64,000 bases of DNA from Apostichopus japonicus. Its lineage: Eukaryota; Echinodermata; Holothuroidea; Aspidochirotida; Stichopodidae. Shown here piece by piece: positions 1 through 64,000 of this stretch (position 1 is its first letter; each line of letters starts with the position of its first letter). The notes below the pieces were generated by a model. It saw only the letters and a program-made list of their open reading frames with translations, ran no database searches and was not told where the DNA came from. The position numbers and the translations under genes were made by a program. The DNA lies in the NCBI RefSeq assembly GCF_037975245.1, contig NC_092577.1:22656398-22720397 (forward strand). Reading direction: 5' to 3'.

Positions 1-836
1 TTCCTGTTTTACGTTGTTACTTACGGTTCGTGAGATTTGCGTACTTGGGCTCACATGTTACCTGATTGTTAGGGTTTTATAGCAGTCATACTAGGTTGTT
101 TATTGTAGTAATTTTTGGTATCTATTTTATTACTGCGTGTACTTCACATCTATTCTTGAGTATTCTATTACCTCAACGCATTCAGTATGTTTCGTTACCC
201 TTGGGCTTCTATTTACGGGTTATGTTATCTTTGTTATTTGCTTGGTATGCGTACAGGGTACGTGTAGCTAAGATTTTGGTTGTATGGAGTTTCGGTTAGA
301 CCATTGTTTACTCATTGTTTTCAGTTACGTATTATGTGTTCCCTACGTTGTCATTGTAGTATATATAGTGTACAGTTTTCGGATAACCACAAGTCAGACA
401 TACAGTATTTGTTCACCTTGCCTATGTTAATTTCACTTTATCTTTAGTCAGGAATGTCACCTTCTTGTGGCATATGTTATCTAGCCTTGTTTTTATAACA
501 TGTTCATTATTCTCACCTTGTTATTTAGACATAGATTTTTCAGTTTTACCGTCTTCTCACTCATTCATCAACTTATTAAACTGTGTCAAACGTCCATGAT
601 CTTGTCACGGTTTATCTTTATTTTGGGGCTTGAGGGGAAATGGTTGTCTGGCTGTATAGCGCCCTCAGTTTATTAGCGCGAGGACAGCACAATGTGATTT
701 GGGAAACAAATTGTCAAGTATGTCACACATAATTTTAGCACTGCTGCTGCATAAATAGCTGAATCTAACAATAGCTAGATTCACATGACTGGCATTGACT
801 GACAGTAATCTAGAATGCTACAAGGTTTTTTCTTAC
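1..836. other. No gene recognised
   Basis: This stretch is AT-rich and carries one short hydrophobic reading frame (66-299) with no recognisable motif and no supporting splice signals. It lies downstream of the last exon I can define for the minus-strand gene at 837-5915, so it may hold that gene's next intron and a further exon, but I found no convincing acceptor plus homologous coding segment. Confidence 0.4.
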
Positions 837-2569
837 CTGGAAAGGCATAATGCCACACCTCTGTGATGGGACTGCATTCACCATGTGAGCATGTAGGCCC
901 TCCAACGAGTTGCTTCCTCTCCGACACCTGTACTTGTTCAACTGGATGCCATTTAGAGTCACCTCTCTAGTAGTGACGTAGAGTGAAATGTTAGGTGGGT
1001 CCTGAAAATAAAAAGAATGAATGATTTCACTAATAAATGATTTCTTATTATTTGTGATATTTGAATATTTTTTATCAGATTAGCTCAGTCAGTAGAACTC
1101 CCCCTCCCCTTCTTCACCCTCTGGGAGGGAGGAGCATGTTGATCAATCAAGAGATTGACCTCTGGCAACCTTTGGTCTCTCCTTTTGGTGCAACTTTCTT
1201 GCATCACCAACAACTGATGACTGTTTTGTACCTATAAACAATGAGCTCACCTGCATACAACTAAGATGTTTACTGGCCGTCGCCCATTGAGCATCAACTG
1301 CTTCTGTGGACTTGAACAGAGGTATGCCATCAATATCCAGGCCAGCTGGTCCCTTAAACTCCTGCAAAATGGCCTCTATGGCACATGCACTCTCCTGCAA
1401 AATAATAAATGTTCAAATAAAAAAAAAAAAGCCTTAAAGATAATTCAGATCAAGACTCACTGGTCTAATTCTAATGACAATGTAAACAAAAGAAAAGATT
1501 GCCACTTTAGATTTATGATGTCATTTACGATGTCAGTATCAATTGCATATCAGGTGACACTGCCCTCCTTCAGCTTTGTTATGGACACTGTTTATCCATG
1601 CACTATAAAAGCAGCTTACCTCTACCCCTCGGGTTATGCGTCGAACATACGACTTCAGCTGGTGTGGCTTCACAAAAGGCAGCATCTGTTCATCTGAGTA
1701 CTGGGAATAAATCTCATTGCCGTTACGAATTGCCCGGACCAGCAGCAGCATGTCCTCTTTATTGTAGGCTAGGATGGCTCCGGCGAGTGCAGACATAAAC
1801 ATACCATACTTGGAGTGTGTTTGTTTAATCACTACTGTGTCCCATCGATGGAGCCAGTGTCTGATATCTAGGCGCACCACCATTCCCTCGTCTGTCCAGT
1901 CTTGAAATAAGGATTCGAGCCACGAAGTCCCACCATCTCTAGAACAGAAAAAAAAATTACAGATCATTCAGAACATTTCTTTATCCTGGGCAATTTCATT
2001 TCTGTACATATATTAATTCTTTATTTTAATTAACCAACATTTTATCTTATTCTAAAATGTCTTTGTGGACTGACATACAACCTGAATAAAATATATCAGG
2101 ACGATGTAGAATGCCATGAGTGTAATAACTGAATTTCCAGTCTGCGGGGACACTGTAGACTGGGTTGCATTAGGTTTTAGGGTGGTTTGAGTTGTAATAT
2201 CTCCCCTTTAGTCACCACTTACGACAACCCCATATAGCACCCAGTGTGACATCCAATGCAACAGCTGGTATGGCAGTAGCCAAACATGCCTAATGACACA
2301 GTATGTGTGAATGGGTGCATCACAGTCAGGAGTTTCATTCCACGAAGGCATTTTACCCACCTACAGCAGTTGTTGTCTGCGTAAAGAATCTTCGGGGCAG
2401 GAGCATTAGCCCGCTTGAAACGTGCCACCAGTCCACTTGCCATTCTTTCGTAGCTTCCTTCTGATTCAGATGCAACCACTACCGTCGTCAGGAACTGACC
2501 CCACTCATTCAGAACGCTTGTCACATACTGCATGGTACCCTGGCCATCACCGCGTATTTTCTTTAGGAT

Positions 2570-3390
2570 CTGTAACAAATAACATTAACAGAGTTAATAT
2601 TTCAAGCAATGTGGGAGATGTTCAATGGGGAAGGGTGAGACCCCCCCCCCCCAACTGCTATATGAAATGAACCATCAACAACCTCCTGACATGAAGGAGA
2701 GAAGAGAAAAATTAAAAGCTAAAGGAAGAGAGATAAGAGAGTTAAATCCAGTTTGTTGATATGTAATTTCTGAAGATCGTTAAAAGGGGAGGCAAGGACA
2801 GTTGAAGAAGGCCTGTTTGTTCCAGATTCATGCTGTGCGAGGAAAGAATGAGTTAGCAGACGAGTCACAACTATAGCAATGCAGTGCAACAAAAAACACC
2901 TAAGCAGTTTAAAATTGACAACATAATCTGCCTTGGGAGGAAAAAGGCGATCAATGGCTATATACGCAAAAATACACCTAAAAACTAAGATGTTGTAATT
3001 ATTGCCTGCCTCTTTATAGGCAAGTTTCAGTCCAGCATGGCCTTTTAATGCGATTCTTACATAAAACTGTTGCTTTCTTTATCTGTACCAGTGCCGGATT
3101 GGTGTCACCATTGCAAATTCGCACAAATACAGTTATATGGTCAGACATCACAGAAAGCACTTGTGCAGCACACATGGATGGGACTAAGCAATAGCTACAT
3201 TTAAGCATATAAACACTGAATGGAGTTTTGTGGCTTAGCAGCTTATGCATATATGTGATCATTATACTCCATCGGTATGAACCGTTTACCTTGTCCACAA
3301 AAGAAGATAAGCAGAGCTGGAACCAACACACTACCATAATGGAATTTTTTGTTGACAAACCGTTAAGCACATACTTTAAAAAGAAGTTAC
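2570..3390. other. Intron of the transposase-like gene
   Basis: This lies between the donor after GTKQ (3390) and the acceptor before ILKKIR (2570), read on the minus strand; the reading phase is 0 on both sides. It includes a poly-C run near 2640. The short frames inside have no recognisable motif. Confidence 0.55.
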
Positions 3391-5078
3391 CTGTTTAGTC
3401 CCATCAATGCACAGGATTTCTCCAGTGACACTGAGAATGGAGGCTCTGTAGTCCGGCATCCTCTCCATCTCCAAATGGGCCCGGCGCAGCACTCTGGCAG
3501 AGGGTACGGGAGTCTGAGGGAGTGGTGGAGTGTAGCTGCCTGGAGGTTTCAAATAGGACAAGATCCCTTGCTGAGAGGCAGTGCTGGCTGTATGGGCCTG
3601 GTACAAGAGAGTCTGATACAGGTCCCTCCTTCCAGCATACCACTCATCATGGCCCTGTTGTATCAGCCTGTGGACCTTGGCCATGGACACAGCATTGAGT
3701 CTGTCACTGAGAAGGGTAACTACACTCTTATCAATTGCCCTCTTTCCACAAATAACTGCAGGGAACATGCTTCGAACAGCCGGTGCAAGGGACAGTAAGA
3801 TATGTGGACTGTATGCATGCCACCTGTACTGCTGCTGTTGTGTTGTCTCCTCTTCATCAGTGTCAGGGTCCACATTCTCTCCAATTGCCTTACGCTGCTT
3901 CATGCAATGGATACACTGCAATCGCTCTGTCAGCAAAGTGTAATGGTAACTGAGGCCACATACTTGCCTGGCGTAGTTACCAAAACCACAGGTGGGGCAG
4001 GGCAGTTGGGGTTTGGACACCTTATTTTAACTTCCAAGACACCAACATGCCTCCAGAAGACAACAGGTGTTGTGAAGAAGGACAGCATGTTTGGTAGTAA
4101 TCCCTTGATTGATGTTGGGACAGGCGGGGTTTGAACTGTATTTTGTCCTTGAACACCTTGCGCTGCACCAACTCACCCTTGGCATTCTGATATGGCTTCG
4201 CGGGCTGAAAAATTCCAAACTGATCATCACCTTTGATCCATTTGATGTTTGGAGCGCAGATGCCCTGCACATGTTGGGGGGATCATCCCAGAACGTCTGC
4301 CAGCCCTCCAGAAGAATAGCTTCTCCTGGCGAGGAAGATGCTTGAGCAGCGGATGAAGATGCAAAGTCGTCTGAGCTCCTTGTGGCCGCAGCTGATGGTG
4401 TAACAAGTTTCTCAACTGTGGTTATTTCTGTTAATACAGCAACCTCTGACTGTTGGAGAACATTCTCTGAAAAGACAATAATAAGACAAGTGTTTTATGC
4501 ATTCAAGTAGAAGTGTGACAGCGCCTTAGGGCCCCTGGTGGAGTCCGGGTAAGCCATCTATGTGCTGCTGTAGCTCATCAGATAGAAGCTGAGGCATCCA
4601 TTGCCATGCGCGCGGAGTCCACAATATCACTGGCTATTATATTATCAGCTATAATTAATGGCGGACTCTGTGTTCAGTAGGTTACACATATTACCTCCCC
4701 GACAGACAATTGCGTAACATTGTGTTGGATAGAGGTGGAGTGTAAGGCATTATCAGCTTCTGATTGCTAAATTTATCCACATTTGAGCTAGCGTTCCAGG
4801 AAAAAATTGCTGTGTCCTCTCAAGTTACACCTGGCCAATGGCAAATCAAGTCAGGCCTCTGACTTATTAAACCTAATGTCCTAACAGGAGTGCTTAAATA
4901 AGAGTTGTATGAATAAAAATAAATAAATAAAATATTTAAAAATTCAATAAATAAATAAATAAAATTCACAAAATAAAATTATCATACCTGCAGCAGCCAG
5001 CAGATCAGCATCTTCCAGATAGTCTTGTGCAAACGGATCAGATTCTGCACTGGCCTGAGCCTTCTCTTGTTCCTGCTT

Positions 5079-5717
5079 CTGCAATCAAAGAATGAAAGAG
5101 GCATAGGCCATTAGTTCTGATTGGCTTATCAGAATATGCCCAGAATATACCCTGCCTGTGGTAGGAGGCAACTAATTGGGGCACTTGAACAATATTAGAA
5201 ATTGAAAGACACTTTATAACACACGTGCTGATGTGTCGTTAAACAGGTCTACATTCTACACGGTACTTACTTCCAGTGCAGCCAGTACCAATTTATTTGT
5301 GCATATTAATGTAATGCAGGCGAGTCTGGTGGGGGTTGGACCGCTGGAGTATTTTATTCTGGGGGGGGGGGGGTTCGCAGGTATGTCTGGGAGCACTCGG
5401 ACAATGCCACCTGCGATGATTCCTAGGAAATATCCTCAAGGGAAACTTAAGGGGCAATTTATTTTCTGTCAACAGTTTAAGTACTCTCTAAACTACACAG
5501 AAAAGGAAATCAACTGTCATGAAAGGAAAAGAGGAGAGCAAAATGATAATAACAGGTTACCAGAGAATAAATTAAATGACATGACATTGCAAAATGCTAC
5601 TTAAATTCGCTACATTGCTTAGACTGCTACATTTTTTGTGTAGTGCTAGCAGTCAAATATAAGAACTTGAACGTCATACATTGTACACAATATTTTGTTG
5701 ACTCTTTATTCCTTTAC
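5079..5717. other. Intron of the transposase-like gene, with poly-G tract
   Basis: The interval is bounded by a donor at 5717 and an acceptor at 5079 on the minus strand. It contains a G homopolymer near 5361-5371 and nothing coding that I recognise. Confidence 0.5.
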
Positions 5718-5915
5718 CTTCAAGCGTCTGTCAATCAGCACCATTACCTCCGGAAACTGTTCAGCCAGGTCCCATAGTCTTTCTTTCTGCCACTTGAGCA
5801 ATGGGATGGTTTCCCCAGTTCGCTTGAATTCTGACAGAATGAACACAACCCATCCAACATCATTTTCCAGAAGCCATTTGAAGGTTTGGCCGGCATACTT
5901 TCCAAAGTTGATGAT

Positions 5916-6175
5916 ATAGATTAACATAATATATATTAAATCCATTCATGTATAATATATATATTAAATCCACTGATCATAACCTACCAAACAACTAGCC
6001 TCCATTTCACCTCTTGTAATGTCTACGGCCACATCACGATTTCATAATTGATAACACTATGTGCCACGACGATGAGAAATTGAAATGGCCTACATTGTCT
6101 TGCCACAAGGAAAGCGATTTGAAAATCGAATATATTTATAAATAACTCGTTTGTTTTTATATATATTAGAATTTA
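5916..6175 (+). repeat. 5S spacer DNA, sense orientation
   Basis: The sequence matches the long AT-rich 5S spacer seen at 60-64 kb, in plus orientation, including the stretch just before a gene and the stretch after the short spacer. It contains only a stub of a 5S gene (6021-6038). It marks the left edge of array-derived DNA and cuts into the upstream gene. Confidence 0.85.
6021..6038 (+). pseudogene. 5S rRNA stub, only the first ~18 nt
   Basis: The first 17-18 nt of a 5S gene are followed directly by the downstream spacer. About 100 nt, including the whole internal promoter, are missing. Confidence 0.8.
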
Positions 6176-6256
6176 ATATATATATTATACATGAATGTAT
6201 TTAATATATATTATGTTAATCTATATTTCACATATATATGTATTAAATTATAAATC
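6176..6256 (-). repeat. 5S spacer DNA in antisense orientation
   Basis: At about 6175 the long spacer flips direction: the AT-rich segment now matches the reverse complement of the spacer at 60-64 kb. It runs into LINE A near 6256. This is the left orientation switch of the array. Confidence 0.75.
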
Positions 6257-9255
6257 ATGGGCAGTACTCTCTAAGCTGTCACAGCCGGTCCTCGGGCACA
6301 GTCCATAACCCAATCGCCAGTGATACCTTTTCAGATTGGTCACCAAGGCACCGTGTGCAATTCTCCATGCAAGGTCACGGAGCCTGCAACCATTCAGCCT
6401 TGAATGCACCGAACGCCATACTTCGACAGGATGACGTCCCTGTACAAAAATTGCATTCAAGGCCCTATCCCGCAACGAACTGTGAACGAGGGCCGGCTGT
6501 GACAGGTCAACAGGGGGCAACTCAATCAGAGCGGAGCAAATGACACGCACCACCCTGTTTGGAGTACTACTATGCGGTTCTCTGTTGCTAAACAGCGCCG
6601 GGACCCATCGACGCAGGTGCAAACCGCCCCAAAAACGTACAAAATATGAACAAGGCAACCCTGGGTCAGTTACCGCTACAAACAACTGCTTAAATAAGAA
6701 ACAAGTTAACTTACTTCCCAGATGAACCACCCCTAACCCACCCTTCTCCAGTTTTTGGTACATTACCGCCCTTTTGACAAGCTCTGTACCACCCGACCAA
6801 ATAAATGAAAATATCGCTCTCTCCAACCGCACTAAGACGCGACGCGGAATTGGATACACCGCGCCCGGGTACCACAAGATGGGCGAAACAAAACGATTAA
6901 CTACGGTGACTTTCCCTAGGATCGAAAGCCAGCGGGTGCCAAAGGTTTCGAGCCTGCTCGCAAATACCTCAGCCCTCTCGCTCCAGGTGACATCACCAGG
7001 TGCATCGTAGCCGAACCATATACCATTAATTTTGATATTCTGATCCGACCACGACGCACCGAATGGTAAGTCTCTGTATCTCCAGCTACCAAGACGAAGG
7101 CCCTTTGTCTTTTCTGGATTCAACTTCGCCCCGGTAGCTCTCTCAAAAATAGATAAATCCTGCGAGAGTGCGCGAAAGGAGCCCAGACTCGAAACAACAC
7201 ATGTCACGTCATCTGCATATTGAGCGCATTTCACTTTGGCACCCCCTGGCACAACGAATGGAACAAGTCTGGAGTCCCTTTCCAAAAGACGAGAGAGGGA
7301 CTCGCTAAACAAAACATAAAGTAATGGAGACAGAGGGCACCCCTGGCGCACCCCCCTCTCTACGTTAAAAACCTCCGAACAAAACCCATTTACGATAACA
7401 GAACTGAAACTTTCCTGATACAAAACAGAAATCCATTTACGAAAATTTGGGTGCAACTGAAACGTCTCCAATACATTCATTAAAAAACCGCGATCCACCA
7501 TGTCAAAGGCCTTCTGCTGGTCCAGAGACACCAATGCACATGGCAGATCACGCTCAATAACAAAGTCGGTCAAGTCGCGCATCAACCACAAGTTCTGCTG
7601 GATGCAATGACCCTTCACTGCACAAGTCTGGAGATCACCCACAAGATGCGGCATAGCCAGTGCAAGGCGGTTGCACAAAGCCTTAGCCAGCAACTTGTAG
7701 TCCACATCTAACAAGGTGATCGGACGCTTGTTACGGGGATCCAAGGGGTCCCCAGACTTGGGCAGCAAAGTAATCATGCCCAGACGTTGACTTTGGTTTA
7801 ACAGTCCGTTTTGGAAGGCGTCCTCGAAGACGGCTCTGATGTCGGGTCCTATTATTGCCCAGAAGGTTCGGTAGAACTCCCTCGGAAGCCCGTCCGAACC
7901 CGGGGACTTGCCATTCTTCATCTTCGAAAGCGCCTTCCAAAGCTCAACAGTGGTTATTTCGCCCCCAAAATATCATTGACATCGTGGGGAACGGTTTTTG
8001 AGAATCCCCTCAATAAATCAGCCTGTGCCGACAAGTCGACATTGCCACGCGTAAACAAACTCGAATAGTACTCTTTATATACGCGGACAATGCCGTGAGG
8101 GTCACTAACCACGGTCCCATCAGTAGCGCGTACAGACGGGACGCGTCTGTCACCTGCCGATGAGCTAACGGACTGGTAAAACCTCAGTGAAGGGCGCTCC
8201 TCGGCTTCCACCGCTTCGACACGGGCCCTGACGCGGGCACCGTGGTACTTTTCATCGAGATAAGTCTGCAAAGCGATGACTGCCGAAGGGTCGCCAAACT
8301 TCACCTCCGCGCACAGCTTGGAGAATTTTTCTCTTCGACGCCGTGCGCGGGTCACGCAATACTGAATTGCGTAGCGTTTGATGCGCAACTTGACCTCATC
8401 CCACCATTGGGATGTAGAAGCAAAGGCCGGCTTCAATGTTTGCCATCCTTTGTACCTGGTCTCGAAACCCTGGCGGAACTCTGCCTCGCCAAGAATCCGA
8501 CAGTTAAGCTTCCATAGGCCCCGCCCGATGGGGAAAATGGAAGGCAAAACAAAACGTGCTACTACAGTGTCATGGTCAGAGAGCGGACAGCTGAGCGTCT
8601 CGCAACCCGAAAATGTAAAACTTACGGGCGCATACACTCGATCTATCCTGGAGGCATCTCCGTTAGGCCTCACCCACGTATACACCGTACTACACTGGTG
8701 CATATGCCTCCAGACATCGGCTAAAAGGTGTGCCGAAGTGAATCTGTCCAATTCTGTGATCCCAGCGTCGGGACTTGCAGACACAGAAGTTCCGAGTCTG
8801 TCAAGACCCGAGTCTGGGACACAGTTAAAGTCTCCGACCATGACACACGGCGCACTACCAGGAACAAAGGAAGGCAGCGTGTTAAAAAAATCTCGTCTAG
8901 CAGAAGGCCGATTGGGAGCATACACATTGCAAATGGCGATGTTACCCTGTGGATACTTGAATAGAATGCAAACCAATCGGCCCTCGTGATCCGTCTCCAC
9001 CCTAGTGGCACAACCCGCCTGACGAGCTGACAGAAGGATGACAGTGCCACAGGATGAAGACGAACCAAACGAAGCATGCAGCTCACCACCCCACTCATAA
9101 GCCCATAGAGGGACATCTTCTTCCAAAATATGTGTTTCTTGCAGGCAAACGCAGTCGACCTCCATTGATTTACAATACTGGAAAATGCGACTGCGCTTGC
9201 GATGATCCCTCATGCCATTCACGTTGAAAGTTGCAACTGAAAATGTATGGGCCAT
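6248..9255 (-). pseudogene. LINE A ORF2, endonuclease plus reverse transcriptase, one frameshift, C-terminus missing
   Basis: The endonuclease part (9255-7954) shows NVNGMRD, LQETH, GDFNCVPD and SDHD, the usual metal and catalytic boxes of AP-type LINE endonucleases. The reverse transcriptase part (7921-6248) opens with KNGKSPGSDGLPREFY and includes RGVRQGCPLSPLLY and the active-site box QYADDVTC. The two parts are in different frames, and the change falls in a G-run near 7955-7962, so it could be a sequencing or assembly slip. The final cysteine-histidine motif (CPRTGCDSLESTAHDL) stops before its last cysteine because the element ends in 5S spacer. The stop codon itself is spacer DNA. Confidence 0.85.
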
Positions 9256-10587
9256 GAGAGGGCAATGAGGCAAAACTACGCCGACGACGATTCTGTAAGC
9301 TTCAAGCGAGCTCTAGACGACATATCGTCGTCTGAGTCGTCGCTTGAGGCCGACCTTTTTAGAGAGGGTTCTCCCATCTCGTCGTACCAGCTCGTCCCGG
9401 TGGCACGTTTCGGCTCTACGATCACCGAGTCTCCGGAGTCGCTGTCAGACAGAACCTCCGGAGAATAGATGACCACCGATTCTCCGTCAGACAAAGCCTC
9501 CGGATCTGGCGATACCGGCGGCGGACTGGGGACGGAACTGGACGAGTTGATGGGGGAAGCTGGTGGAGACTTTCTCGGTGCGGGCACGGGGTTGGGGTCT
9601 GCAACGACGGGGGAGGGTGAACCAGGTGCAGGGGAGGGTAAAATCCCACCAGATTCCCCCTCCTCTCGTGAAGTAGTAGGTGCGTCGGAACTTGACTTAC
9701 CCCCACTCTTAGTCCTAGAGACATAAGAGGAGGGACAAGCTCGAGGGACATGTCCCTCCTTCCCACATAGTGAGCACACAACCTCGTTTGGGCAAGCGGT
9801 GCTATCATGCCCAAGACGAAGGCAGCGCCCACATTTCTTGTTTGGGCAGCCCTTGGCTTCGTGCCCGGTCTCCCCACACCTGAAGCAGGTACGGGGCTGA
9901 CCGGGATACCGCACGTGGGCTTTATGCCCTGCTATAAACAGGAAGGAGGGAATGTCCTGTTTCAGGTCGATCCGAACCTGTCGGTGCCCGTTCAACACCC
10001 CAGGGGCTTGTGCATAGGAGCACATTTTGGCAGCCTTGACAGCCCCGAACCGACCCAAAACCGTTACGACAAGTTCCTGCCGCACCTCTAGTCCTACGTG
10101 GATGATAGTTACCCATACGGATCGCTCGTATGGAGTAACTGTCATCCCCTCGACGTTACTCAGCGACGTGACACCTTTCTGACGGGCCACGTCACTGGTA
10201 AAACGTAAATCGTACGTATTACGACCCTGGAGAGCTTGTAAAGCATCAACCTCTCCAGGCACAACAACACCCTTACTCTTTAAAATACTAAAAACTTGCA
10301 CCGGTGGAACCGCTTGTTCACCGGTGAAGGTCAACTTAACAATTTTCGAATCACGGCGCGATGCCATGATACCGAAGGTGGCTATGCCACAGAGGAGTAA
10401 CAAAAACAAACTAAAGACAGGTTTAAACTTAAAACGATATACGATAACTATATACGACAAACGCACACACCCGCCTAGCGGGAAGTATAACACAGTACAG
10501 TAAGGTAAGAAAGTAGCTGTATCAGATGGAGAGCGAGAGCGAAAAACACGTCCGCACTCCACGAAAGCCAACTGACAATCTACAGAT
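6257..10587 (-). mobile_element. LINE A, Tx1/L1-group non-LTR retrotransposon, 3' truncated
   Basis: This is a two-ORF LINE on the minus strand: ORF1 with three CCHC knuckles, then ORF2 with an AP-type endonuclease and reverse transcriptase. The 5' end abuts the 3' end of a nearly complete 5S gene at 10588. The 3' end lacks the last codons of ORF2, the 3' UTR and any tail, because it meets 5S spacer at about 6256. Its sequence is richer in GC than the AT-rich surroundings. Its ORF1 differs clearly from the ORF1 of LINEs B, D and E, so it is a separate lineage. Clade placement rests on the ORF1 knuckle layout and the endonuclease style and is inferred. Confidence 0.85.
9276..10367 (-). CDS. 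LINE A ORF1, nucleic-acid-binding protein
   Basis: The 363-residue frame starts at MASRRDSKIVKL. An open frame continues upstream to 10730, but that part reads through antisense-free 5S sequence and UTR, so the ATG at 10367 is preferred. Three CCHC knuckles lie near residues 175-230: CFRCGETGHEAKGC, then CGRCLRLGHDSTAC, then CSLCGKEGHVPRAC. The C-terminal third is rich in Ser, Pro and acidic residues. Proteins of this type bind the LINE transcript in the retrotransposition particle. The stop lies about 20 bp before the ORF2 ATG at 9255, a spacing that would suit termination-reinitiation, although this is not shown. Confidence 0.85.
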   Translation of the reverse strand: MASRRDSKIVKLTFTGEQAVPPVQVFSILKSKGVVVPGEVDALQALQGRNTYDLRFTSDVARQKGVTSLSNVEGMTVTPYERSVWVTIIHVGLEVRQELVVTVLGRFGAVKAAKMCSYAQAPGVLNGHRQVRIDLKQDIPSFLFIAGHKAHVRYPGQPRTCFRCGETGHEAKGCPNKKCGRCLRLGHDSTACPNEVVCSLCGKEGHVPRACPSSYVSRTKSGGKSSSDAPTTSREEGESGGILPSPAPGSPSPVVADPNPVPAPRKSPPASPINSSSSVPSPPPVSPDPEALSDGESVVIYSPEVLSDSDSGDSVIVEPKRATGTSWYDEMGEPSLKRSASSDDSDDDMSSRARLKLTESSSA

Positions 10588-10705
10588 CTACGGCACCCAG
10601 TATTCCCAGGCGGGTCGCCCATCCAAGTACCTGACTGCGCTCTACGTTGCTTGACTTCGGTGATCGGACGAGAACCGGTATAGTCAACGTGATATGGCCG
10701 TAGAC
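10588..10705 (-). rRNA. 5S rRNA, near full length, variant
   Basis: This is a full 5S gene on the minus strand with two small insertions relative to the array consensus, one in the C-box region (near 10612) and one near 10630. Its 3' end is fused to the LINE A 5' end. The changes near the C box make activity doubtful. Confidence 0.85.
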
Positions 10706-10780
10706 ATAACAAGAGGTCAATGTAGGCCATTTCAATTTTTCATCGTCGTGGCAACATAGTGTTATCAATTATGAAAATAA

Positions 10781-10900
10781 AAGCCTACGGCACCCAGTAT
10801 TCCCAGGCGGTCATCCATCCAAGTACTGACTGCGCTCTACGTTGCTTGACTTCGGTGATCGGACGAGAACCGGTATAGTCAACGTGGTGTGGCCGTAGAC
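10781..10900 (-). rRNA. 5S rRNA
   Basis: A 120-nt full-length copy with A-box and C-box regions present; one change (tcatccatcc for tcacccatcc) lies in the C-box region. Confidence 0.9.
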
Positions 10901-11067
10901 ATTACAAGAGGTGAAATGCAGGCTACTTGTGTGGTAGGTTATGATGAGTGGATTTAATATATATATATTATACATGAATGGATTTAATATATACTATGTT
11001 AATCTATATTTTACATATATATGTATAAAATTCTAATACATAAAAACAATGTATTAATATATTCGAT
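10901..11067 (-). repeat. 5S long spacer
   Basis: AT-rich spacer in antisense orientation, ending in attcgatt where insertion B begins. The same spacer resumes at about 15457 after the insertion. Confidence 0.8.
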
Positions 11068-11312
11068 TCGGAAGATAAGATATAGCTGTAAGGTCGTATA
11101 GACAACCTTTTTCAACGTCTCAATATCTTTCAGTATATTTCCTGTTAACTACATATTGTGAACGATATTTCGGAAGAGAACATATTGAGGACTACCCGCA
11201 TGAGTATTCTATATCATTATATCACCAATTACGAAGAATTTGTTTCACTTTTAAGCGTTTGACATTCGGCAACGACGCCTATAGGCGTTCGTTCGCCTCA
11301 CTTTACACTGTG

Positions 11313-12416
11313 ATGGATTCCGCGAAACGCCAAAAGATGGGTGAGTTAAAGGAGTGTAGTGTTAAAGTGTCGGACCGAGGATACGAAGTCAATGATTTGG
11401 TGAAGGCAATCATTGGGGATATCGGAAATGACAAGGTATTAAGTTGTGTGAAATCTGGGGGATATTGGACAATTACTCTACGAAACAGGGAGGATGCAGA
11501 TTTACTCATAGAAACAGGACTTATAATCAATGGTGGGACTTGCAACGTGTATGGAGTGTCGAAATCACTATTAACTGTTAGTGTATTTGGCGTACCCTCG
11601 TTTATTGACGACGAGGAACCCTCCGAGAAACTGCTCAAATTTGGTTGCAAACTTAAAGGACAGTGGCACTACAACACATAAAGGAATTCCCCAACATCGA
11701 GAATGGAATCCGTTACATACGGTTAGAACTACCCGCTAAATCCAAGCGCCTTCCATATGCAATTACGGTGAACGATATACATATGATGATAAAGCATAAT
11801 GGACAAACCAGGGAATGCAATCTTTGTCTAGAAACCGACCACATCATGCGGAACTGTCCCAAATACATATGCCGAGAATGTAACGTACAGGGACATCGGG
11901 AAGCTAACTGCCCGAAAGTTAGATGCTATAACTTTTTGGACTAATTGCCCACAACCCGAAGCTGACGATGACGAAGACACCGACTATAACGATCACCATG
12001 GTAACCAACTCATAACATCAAGCAACAACAATCAACCAGGAGATGAAGTCATGGACTTATCCCAGACAAAAGATACGGAGCACAACGAAATAACAAAGAA
12101 GCGAGACCATAACACAACGACACATAACGAGGGTAACAATGGTAAACAACGAACAACGTCACAAATCCCACGGGCTGCAGAAAATAAGGCAACTGGAGAA
12201 ACTAAACCGGCCAAAGATAAAGCTGCACGAGATAACAACAAAACCACCAATAATATCGATCGCAACAACAGAGCCACTGAAATTCCCCAACAGATAAAGC
12301 GAACATTGTCCCTTGATGAGGGGGAATTCAGAACTGTACGACTGAAGAAAAAGACGTTTCATCCAAATCTCAGCAAAGCGAGGAATTCCAACCCTAGGAT
12401 CACTGAGACGCAATAA
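11313..12416 (+). pseudogene. Tx1-like LINE ORF1 in insertion B
   Basis: The frame begins MDSAKRQKMGELKE and keeps the signature LLTVSVFGVPSFIDD that LINEs D and E also carry. Two CCHC knuckles are intact (CNLCLETDHIMRNC and CRECNVQGHREANC) and a third is disrupted. The tail, TLSLDEGEFRTVRLKKK, corresponds to the end of ORF1 in LINE D (LSSDDDWTVQTRKMKNNKKK). Frame changes near 11660 and 11930 break it into three pieces. The family role is binding of the LINE transcript. Confidence 0.8.
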
Positions 12417-12499
12417 TGATTGTATTGACAATATATTTATTACTGATGGCGACGCTATCAGCGACTAGCCCGGCTGATGACATTAATCCTGCAGACAAT

Positions 12500-13785
12500 A
12501 TCACCTGCAGGTAATATAACATTAACTCTTTTAATGATGTAGAATCTCACTCCAGTTTTTCAATTTTTCACCATAATAGCCGAAGTTTAAACCAAAATTT
12601 CGACGAAATCAATACTTTCATTTCTTTATTAAGAGAAAAATTTTCAATAATCGGTTTTACGGAAACATGCTTTACCAATATTATTTCACCCCTGATATCC
12701 ATAGATAATTACACTCTCATTGAAAAACATGAAAACCAAAGGGGTGGCGGCGTATGCCTATTTATTAATAACGATCTTAACTTTAAAAACAGACCCGATC
12801 TTTCTATTTTTAATGAATCTATTGAATCTTTATTTGTAGACGTCATATTACCCCACATGAACGAAAAGTGTACTGTAGGTATTATGTATAGACCACCAAG
12901 TGGTTCTCAAGAAATGTTTGATTTTTATCTTCAAAATATTCTTAGCACTATATCGGAACAACAGTGTAAATCGTATGTAATGGGAGATTATAACATTAAT
13001 CTATTGGATAAACCCAAGTCCCGCCGATTTTTAAACATCCTTTATTCCAACGGGTTCATTCCAACAATCTCTAAACCCACTCGTATTAGCAGTACTTCAT
13101 CAACTTTGATTGATAATATTATTACCAACGTTAACTTCAACATCTATTCAGGCATATTTTCTCAAAGTACCAACCAGGAGATATAAACAGAACCACTTTG
13201 AGAATGTTCGCAATTATAGCACCAACAATATTAGACGCTTTATCGCAGAGATCCAGGACAAATTATGGGACGATATCCTGAGAGAAAATGACACTAATAC
13301 TGCATATAATATATTTTATGACTGTATAAACACAACATATAGTAACTGTTTTCCATACCTCAATATCAAAACTCAAAATCGCAAAAAGAAACATCCTTGG
13401 ATCACAAAAGGTATTTTGACTTGTATTAAAAAGAAAAATAGGCTTTTCAAAAATTACATTCAAAATCCAACGCCTATTAATAAGATGTCTTATACAACTT
13501 ACCGTAACAAGCTTAATCACATTATTAGATTCTCCAAAAGATTACATTTCAACAATAAATTTTACGATACTAGAAATAATCCGAGGGGCACCTGGAATAC
13601 TATAAATGAAATTCTTCATAATGACCGTAAGCAATCAACGTATCCTGCTGCCTTCAGACACGGGGATCGCGATATTAACAATGAAAATGATATCGCAAAT
13701 ACCTTCAATGACTTCTTTGTCAACCTTGGCCCAACATTAGCTAATAAGATCAACTATAAAGGATCACATAACGACCGGAATTATT
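12500..13785 (+). pseudogene. L2/CR1-like LINE ORF2, endonuclease and linker
   Basis: Endonuclease features run in order: IIGFTETCF, YRPPSGSQEMF, MGDYNINLL and PTRISSTSSTLIDNI. They match AP-type endonucleases of L2/CR1-group LINEs. The catalytic SDH end is lost at a break near 13180, and a linker (WITKGILTCIKKKNRLFKNY) follows in another frame. The segment ends near FFVNLGPTLANKI, and a piece of the reverse transcriptase start seems deleted before the next frame. Confidence 0.75.
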
Positions 13786-13788
13786 AAG

Positions 13789-15228
13789 CATATTATCCCT
13801 TTTATTACAAAACCACTGGCCCATATATGCAATTTGTCTTTTCAAACTGGCACGTTTGCAGATAAGTTAAAAGTTTCAAAAGTTATACCGGTGTATAAAA
13901 AGGGTGACAAAGATAATTACGAAAATTACCGGCCTATATCATTGTTGTCGTGCTTTTCTAAAATAATTGAAAGGCTTATGTTTAATCGTATTTTTAATTT
14001 TCTTAACAAGCATGATATTCTATGTAATCAGCAATATGGTTTTAGAGCAGATCACTCTACTGAACTTGCATTGGCAGATGCTATTGACAATTTATCCAGC
14101 AGCTTAGATAACAATAAAACTTGCAATGATGTATTTCTAGACCTTTCAAAGGCTTTCGACACTATTGATCATGTGATCTTAATGAGTAAATTGCACCACT
14201 ACGGTATTAGAGGAACAACACTGAATTGGATAGACAGTTATATTACAAATCGTTATCAATATACCTCTTACAAAAGCTCTACTTCTCGTATTGCAGAAAT
14301 TCAATGCGGTGTCCCACAGGGTTCAATTTTAGGCCCATTGCTGTTCATTTTATATGTCAATGACATCTGCCAAATTTCTAAATTTGCAAACATTACATTA
14401 TTTGCTGATGATACAAGTATTTTCTTCGATTCAGATACAAATGCAAATTCATTCCATATTCAAATTTCTAATGAACTAAGTAAATTTAATAACTGGTTTT
14501 CTGCCAATAAACTATCACTTAATATTGGCAAAACTAATTATATTGCGTTTAATACTTCCAGAAATTTTAGCTGGGATAAAGATATCACCATGGGTGGTAT
14601 AATTCTAAAACAAGTTTATACTACTAAGTTTTTAGGTGTATATATTGATAATAAGCTTTCGTGGCATGAGCACACTTCTACAGTATGCAGGAAAGCAGCG
14701 AAAAGCGTTGGGATTTTATCAAAGTTGAAATTTATCCTACCAGAGCGCATATTAAAGACTCTCTACCAAACTTTGGTCGTTCCACACATCTCATATTGTT
14801 CAATTATCTGGTCTGGCACGCCAGAAACCAATCTTCATCCTCTTATTATTCTCCAAAAGAAAGCCATGCGCCACATTTCACGTGTTGCACCTCGTGAACA
14901 CACAAATCAACTTTTCAAGAATCTCAACTTATTAAAAGTTACCGACATTTTTCGTGTAAATCTTGCCACGTTTGCATATAAGGCATGGAATGGTTTATTG
15001 CCAAACACATTTCATGATTTTTTAACTAGTAACAGTGTGATACATCACCACAACACACGGAATGCTGATAATGCACATTACTTTTCTTATAAAACATCAA
15101 TTGGGAGGCTTCGTCTTAGAAATCGTGCAATAAAGACAAGGAAATCCATAACAGAGAGCTTCAAAACCAAAGTATCCAGTAAAATATTCAAAAAGCATCT
15201 GACCAAAGACCCTACATCCAGATATTAA
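13789..15228 (+). CDS. L2/CR1-like LINE reverse transcriptase
   Basis: This is a continuous reverse transcriptase of about 465-480 residues. Boxes in order are VSKVIPVYKKGDKDNYENYR, FRADHSTELALADAI, DLSKAFDTIDHVIL, CGVPQGSILGPLLFILYVND and LFADDTSIF (the FADD active site), then a C-terminal region ending in SSKIFKKHLTKDPTSRY. It is open from the RT start to the natural end, though the endonuclease part upstream is broken, so the element as a whole is defective. Exact clade (L2, Crack, Daphne or CR1) is not resolved by eye. Confidence 0.85.
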   Translation, partial: HIIPFITKPLAHICNLSFQTGTFADKLKVSKVIPVYKKGDKDNYENYRPISLLSCFSKIIERLMFNRIFNFLNKHDILCNQQYGFRADHSTELALADAIDNLSSSLDNNKTCNDVFLDLSKAFDTIDHVILMSKLHHYGIRGTTLNWIDSYITNRYQYTSYKSSTSRIAEIQCGVPQGSILGPLLFILYVNDICQISKFANITLFADDTSIFFDSDTNANSFHIQISNELSKFNNWFSANKLSLNIGKTNYIAFNTSRNFSWDKDITMGGIILKQVYTTKFLGVYIDNKLSWHEHTSTVCRKAAKSVGILSKLKFILPERILKTLYQTLVVPHISYCSIIWSGTPETNLHPLIILQKKAMRHISRVAPREHTNQLFKNLNLLKVTDIFRVNLATFAYKAWNGLLPNTFHDFLTSNSVIHHHNTRNADNAHYFSYKTSIGRLRLRNRAIKTRKSITESFKTKVSSKIFKKHLTKDPTSRY

Positions 15229-15456
15229 TAAGTCACCCATTCATTTGCACGATAACAAATCATCGTAAATATTATCACCATATATAGTATTCATTGATTG
15301 TCGAATTATTCTATTTTGTATTGTTATGTAAATACTTTTCTTCTTTCCTTAATACAGGGAGTCTTCTACTTTGTTAAGCTGTTGTACGCTTTTTAGAAGA
15401 CTTCCTTCACACTGTAAATTTACACGTGAAAAACAAATAAATAAATCAAATCAAAT

Positions 15457-15551
15457 CAAATTTTCAAATCGCTTTCCTTGTGGCAAGACAATGTAGGCCA
15501 TTTCAATTTCTCATCGTCGTGGCAACATAGTGTTATCAATTAGGAAAATAA
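15457..15551 (-). repeat. 5S spacer after insertion B
   Basis: The sequence resumes the long spacer interrupted at 11068 and runs into the short-spacer segment before a 5S gene. Confidence 0.8.
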
Positions 15552-15644
15552 AGGCCTACGGCACCCAGTATTCCCAGGCGGTCACCCATCCAAGTACTGA
15601 CTGCGCTCTACATTGCTTGACTTCGGTGATCGGACGAGAACCGG
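15552..15644 (-). pseudogene. 5S rRNA, 3' half, split by LINE C
   Basis: This holds nt ~28-120 of a 5S gene on the minus strand. It ends in CGGACGAGAACCGG (15631-15644), directly followed by the T-run of the LINE C tail. The matching 5' part of a 5S gene with the same 14-bp duplication is at 53347-53387. Confidence 0.9.
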
Positions 15645-17713
15645 TTTTTTTTTTCTCTTTTATTGAAAGATGAAGCCACTGGCTCACCCATACGCAAACA
15701 GTAATGAGAGTAGTATACAACGATTTAAAAGTAGAGTAAAAAAATATGAGACTATATAGCAAGTTCAATGAACAGAGAATTAATAGTATGACATAGAGTA
15801 AATACGATATTGAACCAGGATTACTGAAAATGTAACTAACACAGAAATGAGAACAGACGTAGACTATACAAATAATACTAAAAAAGAATAATTTTCAGTC
15901 GAGGCTAATAGAGGATGCCTTGAGTCAAAAAACAAACGCTGTCAACTGTCGAAGTTGTAGCTAAAATCGTTCTCGGTTCTGTATCTTATTACAACATTTT
16001 CTTGCCCGAACATATCAAAGAAAAACTGTGTACGATGCATCTTTTTATAAACCTGGAAAATAGTGTTAAGTTTCTTTTTAAGTGAAACATGAAAAAGAGT
16101 CAATAAGTTGACGCTGTAGTTATTAATTATGTCGCTACTATTACAAACTTGAAAACATGTATAGCTCCATATTGTGTTTTTGTACAAGTTAAAGATGTAG
16201 TCGATTAAATTTCCCTCGAGTTTCTTACGGTTAAGCCCGGTCCCAAGCAGAGTAGCAATACGCCACTGTCTTAGGTCGTTGGCCTTATAAACTTTCCCCA
16301 GTTTAGTAACGATGAAATTCCACATTGTATTTACCTTAACACAATCGATAAACAGGTGGCTTAATGACTCGCTGGCTGTTCTACATAAAACACAGCTAGG
16401 TGAGTCGATGATACAAAATTTATATAGCTTCTCATTGGTATACAAGATATTATGCATAACTTTGAAATCAAGATCTGCATCATGAAACATTTTAGGAAAT
16501 CTATAGATATTTGACCATCTATTTTCAAAGTCGGTATCTGGAAAAGTAGTATTCCAGTAACTTTCACCTTTAGGTATGGAAGTGTTAACAGAACGGAGCA
16601 GATTAGAGGCAATTTGACATGTAATTCCAGATGCATCGATGTGTTTGTTCCCATTCATGAAACGAATGCCGCAATTAGGGTCAGGTTGCGACGACACAAT
16701 GACATCGGATGAATAAATGGCTTCCAGCCATTCGGATGGGAACGCTTTAATTAGGTTGGAGATTACATCTTGTACCTCTTTCACACTAAGTGTATTATCA
16801 GGATTTGCCAATGCAATGCATTCATAAACGGCTTCGGCCGGGAGGTGTGTTGGTATAATCTCGTACATAAGATCACCCACCCGTATAATGCCACCATCAA
16901 TGAAATTTCTATTGAAAAAGGTTTTGTCCTGATCGTCGCAAATCAGTGGGTTTTGGAATAAAGGTTGTAATAAAATTTCCTTCCTCGTAATGGGCCGGCA
17001 AAATTGTGTAATTCTCTTCCAGGCAAGCAAAATTTCCCTGTAGTAGGGGTATAGATTACGCAATGATTTGCAATTTGGAAGATATATGTGCCTAGAAGCA
17101 TATTTTCGTAATGGTTTAGGTTATATAACAATGTGGCGAAGCTTTTGACTTATAGTACCTTTAATAAGTTTACTGACAGTTTTGATTCTGAGAGAGTCTC
17201 GAAGAATTTCAAGGTCGCAAAGCTTGAGGCCCCCTTGTTGTACTGGGAGCAACAGTGTCCCGTACTTAATCAGTGGTTTTTTACCGTTCCAAAGGAATTC
17301 GATAACACTATTGCGGATAGTACTGATAACCCAATCGGGGGTGGCGAGGATAGACATTAGATAAACAAGGCGGGAATTCACCAGTAAATTAATCACCAAA
17401 ACTTTACCCTTGAAAGATAGTTTTCTGAATATCCACCGCCGCAAGACCAGTCCGCATTTATTGACCTTTTCTTCCCAATTAGTAGTTTCTAATTTGTAGT
17501 GGTCATTTCCAATAGCGACACCTAAAATTGTAATATAGTCGTGTCTAACCGGGAATTTGAACTGATGGTCGGCCAAGGGTCAACGACCGAGGGCAAGGGC
17601 TTCTGTTTTGTTGTAGTTGCACTTTGAGCCTGACGCTCTTTCGTACAACTCAATAACACGAAAAATTGAACTGATACTAGAAGTATTCGATACAAACAAG
17701 AGCCCAAGGGCAC
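15645..17713 (-). mobile_element. LINE C, 3' half of a Tx1-type 5S-targeted LINE
   Basis: The minus-strand LINE begins (3' end) with a T-run that is its poly-A tail, then a 3' UTR resembling that of LINE D. It holds ORF2 from just downstream of the reverse transcriptase active site to the C-terminus. It ends near 17700-17715, where non-array DNA begins. No 5' target-site copy is present here. The expected partner is E at 49796-53346. Confidence 0.85.
15942..17710 (-). pseudogene. LINE C ORF2 C-terminal part
   Basis: Three frame pieces follow each other: 17710-17580 (LLFVSNTSSISSIFRVIELY, then ERASGSKCNYNKTEALALGR), 17576-17121 (thumb region, LSFKGKVLVINLLVNSRLVY) and 17063-15942 (C-terminal domain with the cysteine motif CVLCRTASESLSHLFIDC). 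Each aligns in order with LINE D ORF2 downstream of HADDTTFF. At least two frame changes separate them. The reverse transcriptase fingers, palm and endonuclease are absent. Confidence 0.8.
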
Positions 17714-17726
17714 TGTGGTTCCTTGC

Positions 17727-18555
17727 GTAGGGGTATATGACAATACACATAATATTATCAAGCAAAATTGGGCTCATATAGTCCAAGTAATTGTGGTCCT
17801 ACATGTAACCATAAAGTAACCATTTGAACACAATAGCCAACACTTTTGTGATCACAAATTGTGTTCGGAGCACTCTTTAGATCTAAATATGGCATAAAAA
17901 ATGTAAGAAATATAAGGTTATATACAAGCGGGTCAACAGATATGATAACATTGCTGACCTCAGATGACATGACCGTTAAGTTTGAAAATGTTCCACCACC
18001 CCATTCACAACTTGTCCTAAAATATCAACCGTGTCACACTTTGGCATTGGGATTTAATTGCATTAAATGTCTAAAAATTAACTTTAACTTGTATGTACAT
18101 AACTTCACACACAAAGGTCACCCGGAGGTCAACCCATTGACATTTTTGATCGGTTGGACGTGAATATGGCATCAAAACTGAAAAATTCAAACATTTTTCT
18201 TTGCCCATTTTCTCCCCCCCCCCCCAAAAAACTATTTTGTAACATTAATTGACCTTTGGTGACCTCGGATCACATGACCGTTAAGTTTGAAAATATTCCC
18301 CTATACCATTTGCAACTTGTCCCAAAATATCAACCATGTGTCACCTTGGCACTGGGAGTTGTTTTTGTGCGGCGCGTAAACCTGACGATACCCTAAGCAT
18401 TGTTTGTACGTCCGAGGACCTTTGTTCCTATTGAATCTGTCTTCCGAGGACTTAGAATTCCTTTGTTCAAGTCCTTGGACTTGCTGCAAAACATGCCGCA
18501 TAAAGACACACACACCAAGTTGAATGCATAGATTCCTTTTGCTATAAAAGCAAGG
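17727..18555 (+). repeat. TGACCT-rich repeat with terminal hairpin
   Basis: From about 17940 this region carries the satellite family found at 44.3-49.6 kb (tgacctcagatgacatgacc, then gttaagtttgaaaat). It ends at 18531-18557 with the same hairpin-plus-aaaaatg end as the right edge of the 32-kb unit, preceded by a short CA run. It looks like a diverged copy of the element end. No gene is seen. Confidence 0.65.
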
Positions 18556-18557
18556 AA

Positions 18558-20385
18558 CCAAAAATGATATGCGGAGACTATGGATTTAGTTGTTTCAGCA
18601 AAAAATATATTTCTTTTTTTGAACAAGTCAAGGTGGCAATACTGTTAAAAAAGAGAAGATATGTTAAAAAGGAAGTAATGATAAAACTTTTAATATATTA
18701 CGTAATATGTTACTGCATCCGATGTTAAGTTGTTCATGTGATAGATGAATTTATGAAACTAAGTGACTCTGAATTTATCTTTAACTTATAAGAGCTTGAT
18801 ATAAAAGTGTTTTGTCTACAACTTTCTAGTTCCACTCCCACCCTTTGTTTTTATCGAAATTCTAGTAATCGCTAAATATTTGTAATATGATGGTGAACAG
18901 TTTACCTTGTCCATTTATATGGTTAAGTGACAATTTTTGAACTTAATATAGCTCTCTTCACACAAGGTGGATCTGAAAGTGTTTTATGTATAATTCCGTC
19001 ACACTTTTTCAGACGGAAACTTAAAAAAATATCAAATCTGATGGAACTGTACAATAGTTTAAAAAAAAATAGTTGATAAAGTATAGTTAATAAAGAAATA
19101 GATAAAGTATAGTTAATATTAAAAGAAATGGTAAGAAATAGAAGGTGAAGTTTTGAACTGTACAGAAGAGATATAAAATTGTTTGAAATGTATGCAAGAT
19201 AGCTTCACACCTGGTGACAATATTGTTGATGCTTAGTATAAAATATAAGTGTTGTGTATAACTCATGCCCTTCACACTCATACTCAACAAGAAGAAAAAC
19301 ATGACAAATATGTTGCAACATACTGTTCTATCGTGTTGGAGCAGATAAGATAATTGGTGCTTCCCAAGATAAGGTGTATGGATCTTTTGTTTTTTGCCCC
19401 CTCCTTTCCCCCCCCCCCCAAGTTTTTTGGAGCATATAAATATATACCAGAGAACGAAAACGTTCTATGGTTCCGATATTTGGGTCTATAACCAAAAATG
19501 ATATGCGGAGACTTTTTTGAACAAGTCAAGGTGGCAATAATGTTAAAAAAGAGAAGATATGTTAAAAAGGAAGTTATGATAAAACTTTTAATATATTACG
19601 TAATATGTTACTGCATTCGATGTTATGTTGTTCATGTGATAGATGAATTTATGAAACTAAGTGACTCTGAATTTATCTTTAACTTATAAGAGCTTGATAT
19701 AAAAGTGTTTTGTCTACAACTTTCTAGTTCCACTCCCACCCTTTGTTTTTATCGAAATTCTAGTAATCGCTAAATATTTGTAATATGATGGTGAACAGTT
19801 TACTTTGTCCATTTTATATGGTTAAGTGACAATTTTTGAACTTAATATAGCTCTCTTCACAAAAGGTGGATCTGAAAGTGTTTTATGTATAATTCTGTGA
19901 CACTTTTTCAGACGGAAACCCCAAACAATCTCAAATCTGATGGAACTGTACAATAGTTTAAAAAAAAATAGTTGATAAAGTATAGTTAATGAAGAAATGA
20001 GTTAATATTAAAAGAAATGGTAAGAAATAGAAGGTGAAGTTTTGAACTGTACAGATGAGATATAAAATTGTTTGAAATGTATGCAAGATAGCTTCACACC
20101 TGGTGACAATATTGTTGATGCTTAATATAAAATATAAGTGTTGTGTATAACTCATGCCCTTCACACTCATACTCAACAAGAAGAAAAATATGACAAATAT
20201 GTTGCAACATACTGTTCAATCGTGTTGGAGCAGATAAGATAATTGGTGCTTCCCAATATAAGGTGTACGGATCTTTTGTTTTTTGCCCCCTCCTTTCCCC
20301 CCCCCCCCAAGTTTTTTGGAGCATATAAATATACACCAGAGAACGAAAACGTTCTATGGTTCCGATATTAGGGTCTATTTACAGA
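18558..20385. repeat. Tandem duplication, two ~0.9-kb copies
   Basis: Copy 1 starts at accaaaaatgatatgcggag (about 18557) and copy 2 at the same words (about 19492). Both end after gaacgaaaacgttctatggt plus a few bases. They are highly similar, with small indels and T-run and C-run length changes. No protein is recognised, and the short frames inside are unsupported. Confidence 0.85.
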
Positions 20386-20926
20386 CATGATTTTGTGAAT
20401 ATTAATGAGTTAAGCTCTGCTCACTCATTAATATTCATAGGACACATAGCAAAAACAATAGGGATCGTCTTCTCACTATGGGGATTATAAAAAGTATGGT
20501 AGCAATACAACATTTTTTTTATTGAGTTGTCGTAGTAACAAGCTATTTGAGTGACTAAGTATTAACTCGCTCACTCATGAATACTAATGATATGAAATTT
20601 GCTGTTCATATAATTTTGTTCCTACTATAAACTAACATAATCATACCAAGTATGAAGCTAATCGGACATATGGTTACAATGATATTGACATTTTAATGAT
20701 TTTACATTATGCCCTGCCCACTCATTAATATTCATAGGATGCATACCAAAAACCAAAAACAATAGGGATCATTTACTCACTATGGGGATTATATATACCA
20801 AGTATGGTAGCAATCCACCATTTTGTTCTTGAGTTATAGTTGTAACAAGGTCAGGTGTCAAACACATACAAAGATACACGCAAACACACACGCCGACTAG
20901 ACTGCGTAGGGCATCAGAACAGTAAC
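20386..20926. repeat. Degenerate ~300-bp repeat
   Basis: Two similar modules are present, each with cactcattaatattcatag, caatagggatc and tcactatggggattata, at about 20405-20560 and 20705-20850. Weaker relatives occur near 21990-22240. The region ends in a CA-rich stretch before the stop codon of the downstream gene. Confidence 0.6.
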
Positions 20927-23900
20927 CTAAAGGCAAAGCGACTTCTTTGCCTTTGTTTTTACATTTGTTGAAGTGGTGGCAGGTGGCACAGCTAGGGCCA
21001 TATCTTTTATGATAGCTCCTTGTACTCGAAACTTGTACTTTGTACTCCCGATTGTTTGGAGCTTGGAGTCCAGTGTAGCACCAGCGAGGAAGATGTCAGT
21101 TCTCTCTACTGGGAGGGTCAGCTGTCTGAAATCATCTTGATGCAGTACCATGAAAAGAATGTTTCCTTGTTCATCCACCTCTGCACCACTAATTTCACTT
21201 AAGACTTCTGTAGTCTGTGGTTCATGAATCTGCAACGAAATGAAAAGTGAAAAAAAAAACAGTTTAGGTCATATTGAGCCACCCAAGGTGTTTTTATATC
21301 AGTTAGGTACACTAGATATGGATGTTCTAGGTAACTTAATTGCTCTTTGGAGATTGGGATTTCAGTATGGTGCCTGGAGTAGGAAAGTGAAGAGTTTTAG
21401 TATTAGCTTATTTGTTGGATTATCATTCCACATGTTTTCTCAACTATCTGAAGTCATTGATATGTTATTAATTGAGAATATTATTTCAGGACTCAAAATA
21501 ACTGACGGCACTGTTAGTTAGGCTATCATACTCTTGCTGTCGGTTGCTGTACCCCATAATAAAATCCTTCAAAGTTGAGAAAAATTGATAGCCATTTGGT
21601 TGTGCTTTCATATTATTCCCAGCCCTGTTGTATGTACTGAGTGTGGTACAATTATCAAATGAGTATCTACATATGTTTGTTGAAGGCCTATAAATTTTCA
21701 GAGAAAAGTTTTCTGAGCTTTGGCTTCAAAACAAAAGGAAGTTACTGGCTTCCAAACAGAAGGAAGTTACTGGCTTTAAAAGTTGTTAGTTGGCATTGAA
21801 ATGATTATAGTTACTAAGATGAACTCCATTGTGATTTGTTTTCTTGTTTTTTAAGTTTCAAGTTGAAGTACTTGAGATATGGTATTATAAGTGGTGTGAC
21901 AGACACACTTACAAACAAGTGGACTGCACAGCTTCATGTTGCTTCTAGCAAGGAATCAATAGTTGACATTTTAAAGAATGTAATGTCCTACCATCATTAA
22001 TATTCATGAGATCGATACCTTATAAATAGGGAATGTCTACTCACTATAGGCCTATAATTATTCATTTTGACACTGCTGAGAATATTACAATTGGCCACGC
22101 ACTTCATTAATATTAAATGATCAATACTATAAATACAACTTTGTTAAAAATCAGTCATGGACTTGTTAAGATATTGACCACCTACTAGTAAATATTCACA
22201 AGGTTGGTGCTAAAATCAATATGGATTGTCTACTCACTACTGATAACTTATGTACCCAGTATAACATTAATTGACACAAGCATAGCTAAGGAAACGTGAT
22301 TATAAACAAATAAGCCAAATTACAATTAGTGTTGCTACTTGAACATTAATGAGGAGAAATTTTTAACCACTTGCACACATACATTACCTACTGTGTCATT
22401 AAAGCAAATGCATGTCTAGTTACAACCTGTGTGTCATTCAAGCACTCATATATTCTGGTTTTGTCCAATGCACACAGAGTTATTAAATTTTGAAACACAT
22501 GTTTTTTGTTTACATTTCATATTTTCTGCATTAGTGTTAGGTGTTAGATATGCTTTGTCTTGGGAATGGAGATGTGTGTAAGATTACATGTGAAGGTTGT
22601 ATTTTGTGGTTGTACTTACTGTTATGGTGGACTGGCTAGTTGTTCCTAGGGCAAGTTGCCTCAAGTACTTGTCATCTTTCACTGTCACATATGTGACAGT
22701 GACCCTGTCTCCAGACTTTGCTGGGGAAGTTGAGGCAGTATTCCATAGGGCCATTGGTCTTGTGATCCCGTCCTGCATTATCTTTATATTTCGAACTTCC
22801 TGTCCGCTGGCCACTGTGCGTGTGGTTTCATCCTGTTAGAAACCAAGAACATTTTTCTTGTAAACAGTGTGATTGGAAACTCATTGTCAAGGTTGAATGT
22901 AATTCATTACATAAAATTAAAGTTCGAAATGGGGCAGGCAGTGGGACTTGCTAGCTCATCATAGGTTGGGCAACTGTTGTTAGGGTAACTTATGGTTGCA
23001 CGGTTACTTGGTCTGACCATGAAACCTGTTTAACCATGGTTACAGTTTAACTCTGTTATCATAACTGAAAATATCTTGTTAACCCGAATAATCAATTCTT
23101 AATAACTGCACATTAACCAGAATAAAAATTTAATGCTGCAGCTGAGGCTCCAAACTCGACCATTTGATCAGCCAAGGACAAACAGGATCTAACATGTGTA
23201 ACGGTTGGACACCAAACCATTCTACCATCGATACATGCCACTGGAGACATTACAATGCACATAACTGTCATGATACATTCTAAAACTGTACCACACTATA
23301 GGTTCAAATTTACTCTTACTTCATTGAAAGTGAATATGCTATTAATTAGTTTACCTCTACTTAATGTTGGACACCAAATGTTACATGTGATAGATTCTTA
23401 CTCTTTCCTAAATTTCAGAAAAACAAACTGCTTCTGGCTTAAAGCATTAATTCTATATGCATTCAAATATTTCAGTCTAAATACTTTTTGGTTCTGTAGC
23501 TAATATGTGTTATGGTACTTCCATAGATCCACAGAGTTATGAATATTACCTGGAGTATACTTACAGTTTCATCTAAATATGTTGTATCAAATTATAAACT
23601 TTTATTTACCTGAACAATTTCTCCAGTTATAGTCATCAGCTTCTGTGGAGTTCCTGGCTTTGGTAGCTTCACATCTTTCAATGACACAAGCTGTGGTTGT
23701 GGTGGATTCACCAAGTGTCTAGCAATATCCAGTATGTTTTCACTGATATTGTTTATTGCAGGGGCATTGGTCACTTTTGTGTTTTTGTTGAATATCAGGC
23801 AAGACCTGCCTTTTTGAAAGTTCCGTATCAGGAACGTTTTGCCGGTCTCTAGTTTTTGTTGTATGTCTTTATTGTAACAAACTGCTTTGGTTGCAGCTGT

Positions 23901-24026
23901 AACATCTGCGATACCTAAATTAAGGATATCACCCTGAAGCTTGGTTTCTACTATGAGAACTTTAGTTCCCTTTGGATAAGGACCAGAGGACTGCCCAGAC
24001 TGAATGATGTTCTCTAAGGTGTCCAT
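20927..24026 (-). CDS. Three-exon OB-fold (RPA-like) protein gene
   Basis: Exons on the minus strand are 24026-23610, 22832-22620 and 21229-20927. All borders are GT-AG and all introns are phase 0, giving 310 residues. Exon 1 starts MDTLENIIQSGQSSG and ends MTITGEIVQ. Exon 2 continues DETTRTVASGQEVRNIKIMQ, followed by the RPMALW strand. This ITGEIV...R.I.I.D...LW pattern is typical of replication protein A OB folds that bind single-stranded DNA. An acceptor-like CAG lies directly before the ATG, so a 5' exon may exist upstream. The gene sits downstream of the Helentron on the same strand; some Helitrons carry RPA-like genes, which makes a role as the element's single-strand-binding partner plausible. 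It could instead be a captured host gene. The frame is intact across all exons. Confidence 0.7.
21230..22619. other. Intron 2 of the RPA-like gene
   Basis: The interval lies between donor 22619 and acceptor 21230 on the minus strand. It includes diverged copies of the cattaatattcat repeat near 21990 and 22080-22240. The plus-strand frame at 21240-21521 has no recognisable motif. Confidence 0.6.
22833..23609. other. Intron 1 of the RPA-like gene
   Basis: The interval lies between donor CAG/GTAAAT at 23609 and acceptor CTAACAG at 22833 on the minus strand. Nothing else is recognised inside. Confidence 0.65.
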
Positions 24027-26348
24027 CTGTATGGAATAGAAACCAAGATGTGTAAGAATTAGATAATTTATAATAATAATACAAATTGTAATTAAACAAA
24101 TCAGTTGAACTGTAGTTTTGTTTGACACAATTGTGTATATAGGCCCAGGGGTGAATTTCAGTAAATTTAGGGGCAGGGCCATTTGACTGTGGTTTAATCA
24201 AATTACCCCAATACTCGGCATGTAGTGTTAACTACATGAAGCAAGTGTCTTGTAGATTCTATTTCGGTACTAATTTTGATTGCAATGACCTAGAAGTTAC
24301 ATTTAAGATTTTTTTGAACTAAATTAATTGTTGACTTACAATTTCGTATCACCATATTATATTTGAAGATAATGCATTCCTTATGTTTGGCTGACAACTC
24401 CAAATGCCATCATTCAGTTGTTATGGGGACTGTGGCATTGCCAGGGGGTGACTAGGGGGAAGGCTATGTTTCCCATAAATAGTGTGTTACGGAGTGTTAA
24501 AAATTTCTCCCATATAAATTGAGAAAAATCAAGTTGTTTAATACAGCACCAGATTGCTTTTAAGGACCCATAAATTATCAAAAAAATTCTCTAAGTGAAG
24601 GGTTAATTTCAATCTTTTGTATCATGTTTTTATCGGTCTTATTATAAAATGTAAATCGCAGAGACTAACCCTCCAAAAAAGCAATTCTTGAAAAACAAAT
24701 TATGCATGTTGCTCCGTCTGCGAAATCTCAGCTATGCTGGGCAGGGGGACACCCATCCCTTTTATATCCCTCTCTATCTCAGCATTAACGGATAAACATT
24801 GTGCCTTCAATTAGGTGCTGTGCTCCTAAGTTGAAATGTTTGGCAATGCCACTGTATGGAGATAACAAACTAAATGGGCACATGAACAATCACACACCAA
24901 CAAGGCCATGAATGCTAAATTATTTTCCCCTGTACAATGATTAACATGCATACTAAGTTTGAGCTTGAAGTTTGCATTATCGAAATCAAAGTGTTTACTA
25001 AGGTTACAGTGTATGTCCTCCATTGGAGATTGGGTTGTGAAAAAAGTACTTGTCATGTTGAACATTGTGGGAAAATGTAGGTACACTTGTGTACCTGCTT
25101 TTGTCATAAGTTACTTACCTGTAACTGACAGTGCCCAGAAAGTTAACTTGTTTATAGCATCATGCCCATTTTTGTGGGGGCATGCTCAACCAGAAATGGC
25201 TGCAGTAATAATCAAGTACTTGTAACATTGGTAGTGTAATGTAGAATTTGTTGTGTGGTATAGGTAGGGGTTAGATTTTGTTCAATTTTGTAAAGCAAAG
25301 TTTTACACAGCTTCACAGAGTTTACTGGTTGGGTATCAGGGTCCCCCAAAATTAGTTACCTGGTCTAGGTACTTTCTGGTATTGCTATTTTTAGGGTTTT
25401 TCTTTGCAGATCTGATAGCTGATATTTGTTCACAATATCAGCTGATATCTGATCCTATAATTTCTTCAGTGTTTTTGTTTTAAATGGAAATTTGTATGCA
25501 TTGGACAATGCACAATTCTGAATGGTTGTTAGACTGTTTGCACTTCAAGTATACTGCATACATCATTCATATACTTCTTACAATTTTCATAGGTTGAGCC
25601 CACATGCAATTTTTATCAAAGCATAAGCATAGGTCAAGGGCTAATTACGATCAATGATCAAATGACCAAAGCCTTGAAACAAACTAGGAGAGGGATGTAT
25701 CATGTTCATTAGAAATAATAAGAATTGTTACGAAAGCATTGTTTCAGGTAGCATGCATGGATTTTATGTCAATGTTGATGGAGAAGAAATAGGCCAGTTG
25801 ATTTCCTAAAATGATTCAAGTGGAGTTGCTTCGTTGTTTTGTTCTTGGGCGATATTTTTAATTTTACACATTAGGTCAATGAGACTTCCCCATTGAGTTA
25901 GCTGTATGTGAGGAAACTTGCACACTAAAATCCTATTGATTTTGTTGTGTAAATGAAGACTTGTTTTAGTCATTTTATGATAGCCTAATTGATGTGACAA
26001 TTAGTATCTGAACTTGATAGGCTGTATGATATAAGAATTGGTAGCCTATTTAAAGAAGCCTTTCTTGATCTAGGCAAACAAGTGATCATTACAGTGTAGT
26101 TCTTGATCTAGGCAAACAAGTGATCATTACAGTGTAGTGTAGAGTACTGATAAACCAATTGGTTGATCGAAGTGACTGACAAGGAGGAGTGGATTATTAC
26201 AATAAATTGCTAGTATAGAATTAGTTAGTACAGTAAATTATGTTGTGTAATTAAGTGTATTGACAGTAATTGTTAACAATTAAAGGAAGTTGTTGGAGTT
26301 TGTAGTTGTATGGTAAGCACATAGGACATATGGTACACATATTCTGGT
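24027..26348. other. Spacer between the RPA-like gene and the Helentron ORF
   Basis: No gene is recognised. It holds an exact 38-bp tandem duplication (26062-26137). The region may contain a 5' exon and promoter of the RPA-like gene, since an acceptor-like site precedes its ATG. Confidence 0.4.
26062..26137. repeat. Exact 38-bp tandem duplication
   Basis: The words ttcttgatctaggcaaacaa and the next 18 bases occur twice back to back, in two apparently identical copies. Confidence 0.9.
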
Positions 26349-26735
26349 TTAACTTGTTGTGTTTTCATGGAAGTTCTGCAACGAAATCCAAGTTGCTTTG
26401 TGATCACTGTAATAGCTCTCAAGGACTCCACTACCAAATATTTTACTTGTAGGAATGTTTGTGTATATGTGATCTAAGCATGAGTTATAGTCTGTTGTAG
26501 GAGTAAGTATGATTTCTTTGTAATTGTATGTTCTTGTGAATAAAGTAATCAGGCTTTTACTGTCTGGTGTGTTTTGGAGTACATCAACATTGAAATCACC
26601 AGCAATCAATGTTGGTTGTGAATGATCTATGTGACTTAAAAAGTTACTCAATGCATCATGGAATAGTTGCATGGGAACCTTATTAGACCTGTAAATTACT
26701 GCAATTTGAATAGTTCCAGCACATGTCTTTGGTTG
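26349..26735 (-). pseudogene. Helentron endonuclease C-terminal part, out of frame
   Basis: The frame shifts near 26730 and continues as VIYRSNKVPMQLFHDAL, then LIAGDFNVDVL, CLDHIYTN and SDHKATWISL. GDFN and SDH are the catalytic asparagine and histidine boxes of AP-type endonucleases. It completes the domain begun at the end of the Rep-helicase frame. One indel accounts for the break. Confidence 0.85.
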
Positions 26736-29700
26736 TCAGGGAGATTTCAATGTTATTTGTATTCAGTGTATGTTCAGTCAGTGTTGTGATATTATTCTTA
26801 GTGTAGATCACAGTGCCATATGGGGAATTTGAGACAGGAGCATGAGATGGGATGTTTTTGAATAGTGTAAATCCTTCAATGTACAGCTCATCATTTGTGA
26901 TTGCTTCTGATAAATGGCATTCAGTGAAAAGTAGAATATCAGCAGATGTGATTGTGCTGTCATGAATTATGTCAGAAATGTGTCTCTTCAGTGATCTTAC
27001 ATCTTGATGAATGATGGTAGTGCTGTCTGTACTTTCAAATACATGGCTGCATGCTTTCAATGATCGTATGGATCGTAAATTTTCTACTTCCTTGACAACA
27101 TTTCGATCGACGTTAATCTTGTCAGGATTAAGATCAAGAATGTATAATCCATTTATGGAAGTCACTCTACTTAATGCAACATAGTGGATGTGACATTGTG
27201 ATCTAGCACCTGACATATCAACAACTATCTCTTTCATTGTATCTCCTTGACATCTATGGACTGTCTTTGCAGTTGCTGGTCTGAGGGGAAATTGTTTCCG
27301 CACAACTTCTGCATTTTTGTTGCGACCAATCCTGAACTGTCGACTACTTCTTGATATTGGTGTCCATGTTGAAGCAAGCTTTGAATGATACAGTTCTCTT
27401 TTAGAGTGTCGACATGCTTTACCTACAGTAATGTCATCGAACTGTACCCATATAGTGTGAATGTTCTGATCATGTACATTCTCTATATACTTGATGATAC
27501 CAGAAGCACCATTAATCATTCCATCTTCAACTGAAACATTGAGACAGAGGTCAATTCGTTGGTCAATGGCCAATGATAGTTCAGTGAATAATCCCATTGT
27601 CTTTTGAGGGTTGTCCGGTATGCAAGTTAGTATTTTCTGTTTGACTGTGTTTGGGACATCACCTACGACAATGTCTTGAGATCTAATTGTGAGCTTTAGA
27701 GTGTCTAGTTTGGAAAAAACTTCATCATTGTGTGAATTAACTTTTAGGTTGGTTTGATAAACATGTGTAGCATTTGATGGAACGTTGTCGACTGTACATT
27801 GCCTAGTGTTCAGCAGCCTTAAATCATCATCTGTTTGATTGCCTTCTCTTAGTCGGTTTAAAAGTTGAGCAAAACTCTGGTCATGTTTTTGTCGCATGAT
27901 TTCAGTTAGTTCAAAGGCCATAAAATGGTCTTTCCATAAATTAGATGCTAATGGGCCATAATCTTCAGTTAGATCATTAAATATCCATCCATCAAACACT
28001 GGCTTGAGTTGAAAGAGATCACCAACAGCAATAATGCTAACACCTCCAAATATTTTCTTACTACCCATAATTTGTTGCAGTCTTTTATCTATGAATGTTA
28101 ACATTCCATTACCAACCATAGATATTTCATCAATGAAAATGATTTTCAAATTTCTGAACTTCACCCGAAGTGAGTTTAGCTTGTCTGATGTTAATGCCTT
28201 GTAATGAAATCCTTGACTAGCTGGAATGAGTAGAGCACTGTGAATGGTATTGCCTTTAATACCATAAGCTGCTTTGCCTGTTGGTGCCATAAGAAGAATG
28301 TGAGTATCATCTGGATCGCTTCCAGGCTGGCTAGAATAGTATCTCAATAGTGCATTGTACAGAGCTTTCAATACTTGAGATTTTCCTACACCAGCTCCGC
28401 CAGTGAGAAACGTGTACATTGGTTCTTGTTTTGTTTTGCACCAATGCAGTACATAGTAGAAGAAGTCTTTCTGTTGTTTATTGAGGCTGCGTACTAGAGT
28501 TCTGTATTCGGAATCAGGCAAGCGAGGTTTTTGCAATTCTTCTATGTTTGCACTATTGACTGCAATCCCAATGTCTTGTCCAATATCATACAATTCAGGT
28601 GATTCATTGGAAGGGATTTTCACTTGCTGTTTATCCTTTTCATCTCGATGAGCCTTTTCGATATGTTCTGTATTTGGTGCTATCTCATCATACATCTCAG
28701 GGTCTTCATTTTCAATATCATCTATTGCCTGGTCAATGATATCTCCACTGTGGTTATATTCTGCTTCCTTCTCTTTAATCTTGGATTCAACCTGGTGGTA
28801 TCGTTCTTGGTAAGTATCACATGACTCTATGATATTATTCTCAGATCTCCAAGGAAAAAACAACATCAGTTGCTCTCTGTAGTACTTTTCTGCATCATTT
28901 TCCTTGTTAAACCGAACATATCTGATGATCTTGGCTTTGTTTCTCTTTCTAAAGTTTAATGCACCAACAGTATAACATTTGACCTCACCAGTATCCTGCA
29001 TATCATGGTCATCAGTATTATCATGTGATTCATAGTCTTGGGCAATGCTGTCTTTGTTCAATTTGATAGAAGGGTCATCATCATTTTCATCTGATTCATA
29101 ATCATTGTTAGTGCTCTCAATTCTCTTATTGTCACTAGTGATTTCGAACCAAGCTGCAAAGTCTGCAAGGCAATAATGTTGTAGTGCTTTAGGTCGGACA
29201 GCATACTTCCTGATAAGTCCCATACATTCTATATCTGTAGAGTAATCTGGCAACTGTTGAATATATTCCAATGGTTTGATCAGGATTGTTCGATCTTCTA
29301 ATGGTGAGGTATTTATAAACACAAATTGCCTAGAGGCTTTTCTGAGTGGCATTTGTAATACCAAATACACTGCTTCCTGAGCACTCATTTCAACATGATT
29401 AAGGAATTTGTTTCCAATGTGTCGTACTTGCTGTTTGATGTCCATGTTCCCTTCTCTTGCTTCTGTTGTTGCACGCTGCATAAGGTTACTCATACCTCTT
29501 TGTCCTTTGCTAATGTAAGATACAATGTACATGGCACATGCATATGGGTCGAGTACATATTGAATATCCATATTAGCTCTCCAAGTTTCTAGCAAGACTT
29601 TATTGTAACCATTAATTCTGACTTCAGATGGTGATCTTTTGAGAAAGATTTTGTCTGATGTTATGGATGAACGTATGGCAAGAATGTAGTCTCTTTCTGT

Positions 29701-32436
29701 GCTTCCCAACTTGGTCAACATATCTTCAAATGTGTCAGTAATGTCTTCAGCAAGTTTCAAATCATCCAAGTAAGCTCTTATGCACTTGTACAGTTCTGTA
29801 GTATTAGCATTGCCTTCAACTTCTAACGGTGTTAGAACCATGGTTCTAGGCATTGGTGGGATAGGAAACCCAAAGCGGCAAACACCTTGTCTCTTTTTCC
29901 TGCATGTCTTTGCATGGCTGTGAGATTGCAAGTTAACAGTTTGGTTGACTGTGTTAGAAGGTTTGTTACATGTGACATATTGATCAATAAAAGATGTTAC
30001 TTCTGTTGGGGCTGCATTTCCATATAATGGTGCATCTTTGACCCAAACTAGCGTGTGAATGTGTGGGGAACCTCTCTGTTGGAACTCAACTCTGTAGAAA
30101 TGATCAATGATCTCACCAATTGGATGATATGAACTATACAGGAAATTATTCAATAACCTACGAAACATGTAATCAAAGTGACGTGCACATGTAACAGGGT
30201 CACTCTGAATAAGGTCAGATTTCTCATTCCAATTCATGTTTAAGAGTTCTTCATCTGTGAAATGTTTGTTTTTGACTGTTCTTCCAAGGATTTTGAGTAA
30301 GTGAAGCCACCTTGTTTCAGCAGCAGAGAATGACAAAAACCATGTTGGGATTCCAAGTTGTCGAATCATTGCAAACAGTTCTTTCTTGGACTTTTCCCAA
30401 TAGGGAGGGGATCCTCGTAATGTTCGGAATACTCTAAATCCTTCATCTAGGGTCAAGATTTGCTTGATACTTTCATTTGTTTTGAAATGTTGAGCAGTTA
30501 ATTTCTTCCCTTGTGTTTTTCTCTTTCGCATACTAAGTGTTACTTTTTGCTGTATTTGGCTGATTTGTAATTTTTTGATTTTGTAGAATATGTTTGGGAC
30601 AGATTTGGCAAATCTTCTATCTTTGTGACGTAGTTCCCACTTACATATTGTGCTGTAATGTACCTTAACTTTGTTGTCACTTCTTGGCTGTCCACAAAAT
30701 AATGTTGGAAATGCAAGTATTTCAGAAAGACTGTCTTGAAATAAGCCCATAGGTCTATTTCCCTCACCTGGTGCTACGCAATAAGCAAGTTGGCTTTGTT
30801 CATGAAATTCTGGTGTCAGCATTGTATCTAATGTACCTGTAGGTTGCATGTCATCATTTTGAGCTTCTGTCCAATCATCATCTGAATCTGGATTGTCTGC
30901 ATTGTTGGTTTGAATTGAAGGAGTTGCACCTACTGGTAAGTCAGCATTCTCATATTTGTCAGATTGTTTTTCAAGAGGTTCCATGAATTCGTGCCATTCA
31001 TCATCCATCTGCTGTATAGATTCATTCCAATTGTGATCAATTGAGACTCTTTCATCTTTGTATAATTGACTGTTTGCAACTAGCCATTTTGCAGCATCAA
31101 TTACTTTATTGGGCCTGACATTTTCACTTTGAACCGAGTGCTTATAAGAAAGTTTTCTCATAAACTTGACAGGAATAGTCATGCTTTCACTTAGCTTGCG
31201 TGGTAATAGTCTACATGTACTTGACACATCAGCTGCAACATTTACCACATTTCCTTTTAGATTCAATTGTCGCCCTCTAGGAAGTTCTCTAATTTGCATA
31301 AATGGTATACGAAGAGCTACTAATTTCTCTTCAAGAGAATGCAATTGTAATTCTTTTGGAATTGTCACAAACTTCATGTTATTGTTAAGGCTTAACGGTG
31401 GTATCTTATCAGAATTAATATATTCCTTGCAGGTACTACAAATCCACAATTTGTTGTTGATAGAAGGATTGTGTATAGCAATGCTGAATGTAGATTTTGC
31501 TGTTTTCTGTACAAAGCTAGTGACGCTTTCTTTATACCATAACTGTTCACAACAACAGCACACATATTCTGGACCTACTGAAATAGAGATGAGAAAGCTT
31601 TCTTGCAATTGTTGAATTGATGAAGTGTTACAGCTGGTTCTCTTGTTGTATTTGGATTTGTTTTCATTAGCTGCAAACTGTGGATCTGTTCTAGCTTGTG
31701 CCATTCGTTCTTGATTCTTTTGTTTTTCTGTGACAGTGTACGTGTCATTTTTGCGAATAACGTTCATTCGTTTCATGTTTTGTTCCTTTTCCTTTTGAGA
31801 GTACTCCTCATTTTGTCTTGTCTCTTTCATCCGTTTGATGTTTTGTTTCTGTTCATTTTGAGAATATTCCAGTTTTTGCCTTGTGTTTGCCATCCGTTTG
31901 ATATTTTGTATTTTTTCATTTTGAGAATATTCCTGTTTTTGCCTTGTGTTTGCCATCCGTTTGATATTTTGTATCTTTTCATTTTGAGAATATTCCAGTT
32001 TTTGCCTTGTGTTTGCCATCCGTTTGATATTTTGTATCTTTTCATTTTGAGAATATTCCAGTTTTTGTCTTGTGTCTGTCATCCGTGTGATGTTTTTTTT
32101 CCTCTCATTTTGTGAGTACTCCTCATTTTGTCTTGTGTCTTTCATCCGTTTCATGTTTTGTTTCTGTTCATTTTTAGAGTACTCCTCATTTTGTCTTGTG
32201 TCTTTCATCCGTTTCATGTTTTGTTTCTGTTCATTTTTAGAGTATTCCTGATTTTGTCTTCTTTTTGTCTTTCGTTTCCTGTTTTGTACTTTTTCATTTT
32301 GAGAGTACTCCGGTTGTTGTCTGATATTTTTCATTCGCTTGGTATTTCCTGTTCTTTCTTTTTGAGTGTACATACAATCTGTCCTCTTGGTTTTCATTCT
32401 TTTTATATTCTTTGGCATTTGTTCTTGACAGTACAT
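26683..32436 (-). CDS. Helentron Rep-helicase
   Basis: This is an open frame of 1,917 residues. Residues ~1-270 are a tandem tract of ~23-residue units with the core YSQNEKIQNIKRM. A CCCC cluster (YVCCCCEQLW, ~292) and RIPFMQIRELPRG (~405) match DUF6570, which is common in Helitron proteins. The HUH box SPHIHTLVW is near 790, and a two-tyrosine motif YIVSYISKGQRG is near 970; these would nick and rejoin DNA. The Walker A box GGAGVGKSQ (~1347) and Walker B box IIFIDEISM (~1435) mark a PIF1-like helicase. From ~1817 an endonuclease domain begins (ADILLFTECHL) and runs off frame near 26730. The Rep-helicase core reads intact for over 1,500 residues, which points to a young copy. Confidence 0.9.
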   Translation of the reverse strand: MYCQEQMPKNIKRMKTKRTDCMYTQKERTGNTKRMKNIRQQPEYSQNEKVQNRKRKTKRRQNQEYSKNEQKQNMKRMKDTRQNEEYSKNEQKQNMKRMKDTRQNEEYSQNERKKNITRMTDTRQKLEYSQNEKIQNIKRMANTRQKLEYSQNEKIQNIKRMANTRQKQEYSQNEKIQNIKRMANTRQKLEYSQNEQKQNIKRMKETRQNEEYSQKEKEQNMKRMNVIRKNDTYTVTEKQKNQERMAQARTDPQFAANENKSKYNKRTSCNTSSIQQLQESFLISISVGPEYVCCCCEQLWYKESVTSFVQKTAKSTFSIAIHNPSINNKLWICSTCKEYINSDKIPPLSLNNNMKFVTIPKELQLHSLEEKLVALRIPFMQIRELPRGRQLNLKGNVVNVAADVSSTCRLLPRKLSESMTIPVKFMRKLSYKHSVQSENVRPNKVIDAAKWLVANSQLYKDERVSIDHNWNESIQQMDDEWHEFMEPLEKQSDKYENADLPVGATPSIQTNNADNPDSDDDWTEAQNDDMQPTGTLDTMLTPEFHEQSQLAYCVAPGEGNRPMGLFQDSLSEILAFPTLFCGQPRSDNKVKVHYSTICKWELRHKDRRFAKSVPNIFYKIKKLQISQIQQKVTLSMRKRKTQGKKLTAQHFKTNESIKQILTLDEGFRVFRTLRGSPPYWEKSKKELFAMIRQLGIPTWFLSFSAAETRWLHLLKILGRTVKNKHFTDEELLNMNWNEKSDLIQSDPVTCARHFDYMFRRLLNNFLYSSYHPIGEIIDHFYRVEFQQRGSPHIHTLVWVKDAPLYGNAAPTEVTSFIDQYVTCNKPSNTVNQTVNLQSHSHAKTCRKKRQGVCRFGFPIPPMPRTMVLTPLEVEGNANTTELYKCIRAYLDDLKLAEDITDTFEDMLTKLGSTERDYILAIRSSITSDKIFLKRSPSEVRINGYNKVLLETWRANMDIQYVLDPYACAMYIVSYISKGQRGMSNLMQRATTEAREGNMDIKQQVRHIGNKFLNHVEMSAQEAVYLVLQMPLRKASRQFVFINTSPLEDRTILIKPLEYIQQLPDYSTDIECMGLIRKYAVRPKALQHYCLADFAAWFEITSDNKRIESTNNDYESDENDDDPSIKLNKDSIAQDYESHDNTDDHDMQDTGEVKCYTVGALNFRKRNKAKIIRYVRFNKENDAEKYYREQLMLFFPWRSENNIIESCDTYQERYHQVESKIKEKEAEYNHSGDIIDQAIDDIENEDPEMYDEIAPNTEHIEKAHRDEKDKQQVKIPSNESPELYDIGQDIGIAVNSANIEELQKPRLPDSEYRTLVRSLNKQQKDFFYYVLHWCKTKQEPMYTFLTGGAGVGKSQVLKALYNALLRYYSSQPGSDPDDTHILLMAPTGKAAYGIKGNTIHSALLIPASQGFHYKALTSDKLNSLRVKFRNLKIIFIDEISMVGNGMLTFIDKRLQQIMGSKKIFGGVSIIAVGDLFQLKPVFDGWIFNDLTEDYGPLASNLWKDHFMAFELTEIMRQKHDQSFAQLLNRLREGNQTDDDLRLLNTRQCTVDNVPSNATHVYQTNLKVNSHNDEVFSKLDTLKLTIRSQDIVVGDVPNTVKQKILTCIPDNPQKTMGLFTELSLAIDQRIDLCLNVSVEDGMINGASGIIKYIENVHDQNIHTIWVQFDDITVGKACRHSKRELYHSKLASTWTPISRSSRQFRIGRNKNAEVVRKQFPLRPATAKTVHRCQGDTMKEIVVDMSGARSQCHIHYVALSRVTSINGLYILDLNPDKINVDRNVVKEVENLRSIRSLKACSHVFESTDSTTIIHQDVRSLKRHISDIIHDSTITSADILLFTECHLSEAITNDELYIEGFTLFKNIPSHAPVSNSPYGTVIYTKNNITTLTEHTLNTNNIEISLTTKDMCWNYSNCSNLQV
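31750..32400 (-). repeat. 69-bp coding tandem repeats in the Rep-helicase N-terminus
   Basis: About nine imperfect 69-bp units encode the 23-residue word with core YSQNEKIQNIKRM and variable tail (ANTRQKLE, KDTRQNEE). Neighbouring central units are nearly identical, a sign of recent unit turnover. Frame is kept throughout. The peptide is highly charged and probably helical; a DNA or RNA contact role is possible but not shown. Confidence 0.9.
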
Positions 32437-33455
32437 TTTGGTTTGTCTTGCAGTTCTTTGGTAAATAATGTCTTTTTTCCTTTCTTGTTCTCTGTATGCA
32501 CTGTTAGTTTTTGCATTCGTTTAGTACTTTTGGAACAGCTATTACTGGGAGGTGATTTAGTGTTCTTCACTTTCTGTTTCTGTTCATCTTTATTTTGTTG
32601 CCACAAGTTTTGTCTGTTCAGTTCTTCTTGTACACGATCTCTTGTTGTTTTTGGTTGTGCAGATTCAAGGTTCTGTGCTACAAGACAGAGATCAGTATTA
32701 TTAAGTCCATACACAACATCAAAGTGACTTCTATTTGTGTTTTGTATGTAAATTGCACGTTTATTTGTATCTATTCTTTCTGAGAGACTACCACATGCTG
32801 GAAATCGTAGCCATTTCCATTCACTACCAGATACAGCATATGTATAAATGTCAGTTTGTAAAAGTTTTGCAGCAGTCATTATTTCCACTTCAGTAGCCCA
32901 CACTGAATCATCTGACATATGGGATGTTTGAATATAATCCTGAACAGATTTACTAGTAGATGGTAGGTCACATTCCAGAAGAGATTGCACTATTAAGCGT
33001 CTCAAGATATGATGATTATTTTCAGACTTTGTTATTATGAATGACAAAGATCTAAAGAAACAATTCCCATCACCTACTATTCTCCAAATATTACATGGTC
33101 TTGCAGTATTGGTATACAATATTGGACTGCAAATATTTGGGAAATTTGGATAAGAACTGGCATGAATTTGTTCGTTTTTGTCTGTTATTAACTGCTTTAA
33201 TATAGCAATCTTTCCATCACGCCATAAGTCATCTGGAGGGAAGAAAGTAAACGTGTCATGAGTGTGTATACTTTGAAAGTTAATATCAGTAATTTTTGTT
33301 TGATCAAATGATGAATGTTGCTGTTCTGTTTTTTCAGAGAGGGTTTCATTAGCATATGTTTGTGGCTGGCATGTTTGGATTGATGTTATATTTTGCTTTG
33401 ATTCTCTTCTTGTCTTGTTTCGCTGTCTGTAACTTAATTTTTTTGTTCGTGGCAT
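32403..33455 (-). CDS. Helentron OTU-like cysteine protease ORF
   Basis: The 350-residue frame starts MPRTKKLSYRQRNKTRR. The OTU signature GDGNCFFRSLS (D and C of the catalytic site, around residue 130) and HFDVVYG (histidine, around residue 245) are both present, with NIWRIV just before the first box. The C-terminal 80 residues are lysine-rich and begin to resemble the repeat unit of the next ORF (STKRMQKL). The stop overlaps the start of the next frame by 34 nt. Helentron OTU domains are normally part of the Rep-helicase polyprotein, so the two frames may once have been one, or may be joined by a slip in translation. OTU proteins cleave ubiquitin-type bonds or self-process; the role in transposition is not settled. 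Confidence 0.8.
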   Translation of the reverse strand: MPRTKKLSYRQRNKTRRESKQNITSIQTCQPQTYANETLSEKTEQQHSSFDQTKITDINFQSIHTHDTFTFFPPDDLWRDGKIAILKQLITDKNEQIHASSYPNFPNICSPILYTNTARPCNIWRIVGDGNCFFRSLSFIITKSENNHHILRRLIVQSLLECDLPSTSKSVQDYIQTSHMSDDSVWATEVEIMTAAKLLQTDIYTYAVSGSEWKWLRFPACGSLSERIDTNKRAIYIQNTNRSHFDVVYGLNNTDLCLVAQNLESAQPKTTRDRVQEELNRQNLWQQNKDEQKQKVKNTKSPPSNSCSKSTKRMQKLTVHTENKKGKKTLFTKELQDKPKCTVKNKCQRI

Positions 33456-33779
33456 GACAGAATATTGTGGACAACAGTTTCTTTTGTTTCAACAGTTTCA
33501 ACAGTTCTTTTTGGACAACAGTCTTTGTGGGATAGTAGTGCATATAGAGAGTGATTGACTGTAAATGCTGTTCTGAATTTTGAATTCTATCACAAGAACG
33601 TGATCAGAATTGTGTGTTAATTTTTTGGAATTTTTTTTATTGCAATGCTTGGAATTCAAGTACTCTTTGTATCCCTGTGTAATTCTAGTTAATATTGGTA
33701 AGTGCTTTTTGAGTGCTTAAAATTGTTTTCTGTAAAAGTTCTTGTTGATTTGTCAGTAATTTTGAGCAATTTTTCAGGG
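33456..33779. other. Upstream region of the Helentron ORF
   Basis: T-rich sequence directly 5' of the OTU ORF start. It should contain the element's promoter or 5' UTR, but no specific signal was identified. Confidence 0.35.
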
Positions 33780-35480
33780 TTTTTGGTGAGTATCTTATTT
33801 GGAGTATTTTCAGATCTTCTTTTCAGTGCTTCTCAGAAATTTTCAGCTCTTTTCAGCATTTGTTATATATATTTTTGGTGAGTATTTTATTTGGTGTATT
33901 TTCAGTGCTTTATATTAAGCTTTGTTAGTAATTAATAGCGGTTCTTTTGCTTTTTCAGTACTTTTGATTTTTTAGCTCCTTTCAGTGCTTTTCAGCAATT
34001 TTCAGCTCTTTACAGCTCTCTTCAGAAATTTTAAGCTCTTTTCAGCATTTGTTATATGTATATATTTTTGGTGAGTATTTTATTTGTATTATTTTCAGTG
34101 CTTTATATTATGCTTTGTTAGTAATTTGTAGCGTTTTTTTTGCTTTTTCAGTCCTTTTTTTTTTTTTTAGCTCTTTTCAGTGCTTTTCAGCAATTTTCAG
34201 CTCTTTTCAGAAATTTTAAGTTCTTTTCAGCATTTGTTATATATATTTTTGGTGAGTATTTTATTTGTAGTATTTTCAGTGCTTTATATTATGCTTTGTT
34301 AGTAATTAATAGCGTTTCTTTTGCTTTTTCAGTACTTTTGATTTTTTAGCTCTTGTCAGTGCTTTTCAGCAATTTTCAGCTCTTTACAGCTCTTTTCAGA
34401 AATTTTAAGCTCTTTTCAGCATTTGTTATATGTATATATTTTTGGTGAGTATTTTATTTGTAGTATTTTCAGTGCTTTATATTATGCTTTGTTAGTAATT
34501 TATAGCGGTTTTTTTGCTTTTTCAGTACTTTTGATTATTTTAGCTCTTTTCAGTGCTTTTCAGCAATTTTCAGTGCTTTTCAGCAATTTTCAGCTCTTTT
34601 CAGCATTTGTTATATATATTTTTGGTGAGTATTTTATTTGTAGTATTTTCAGTGCTTTATATTATGCTTTGTTAGTAATTTATAGCGGTTTTTTTGCTTT
34701 TTCAGTACTTTTGATTTTTTTAGTTCTTTTCAGTGCTTTTCAGCAATTTTCAGCTCTTTTCAGAAATTTCAAGCTCTTTTCAGCATTTGTTACAGGTATA
34801 TTAATTTTTGGTGAGTATTTATTTGTAGTATCATCAGTGCTTTATATTATGCTTTGTTAGTAATTTATAGCGGTTTTTTTGCTTTTTCAGTACTTTTGAT
34901 TTTTTTAGTTCTTTTCAGTGCTTTTCAGCAATTTTCAGCTCTTTTCAGAAATTATAAATTCTTTTCAGCATTTGTTATATATATTATTGGTGAGTATTTT
35001 ATTTGGAGTATTTTCAGTGCTTTATATTATGCTTTGTTAGTAATTTCTAGCGTTTCTTTTGCTTTTTCAGTACTATTGATTTTTTAGCTCTTTTCAGTGC
35101 TTTTCAGCAATTTTCAGCTCTTTTCAGCATTTGTTATATATTATTGGTGAGTATTTAATTTGGAGTATTTTCAGTGCTTTATATTATGCTTTGTTAGTAA
35201 TTTGTAGCAGTTCTTGTACTGTTGATGTTTTTTAGCTCTTTACAGCAATTTGTAGCTCTTTGCAGCATTTGTTATATGTTCTTCAGTACTTTGCAACACT
35301 TTTTATGCATTAATTTTGAGCAGTTTCCAGGTTTTGGTGAGTATTTTATAAGGAGTATTTTCAGTGCTTTATATTATGCTTTGATAGTAATTTGTAGCGC
35401 TATTTTTTGCTGATTTAGTACTTTCACTACTATTAGCTCCTTTCGGTGCTTTTCAGCAATTTTTAGCTCTTTTCAGCAAC
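33780..35480. repeat. ~185-bp minisatellite with repeated ttttcag and ggtgagta words
   Basis: The words tttttggtgagtattttatt recur about ten times (near 33785, 33880, 34070, 34250, 34445, 34623, 34810, 34990, 35147 and 35335). Each is followed by gctttatattatgctttgtt and a cluster of ttttcagctc words. Spacing is mostly 157-195 bp. The open frames on the plus strand here are translations of the repeat, not genes. It lies directly upstream of the Helentron ORFs. Confidence 0.9.
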
Positions 35481-36254
35481 TTCTATATGGTCTTCAGTAT
35501 TTTGTGGCACTTTTTATGCATGCAGCAATACTTTGTTATGCTTTTTATGTACTTTGCAGTACTTGTGGTACTTTTCTTCAGTACCTTACAGTACTTGTGC
35601 GTTTTGGTACATTTCAGTCCTTTATGCTTGTCCAAGTACTTTACAGTACTTGTTATGCTTCGTTCAGTACTTTCTTTGCTTCTTTTCAGTATCTCCTAGT
35701 CCTTTTTTATGCTCATGTCTTTTGAAATTTATAATTTGTAGTCTTGTAAATTTTGTGCTTCAATATTGTGGTTGCTATTCTCGTATATATGTGTGGTTTG
35801 AATATAGTATTGTTTTGCAAAATGTTGTATTGTCAGTACTGTGCTTAATTCTACTTTAAGATACTAATTTTCAATAATTTTTTTATATTGTGTTAACAAT
35901 TCTAAAAACCTGTGAAAAACATATCAATTCTTTCCACCTTAACAGTTGATACTTACAATGCTGGATGTGGATGGATCGTCAAGCTGATGGTTCAGTAATA
36001 TTCAGAGTGATCAACTTCTTGTCCAGATATCAGTGGGTACAGCAAGAATTTGAAAAGAATGAAAAAAAAATAATATGAATATTTGGATAGCAAAATTGTT
36101 TACACGTAGGAATGGTTGATTGTAAACTTTGCTTGTTCTACATACAACCAACCTCATGTAGGATAGGGTCTAGCGAAGTAATAAGACTGTTCACTACCTG
36201 AATGTTGTCTGTATCAGAAATTAAATCAGTTTTCTTCAACTTATCTAGTTCCTT
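35481..36254. other. Decaying repeat edge and unannotated DNA
   Basis: Up to about 35700 the sequence keeps single words of the upstream minisatellite (cagtactt, ttatgc). From there to 36254 it is AT-rich with no recognised feature. Confidence 0.4.
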
Positions 36255-39200
36255 AAGTGATACTATCCTACTGTTACTTAAAAGGTATAAGCCTAGCCAT
36301 ACCAAGTTCGCTGACATGAGTTTTTGTTTGAACATTTTGTTTACCAACAAGGCCATTCTCCAACCTCTAGTCTTGCATAGTTACGTAACAGTGGATTTTT
36401 GCTTTGATTGCCAACATGCTTTGATCTGGTCATGTAAAGTTGGTGGTTAAAATGTCAACAATACATATTTTTTGCACTAAAACATTTCAAAATTGAATTT
36501 TTCTTTAGAGAACAATTAGAATTTTAAGAGAAACAAATTTATACCGGAAAAGTGTAAATTGAAATATTTTAGGGCAACAAAATTTAACAGTGAAATTGTT
36601 TACATTGAAGCAAAATGAGATTTGGAGAAGCAAAATTGCCAGAACAATTAATTACAGAATTAATTACTAAGCCTACTTAATTAGCACATTTTGTGTTTGA
36701 AACTATAGTCAGTTGAGAACCCACCGACCAATTACAACCAAACAAATTTTGTCATAACAGCTCAATATCTAAATTATGCAAATTAGTGTCATTAGTTAGC
36801 ATATTTAATGCTTAAAATTTGATCAGTTCTAGAAAACATACTCTCCTGCCTTCCTCTACCAGATATTGTGCACAAACGATACACAATGAAATATTTTTGA
36901 CAAAATGTCCACGGCTATGTTTCAATGTGTTTCTACACCCAACTGCTGGTTGTTTACCCCAAACTTTACTTTTCTGTAATTATTTTTACTATGGTTGGAA
37001 TCCTTATTTAATTGTGGTCCTCAATCAATTCAAACAACATTTGTAAAAGACTTTCTGAAATGTTTGGCCCAACTGAAAATCTGGCAGTGGTACTGTACAA
37101 GTATAATTATATAGATTTACATTTTTTCAAATACTGAAGTAAAACAATGATCAAATGTGAAATAACATATTAGGTGGGATATACAGTACCTTACAAATTT
37201 AGTATACAACGAATGCCATGTGTAAGTTGTTAATACTACTTTGAATCGATATTTGGAGGCTACAACAACTTGAACAAGTACAATTAGCCTAGCAGTAATT
37301 TGTAATTAATACTAATAAATTTGCAATTAATTGAAGAAAGTACATCACCATTTTCTTAGGTGAGATGGGGTTACATTGAGGGGTCAAGGTGTACATGAAA
37401 ACATAAACTGATCATTGTAGTTACCACATAAGTATATTTAACCAATAGATGTTTTCTTTAAAGTAGCACTGGCTTCATATATGTAGATCGCAGAGTGACT
37501 GTGGAGACAGTAGTCCTTACTAAATTTTACAAATGCATAGTGTTAATCTGTAACGGTAACAGTATAGTAGCCTATACAGTACTCAATAGTACTACTAGCC
37601 AGTACTTTTAAATTAATGGTAGGGCTACTATAGTCTATACCTATGGTAACCTAGCAACCTACTCATTGTTTAAATTATAATGAGTAAAATCTTACAAAAT
37701 GTTACACAATGTGTCATGCTGTACTAGTACTAGAGTATACCTATTTGTATTTATTTTTGTTGGGAAGGGTGAAAGTGTGCAAGCAAGAATGTGACCCTAT
37801 CAATCACAAACTTAGTCTGAACTTACAATATATTTACAAAGAGTATCCAGTATTACAGTACCAAAAGTACTATCCTACTGTTACTAACAGGTTCAACATT
37901 AGCCACGCCAGTTACGCTTACATGAGTTCTTGTTTTTACATCCTGTTACTATCAAGCCCTTTCTTGAACCTCTAGTCTTGACCTAGCTACGCGACAGTGG
38001 ATTTTTGTTTTGATTGCCAACATGCTATGATCTGGTCATGTAAAGTTGATGGTTAAAATGTCAACAGTACAATTTTTTTGCACTAAAACATTTCAAAATT
38101 GAATTATACTTTAGAGAACAATTCCTAGGGCGTAGACAATTAAGTGAAGAAATTTTAGAGTGGAAAAATGAAGACTAAAAATTTGTAGATCCAATAAATT
38201 TAACAGTGAAATTGTTTACATTGAAGCAAAATAAGAATTGGAGACAAAAAATTAAACAACAATAATTTACAGAATTATTTAATTAGCCTACTTAATTAGC
38301 ACATTTGTGTTGGAAACTATAGTCAGTTGAGAACCCACAGACCTGTTACAACCAAACAAATTTTGTCATAACAGCTTAATTATAAATTATGCAAATTAGT
38401 GTCATTTGTTAGCTTATATAATGCTTAAAATCTGATCAGTTCGAGAAAACATACTCTCCTGCCTTCCTCTACCAGATATTGTGCACAAACGATACACAAT
38501 GAAATATTTTTGACAAAATGTCCACGGCTATGTTTCAATGTGTTTCTACACCCAACTGCTGGTTGTTTACCCCAAACTTTACTTTTCTGTAATTATTTTT
38601 ACTATGGTTGGAATCCTTATTTAATTGTGGTCCTCAATCAATTCAAACAACATTTGTAAAAGACTTTCTGAAATGTTTGGCCCAACTGAAAATCTGGCAG
38701 TGGTACTGTACAAGTATAATTATATAGATTTACATTTTTTCAAATACTGAAGTAAAACAATGATCAAATGTGAAATAACATATTAGGTGGGATATACAGT
38801 ACCTTACAAATTTAGAATACAACGAATGCCATGTGTAAGTTGTTAATACTACTTTGAATCGATATTTGGAGGCTACAACAACTTGAACAAGTACAATTAG
38901 CCTAGCAGTAATTTGTAATTAATACTAATAAATTTGCAATTAATTGAAGAAAGTACATCACCATTTTCTTAGGTGAGATGGGGTTACATTGAGGGGTCAA
39001 GGTGTACATGAAAACATAAACTGATCATTGTAGTTACCACATAAGTATATTTAACCAATAGATGTTTTCTTTAAAGTAGCACTGGCTTCATATATGTAGA
39101 TCGCAGAGTGACTGTGGAGACAGTAGTCCTTACTAAATTTTACAAATGCATAGTGTTAATCTGTAACGGTAACAGTATAGTAGCCTATACAGTACTCAAT

Positions 39201-41590
39201 AGTACTACTAGCCAGTACTTTTAAATTAATGGTAGGGCTACTATAGTCTATACCTATGGTAACCTAGCAACCTACTCATTGTTTAAATTATAATGAGTAA
39301 AATCTTACAAAATGTTACACAATGTGTCATGCTGTACTAGTACTAGAGTATACCTATTTGTATTTATTTTTGTTGGGAAGGGTGAAAGTGTGCAAGCAAG
39401 AATGTGACCCTATCAATCACAAACTTAGTCTGAACTTACAATATATTTACAAAGAGTATCCAGTATTACAGTACCAAAAGTACTATCCTACTGTTACTAA
39501 CAGGTTCAACATTAGCCACGCCAGTTACGCTTACAGGAGTTCTTGTTTTTACATCCTGTTACTATCAAGCCCTTTCTTGAACCTCTAGTCTTGACCTAGC
39601 TACGCGACAGTGGATTTTTGTTTTGATTGCCAACATGCTATGATCTGGTCATGTAAAGTTGATGGTTAAAATGTCAACAGTACAATTTTTTTGCACTAAA
39701 ACATTTCAAAATTGAATTATACTTTAGAGAACAATTCCTAGGGCGTAGACAATTAAGTGAAGAAATTTTAGAGTGGAAAAATGAAGACTAAAATTTTGTA
39801 GATCCAATAAATTTAACAGTGAAATTGTTTACATTGAAGCAAAATAAGAATTGGAGACAAAAAATTAAACAACAATAATTTACAGAATTATTTAATTAGC
39901 CTACTTAATTAGCACATTTGTGTTGGAAACTATAGTCAGTTGAGAACCCACAGACCTGTTACAACCAAACAAATTTTGTCATAACAGCTTAATTATAAAT
40001 TATGCAAATTAGTGTCATTTGTTAGCTTATATAATGCTTAAAATCTGATCAGTTCGAGAAAACATACTCTCCTGCCTTCCTCTACCAGATATTGTGCACA
40101 AACGATACACAATGAAATATTTTTGACAAAATGTCCACGGCTATGTTTCAATGTGTTTCTACACCCAACTGCTGGTTGTTTACCCCAAACTTTTACTTTT
40201 CTGTAATTATTTTTACTTTGGTTGGAATCCCAATTTAATTGTGGTCCTCAATCAATTCAAACAACAATTGTAAAAGACTTTCTGAAATGTTTGGCCCAAC
40301 TGAAAATCTGGCAGTGGTACTGTACAAGTATAATTATATAGATTTACATTTTTTCTAATACTGAAGTAAAACAATGATCAAATGTGAAATAACATATTAG
40401 GTGGGATATACAGTACCTTACAAATTCAGAATACATCGAATGCCATGTGTAAGTTGTTAATACTACTTTGAATCGATATTTGGAGGCTACAACAACTTGA
40501 ACAAGTACATTTAGCCTAGCATGAATTTGTCATTAATACTAATAAATTTGCAATTAATTGAAGAAAATACATCACCATTCTCTATGGCTAGATGGGGGTT
40601 GGTTAGATTGAAAGGTCAAGGTGTACATGCAAACGTTAACTGTTCATTGTAGTTACCACATAAGTATATTTAACCAATAGATGTTTTCTTTAAAGTAGCA
40701 CTGGCTTCATATATGTAGATCACAGAGTGACTGTGGAGACAGTAGTCCTTACTAAATTTGACAAATATATACATACTATGTTCTGACGTCTCCATGTTCC
40801 GACGTCTCTACAGTATGTTCCGACAATAGAAAATAATTTTTGGACTCATACTTTTTTGGACCAACATGTTTCCGGTAAAAAATTTTCGGACCACAATTGT
40901 TTTGGACCAAAATATTTTTGTGGCCAAGATTTTTTTTTTGACCAACAATTTTTCGGACCTTTTTTTTTTACCCAAATTTTTCAGACCATTTTGTTTTGGA
41001 CCAACATAATTTGGTACCAAATTATTTTTGGACCAACATGATTTCGGACCACATTATTGAAGAAATTTGGTCCAAACAAATAAACTCCCAACAAAATTGG
41101 TCCCAAAAATTTGGGTCACAAAACTAGTTTTCTTAGTACAACCAAATTTTTGGATAAAAATATTGCTCCCTTTTTTTCTTTTTGTCGGAACATGGAGATG
41201 TCGGAACATAGAGACGTCAAAACATGGAGACGTCATTACATAGAGATGTCACCATGCATAGTGTGAATCTGTAACGGTAACAGTATAGTAGCCTATACAG
41301 TACTCAATAGTACTACTAGCCAGTACTTTGAAATTAATAGTAGGGCTACTACAGTATATTCCTATGGTAACCTAGCAACCTACTCATTGTTTAAATTATA
41401 AATAGTTAACTCTTACAAAATAACACACAATGTGTCATGCTGTACTAGTACTAGCCTATATATATATATATTTGTATTTATTTTTGTTGGGAAGGGTGGG
41501 GATGTGCAAGCCAAAAACTGATCCTAGCAATCAAAGTAAGTCTGAACTTACAATATATTTACAATGAGTATCCAGTATAACATTAACAAA
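36255..41590. repeat. Three tandem copies of a 1,613-bp unit
   Basis: The word ctctcctgccttcctctacc lies at 36841, 38454 and 40067, exactly 1,613 bp apart each time. Copies 1-2 and 2-3 are nearly identical over more than 1 kb; the outer ends are more diverged. Copy 3 is split by a MITE-like insertion at 40767-41257, absent from copies 1 and 2. Frames at 37709 and 39322 are the same repeat segment with one residue changed and have no recognisable domain. Confidence 0.9.
40767..41257. mobile_element. MITE-like element in tandem copy 3
   Basis: This ~490-bp insertion is missing from the equivalent place in the two sister tandem copies. Its ends carry inverted words: gttccgacgtctctacagta on the left, and gtcggaacatagagacgtca on the right. 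The middle is a field of short inverted words of the type ttttggaccaa. No coding capacity. The target duplication is unclear (perhaps AT), so the superfamily is not assigned. Confidence 0.8.
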
Positions 41591-42690
41591 GAAAATAAAA
41601 TAAGTCCTTATTTGGAAAAAATTAAATGTAACATACCTTTAATGCTGTAGCCAGGACTGTCTTCTTAAATGTAGTGTTGCAATTCAAATCTTCTTCAAAC
41701 TTTAAAGCGAATTGACTGTAAGTCATAGAAGCTGCTGGTTGCAATATGTTTTGGTCGATCGAGATAGTGTGAAAGAATGGTTTTGAATGCTGCAAGCCTG
41801 ATTATATCTGATATTATCTGATTCTGAACTCAGTGTAATATCCTCTGTACCATTAAACTGATGCATGCATTCTATCAGTCATCACTGCTGACAATAATCT
41901 GAAGTGAGGACTGCTGCTTGACCTCTCAAGGACAAAAGTTAGCAAATTTTCCACAGCTAAGTTCAATGTCTGGATAAAATATGGAGTATCTCACCAGTGG
42001 CGGCACCAGCCTATATAAACTAGGAAGGGGACATCACATAGATCAATGTGAAGTTGAACCAAATATCCTCTGTACCACTAAAAACCATGCATGCATTCTA
42101 TCACTCATCACTGCTGATAATAATCTGAAGTGGTGACTGCTCCTTGAACTCTCAAGTACAAAAGTTGGCAAATTGTCCAAAAGCTAACTTCAATGTTTGG
42201 AAAGAGATGAAGTTTCTCACCAGGGGTGCTACTAGCCTAAGTAAACGGGGAGGAGGAAGACAACAGAGACTATCGGGGGGGGGGGGGTGTGTGTAAATAT
42301 CTATTTACCTCACAAGGACAAAAGTTGGCAAATATTCCAAAAGCTAAATTAATGTTGGGATAAAGCATGGAGTATCACACTAGGGTTGACACCAGCCTAA
42401 GTAAACCGAGGTTGAGGGGGGGGGGGGGTAACCAGGAGGCAACATAGATTCTTGGGGGTGTAAAAATGTATCAATAGGACAACTTATACCTATCTAACCT
42501 CTGAAAATATTGCAATTTTAAACCTGATTAGAGAATTTTTACTGAGTGCCAGATCTGAGTGGGGAATTGAGGGGGCAAGAAAAACAATATGAGGGAGCAA
42601 ATTCCCCCTCCCCCTGTAGCACCAGCACTGTATCTCACTATTTCCATGGATAAAGAACTTGAGTTATGTCAGCAGTACCCTGTGTGTGAA
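41591..42690. repeat. Diverged modules around ataatctgaagtg
   Basis: A module with atcactgctgataataatct, then actctcaag and acaaaagttggcaaat, recurs near 41880, 42100 and 43860, with a partial form near 42300. G-homopolymers occur near 42276 and 42417. No gene is recognised. Confidence 0.55.
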
Positions 42691-43390
42691 CATAGGCGTA
42701 GGAGCCTAATTTGATTTGGGGGGCTGTAACGACTTGCCCAAATATTACCGAAATTGTTCGCGCGCGTTGAATATGTTATTGTGCATATCATATAGGCATT
42801 CATCGGTTATTACATCACATGCCAATAACATATAATTTTTTCGTCTTATTACTCTTCCATATTGGTTAAAATTATTGGGGAATTCGTTACAACAATAATG
42901 ATCATAATAATATTAATTTAACCATTGAAAAACACATTGCAAAATATTCTTCTTTCAGTAGGTGCCTGAAAAATTCTCAGCATATTGCCCGAATTTTCAC
43001 CAAAAAATGTAAAAACACACTGCAAATTATTCTTTTTTCATTAGGTGCCCGAAAAATTCTAAGCCTATTGCCCAAACTTTCAACAAAAAAGTGAAAAACA
43101 CACTGCAAATTATTCTTCTTTCAGTTGGTGCCCGAAATATTCTCAGCATATTGCCTGAATTTTCACCAAAAAAGTGAAAACACTCTGCAAATTAGGCTTC
43201 TTTCACAGTAGGTGCCCGACAAATTCTCAGCATATTGCCAAATTTTCACCAAAAAATGTGAAAAACACACTGCAAATTATTCTTTTTTCAGTTGGTGCAC
43301 AAAAAATTCTCAGCATATTGCCCGAATTTTCACAAAAAATTTTGGTTGGGGGGCTGCAGCCCCCCAGCCCCCCTGCCTCCTACGCCTATG
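42691..43390. mobile_element. Non-autonomous DNA transposon with 8-bp duplication
   Basis: It begins cataggcgtaggagcc and ends with the inverted form (tcctacgcctatg). The 8-bp direct repeat TGTGTGAA flanks it (42683-42690 and 43391-43398). A related segment near 44028-44100 continues across this point without the element, an approximate empty site. The interior has about four to five ~84-bp tandem units (42950-43340). It has no transposase. An 8-bp duplication suits hAT-like movers, but the G-rich termini are not diagnostic. Confidence 0.85.
42950..43340. repeat. ~84-bp minisatellite inside the transposon
   Basis: Units share cactgcaaattattcttctt, then aggtgcccgaaaaattctca and atattgcccgaattttcacc. 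There are about four to five copies with a few mismatches each. Confidence 0.85.
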
Positions 43391-43433
43391 TGTGTGAAGG
43401 GAAGGTGCTATGTCGGAAGAGTTATATAATATT

Positions 43434-43434
43434 G

Positions 43435-43490
<56 letters not shown>
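43434..43490. repeat. (TA)n microsatellite
   Basis: A long uninterrupted alternating TA run. The length may be unreliable in assembly. Confidence 0.95.
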
Positions 43491-43492
<2 letters not shown>

Positions 43493-44300
43493 TAAGTGAA
43501 ATGGAAAGGATATAAGTATATATTGGAGCTTGGTATTTGCTCATTTTGACCTTGTCTGTGGTTATTTGCAGATTGATAACATGTATCAAATTCATAATTT
43601 CACTATAAAGTTAATGTTCATATATTTACTGTAGGTGATCTGATGAGCACAAAATTGATGAAAACATTCATAAAACTAATGTATATCAGTGTTTCTGTGT
43701 CAGTACAATCAATATCAGCATTTAGTTGATATATTATCAGTAGTATGTTACAGTAGTGTATGTAGCTGATACAAGTCAAAAGTCACCAAGATGTGGGTCA
43801 ACTATTGGATTACAATAGCATAACTCCCAACCTTAAGGTCCATCCATGCATGCATTCTATCACTCATCACTGCTGATAATAATCTGAAGTGGAGACTGCT
43901 CCTTGAACTCTCAAGTACAAAAGAGAAAATAATCTGAAGGAACAAATGACCCTTCCCTCCCCCTTGTAGTGCCACCACTGTATCTCACTATTGCCATAGA
44001 GAAGAATGTTGAGTCATGTCAGCAGTACCATGTGTGTTTACAGTAGCGCAAATGCTATTTCGGAGGAGTTGTATAATAATGCCTATATATTATTAAGTGG
44101 AAATGGAAAGGATATACCTAACCTCTGAAAAAATTGCAATTTTAAACATGATATGAGAAATTTTGAATGAGTACCAGATCTGAGTGGGGGGTTCAAGCAG
44201 CTAGGAAAAAATCTGAGGGGATAAATTGTCTCCTTCAACTGTTGTGCCACCACTGTATCTCACTATTTCCATGGAGAAGGATCTTGAGTGATGTCAGCAG
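43491..44300. other. Diverged repeats and unannotated DNA
   Basis: Contains another copy of the ataatctgaagtg module (near 43860) and a paralogue of the DNA flanking the 42.7-kb transposon (43970-44110). No gene is seen. Confidence 0.5.
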
Positions 44301-47300
44301 TACCCTGTCACCCCTTGGCACTGGGAGTTATTGCATTAAATGTCTGAAAATTAACTATGACCTCGTATAACTTCACACACAAAAGTCACCTGGGGTCAAT
44401 CCATTGACATTTTCAATCAGTGAGCATGAAAACTATACAAATTCAAACATTTTTTTCTTTCCCCATTTTCTCTCCCCAAAATACTATTTTTTAACATTAA
44501 TTGACCTTAGGTGACCTCGGATCACATGACCATTAACTTTGAAAATATTTCCCTATACCATTTGCAACTTGTCCCAAAATATCGACCGTGTCCCACCTTG
44601 GCACTGGGAGTTATTGTACTAAATGTCTGAAAATTAACTTTGACCTCTTACAACACATACAAAGGTCACCTAGGGTCAAGCCATTGACATTTTTGATCGG
44701 TGAGACGTCAATATAGCATCAAAACTATAAAAATTCAAACTTGTTATACTTTGCCCATTTTCTACCCCAAAATACTAGTTTTTTAACATTAATTGACCTT
44801 TGGTGACTCTGATCACATGACCGTTAAGTTTGAAAATATTCCCCTATACCATTTGCAACTTGTCCCAAAATATCAACCTTGTCACACCTTGGCACTGGGA
44901 TCTATTGCATTAAATGTCTGAAAATTAACTTTGACCTCGTATAGCTTCGCACTCGAAGGTCACACGAGGTCAACCTATTGACATTTATGATCAGAAGGTA
45001 CCTTTAACATCTGAAAATAGAATTGAAACTGTAAAAATCTCCAAAACACTTAAAGGTCACCAGAGGTCAAATTGAGGTCAAGGGTCACCCAGATGCAGAT
45101 CGACAATTGGATTGCATTAAAGCAACTCCCAACCCTAACAGACAAGTCGTTCTCAAGATATTGCAAAAATACTAGTTTTTTATCATTAATTGACCTTTGG
45201 TGACCTCAGATCACATGACCGTTATGTTTGAAAATATTCCCCTATACCATTTGCAACTTGTCCAAAAATAACCAACTGTGTAACACCTTGGCACTGGGAG
45301 TTATTGTACTAAATGTCTGAAAATTAACTCTGACCTCTTATAACTTAACACACTAAGGTCACCTAGGGTCAAGCCATTGACATTTTTGACCGGTGAGACG
45401 TGAATAAAGCATGAAAACTATAAAAATTCAAACTTTTTATTCTTTGCCCATTTTCTCCCCCTAAAATACTTGTTTTTTAACATTAATTGACCTTTGGTGA
45501 CCTCGGATCACATGACCGTTAAGTTTGAAAATATTCCCCTATACCATTTGCAACTTGTCCAAAAATATCAACTGTGTAACACCTTGGCACTGGGATCTAT
45601 TGCATTCAATGTCTGAAAATTAACTTTGACCTTGTATAACTTCGCATACAAAGCTCCCCTGGGTGTCAACCCATTGACATTTTTGATCGGAAGGTACCTT
45701 TGATATCCAAATCTAGCATCAAAACCAAACATTTTCTTTTTCACACGTTTTCTCCAAAAATAAGCACATTTTTCCTAATGTGACCTTTGACCTTTGACCT
45801 TGGTTTCAGATGTAGTTTGACCTCCTGATTCCAAAAAACAACACGACAAGTCTGTACAGCCATCCTAACTCCGACCAAAAAACTTTGACCCCATATAACT
45901 TCACACACGAAGGTCACACGGGGGTCAACCTATTGACGTTTATGATCAGAAGGTACCTTTGACATCTGAAAATAGCATCGAAACTGTAAAAATCCCCAAA
46001 ACACTTAAAGGTCACCGGAGGTCAAATTGAGGTCAAGGGTCACCCAGATGCGGGTCGACAATTGGATTACATTGAAGCAACTCCCAACTAGTGTTTGCAC
46101 GGGTTACCCGGGTACCCGGGTACCCGCCCGACGTGATACTACCCGGTTCCTAATTTATTACCCGAATCCTAAGCAAAGTGTGATTTAAAAAAAAAAAAAA
46201 ATGGCAACCGACGGTTAGGCAGATTTCCCATTGTCTTAGTGTGGTGTTAGGCTACAATGTGGTCGAAGATAACAGCAATAACGAAGGGGCCCGCTCTACG
46301 CGATACTAAACGGTTCCTAATTTATTACCCGAATCCTAAGCAAAGTGTGATTTAAAAAAAAAAAAAAATGGCAACCGACGGTTAGGCAGATTTCCCATTG
46401 TCTTAGTGTGGTGTTAGGCTACAATGTGGTCGAAGATAACAGCAATAACGAAGGGGCCCGCTCTACGCGATACTAAACGGTTCCTAATTTATTACCCGAA
46501 TCATACGTAAAGTGTGATTGTTTAAAAAAAAAAATTGCAAACCGATGGTTAGGCTGATTTCCCATTGACTTAGTGTGTTGTTAGGCTACCATGTGTTCGA
46601 AGATAACAGCAATAACGAAAGCTTTCCATAGATATCTTATAACTGCGTCACAATTTCAGCTAATAAACAGATGGCTAGGCTAAACTACCCCCATTGACTT
46701 AGTGTGGTGTTAGTCAACCATGTGGTCGAACGTAACAGCAATCACGAAAGTATTCCATGGATGTCTTATAACTGCGTCACAACTCCAGCAAATAAAGAGA
46801 TGGTTAGGCTTAGCTTGATTTCTCATTGACTTATTGTGGTGTTAGGCTACCATGTGGAAGAAATTATTATTTATTCATTCGTTTATTTCAAAGAAGGAAA
46901 GGCTGACAAGGAATTTTACGCGATGTTTATGGATTATAGATAACTAAAAAATAGTAATCGGAAGTGGCTTTTTACTAATCGTTTATTCCAAATGTGATCA
47001 AATTGCGCGAATCGCGCAATCTCGCGGCTAATGCGAACCCTGGGCCTGCATAGTAGATAGTAGTAGTATTAAAAACTGTTTAAGAGCTAAATTGGATATT
47101 TATATGGTTTGATCCAATAGACGTGCACGAGCTAGCATAAGCAGCGGCGGCAGTGCGATGTTAGTAGTAATGCTAATTATAATTAAATAATTAATTTATT
47201 AACAAGTTAATGAAAGAAACAGAAGCAAATAAAAACTATTGAGGGAGGTTTTATACCTCATCTTACACCTACGTATTTGAACATGAAAACATTGTCAGTA

Positions 47301-49600
47301 GAGAATATAATGCATTTATTACAGCATCCAATATGTAATTTCTTGAAAATCGTGATACACGAGGGTAAACAAAATTTTTCCGGGTACCCGGATACCCGAC
47401 GGGTAACGGCCCTCGGGTACCCGGTTCCCGATTTTTGGACCCGTGTAAACACTACTCCCAACCCTAACGGACAATTTGTTCTCAAGTTATCGCAAAAATA
47501 CTAGTTTTTTAACATTAATTGACCTATGGTGACCTCGGATTACATAAATGTTAGGTTTGAAAATATTCCCCTATACCATTTGCTACTTGTCTCAAAATAT
47601 CAACTGTGTAACACCTTGGCACTGGGAGTTATTATACTAAATGTCTGAAAATTAACTTTGACCTCATATAACTTAACACACAAAGGTCACCTTGGGTCAC
47701 CTTATTGACATTTTTGATTGATGAGACCTAAATTAGAGCATCAAACTATACAAATTCAAACATTTTTTCTTTGCCCATTTTCTGCCCCCAAAATACTAGT
47801 TTTTTATCATTAATTGACCTTTGGTGACCTCGAATCACATGACTGTTAAGTTTGAAAATATTTCCTTATACCATTTACAACTTGTCCAAAAATATCAACC
47901 ATGTCACACCTTGGCACTGGGAGTTGTTGCATTAAATGTCTGAAAATTAACTTTGACCTTGTATAACTTCGCACACGAAGGTCTCACAGGTGTCAACCAA
48001 TTGACATTTTTGATCGGAAGGTACCTTTGATATCCAAATCTAGCATCAAAACCAAACATTTCCTTTTTTGCTCGTTTCCTCCCAAAATAAGCACATTTTT
48101 CCTAATGTGACCTTTGACCTTTTGACCTTGGTTTCAGATGTAGTTTGACCTCCTGATTCCAAAAAACAACACGACAAGTCTGTACAGCCATCCTAACTCC
48201 GACCAAAAAACTTTGACCCCATATAACTTCACACACGAAGGTCACACGGGGGTCAACCTATTGACGTTTATGATCAGAAGGTACCTTTGACATCTGAAAA
48301 TAGCATCGAAACTGTAAAAATCCCCAAAACACTTAAAGGTCACCGGAGGTCAAATTGAGGTCAAGGGTCACCCAGATGCGGGTCGACAATTGGATTACAT
48401 TGAAGCAACTCCCAACCCTAACGGACAATTTGTTCTCAAGTTATCGCAAAAATACTAGTTTTTTAACATTAATTGACCTATGGTGACCTCGGATTACATA
48501 AATGTTAGGTTTGAAAATATTCCCCTATACCATTTGCTACTTGTCTCAAAATATCAACTGTGTAACACCTTGGCACTGGGAGTTATTATACTAAATGTCT
48601 GAAAATTAACTTTGACCTCATATAACTTAACACACAAAGGTCACCTTGGGTCACCTTATTGACATTTTTGATTGATGAGACCTAAATTAGAGCATCAAAC
48701 TATACAAATTCAAACATTTTTTCTTTGCCCATTTTCTGCCCCCAAAATACTAGTTTTTATCATTAATTGACCTTTGGTGACCTCGAATCACATGACTGTT
48801 AAGTTTGAAAATATTTCCTTATACCATTTACAACTTGTCCAAAAATATCAACCATGTCACACCTTGGCACTGGGAGTTGTTGCATTAAATGTCTGAAAAT
48901 TAACTTTGACCTCGTATAACTTCGCACACGAAGGTCTCACAGGTGTCAACCAATTGACATTTTTGATCGGAAGGTACCTTTGATATCCAAATCTAGCATC
49001 AAAACCAAACATTTCCTTTTTTGCTCGTTTCCTCCCAAAATAAGCACATTTTTACTAATGTGACCTTTGACCTTTTGACCTTGGTTTCAGATGTAGTTTA
49101 ATCTCCTGATTCCAAAAAACAAAACGAAAAGTCTGTACAACCATCCTAACTCCGACCGAAAAACTTTCACCCCATATAACTTCGCACACGAAGGTCAAAC
49201 GGGGTCAACCTATTGACATTTATGATCAGAAGGTACCTTTGACATCTGAAAATAGCATCAAAACTGTAAAAATCCCCAAAAACACGTAAAGGTCACCGGA
49301 GGTCAAATTGAGGTCAAGGGTCACCCAGATGCGGGTTGACAATTGGATAACATTGAAGCAACTCCCAACCCTAACGGACAATTTGTTCTCAAGTTATCGC
49401 AAAAATACTAGTTTTTTAACATTAATTGACCTTTGGTGACCTCAGATCACATGACCGTTAAGTTTCAAAATGTTCCCCTAATCAGTTCACAACTTGTCCC
49501 AAAATATCAACCTTGTAGCACATAGGCACTGGGAGTTATTGCAGTTTTAATGTTTTTGGTTTTTGGACCATAACTGACCTTCGGTGACCTTTGTGGGCAC
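44301..49600. repeat. TGACCT-rich satellite, ~290-bp units within a ~953-bp higher-order unit
   Basis: The basic unit is about 290 bp. It includes gacctttggtgacctcggat, then ccctataccatttgcaactt, accttggcactgggagttat and attgacatttttgatcgg. A higher-order period of 953-954 bp is visible from accctaacgg at 47461, 48415 and 49368. The two complete higher-order copies are very similar. It is interrupted by a hAT-like element (46089-47454). The same family appears at 17.9-18.5 kb, near the other edge of the 32-kb unit. Confidence 0.9.
46089..47454. mobile_element. Non-autonomous hAT-like transposon in the satellite
   Basis: Terminal inverted repeats are TAGTGTTTGCACGGGT and its inverted form with one mismatch (ACCCGTGTAAACACTA). 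The 8-bp duplication CTCCCAAC flanks it exactly (46081-46088 and 47455-47462). Next to both termini are runs of ACCCGGGT-type words. The interior contains two nearly identical ~170-bp tandem units (about 46130-46470) plus decayed ones (to about 46870). There is no transposase, so mobility would depend on a partner elsewhere. Confidence 0.9.
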
Positions 49601-49795
49601 CAAAAACAATAGGGCACACCTTCTCCATATGGCGGCTCTATGGTCCAAGTTTCGCCTCAATCCAACTTTCCCTTATTGAGATAGAGCGTACCCAAGCAAG
49701 TGTCACAGATGCACACACAGACACACACACACACACACACACACACACGCCAACCTGACTACATAGGTTCCTTTTGCTAAAGCAAGGAACCAAAA
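49601..49795. repeat. Element end: CA microsatellite and hairpin
   Basis: A (CA)n run near 49715-49748 is followed by an inverted repeat, ggttcctt...aaggaacc (49766-49791), at the right edge of the 32-kb unit. The same arrangement occurs at 18500-18557. LINE E starts immediately beyond. Confidence 0.7.
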
Positions 49796-49796
49796 A

Positions 49797-51855
49797 TGTA
49801 GTGTCCTCGGCATGTTGGAAAAATTTTTGCCTCAATATCACAATAAATGATCCCAGAAATGGAGGGGCAATTTTGAATAGCGTCATGGAAGGGTTCACAG
49901 CTTAACACATATAAAATGGCAGAAATTGGGCAACCTTCACGGACACCTCTTGAGACGGGGAATGATTTAGAGATGTGCCCGTTATGCTTAATACAACAGG
50001 AAATATCATTGTAAAGGATTGTAATCCACTTTTGTAATAGAGGACCAAAACCCATTTTTTCCATAACACTAAAGAGGTAACTGTGATTAACTCTATCAAA
50101 AGCCTTGTACTGATCAATCTTAAGTATCAAGCCGTTAGAGTTGTTATCGTTGATAAAGTTAATAATATTCTGCATAGTAATGACGTTTTCAGATATGTCC
50201 CTATTAGGTATACAGCACGACTGGTCATCGGAGATGAGTTCGCTGATAACCTTTGACATTTACTAATTTACTAATAATTTTGTAGTCGGTGTTGAGAAGA
50301 CTTATGGGCCTCCAATTAGTGATATAACTAAGGTCACCTTTCTTAGGAATCAACGTGAGTACTCCAGTTTTCATAGAGTCACAAAGCATATTACAATTGA
50401 AAATTTCGGTGATAAGTTTCTCTAAAATGTTAATAAGATCATACCAGAATGTTTTGAAAAACTGGACGGTTAGGCCATCGAGTCCTGGGCTTTTGTTGTT
50501 CTCCATTGAATCGAGAGCAGCCTTAAGTTCGGCAACTGAGAGATGTTCGTCGCATAGATCTGCCGAAGGGGAGGACAGTGTTCTGGAAATATTCTCGAGT
50601 AGTTAAGTTTTTGATTTGTCGTCTATTGGGTGATCAGTATATAGTTCCTTATAGAAATTAACCTGTTCGGTGATAATGTCCTCTTGTTCTGTAAGAACAT
50701 ATCCATTCTCGGTTGTCAGTTGTCTCATGACTTTTCGTTTTTGTCTACTTTTCTCCAGATTGAGAAAAAACTTTGTTGATTTTTCGCCGTTTTCGTACCA
50801 CTGTAGTTTGGCTCTGAGTGAAATTCCTTTCAGTTCGTCAAGTTCAATCTCATTCAGTTCGCTTTCAAGGCGCTTCAACAAAGTAATATCATAGTCAGGG
50901 AATTTCTGAGCCTTCACTCTTTCATAGTTGAATTGTTTTACTAATTTCGTTTTGAGCCGGCGTTGCTTTTTTTGCTTCCTCTTAGAGTATTTGATAGTTG
51001 TTGACTGTATCGAATGTTTTAGATTGTCGTACCAGGTGTATAAATCAGTTTCGTAGTGGCTGTCGTTTTTGGAATTTTGTATAAGTTCTCTAATACCCTC
51101 ACAGTACTCGTCGTCCAGTAGGAGAGAATTGTTAAAAATCCAATAGCCTGGTCCCCGAGGTAGATTTTCAAAATCCTGGCGTAACATTAATTTATTATGA
51201 TCCGACCGGGGGTATGTTATGTGTTGGCTTACATTAACATTGTAGGCAAGGCTTTTGGAGATAAGAAACCGATCTATTCTCGATGAAAAGGACCCGTCTA
51301 CGGTGTTTCTGGTCCATGTAAACTCGATTTTGTTTGGGTTTCGATATCGCCAAATATCTATAAGGTCAAAATTGAGCATTATATCTTTTAACGGTTTTCT
51401 CGAGCTATCTGAATGCGTTTTCGGTGGGTATCTGTCTTTGTAAACGTTTAAAACGTTATTAAAATCTCCGGTTAGAATTATCGGATTTTGAGTCAGATTA
51501 AGATAGTGGTTCAGGTCAAGGTAGAATTGTTTCCTTTCCGAAATTATGTTGCATAAACTCCGATAATAGTAAGTGGTCGCTGATCCATAGTGACATCCAA
51601 CATTACAACCCTTCCCTCATCGTCGATTCTATGTTTGATAGTATCAATGTCTGCATCGCGTGGAATTAAACACGACACCCCTCTCCTTTTGTCCTTTGCA
51701 TAAAGGGAAGAAAAAACTTCACCACCCCATTCATGCTGGGCGTCTTGGTGGCATTGATCATCATTCCTGTAGAATAACAATGTCGTATCGTTTCTTGTTT
51801 AACATATTGAAAAGTTCCCTCCTCTTTTCGCCGTTTCTCAACCCATTACAGTTTA
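49797..51855 (-). pseudogene. LINE E ORF2, endonuclease and N-terminal reverse transcriptase
   Basis: Pieces in order are LTIITLNCNGLRNGEKRREL (51855 on), an endonuclease middle piece (GGEVFSSLYAKDKRRGVSCL, 51780-51544), a C-terminal endonuclease piece with YPRSDHNKLM (51379-50603), and the reverse transcriptase start ENNKSPGLDGLTVQFFKTFW (50506) with VSRGVREGCPISAILYVL. It ends at the active-site region, which reads QHAEDTTF in one frame. Several frame changes separate the pieces. The Glu in place of the first active-site Asp would itself disable the enzyme if it is not a sequence error. Confidence 0.8.
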
Positions 51856-51867
51856 GTGTTATTATAG

Positions 51868-53092
51868 TTAGCTTGTTGAATTTGGTGCTTTGGGGCTAAA
51901 GTTCCTTGCAGTATGTAATTTCGACGTGGCTATTTTCTTCTTTTGTACTGCTCTGTTCTTTCGGGAAAGGTGTATGTTCCAATCGTCATCGCTGGAGACA
52001 GCTCTCTTTAAGCCTCCTGTTTCGATTCCCTTGTTAATGTTGGTACATGGCTGCGATTGGGGCTTGACCGATGAGGGCTGGCTTCTCGATTTTTCTTTAC
52101 CTTTAGCATTGCCTAATATCACAGTAGATTTACTTTTTGTCGAATTTCGTTCAAGTTTTGTATCAGTAATTGAACCAGGTGCGGCAGCGTCGGTGTCATT
52201 TTCATGTCGCATTTGGGTCACCTCAATTTGGTCCTTGTTCCGATTGGCTTGATCTACCGTGTCAGGAGGTTGCACTGTGGGTTGAGCTGGTGGGCCCCCG
52301 GGTACTGTTTCCTTCTTGGCGCTCTCAGTGACGTTAGAAGGTTCAGGAGGTTCTGACGTTAGAAGGTTCTGTGTCCATCTCACCATTGTCTGAAGGCTTC
52401 TCTGGTTCGACATCGTTATCTTCCTCAGGTGGTTGCTCCGTGCATAGGAAACTTTTATGACCAAAGTTTTGGCATCTAAAGCACTTTACCCTAGGGCAAC
52501 GGCTCTCCGTGTGGCCCTGGTTATTACATTCTCTACATACGTACTGGGGACATTCTTTCATGACATGGGTGTCGCTCAAGCAGTTGTTACAGACTTTAGA
52601 TTGGCTGTTGTGTTTAAGTCTTAGATGTACACCAGCAATCGTAATTGCGTAGGGTAGGCTTTTGGCATTATTTGGCAACTGTACTCTTACGAATCGAATA
52701 CCGTTTTCCACGTCTGGATAGTCGGAATAGTATTTTCGCGTCCATTTGGATTTAATTGAGCATCCGTATTCCTCTAACTTAGCCGAAAGTTCTTCGTCAG
52801 AAATGTAACAGGGTACCCCAAAAAGACTCACCGTTAGTATAAATTTTTCCACTCCGGTAACACTACAATGGTCGCCTTTAATATTAAGGCCGGTTTCCTG
52901 GATAAGTTCCGCATCAGATTCATTCTTCAATGTCACAATCCAGTGCCCTGACGTCTTAACACATCCCACAATTCTATTATTCCCAAGATCCTCGGATATC
53001 GATTTCAGTACGTCTCCATAGCTATGTCCATTGTCAAATACCCTAACACTGTTAGTTTTCAAACGTTGTATTGATGGTTTCGCGGAACCCAT
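51868..53092 (-). pseudogene. LINE E ORF1
   Basis: The frame starts MGSAKPSIQRLKTNSVRVF. It has the family signature LTVSLFGVPCYISDEEL and three CCHC knuckles: CNNCLSDTHVMKEC, CRECNNQGHTESRC and CFRCQNFGHKSFLC. The charged C-terminal part continues in another frame after about 52370, ending SKLHTARNFSPKAPNSTS, so one frame change separates the knuckles from the tail. It is clearly related to LINE D ORF1. Confidence 0.85.
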
Positions 53093-53346
53093 GTTCGCAC
53101 TAGCACACGCCTTGGCGGCCTTCGTCGCCTTGGCGACTTAAAAAATGACCTACAAAACTCCTATAGTTTAACGGACCAAATTGAAACAGTAACAAAAAAA
53201 CCGCTATCATCCAAGAACTTGGATGTTGTAGGTTGAAGAAAAAGTGGAACAAGAAAGTTCGAAAAAAAGGAACAAAGAAAACAGCTAACAAAGAGCACAG
53301 CCAACCGCGCCACGACAGCAGTTGATAGCACGACATCAGTTGACAG

Positions 53347-53387
53347 CGGACGAGAACCGGTATAGTCAACGTGATATGGCCGTAGAC
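53347..53387 (-). pseudogene. 5S rRNA, first ~41 nt, split by LINE E
   Basis: The first ~41 nt of a 5S gene on the minus strand, ending in the 14-bp target duplication. It is the complement of the 3' part at 15552-15644. Confidence 0.9.
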
Positions 53388-53462
53388 ATAAGAAAAGGTC
53401 AATGTAGGCCATTTCAATTTTTCATCGTCGTGGCAACATAGTGTTATCAATTAGGAAAATAA
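53388..53462 (-). repeat. 5S short spacer
   Basis: The typical short spacer of about 75 bp between 5S genes, antisense here. It separates the two LINE-split 5S genes, showing that neighbouring genes were hit separately. Confidence 0.9.
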
Positions 53463-53555
53463 AAGCCTACTGCACCCAGTATTCCCAGGCGGTCACCCAT
53501 CCAAGTACTGACTGCGCTCTACGTTGCTTGACTTCGGTGATCGGACGAGAACCGG
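53463..53555 (-). pseudogene. 5S rRNA, 3' part, split by LINE D
   Basis: This holds nt ~28-120 of a 5S gene. It ends in GACGAGAACCGG (53544-53555), followed by the 3' tail of LINE D. Confidence 0.9.
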
Positions 53556-53755
53556 GTTTTTTTGGGGGGGGGGGTGTTTTTTTTTTATTGACGGAAGAAC
53601 CCACTGGTTCTCCGATTGAATGTACAGATATTAACATGGTTACATGAAATAAAGAAAGAGAATATATATAAAACTATAACAATAATACAACACTATCAAT
53701 ACAATCATGCACAACGATAAAGGAGTAATCCTAGAATGGGGAAGGCAAGAGAAAA

Positions 53756-56700
53756 TTAAGTGTCAAACTTGTACTCGTAGGAGCCATCTTCAAGAGGATT
53801 GAGAATGACGTCACCTTGAGTAAAGAACTCCCAAAATGTAGAAATTTCTTTTTTCTTTACAAAATAGTCGAATAAGAAATCGATTTTCTTTCGTAGTGAA
53901 TAATGAAAGAAGTTTTGAATATTAATGTGTTTTTCCCCGTTCAGGAGGCTAAGACGAGTGGTCCAAACAACTTTTTGGAAAGTGTTTAGAATAAAATCAA
54001 TCGAAATTGTCTCATGCCTCCTATGATTGAGATCCATACCTAAGAGAGTTATTTGCCTCCATTTATCATTGTTGTTGATTTTACAGATTTTCTGAAGCTT
54101 CTTGATTATACCTCTCCAGAGAAGATTTACGGTTTTGCAATGGACAAAAAGATGCAAGACAGTTTCATTATGGTTCTTACATAAAGGAGAGTCAACTAGC
54201 TTAAAAAGATACAACTTATCGTTACAGAATAAAATATTATCAAGAAGACGGAAATCGAGGTCACTATCGTGAAAAGCTTTTAGACCTTTGTTGGTAATGG
54301 TCCACCTATGTTCAAAAGAGATATCGTTAAAAACGTGTTTCCAGTGGATTTCGCCTTTTGGAATTGTAGAGACGGCCTCCCTTAGGAGATCAGTTGCATT
54401 CCTGACACTAACGGTGGACGCATCTAGCGTGGTATCACCACAAGAGAGAGTGAGTGAAAGTGACTCATTGTCATTTTGACTAACCGTTTTATCGCCCGAA
54501 TAGATTTGTTCAAGCCAATCTTTTGGGAAAGCCTTCAAAATAGATGTGACGTAATCATGTACGTCATCAATATTAAGTTTACAATTTGGGTTGGCCATAG
54601 TAATGGCTTCATGGATACCCTCCGCGGGAAGCCGTCTTGGGATCATTTCGTACATAAGATCGCCTACAAAAATAATACCACCTTCAATGAAATCTCTGAT
54701 AAAGAGGGTTTCGTCAGGTTCATTAACAATAAATGGATTATGGAACAGCGGTTGCATAAGAATTTCATCCTTGTTCACTGGAGGGCATAACTTTTGATAC
54801 GTTAGCTTTTTCCAGGCACTCAACAACTCATAATAATACGGTCAAAGTTTTCTCATAGAATTGCTATGAGGTCAAATACGAAATACGTGTAAACCTAGTT
54901 TCATATATTCATAATGATTCAGAAAATAGAGCATTAAATTTTTCAACATCGGATTGATACTGTTGATACTAAGTAGTTTACAGATGTACTTCATACGTAA
55001 AGCGTCTCTTTTCCGAAAAATGTCACAAAGGTTAAGGCCACCTTTGTCTACAGGTTGAAGAAGAACATTGTAGGATATGCCAGGTTTCTCACCTCCCCAC
55101 ATAAATTCGATAACACTTTCTTTCAAAGAGTCTCCTACCCATTTAGGGACCGGAATAATAGTAGCAAGATATGTCAGTCTTGAGACAACTAGAGAATTTA
55201 CAACAAGAGCTCTACCTTTAAAGGAGAGGTTCCGCCCTTTCCACCTCTTGAGAAGATTGCAACAAGAGGCAGTCTTGGTTTTCCAGTTTTCTCTTTCAAG
55301 AGCATCCTTATCATTGCCGACACAAACACCAAGCACTTGTATAAAATCGTTCCTTATCGGAAAATTGAACTCGTCTTTTCGTACTTTGCCCTTTCCGAGC
55401 ACTAGTAACTCGGTTTTCTCTACATTACACTTAGAGCCAGAGGCGCCCTCGTACAGGTTAATAACATTTTGTACGGACTTAACACTAGAAGTATCAGACA
55501 GAAAGAAAGTGGTATCATCTGCATGTTGAAATATTTTAGCTTCATGATGCATAAAATCAATACCAATTATACTCTTACTTTTGTAAATAGCGTCATGAAA
55601 TGGTTCAGCAGATAGTACATATAAAATAGCAGAAATTGGACAACCCTGGCGAACCCCTCTCTGAATATGAAAAGTATCTGAAATATAGCCATTGTGTTTA
55701 ATACAACCTTGAATATCGTTGTAAAGGATTTTAACCCAGTTAATGAAATTAGTACCGAAACCCATCCTTTGTAAAACATTAATAAGATATTCATGGTTTA
55801 CTCGATCGAAGGCTTTTAATTGATCAATTTTAAGAACATAGGCCTCTTGTTTGTTTTCGTTGACATAATTAATAATATTTCTCATAGCCAGAACATTGTC
55901 GGCAATATCTCTGCCGGGAACACAACAGGTCTGGTCACTAGAGACAAGGCAATTGATCACCCTAGAGATTCTATTGGCCAGAGCCTTTGTGATTATTTTA
56001 TAGTCCGTGTTGAAAAGACTAATCGGCCTCCAATTCTTAAGTTTTCTCAAATCCCCTCTCTTGGGTATGAAAGTAATTAGACCTGTTTTCATTGAATTAG
56101 ACATTTCATTTGTTTTATAAATTTCTTTCGTGAGTTTCAGAAAAATCTCCCCAATACATCCCAAAATTGTTTATAAAACTGAACAGTGAGTCCGTCTAAA
56201 CCAGGGCTTTTACTCGACTCCATGTCAAAAATTGACTTTTGGAGTTCTGTAGCCGAAATGTCCCCCTCACATGACTGAGAATCAGGTTCGGACAACGTTT
56301 TAGAAAGCTGCCTAAGTAATACTTCCCTCTGCATACTCACTGACGGTTCTGCGGTGTAAAGCGTTTTCTAAAATCTGGCCTGTTCGTGGATAATATCGTC
56401 TTGATCGTTAATGATCGCGCCCTCGTCGGTGAGAATCTGGCGCCATTACTTTTTTGCTTTGTCGCGATTTTTCCAAATTGAGGAAAAATTTGGACGAACG
56501 TTCTCCTTCTCCGAACCACTTGATTCTCGATCTAAGCGCGGCTCCTCTGATATCTGCGCGGGTCGTCTCGTCTAGCTGAAATTCTATATTCCGTAGCCTT
56601 GTAGTGTCGTAGTCTTGATATTTTGGCGCTTTCGCCCTTTCGTGGTTGATTTCTTTCCTTAGTTTTCTTTGATGTGTACGCGAGAGTCTGCTTTTGACCT

Positions 56701-57624
56701 TGGTAAATTTCATTGCAGTCCTTTTTAGTGAATCTTTCAAAACGTCATACCACTGGAGGAAATTATTGTCGTAACAAGTCTTCTGTTTTTCTCGCTCGAT
56801 GAGATCTCTTATTTCCGAACAGAAGGATGTGTCCTCAAGTATGGAGTTATTCAAAATCCATACACCGGGGCCCCTAGGTAAAAGGGTAAAGTCAAGTTTA
56901 AGTTCAACCATGTCGTGATCTGAATCGGGATAGCGAGATATAGAGCATGATTTCACGTAGCGAACTAGCTGTTTCTTTAAAAGAAATCTATCAATCCTGG
57001 AAGCGGTTTTGTGGTTGCTGGATGTCCTTGTAAATTGGATTAAAGAAGGGTGGCGCTCTCTCCAAATATCGACAAGCTCGTATTCCGACATAATAAGTTT
57101 CAGAGATTTTCGAGAAGAGTCCGGGTTAGGTGTTGTTGGCTATTTATCCACGTAAGTATTAAGAACGGTATTGAAGTCTCCCGCTAGAATAATTGGTTCG
57201 GGCACGTTGCGAAGTTTTCCTGAAATATCTTCTAGGAATTGTTTTCGTTCGCTCGGCGTGTTTGGAGCATATAGATGTTAAAAACTGTAAAAGACTGTCC
57301 ATCCACAGTAATACTTCATTTTAAAAAGCGACCGTTTATATCCGGTTCGAAGTGGTGTACATCGATATCGCTACCCTTCCTAATTAAGCAACTCGTTCCC
57401 CTTCGTCTCGCGGGAGAATAGAAGGAAGATAAAATATCGCCATCCCATTCAAGTTTGGCCTGGTCGTGAATTGACTGGTCCCAAAAGGTTTCTGGTAATA
57501 AAACAAGGTCAAATCTGTTTTTAACAACGTCAGAGAATAGTCCTCTTCTTTGATCTTGATTGATCAGTCCGTTGCAATTTAGGCAGGCGAGTAAAAACAT
57601 TGTAACGGTGAGTGAAAAATACAT
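53756..57624 (-). pseudogene. LINE D ORF2, endonuclease-reverse transcriptase, several breaks
   Basis: Coding pieces in order are 57624-57316 (LLACLNCNGLINQDQRRGLF), 57091-56408 (ending with SRYPDSDHDMVEL and linker), 56340-56137 (SSKSPGLDGLTVQFYKQFW), 56164-54872 (reverse transcriptase with RGVRQGCPISAILYVL and active site HADDTTFF) and 54826-53756 (C-terminal domain, CKNHNETVLHLFVHCKTVNL). A natural start may be the ATG at 57624 or at 57600 (MFLLACLNCNGL). At least four frame changes or stops separate the pieces. The reverse transcriptase block of 430 residues is itself open. Confidence 0.85.
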
Positions 57625-57626
57625 TG

Positions 57627-58721
57627 TTAATGCTGTTCTAGTGATGGCTGGCGAGGTTGAAAATTACGCGCTTTGGCTAGGTTGGGTGTAGGGTCAGCTT
57701 TCTTTTTGTTGTTTTTCATTTTCCTCGTTTGGACAGTCCAATCGTCATCACTAGAGAGGTTCCGTTTCTGCGAGGTTGAGTTGTCTTCTTTCTCTGTGTT
57801 CTGTGGCGCTGGGTCTGTGGTTTCATTATTTCTCGGTTTCGGTTGGGAACTATTAATCTTTCGGCTTGGTTTGTTTTCGTTTTCTGTTGGGGTCTGTATG
57901 TCTGTTTCGATCGTTTCACGTGGCTGGGGGTTGTGTGGGATATCTTGGATTGTTGTATTATCTTGTTCTGTGCAGGCCGAATCATTTGATTCCATTTCTG
58001 AGGTATTGTTGTCCTCTTTGGGTGTAGGGGGAGTAGTAGGGCAGTCGAAGCTTTTGTGCCCGAATTCCTGGCACCTGTAACATTTCACCCGCGGGCATTT
58101 ACTTTCGCTGTGACCCTGCATACCGCATTCTTTACAAGTATATTGCTTACACTCTCTCATGATATGGTCCGAGCTAAGGCAAATGTTGCATACCCGGGAT
58201 TGTCCGTTATGCTTCAATCGAAGATGGACTCCAGATATGAAAATGGAGTACGGAAGGCTCTTTGCGTTGGACGGGAGTTCTAACCTAATATATCTTATCC
58301 CGTTCTCTACATTGGGAAAGTCCTCACAGGTTTTGTGGGTCCATGCGCTCTTGAGTATGCACCCAAATTCTCTAAGCTTATCTGACAGTTCATTGTCATC
58401 TATGAAAACTGGTACCCCAAACAAGCTGACAGTGAGTAGGTTCCTTGTTACCCCTCGTACCTCGTATCCTACACCATCAATCAGTACGCCAGTCTCCTGT
58501 AGAAGCTCTACATCTGTTGTTTCCTTAAGTATTACGATCCATTGCCCGTTGGAATTCAAACAACCGGGAATGTTTTCTTTTCCAATGTCATCAGATAGCG
58601 CGCGAAGGACATCACGGGCTTCAAATTTATTATCGGTGATACGTACACTGTTGTTTTTCATAACCGCACAGCGTTTCTGTGTGCTGCTTTGAACAGCGGT
58701 AGTGGATTTCGCGGAATCCAT
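57627..58721 (-). CDS. LINE D ORF1
   Basis: An intact 364-residue frame from MDSAKSTTAVQSSTQKRCAV to PRQPSLEQH. An N-terminal RRM-like region includes NLLTVSLFGVPVFIDDNEL. Three CCHC knuckles follow: CNICLSSDHIMREC, CKECGMQGHSESKC and CYRCQEFGHKSFDC. The last third is Asn/Thr/Lys-rich and ends in a basic patch (RKMKNNKKK). It presumably coats the LINE RNA. The stop (TAA) is followed two bases later by an ATG in the ORF2 frame. Confidence 0.9.
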   Translation of the reverse strand: MDSAKSTTAVQSSTQKRCAVMKNNSVRITDNKFEARDVLRALSDDIGKENIPGCLNSNGQWIVILKETTDVELLQETGVLIDGVGYEVRGVTRNLLTVSLFGVPVFIDDNELSDKLREFGCILKSAWTHKTCEDFPNVENGIRYIRLELPSNAKSLPYSIFISGVHLRLKHNGQSRVCNICLSSDHIMRECKQYTCKECGMQGHSESKCPRVKCYRCQEFGHKSFDCPTTPPTPKEDNNTSEMESNDSACTEQDNTTIQDIPHNPQPRETIETDIQTPTENENKPSRKINSSQPKPRNNETTDPAPQNTEKEDNSTSQKRNLSSDDDWTVQTRKMKNNKKKADPTPNLAKARNFQPRQPSLEQH

Positions 58722-58916
58722 GCTCGTTGAGGTGAAGACCGCGTGCGTCGGAGACGCAGCGGAGTGACACGAAAAATGCAGTCAAAACACAAATTTTTCA
58801 CCAAAAATCATAAATAGAACAACTAAAATGTCCGCTTATCACAAACACAGCCGATGGCCACGATTCCGAAAAAGGACGGAATGAAAGGGGTGAAAAATAC
58901 AAACAAACACGAGAAC

Positions 58917-58955
58917 GACGAGAACCGGTATATTGAACGTGATATGGTCGTAGAC
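58917..58955 (-). pseudogene. 5S rRNA, first ~39 nt, split by LINE D
   Basis: The 5' part of the 5S gene interrupted by LINE D, beginning with the 12-bp duplication. It completes the 3' part at 53463-53555. Confidence 0.9.
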
Positions 58956-59180
58956 ATTCTAAGAGGTGAAATGTAGGCTACTTGTTTGGTAGGTTATGAT
59001 GAGTGCACTTAATATATATATTATACATGAATGGATTTAATATATATTATGTTAATCTATATTTTACATATATATGTATAAAATTATAATATATAAAAGC
59101 AAACGAGTTATTTATTAATATATTCGATTTTCAAATCGCTTTCCTTGTGGCAAGACAGTGTTCTAATTAGGAAAAGGAAG
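58956..59180 (-). repeat. 5S long spacer
   Basis: AT-rich long-class spacer, antisense, with the caaatcgctttccttgtggc segment at its end. Confidence 0.85.
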
Positions 59181-59298
59181 ACCTACGGCACCCAGTATTC
59201 CCAGGCGGTCGCCCATCCAAGTACTGACTGCGCTCTACGTTGCTTGAATACGGTGATCGGACGAGAACCGGTATAGTCAACGTTATATGTTCGTAGAC
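59181..59298 (-). rRNA. 5S rRNA, variant
   Basis: A near full-length copy with several changes (cttgaatacgg in the A-box region, cgttatatgttcg near the 5' end); probably a degenerate copy. Confidence 0.8.
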
Positions 59299-59365
59299 AT
59301 AAGAATGTAGGCCATTTCAATTTCTCATCGTCGTGGCAACATAGTGTTATCAATTGGGAAAATAA

Positions 59366-59485
59366 AAGCCTACGGCACCCAGTATTCCCAGGCGGTCACC
59401 CACCTTAGTACTGACTGCGCTCTACATTGCTTGACTTCGGTGATCGGACGAGAACCGGTATATTGAACGTGATGTGGCCGTAGAC
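59366..59485 (-). rRNA. 5S rRNA
   Basis: A 120-nt copy of the long-spacer variant class (ttcaatatacc and ccaccttagtactg marks, read on the opposite strands). Confidence 0.9.
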
Positions 59486-59748
59486 ATTACAAGAGGTGAA
59501 ATGCAGGCTAGTTGTTTGGTAGGTTATGATGAGTGGATTTAATATATATATTATACATTAATGCATTTAATATATATTATGTTAATCTATATTTTACATA
59601 TATATGTATCAAATTCTAATACATAGAAACAAAGTAGTTATTTATTAATATATTCGATTTTCAAATCGCTTTCCTTGTGGCAAGACAATGTAGGCCATTT
59701 CAATTTCTCATCGTCGTGGCAACATAGTGTTATCAATTATGAAAATAA

Positions 59749-59868
59749 CAGCCTACGACACCCAGTATTCCCAGGCGGTCATCCATCCAAGTACTGACTG
59801 CGCTCTACGTTGCTTGACTTCGGTGAGCGGACGAGAACCGGTATATTGAACGTGATGTGGCCGTAGAC
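59749..59868 (-). rRNA. 5S rRNA
   Basis: A 120-nt copy with tcatccatcc in the C-box region and a change in cggtgagcgg. Flanked by long spacers. Confidence 0.88.
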
Positions 59869-60091
59869 ATTACAAGAGGTGAAATGCAGGCTAGTTGTTT
59901 GGTAGGTTATGATGAGTGGATTTAATATATATATTATACATGAATGTATTTAATATATATTAAGTTAATCTATATTTCACATATATATGTATTAAATTCT
60001 AATATATAAAAACAATCGAGTTATTTATTAATATATTCGATTTTCAAATCGCTTTCCTTGTGGCAAGACAGTGTTCTAATTAGGAAAAGGA

Positions 60092-60132
60092 AGGCCTACG
60101 GCACCCAGTATTCCCAGGCGGTCACCCATCCA
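60092..60132 (-). pseudogene. 5S rRNA 3' fragment at the orientation switch
   Basis: The last ~41 nt of a minus-strand 5S gene stop at cccatcca and join, through an A-run, to long spacer in the opposite direction. Confidence 0.88.
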
Positions 60133-60312
60133 AAAAAAAATCGAATATATTCATAAATAAGTACTTTGTTTTTATGTATTAGAATTTTATACATATATAT
60201 GTAAAATATAGATTAACATAATATATATTCAATCCATTCATGTATAATATATATATTAAATCAACTCACCATAACCAACCACACAAGTAGTCTGCATTTC
60301 ACCTCTTGTAAT
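60133..60312 (+). repeat. 5S long spacer, sense orientation
   Basis: From here to the window end all 5S units read on the plus strand. The spacer starts inside its own tcgaatatatt segment, so it is partial. Confidence 0.85.
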
Positions 60313-60432
60313 GTCTACGGCCACATCACGTTCAATATACCGGTTCTCGTCCGATCACCGAAGTCAAGCAACGTAGAGCGCAGTCAGTACTTGGATGGGT
60401 GACCGCCTGGGAATACTGGGTGCCGTAGGCTT
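60313..60432 (+). rRNA. 5S rRNA
   Basis: A 120-nt copy with an intact internal promoter region and a TTTT run just after the gene for Pol III termination. Confidence 0.93.
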
Positions 60433-60507
60433 TTATTTTCCTAATTGATAACACTATGTTGCCACGACGATGAGAAATTGAAATGGCCTACATTGACCTC
60501 TTGTTAT

Positions 60508-60601
60508 GTCTACGGCCATATCACGTTGACGATACCGGTTCTCGTCCGATCACCGAAGTCAAGCAACGTAGAGCGCAGTCAGTACTGGGTGCCGTAGGCT
60601 T
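60508..60601 (+). pseudogene. 5S rRNA with 26-nt deletion
   Basis: The gene is 94 nt: the 26 nt between agtac and tgggtgccgtagg are missing, which removes the C box of the internal promoter. Likely not transcribed from its own promoter. Confidence 0.92.
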
Positions 60602-60676
60602 TTATTTTCCTAATTGATAACACTATGTTGCCACGACGATGAGAAATTGAAATGGCCTACATTGACCTCTTGTTAT

Positions 60677-60770
60677 GTCTACGGCCATATCACGTTGACG
60701 ATACCGGTTCTCGTCCGATCACCGAAGTCAAGCAACGTAGAGCGCAGTCAGTACTGGGTGCCGTAGGCTT
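60677..60770 (+). pseudogene. 5S rRNA with 26-nt deletion
   Basis: Same deletion as the copy at 60508, 169 bp downstream, so the pair arose by unit duplication. Confidence 0.92.
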
Positions 60771-60845
60771 TTATTTTCCCAATTGATAACACTATGTTGC
60801 CACGACGATGAGAAAGTGAAATGGCCTACATTGACCTCTTGTTAT

Positions 60846-60965
60846 GTCTACGGCCATATCACGTTGACTATACCGGTTCTCGTCCGATCACCGAAGCCAA
60901 GCAACGTAGAGCGCAGTCAGTACTTGGATGGGTGACCGCCTGGGAATACTGGGTGCCGTAGGCCT
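60846..60965 (+). rRNA. 5S rRNA
   Basis: A full 120-nt copy with one change (accgaagccaagc); followed by the long spacer. Confidence 0.92.
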
Positions 60966-61187
60966 TTCTTTTTCTAATTAGAACACTGTCTTGCCACAAG
61001 GAAAGCGATTTGAAAATCGAATATATTAATAATAACTCGATTGTTTTTATATATTAGAATTTAATACATATATATGTGAAATATAGATTAACTTAATATA
61101 TATTAAATACATTCATGTATAATATATACATTAAATCCACTCATCATAACCTACCAAACAACTAGCCTGCATTTCACCTCTTGTAAT

Positions 61188-61307
61188 GTCTACGGCCACA
61201 TCACGTTCAATATACCGGTTCTCGTCCGATCAGGTAAGTCAAGCAACGTAGAGCGCAGTCAGTACTAAGGTGAGTGACCGCCTGGGAATACTGGGTGCCG
61301 TAGGCTT
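61188..61307 (+). rRNA. 5S rRNA, variant
   Basis: First gene after a long spacer, with the ttcaatatacc variant. Changes at gatcaggtaagtc (A-box side) and tactaaggtgagtg (C-box side) may weaken it. Confidence 0.88.
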
Positions 61308-61382
61308 TTATTTTCACAATTGATAACACTATGTTGCCACGACGATGAGAAATTGAAATGGCCTCCATTGACCTCTTCTTAT

Positions 61383-61502
61383 GTCTACGGCCATATCACG
61401 TTGACTATACCGGTTCTCGTCCGATCACCGAAGTCAAGCAACGTAGAGCGCAGTCAGTACTTGGATGGGTGACCGCCTGGGAATACTGGGTGCCGTAGGC
61501 TT
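61383..61502 (+). rRNA. 5S rRNA
   Basis: A full 120-nt consensus copy after a short spacer. Confidence 0.94.
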
Positions 61503-61577
61503 TTATTTTCCTAATTGATAACACTATGTTGCCACGACGATGAAAAATTGAAATGGCCTACATTGACCTCTTGTTAT

Positions 61578-61697
61578 GTCTACGGCCATATCACGTTGAC
61601 TATACCGGTTCTCGTCCGATCACCGAAGTCAAGCAACGTAGAGCGCAGTCAGTACTTGGATGGGTGACCGCCTGGGAATACTGGGTGTCGTAGGCTG
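61578..61697 (+). rRNA. 5S rRNA
   Basis: A full copy with changes only at the 3' end (gtgtcgtaggctg), which slightly weaken the terminal stem. Confidence 0.92.
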
Positions 61698-61772
61698 TTA
61701 TTTTCCTAATTGATAACACTATGTTGCCACGACGATGAGAAATTGAAATGGCCTACATTGACCTCTTGTTGT

Positions 61773-61892
61773 GTCTACGGCCATATCACGTTGACTATAC
61801 CGGTTCTCGTCCGATCACCGAAGTCAAGCAACGTAGAGCGCAGTCAGTACTTGGATGGGTGACCGCCTGGGAATACTGGGTGCCGTAGGCCT
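61773..61892 (+). rRNA. 5S rRNA
   Basis: A full copy followed by the long spacer (taggccttcc end variant). Confidence 0.93.
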
Positions 61893-62115
61893 TCCTTTTC
61901 CTAATTAGAACACTGTCTTGCCACAAGGAAAGCGATTTGAAAATCGAATATATTAATAAATAACTCGATTGTTTTTATATATTAGAATTTAATACATATA
62001 TATGTGAAATATAGATTAACTTAATATATATTAAATACATTCATGTATAATATATACATTAAATCCACTCATCATAACCTACCAAACAACTAGCCTGCAT
62101 TTCACCTCTTGTAAT
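61893..62115 (+). repeat. 5S long spacer, representative
   Basis: About 223 bp: a segment ending in an 8-bp-arm inverted repeat (cgatttgaaaatcg), a block of AT-rich palindromic words (catatatatgt, tatatattaaat), and a final caaacaactagcctgcattt segment. Short-class spacers are about 75 bp and unrelated to most of it. Confidence 0.85.
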
Positions 62116-62235
62116 GTCTACGGCCACATCACGTTCAATATACCGGTTCTCGTCCGATCACCGAAGTCAAGCAACGTAGAGCGCAGTCAGTACTAAGGTG
62201 GGTGACCGCCTGGGAATACTGGGTGCCGTAGGCTT
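62116..62235 (+). rRNA. 5S rRNA
   Basis: First gene after a long spacer: ttcaatatacc and tactaaggtgggtg variant class, otherwise consensus. Confidence 0.92.
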
Positions 62236-62310
62236 TTATTTTCCTAATTGATAACACTATGTTGCCACGACGATGAAAAATTGAAATGGCCTACATTGAC
62301 CTCTTGTTAT

Positions 62311-62430
62311 GTCTACGGCCATATCACGTTGACTATACCGGTTCTCGTCCGATCACCGAAGTCAAGCAACGAAGAGCGCAGTCAGTACTTGGATGGGTGA
62401 CCGCCTGGGAATACTGGGTGTCGTAGGCTT
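62311..62430 (+). rRNA. 5S rRNA
   Basis: A full copy with the change caacgaagagcg and a 3' gtgtcgtagg change. Confidence 0.92.
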
Positions 62431-62505
62431 TTATTTTCATAATTGATAACACTATGTTGCCACGACGATGAGAAATTGAAATGGCCTACATTGACCTCTT
62501 GTTAT

Positions 62506-62625
62506 GTCTACGGCCATATCACGTTGACTATACCGGTTCTCGTCCGATCACCGAAGTCAAGCAACGTAGAGCGCAGTCAGTACTTGGATGGGTGACCCCC
62601 TGGGAATACTGGGTGCCGTAGGCTT
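62506..62625 (+). rRNA. 5S rRNA
   Basis: A full copy with one C-box change (gtgaccccctggg). Confidence 0.92.
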
Positions 62626-62700
62626 TTATTTTCCTAATTGATAACACTATGTTGCCACGACGATGAAAAATTGAAATGGCCTACATTGACCTCTTGTTAT

Positions 62701-62820
62701 GTCTACGGCCATATCACGTTGACTATACCGGTTCTCGTCCGATCACCGAAGTCAAGCAACGTAGAGCGCAGTCAGTACTTGGATGGGTGACCGCCTGGGA
62801 ATACTGGGTGCCGTAGGCTT
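62701..62820 (+). rRNA. 5S rRNA
   Basis: A full consensus copy. The unit after it lacks a 5S gene: the short spacer joins directly to the long-spacer word cacaaggaaagcg near 62894. Confidence 0.94.
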
Positions 62821-63086
62821 TTATTTTCCTAATTGATAACACTATATTGCCACGACGATGAGAAATTGAAATGGCCTACATTGACCTCTTGTCACAAGGA
62901 AAGCGATTTGAAAATCGAATATATTTATAAATAACTACTTTGTTTTTATGTATTAGAATTTTATACATATATATGTAAAATATAGATTAACATAATATAT
63001 ATTAAATCCATTCATGTATAATATATATATTAAATCAACTCATCATAACCTACCACACAAGTAGTCTGCATTTCACCTCTTGTTAT

Positions 63087-63180
63087 GTCTACGGCCACAT
63101 CACTTTGACGATACCGGTTCTCGTCCGATCACCGAAGTCAAGCAACGTAGAGCGCAGTCAGTACTGGGTGCCGTAGGCTT
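63087..63180 (+). pseudogene. 5S rRNA with 26-nt deletion
   Basis: Same 26-nt deletion as at 60508 and 60677, with an extra change (cactttgacg). Confidence 0.92.
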
Positions 63181-63443
63181 TTATTTTCCCAATTGATAAC
63201 ACTATGTTGCCACGACGATGAGAAATTGAAATGGCCTACATTGTCTTGCCACAAGGAAAGCGATTTGAAAATCGAATATATTTATAAATAACTACTTTGT
63301 TTTTATGTATTAGAATTTTATACATATATATGTAAAATATAGATTAACATAATATATATTAAATCCATTCATGTATAATATATATATTAAATCAACTCAT
63401 CATAACCTACCACACAAGTAGTCTGCATTTCACCTCTTGTAAT

Positions 63444-63563
63444 GTCTACGGCCACATCACGTTGACGATACCGGTGCTCGTCCGATCACCGAAGTCAAGC
63501 AACGTAGAGCGCAGTCAGTACTTGGATGGGTGACCGCCTGGGAATACTGGGTGCCGTAGGCTT
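63444..63563 (+). rRNA. 5S rRNA
   Basis: A full copy with one change (ccggtgctcg) inside the LINE target sequence. Confidence 0.93.
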
Positions 63564-63638
63564 TTATTTTCCTAATTGATAACACTATGTTGCCACGACG
63601 ATGAGAAAGTGAAATGGCCTACATTGACCTCTTGTTAT

Positions 63639-63732
63639 GTCTACGGCCATATCACGTTGACGATACCGGTTCTCGTCCGATCACCGAAGTCAAGCAACGT
63701 AGAGCGCAGTCAGAGCTGGGTGCCGTAGGCTT
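63639..63732 (+). pseudogene. 5S rRNA with 26-nt deletion
   Basis: Same deletion class, with local changes at cagagctggg. Confidence 0.92.
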
Positions 63733-63807
63733 TTATTTTCCCAATTGATAACACTATGTTGCCACGACGATGAGAAAGTGAAATGGCCTACATTGACCTC
63801 TTCTTAT

Positions 63808-63927
63808 GTCTACGGCCATATCACGTTGACTATACCGGTTCTCGTCCGATCACCGAAGTCAAGCAACGTAGAGCGCAGTCAGTACTTGGATGGGTGACCG
63901 CCTGGGAATACTGGGTGCCGTAGGCCT
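63808..63927 (+). rRNA. 5S rRNA
   Basis: A full consensus copy followed by a long spacer that runs off the window end. Confidence 0.94.
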
Positions 63928-64000
63928 TTCTTTTTCTAATTAGAACACTGTCTTGCCACAAGGAAAGCGATTTGAAAATCGAATATATTAATAAATAACT

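Follow-up and report, generated by a model that had tools for sequence, protein, structure and literature searches.

A 32-kb Helentron very probably splits a 5S-targeted LINE of Apostichopus japonicus

In a 5S rRNA gene array of Apostichopus japonicus, two incomplete LINEs are separated by about 32 kb of DNA, and each adjoins a fragment of a 5S rRNA gene. Are they two parts of one element, and if so, what separated them and how was the intervening DNA assembled? We studied a window of 64,000 bp, i.e., the whole stretch of DNA analysed (NCBI RefSeq assembly GCF_037975245.1, contig NC_092577.1, positions 22,656,398 to 22,720,397, forward strand); all coordinates below are positions in the window. 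The two kinds of element discussed here, Helentrons and 5S-targeted LINEs, are already known, and the locus is an informative example of them.

The LINE halves and their 5S flanks

The following features are relevant to the LINE and its target.

49,793–53,346, minus strand: LINE half E, the 5′ part (5′UTR, ORF1, endonuclease and reverse transcriptase (RT) up to the active-site box)
15,646–17,695, minus strand: LINE half C, the 3′ part (remainder of RT, C-terminal part with zf-RVT, 3′UTR and A-rich tail)
53,556–58,916, minus strand: LINE D, unsplit and inserted at the same 5S position as C/E, used as a yardstick
53,347–53,387, minus strand: 5S nt 1–41, upstream of half E; its last 14 nt (53,347–53,360) form one of the two copies of the duplicated target
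15,553–15,644, minus strand: 5S nt 28–120, downstream of half C; its first 14 nt (15,631–15,644) are the other copy

The initial annotation had described C as only the 3′ half and E as only the 5′ half of a LINE on one strand, both broken near the RT active-site box. To map the break, four protein pieces of LINE D were compared with the whole window by tblastn with no preset limits. Half E aligned on the minus strand to ORF1, the endonuclease and RT residues 9–224 of D; its final short RT piece stops at 49,788, about 5 bp past the break. Half C, also on the minus strand, aligned from 17,696 to RT residues 223–414 and the C-terminal part. Thus E ends at residue 222–224 of the D RT and C begins at residue 223, with no gap and an overlap of at most two residues. 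The break lies just past the active-site box, HADDTTF|FLSDTSS in D. By simple arithmetic, two independent breaks would fall within 6 bp of each other in a 5.36-kb LINE with a chance of about 13/5,361. Both parts of the description are thereby borne out.

The domain content fits a Tx1-type, 5S-specific LINE. In D, PF00098 and PF00078 score above the Pfam cut-off and PF13966 below it; PF13966 is above the cut-off in C, and the endonuclease models PF03372 and PF14529 are just under it in E. ORF1 of E has no match in Pfam, and its zinc-knuckle-like cysteines were judged by eye. Combined, D, C and E have the layout of an ORF1 with a zinc knuckle and an ORF2 with endonuclease, RT and zf-RVT. On these alignments, C and E can be recognized as the 3′ and 5′ parts of one minus-strand LINE, which we take to be of the Tx1 type, the class name used in the initial annotation. 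Mutsu, a 5S-specific LINE of zebrafish, is placed in the Tx1 clade. With about 5.5 kb and two ORFs, it resembles C, E and D in its 5S target, a likeness of published description only (PMC11202950, PMC3706591).

Both outer 5S edges of C/E share the duplicated target CCGGTTCTCGTCCG. The motif CGGACGAGAACCGG occurs exactly at 15,631–15,644 and 53,347–53,360; since it corresponds to 5S nt 28–41, the flank of E is nt 1–41 and that of C is nt 28–120, as had been estimated. At up to two mismatches there are 25 matches to CGGACGAGAACCGG in place of the 0.06 expected: two are the C/E junctions, two are the junctions of LINE D (53,542 and 58,915) and 21 lie in 5S genes. The motif by itself is therefore no special link between C and E. 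LINE D and C/E are independent copies at the same position, 5S nt 28–41, each with a target duplication (12 bp in D, 14 bp in C/E). The two 5S junctions together with LINE D at the same site show that a Tx1-type LINE inserted a copy of itself at nt 28–41 of a 5S rRNA gene, duplicating CCGGTTCTCGTCCG, and the earlier proposal of one insertion with one duplicated target at a common junction sequence agrees with this. The 5S array switches strand near 60 kb.

C and E could instead stem from two LINE insertions, each in a 5S unit of its own, juxtaposed by recombination or loss within the array, and the array has indeed been rearranged elsewhere, as the strand change attests. The identities to D are also unequal in raw totals, 54.4% of 675 aa for E and 44.9% of 550 aa for C; these totals leave out a weak E–D block in ORF1 (D 249–380, 25.7%), two short RT blocks, one of 13 residues at the end of E and one of 20 residues in C, and other tblastx pieces that were out of frame. 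Taken alone, they would count against a single element, and the equality of divergence proposed as a check on common origin fails on them. It holds once regional rates are allowed for with LINE A as a yardstick: in the N-terminal RT part E–D identity is 61.0% (a block of 154 aa) and A–D identity is 34.6% (74/214), while in the C-terminal RT part the values are 49.7% for C–D (191 aa) and 27.3% for A–D (47/172), so that the difference between E and C disappears. Because the raw totals differ and the 4-fold sites are saturated (89/114 and 60/86 differ), divergence is a weak test. Separate insertions are opposed more directly by the complementary break on the D RT, by the transposon termini at both break points (see below) and by the region between 15,670 and 53,474, in which no 5S gene was found at Rfam gathering scores. 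Moreover, E would have to be truncated at its 3′ end, which is unusual for LINEs. We regard this explanation as very improbable. A twin-priming inversion that would pair fragment B with C was rejected, since B has a break of its own in a 5S spacer, which brackets it (11,068 and 15,460).

Ends, target and genes of the insert

The initial annotation had dated the DNA at about 17.7–49.8 kb after the LINE; the kind of element to which it belongs was no part of that proposal. The following features describe it.

17,696–49,792, minus strand: putative Helentron (Helitron2 group) insertion of 32,097 bp within the LINE RT gene, at TTTT|T
49,766–49,792, minus strand: Helentron 5′ end, with the 11-bp asymmetric inverted repeat TGGTTCCTTGC (49,782–49,792) and the hairpin GGTTCCTTGC...GCAAAAGGAACC, then a (GT)n microsatellite
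17,696–17,726, minus strand: predicted Helentron 3′ end, with the repeat GCAAGGAACCA (17,716–17,726), the palindrome GCCC-TT-GGGC (17,702–17,711) and terminal TCTTGT
26,683–32,520, minus strand: Rep-helicase, a 1,945-aa open frame (Helitron_like_N (Rep), PIF1 helicase) at whose C-terminus an endonuclease begins, as judged by eye
26,352–26,735, minus strand: rest of the endonuclease (Exo_endo_phos), in a frame different from that of the Rep-helicase
32,403–33,488, minus strand: OTU-like cysteine protease frame
20,930–24,197, minus strand: candidate RPA-like gene in pieces (23,592–24,197, 22,587–22,835 and 20,930–21,229), named by inference only

The repeat TGGTTCCTTGC stands at the very start of the insert, inside the 5′ hairpin, and 20 bp separate its inverse GCAAGGAACCA from the 3′ end. 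None of 20,000 shuffle pairs reached this 11-bp match, in a test devised after the ends had been seen. The 5′ hairpin folds better than its shuffles (z −4.0, 0/200), and a stem of 8 was found in 13 of 20,000 shuffles. The 3′ palindrome folds no better than shuffled sequence: z is −0.34 for the 20-nt piece (64/200 as good) and −0.11 for the 30-nt piece (84/200). Removal of the insert gives the empty site ACATTTT|TTGTATCG, in which the LINE reading frame is kept. Aligned to D, the empty site scores highest with a T-run of six (103, the next 92). Insertion thus appears to have taken place at TTTT|T without a clear target duplication; the length of the T-run is inferred, and a duplication of TT would look the same. 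As a single 3′ end was found, its position to the base is given by the LINE alignment.

In the published descriptions of Helitron2, the 5′ repeat lies 0–2 bp and the 3′ repeat 20–30 bp from the ends, and the element has a 5′-T (PMC3627910); the target is TTTT followed by T or C (PMC5148889). Helitron2 elements also insert within TT, and duplicate no target. The end and target features of the insert match these descriptions. The insert also shares a Rep-helicase with endonuclease, an OTU protease, asymmetric terminal inverted repeats, a 5′ hairpin, a microsatellite and TTTT|T insertion with Helentrons (Helitron2) and their non-autonomous relatives (HINE/DINE-1) as these are described (PMC3627910, PMC4067079, PMC5148889). 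Its start TGGTT and end CTCTTGT resemble TGCCT and CTCCTGT of a Fusarium group, which is described without a 3′ hairpin (PMC5148889).

All recognized domains, i.e., Helitron_like_N, PIF1, OTU and endonuclease, are encoded on the strand of the Helentron. Rep (PF14214, 3.9e-27) and a PIF1-type helicase (PF05970, 2.2e-23) are joined in the single 1,945-aa frame. An OTU protease and an RPA-like protein are frequent in the Helitron2 group. The OTU frame matches PF02338 (E 1.3e-05, 26.1 bits, cut-off 23.3). The endonuclease scores 24.9 bits with PF03372 (cut-off 24.5) and 26.2 bits with PF14529 (cut-off 27.4). None of the three RPA-like pieces has a Pfam match, and the first (23,592–24,197) has no match in PDB. 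The Rep-helicase matches 19 PDB sequences, PIF1-type helicases and Helraiser. Against phages it matches 434 records, all below 60% identity, and the best 20 of the 434 align to the helicase part only. Among viral contigs there was no match for Rep-helicase relatives, one stretch fitted the pattern for LINE RT relatives and none was confirmed, and neither the 5′-end nor the 3′-end pattern of the Helentron occurred; the 5′-end pattern was also absent from contigs of prokaryote genomes. A tRNA scan found no tRNA genes.

Judging by its ends and genes, the 32,097-bp insert from 49,792 to 17,696 is a Helentron of the Helitron2 group. The element termini at both break points and the frame-keeping empty site show that it entered the LINE RT gene between TTTT and T, leaving E and C on its two sides. 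With the complementary break, they support the view that a single LINE was split by a later insertion, the limits of which can now be sharpened to 17,696–49,792. One could object that 5S arrays and satellites pose difficulties for assembly, and that unrelated repeats have been wrongly joined here. However, a misjoin would hardly yield, at the two ends of the insert, Helentron termini that match each other, a target of the form TTTT|T and an empty site that preserves the reading frame, and we consider such an error highly unlikely. Insertion of a LINE into a 5S gene followed by its splitting by a Helentron is the reading that we hold with high confidence. The nested insertion is unusually clean and would fix the relative age of two transposons in the 5S array. 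Since the reading frame of the LINE supplies the empty site, no second copy is needed to place the ends and target of this 32-kb Helentron with nearly single-base precision.

Origin of the 32-kb unit

The insert is far longer, at 32.1 kb, than the elements of about 6 and 5 kb described for two Fusarium subgroups (PMC5148889); maize Helitrons of up to 39 kb have been described. A further difference is that several satellite arrays and one additional 5′ end lie within it:

44,302–49,553, minus strand: satellite array behind the Helentron 5′ end, its units about 290 and 954 bp long; a further array (46,123–46,857) is nested inside it
17,951–18,560, minus strand: second Helentron-type 5′ end, starting at 18,560 with TTTT before it and followed by the same satellite as at the 49,792 end

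The 5′ end at 18,560 belongs to the same family as that at 49,792 and lies 0.9 kb before the sole 3′ end found, at 17,696, which serves both. With the adjoining segment 17,696–17,950, the segment 17,951–18,560 has the appearance of a short, non-autonomous element that is complete. The possibility that another Helentron stops at 18,561 was rejected, as the 3′ repeat is absent there.

The position of the second 5′ end so close ahead of the only 3′ end suggests that the unit is perhaps composite and that a terminator may have been passed. Terminator bypass is a published explanation for DNA captured by Helitrons. Replication from the 49,792 end may have had no 3′ terminator of its own, or run through it, and come to a halt at the 3′ end of a short Helentron-type element downstream, giving the 32-kb composite; we put this step forward tentatively, at a little under even chances. 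The product would be a compound rolling-circle unit, from a Helentron 5′ end to the 3′ end of the short element, in which transposition genes and satellite arrays moved together, a reading that we find plausible and somewhat short of probable.

Growth in place would account for the length differently, with no change to the two earlier steps: a shorter Helentron-type element with the ends at 49,792 and 17,696 would have split the LINE, and the coding Helentron and satellites would have entered or grown later. The same satellite adjoins both outer ends (49,553–44,302 and 18,363–17,951), and the internal 5′ end at 18,560, together with 5′-end-like pieces near 21,958 and 20,913, points to several elements of the family; the piece near 21,958 was judged by eye, and blast did not match it to any of the other ends. 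The insert also contains a pair of MITE-like inverted repeats (40,776–41,243). On the other hand, no further match to GGTTCCTTGCT at up to two mismatches occurs in the stretch from the coding genes (33.5 kb) to 49,792, the genes and outer ends have a single orientation, and no clear second 3′ end was found in the insert with the 18-nt pattern, its next best matches there being satellite with five mismatches. Such nested growth is a real possibility, yet a rather doubtful one. On the composite reading, the locus lends itself to testing whether terminator bypass can carry tens of kilobases along, including satellite DNA.

Satellite-carrying Helentrons of the Pacific oyster, some of them called non-autonomous in reference titles, are described with the order box, microsatellite, satellite array and end box, as at the ends of the insert; the likeness is by description only (PMC8268682). 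The satellite units of the insert agree with the 18-nt 3′-end pattern at 13 of 18 bases, and a weaker match to this pattern, with six mismatches, lies at 43,569.

LINE parts E and C and their 5S target

49,793-53,346, minus strand: E, the 5' part of a Tx1-type LINE
15,646-17,695, minus strand: C, the 3' part of a Tx1-type LINE
49,792 to 17,696, minus strand: Helentron (Helitron2 group) insert, 32,097 bp
53556-58916, minus strand: D, an unsplit LINE at the same 5S site

A tblastn search of the whole window with four protein pieces of LINE D places every match of E and C on the minus strand. E matches ORF1, the endonuclease and RT residues 9-224 of D, its last short piece reaching 49,788; the matches of C start at 17,696 and span RT residues 223-414 plus the C-terminal part. 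The break lies directly after the RT active-site box, where D reads HADDTTF-FLSDTSS, E ends with HAEDTTF and C begins with FVSNTSS. By our arithmetic, two unrelated breaks would fall at most 6 bp apart in a 5.36-kb element with a chance of about 13/5,361.

All 23 Rfam matches in the window (23/23) are 5S genes, located on both sides of the insert alongside several LINEs; 17.7-49.8 kb is a long stretch without a 5S match. E directly follows 5S nt 1-41. C ends with an A-rich tail immediately before CCGGTTCTCGTCCG, i.e., 5S nt 28-41 (14 nt), which opens a piece covering 5S nt 28-120. LINE D has the identical 5S position, with 12 bp shared. The 14-nt motif alone is little proof, because the window has 25 matches to it and 21 of these sit in other 5S genes. 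Judging from the sequence, the 5S flanks around E and C together are a single ordinary target duplication. The initial annotation regarded C and E as one split LINE, and the adjoining RT matches and the one target duplication bear this out.

Equal divergence of C and E from D had been proposed as a check. The raw identities are unequal (E, 54.4% of 675 aa; C, 44.9% of 550 aa); these totals leave out a weak E-D ORF1 block (D 249-380, 25.7%), the 13-residue RT block at the end of E, a 20-residue C RT block and further out-of-frame tblastx pieces. The regions covered by E and C differ in evolutionary rate. With the more distant LINE A as a yardstick, the check does agree: in the N-terminal RT part E-D identity is 61.0% vs 34.6% (74/214) for A-D, and in the C-terminal part C-D identity is 49.7% vs 27.3% (47/172), i.e., ratios of 1.76 and 1.82 (our arithmetic). 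E (68/196) and C (47/172) are as distant from LINE A as D is. Since four-fold degenerate sites are saturated (89/114 and 60/86 differ), the divergence is consistent with one element but falls short of proof.

Termini and genes of the insert

The insert starts with TGGTTCCTTGCTTTAGCAAAAGGAACC and ends with GCAAGGAACCACAGTGCCCTTGGGCTCTTGT on the minus strand. TGGTTCCTTGC at its start recurs inverted, as GCAAGGAACCA, 20 bp before its end; an 11-bp repeat in that position appeared in 0/20,000 pairs of dinucleotide shuffles, in a test devised once the ends were known. The opening bases fold into a hairpin (z -4.0, 0/200 shuffles), and the 3' palindrome GCCC-TT-GGGC does so weakly (z -0.34, 64/200 shuffles). 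With the element taken as 49,792 to 17,696, the empty site is ACATTTT + TTGTATCG. Among T-run lengths of 3 to 9, six aligns best to D (score 103, next 92); the target in the LINE frame is therefore TTTT with TT beyond the insertion point, where a TT duplication is indistinguishable from none.

On its own strand the insert encodes a Rep (Helitron_like_N, 3.9e-27), a PIF1 helicase (2.2e-23), an OTU protease (1.3e-05) and, in another frame, an endonuclease (PF14529, 7.9e-06; PF03372, 2.1e-05). Motifs that we take to be HUH- and two-tyrosine-like are readable in the Rep part. Towards its N-terminus the Rep-helicase frame contains an in-frame array of about nine copies of a 63-bp (21-aa) repeat (31764-32322, minus strand).

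At the sequence level the insert agrees with Helitron2/Helentron elements as published: a 5' repeat at the end, a 3' repeat 20-30 bp inside, a 5' hairpin and a 5'-T (PMC3627910), with a target of TTTT then T or C (PMC5148889) and OTU, endonuclease and RPA genes (PMC4067079); the RPA-like gene of the insert is a candidate in three pieces, none with a Pfam hit. It recalls one Fusarium group (PMC5148889), which starts with TGCCT, ends with CTCCTGT and is without a 3' hairpin; the insert has TGGTT, CTCTTGT and a weak 3' hairpin. Its length by itself is no record, because maize Helitrons reach 39 kb (PMC6431247). The collections searched, all viral or prokaryotic and so of little bearing on eukaryotes, yielded no relative.

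Order of insertions and structure of the insert

The LINE entered the 5S gene, and the Helentron then entered the LINE. We hold this order with high confidence, and it supplies a mechanism for the initial claim that the inserted DNA came after the LINE; that claim is confirmed by Helentron ends at the break and by the LINE frame, which reports the target. Both kinds of element are already known.

Another 5' end of this Helentron family lies at 18,560, preceded by TTTT; over 62 bp it is 80.6% identical to the outer one. The same satellite follows both 5' ends (18,363-17,951, inner; 49,553-44,302, outer). A fuzzy search of both strands gave one clear 3' end and weaker candidates, e.g., at 43,569 (6/18 mismatches); therefore, the two 5' ends appear to share a 3' end. 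We tentatively read the 32-kb insert as a composite unit, with confidence a little below even. Replication from the outer 5' end may have run past its own terminator, or lacked one, and ended at that of a short downstream element; terminator bypass is a model for Helitron captures (PMC6431247). Stepwise nesting within a shorter element is in our view only somewhat less probable. Within the insert, 5'-end-like pieces (near 20,913 and, by eye only, near 21,958), an 889-bp tandem duplication and a MITE-like inverted repeat pair show further change within the unit.

At the junction of the duplication (18615-20391, ~889 bp, 96%), the sequence surrounding the inner Helentron 5' end (CATTTTTGGTT) recurs. 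The MITE-like pair (40776-41243, 35-bp inverted ends) lies within tandem units of 1,613 bp (36261-41590, 90-95%). Satellite units of 44302-49553 match the Helentron 18-nt 3'-end pattern at 13/18 bases, by common origin or chance.

Other elements in the window

11069-15459, plus strand: LINE within a single break in a 5S spacer, with an (AAATC)n-like tail
6248-10739, minus strand: LINE A, RT 31% identical to D
3376-4026, minus strand: open frame with Pfam DUF6729 (7.5e-13)
59868-60313: strand switch of the 5S array (left, minus; right, plus)

ORF1 of the first LINE (11307-12398) resembles those of 5S-targeted LINEs (identity to D of 60% in 83 aa and 27% in 378), and is directly followed by EN/RT of another type (RT 22.5% to D); by sequence comparison this may be either a chimeric element or a nested pair. 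The target position of LINE A differs from that of C, D and E: LINE A starts where a 5S gene has its 3' end. The DUF6729 frame is perhaps another mobile-element gene. Around the strand switch, 59686-60495 and its own reverse complement match at 88%.
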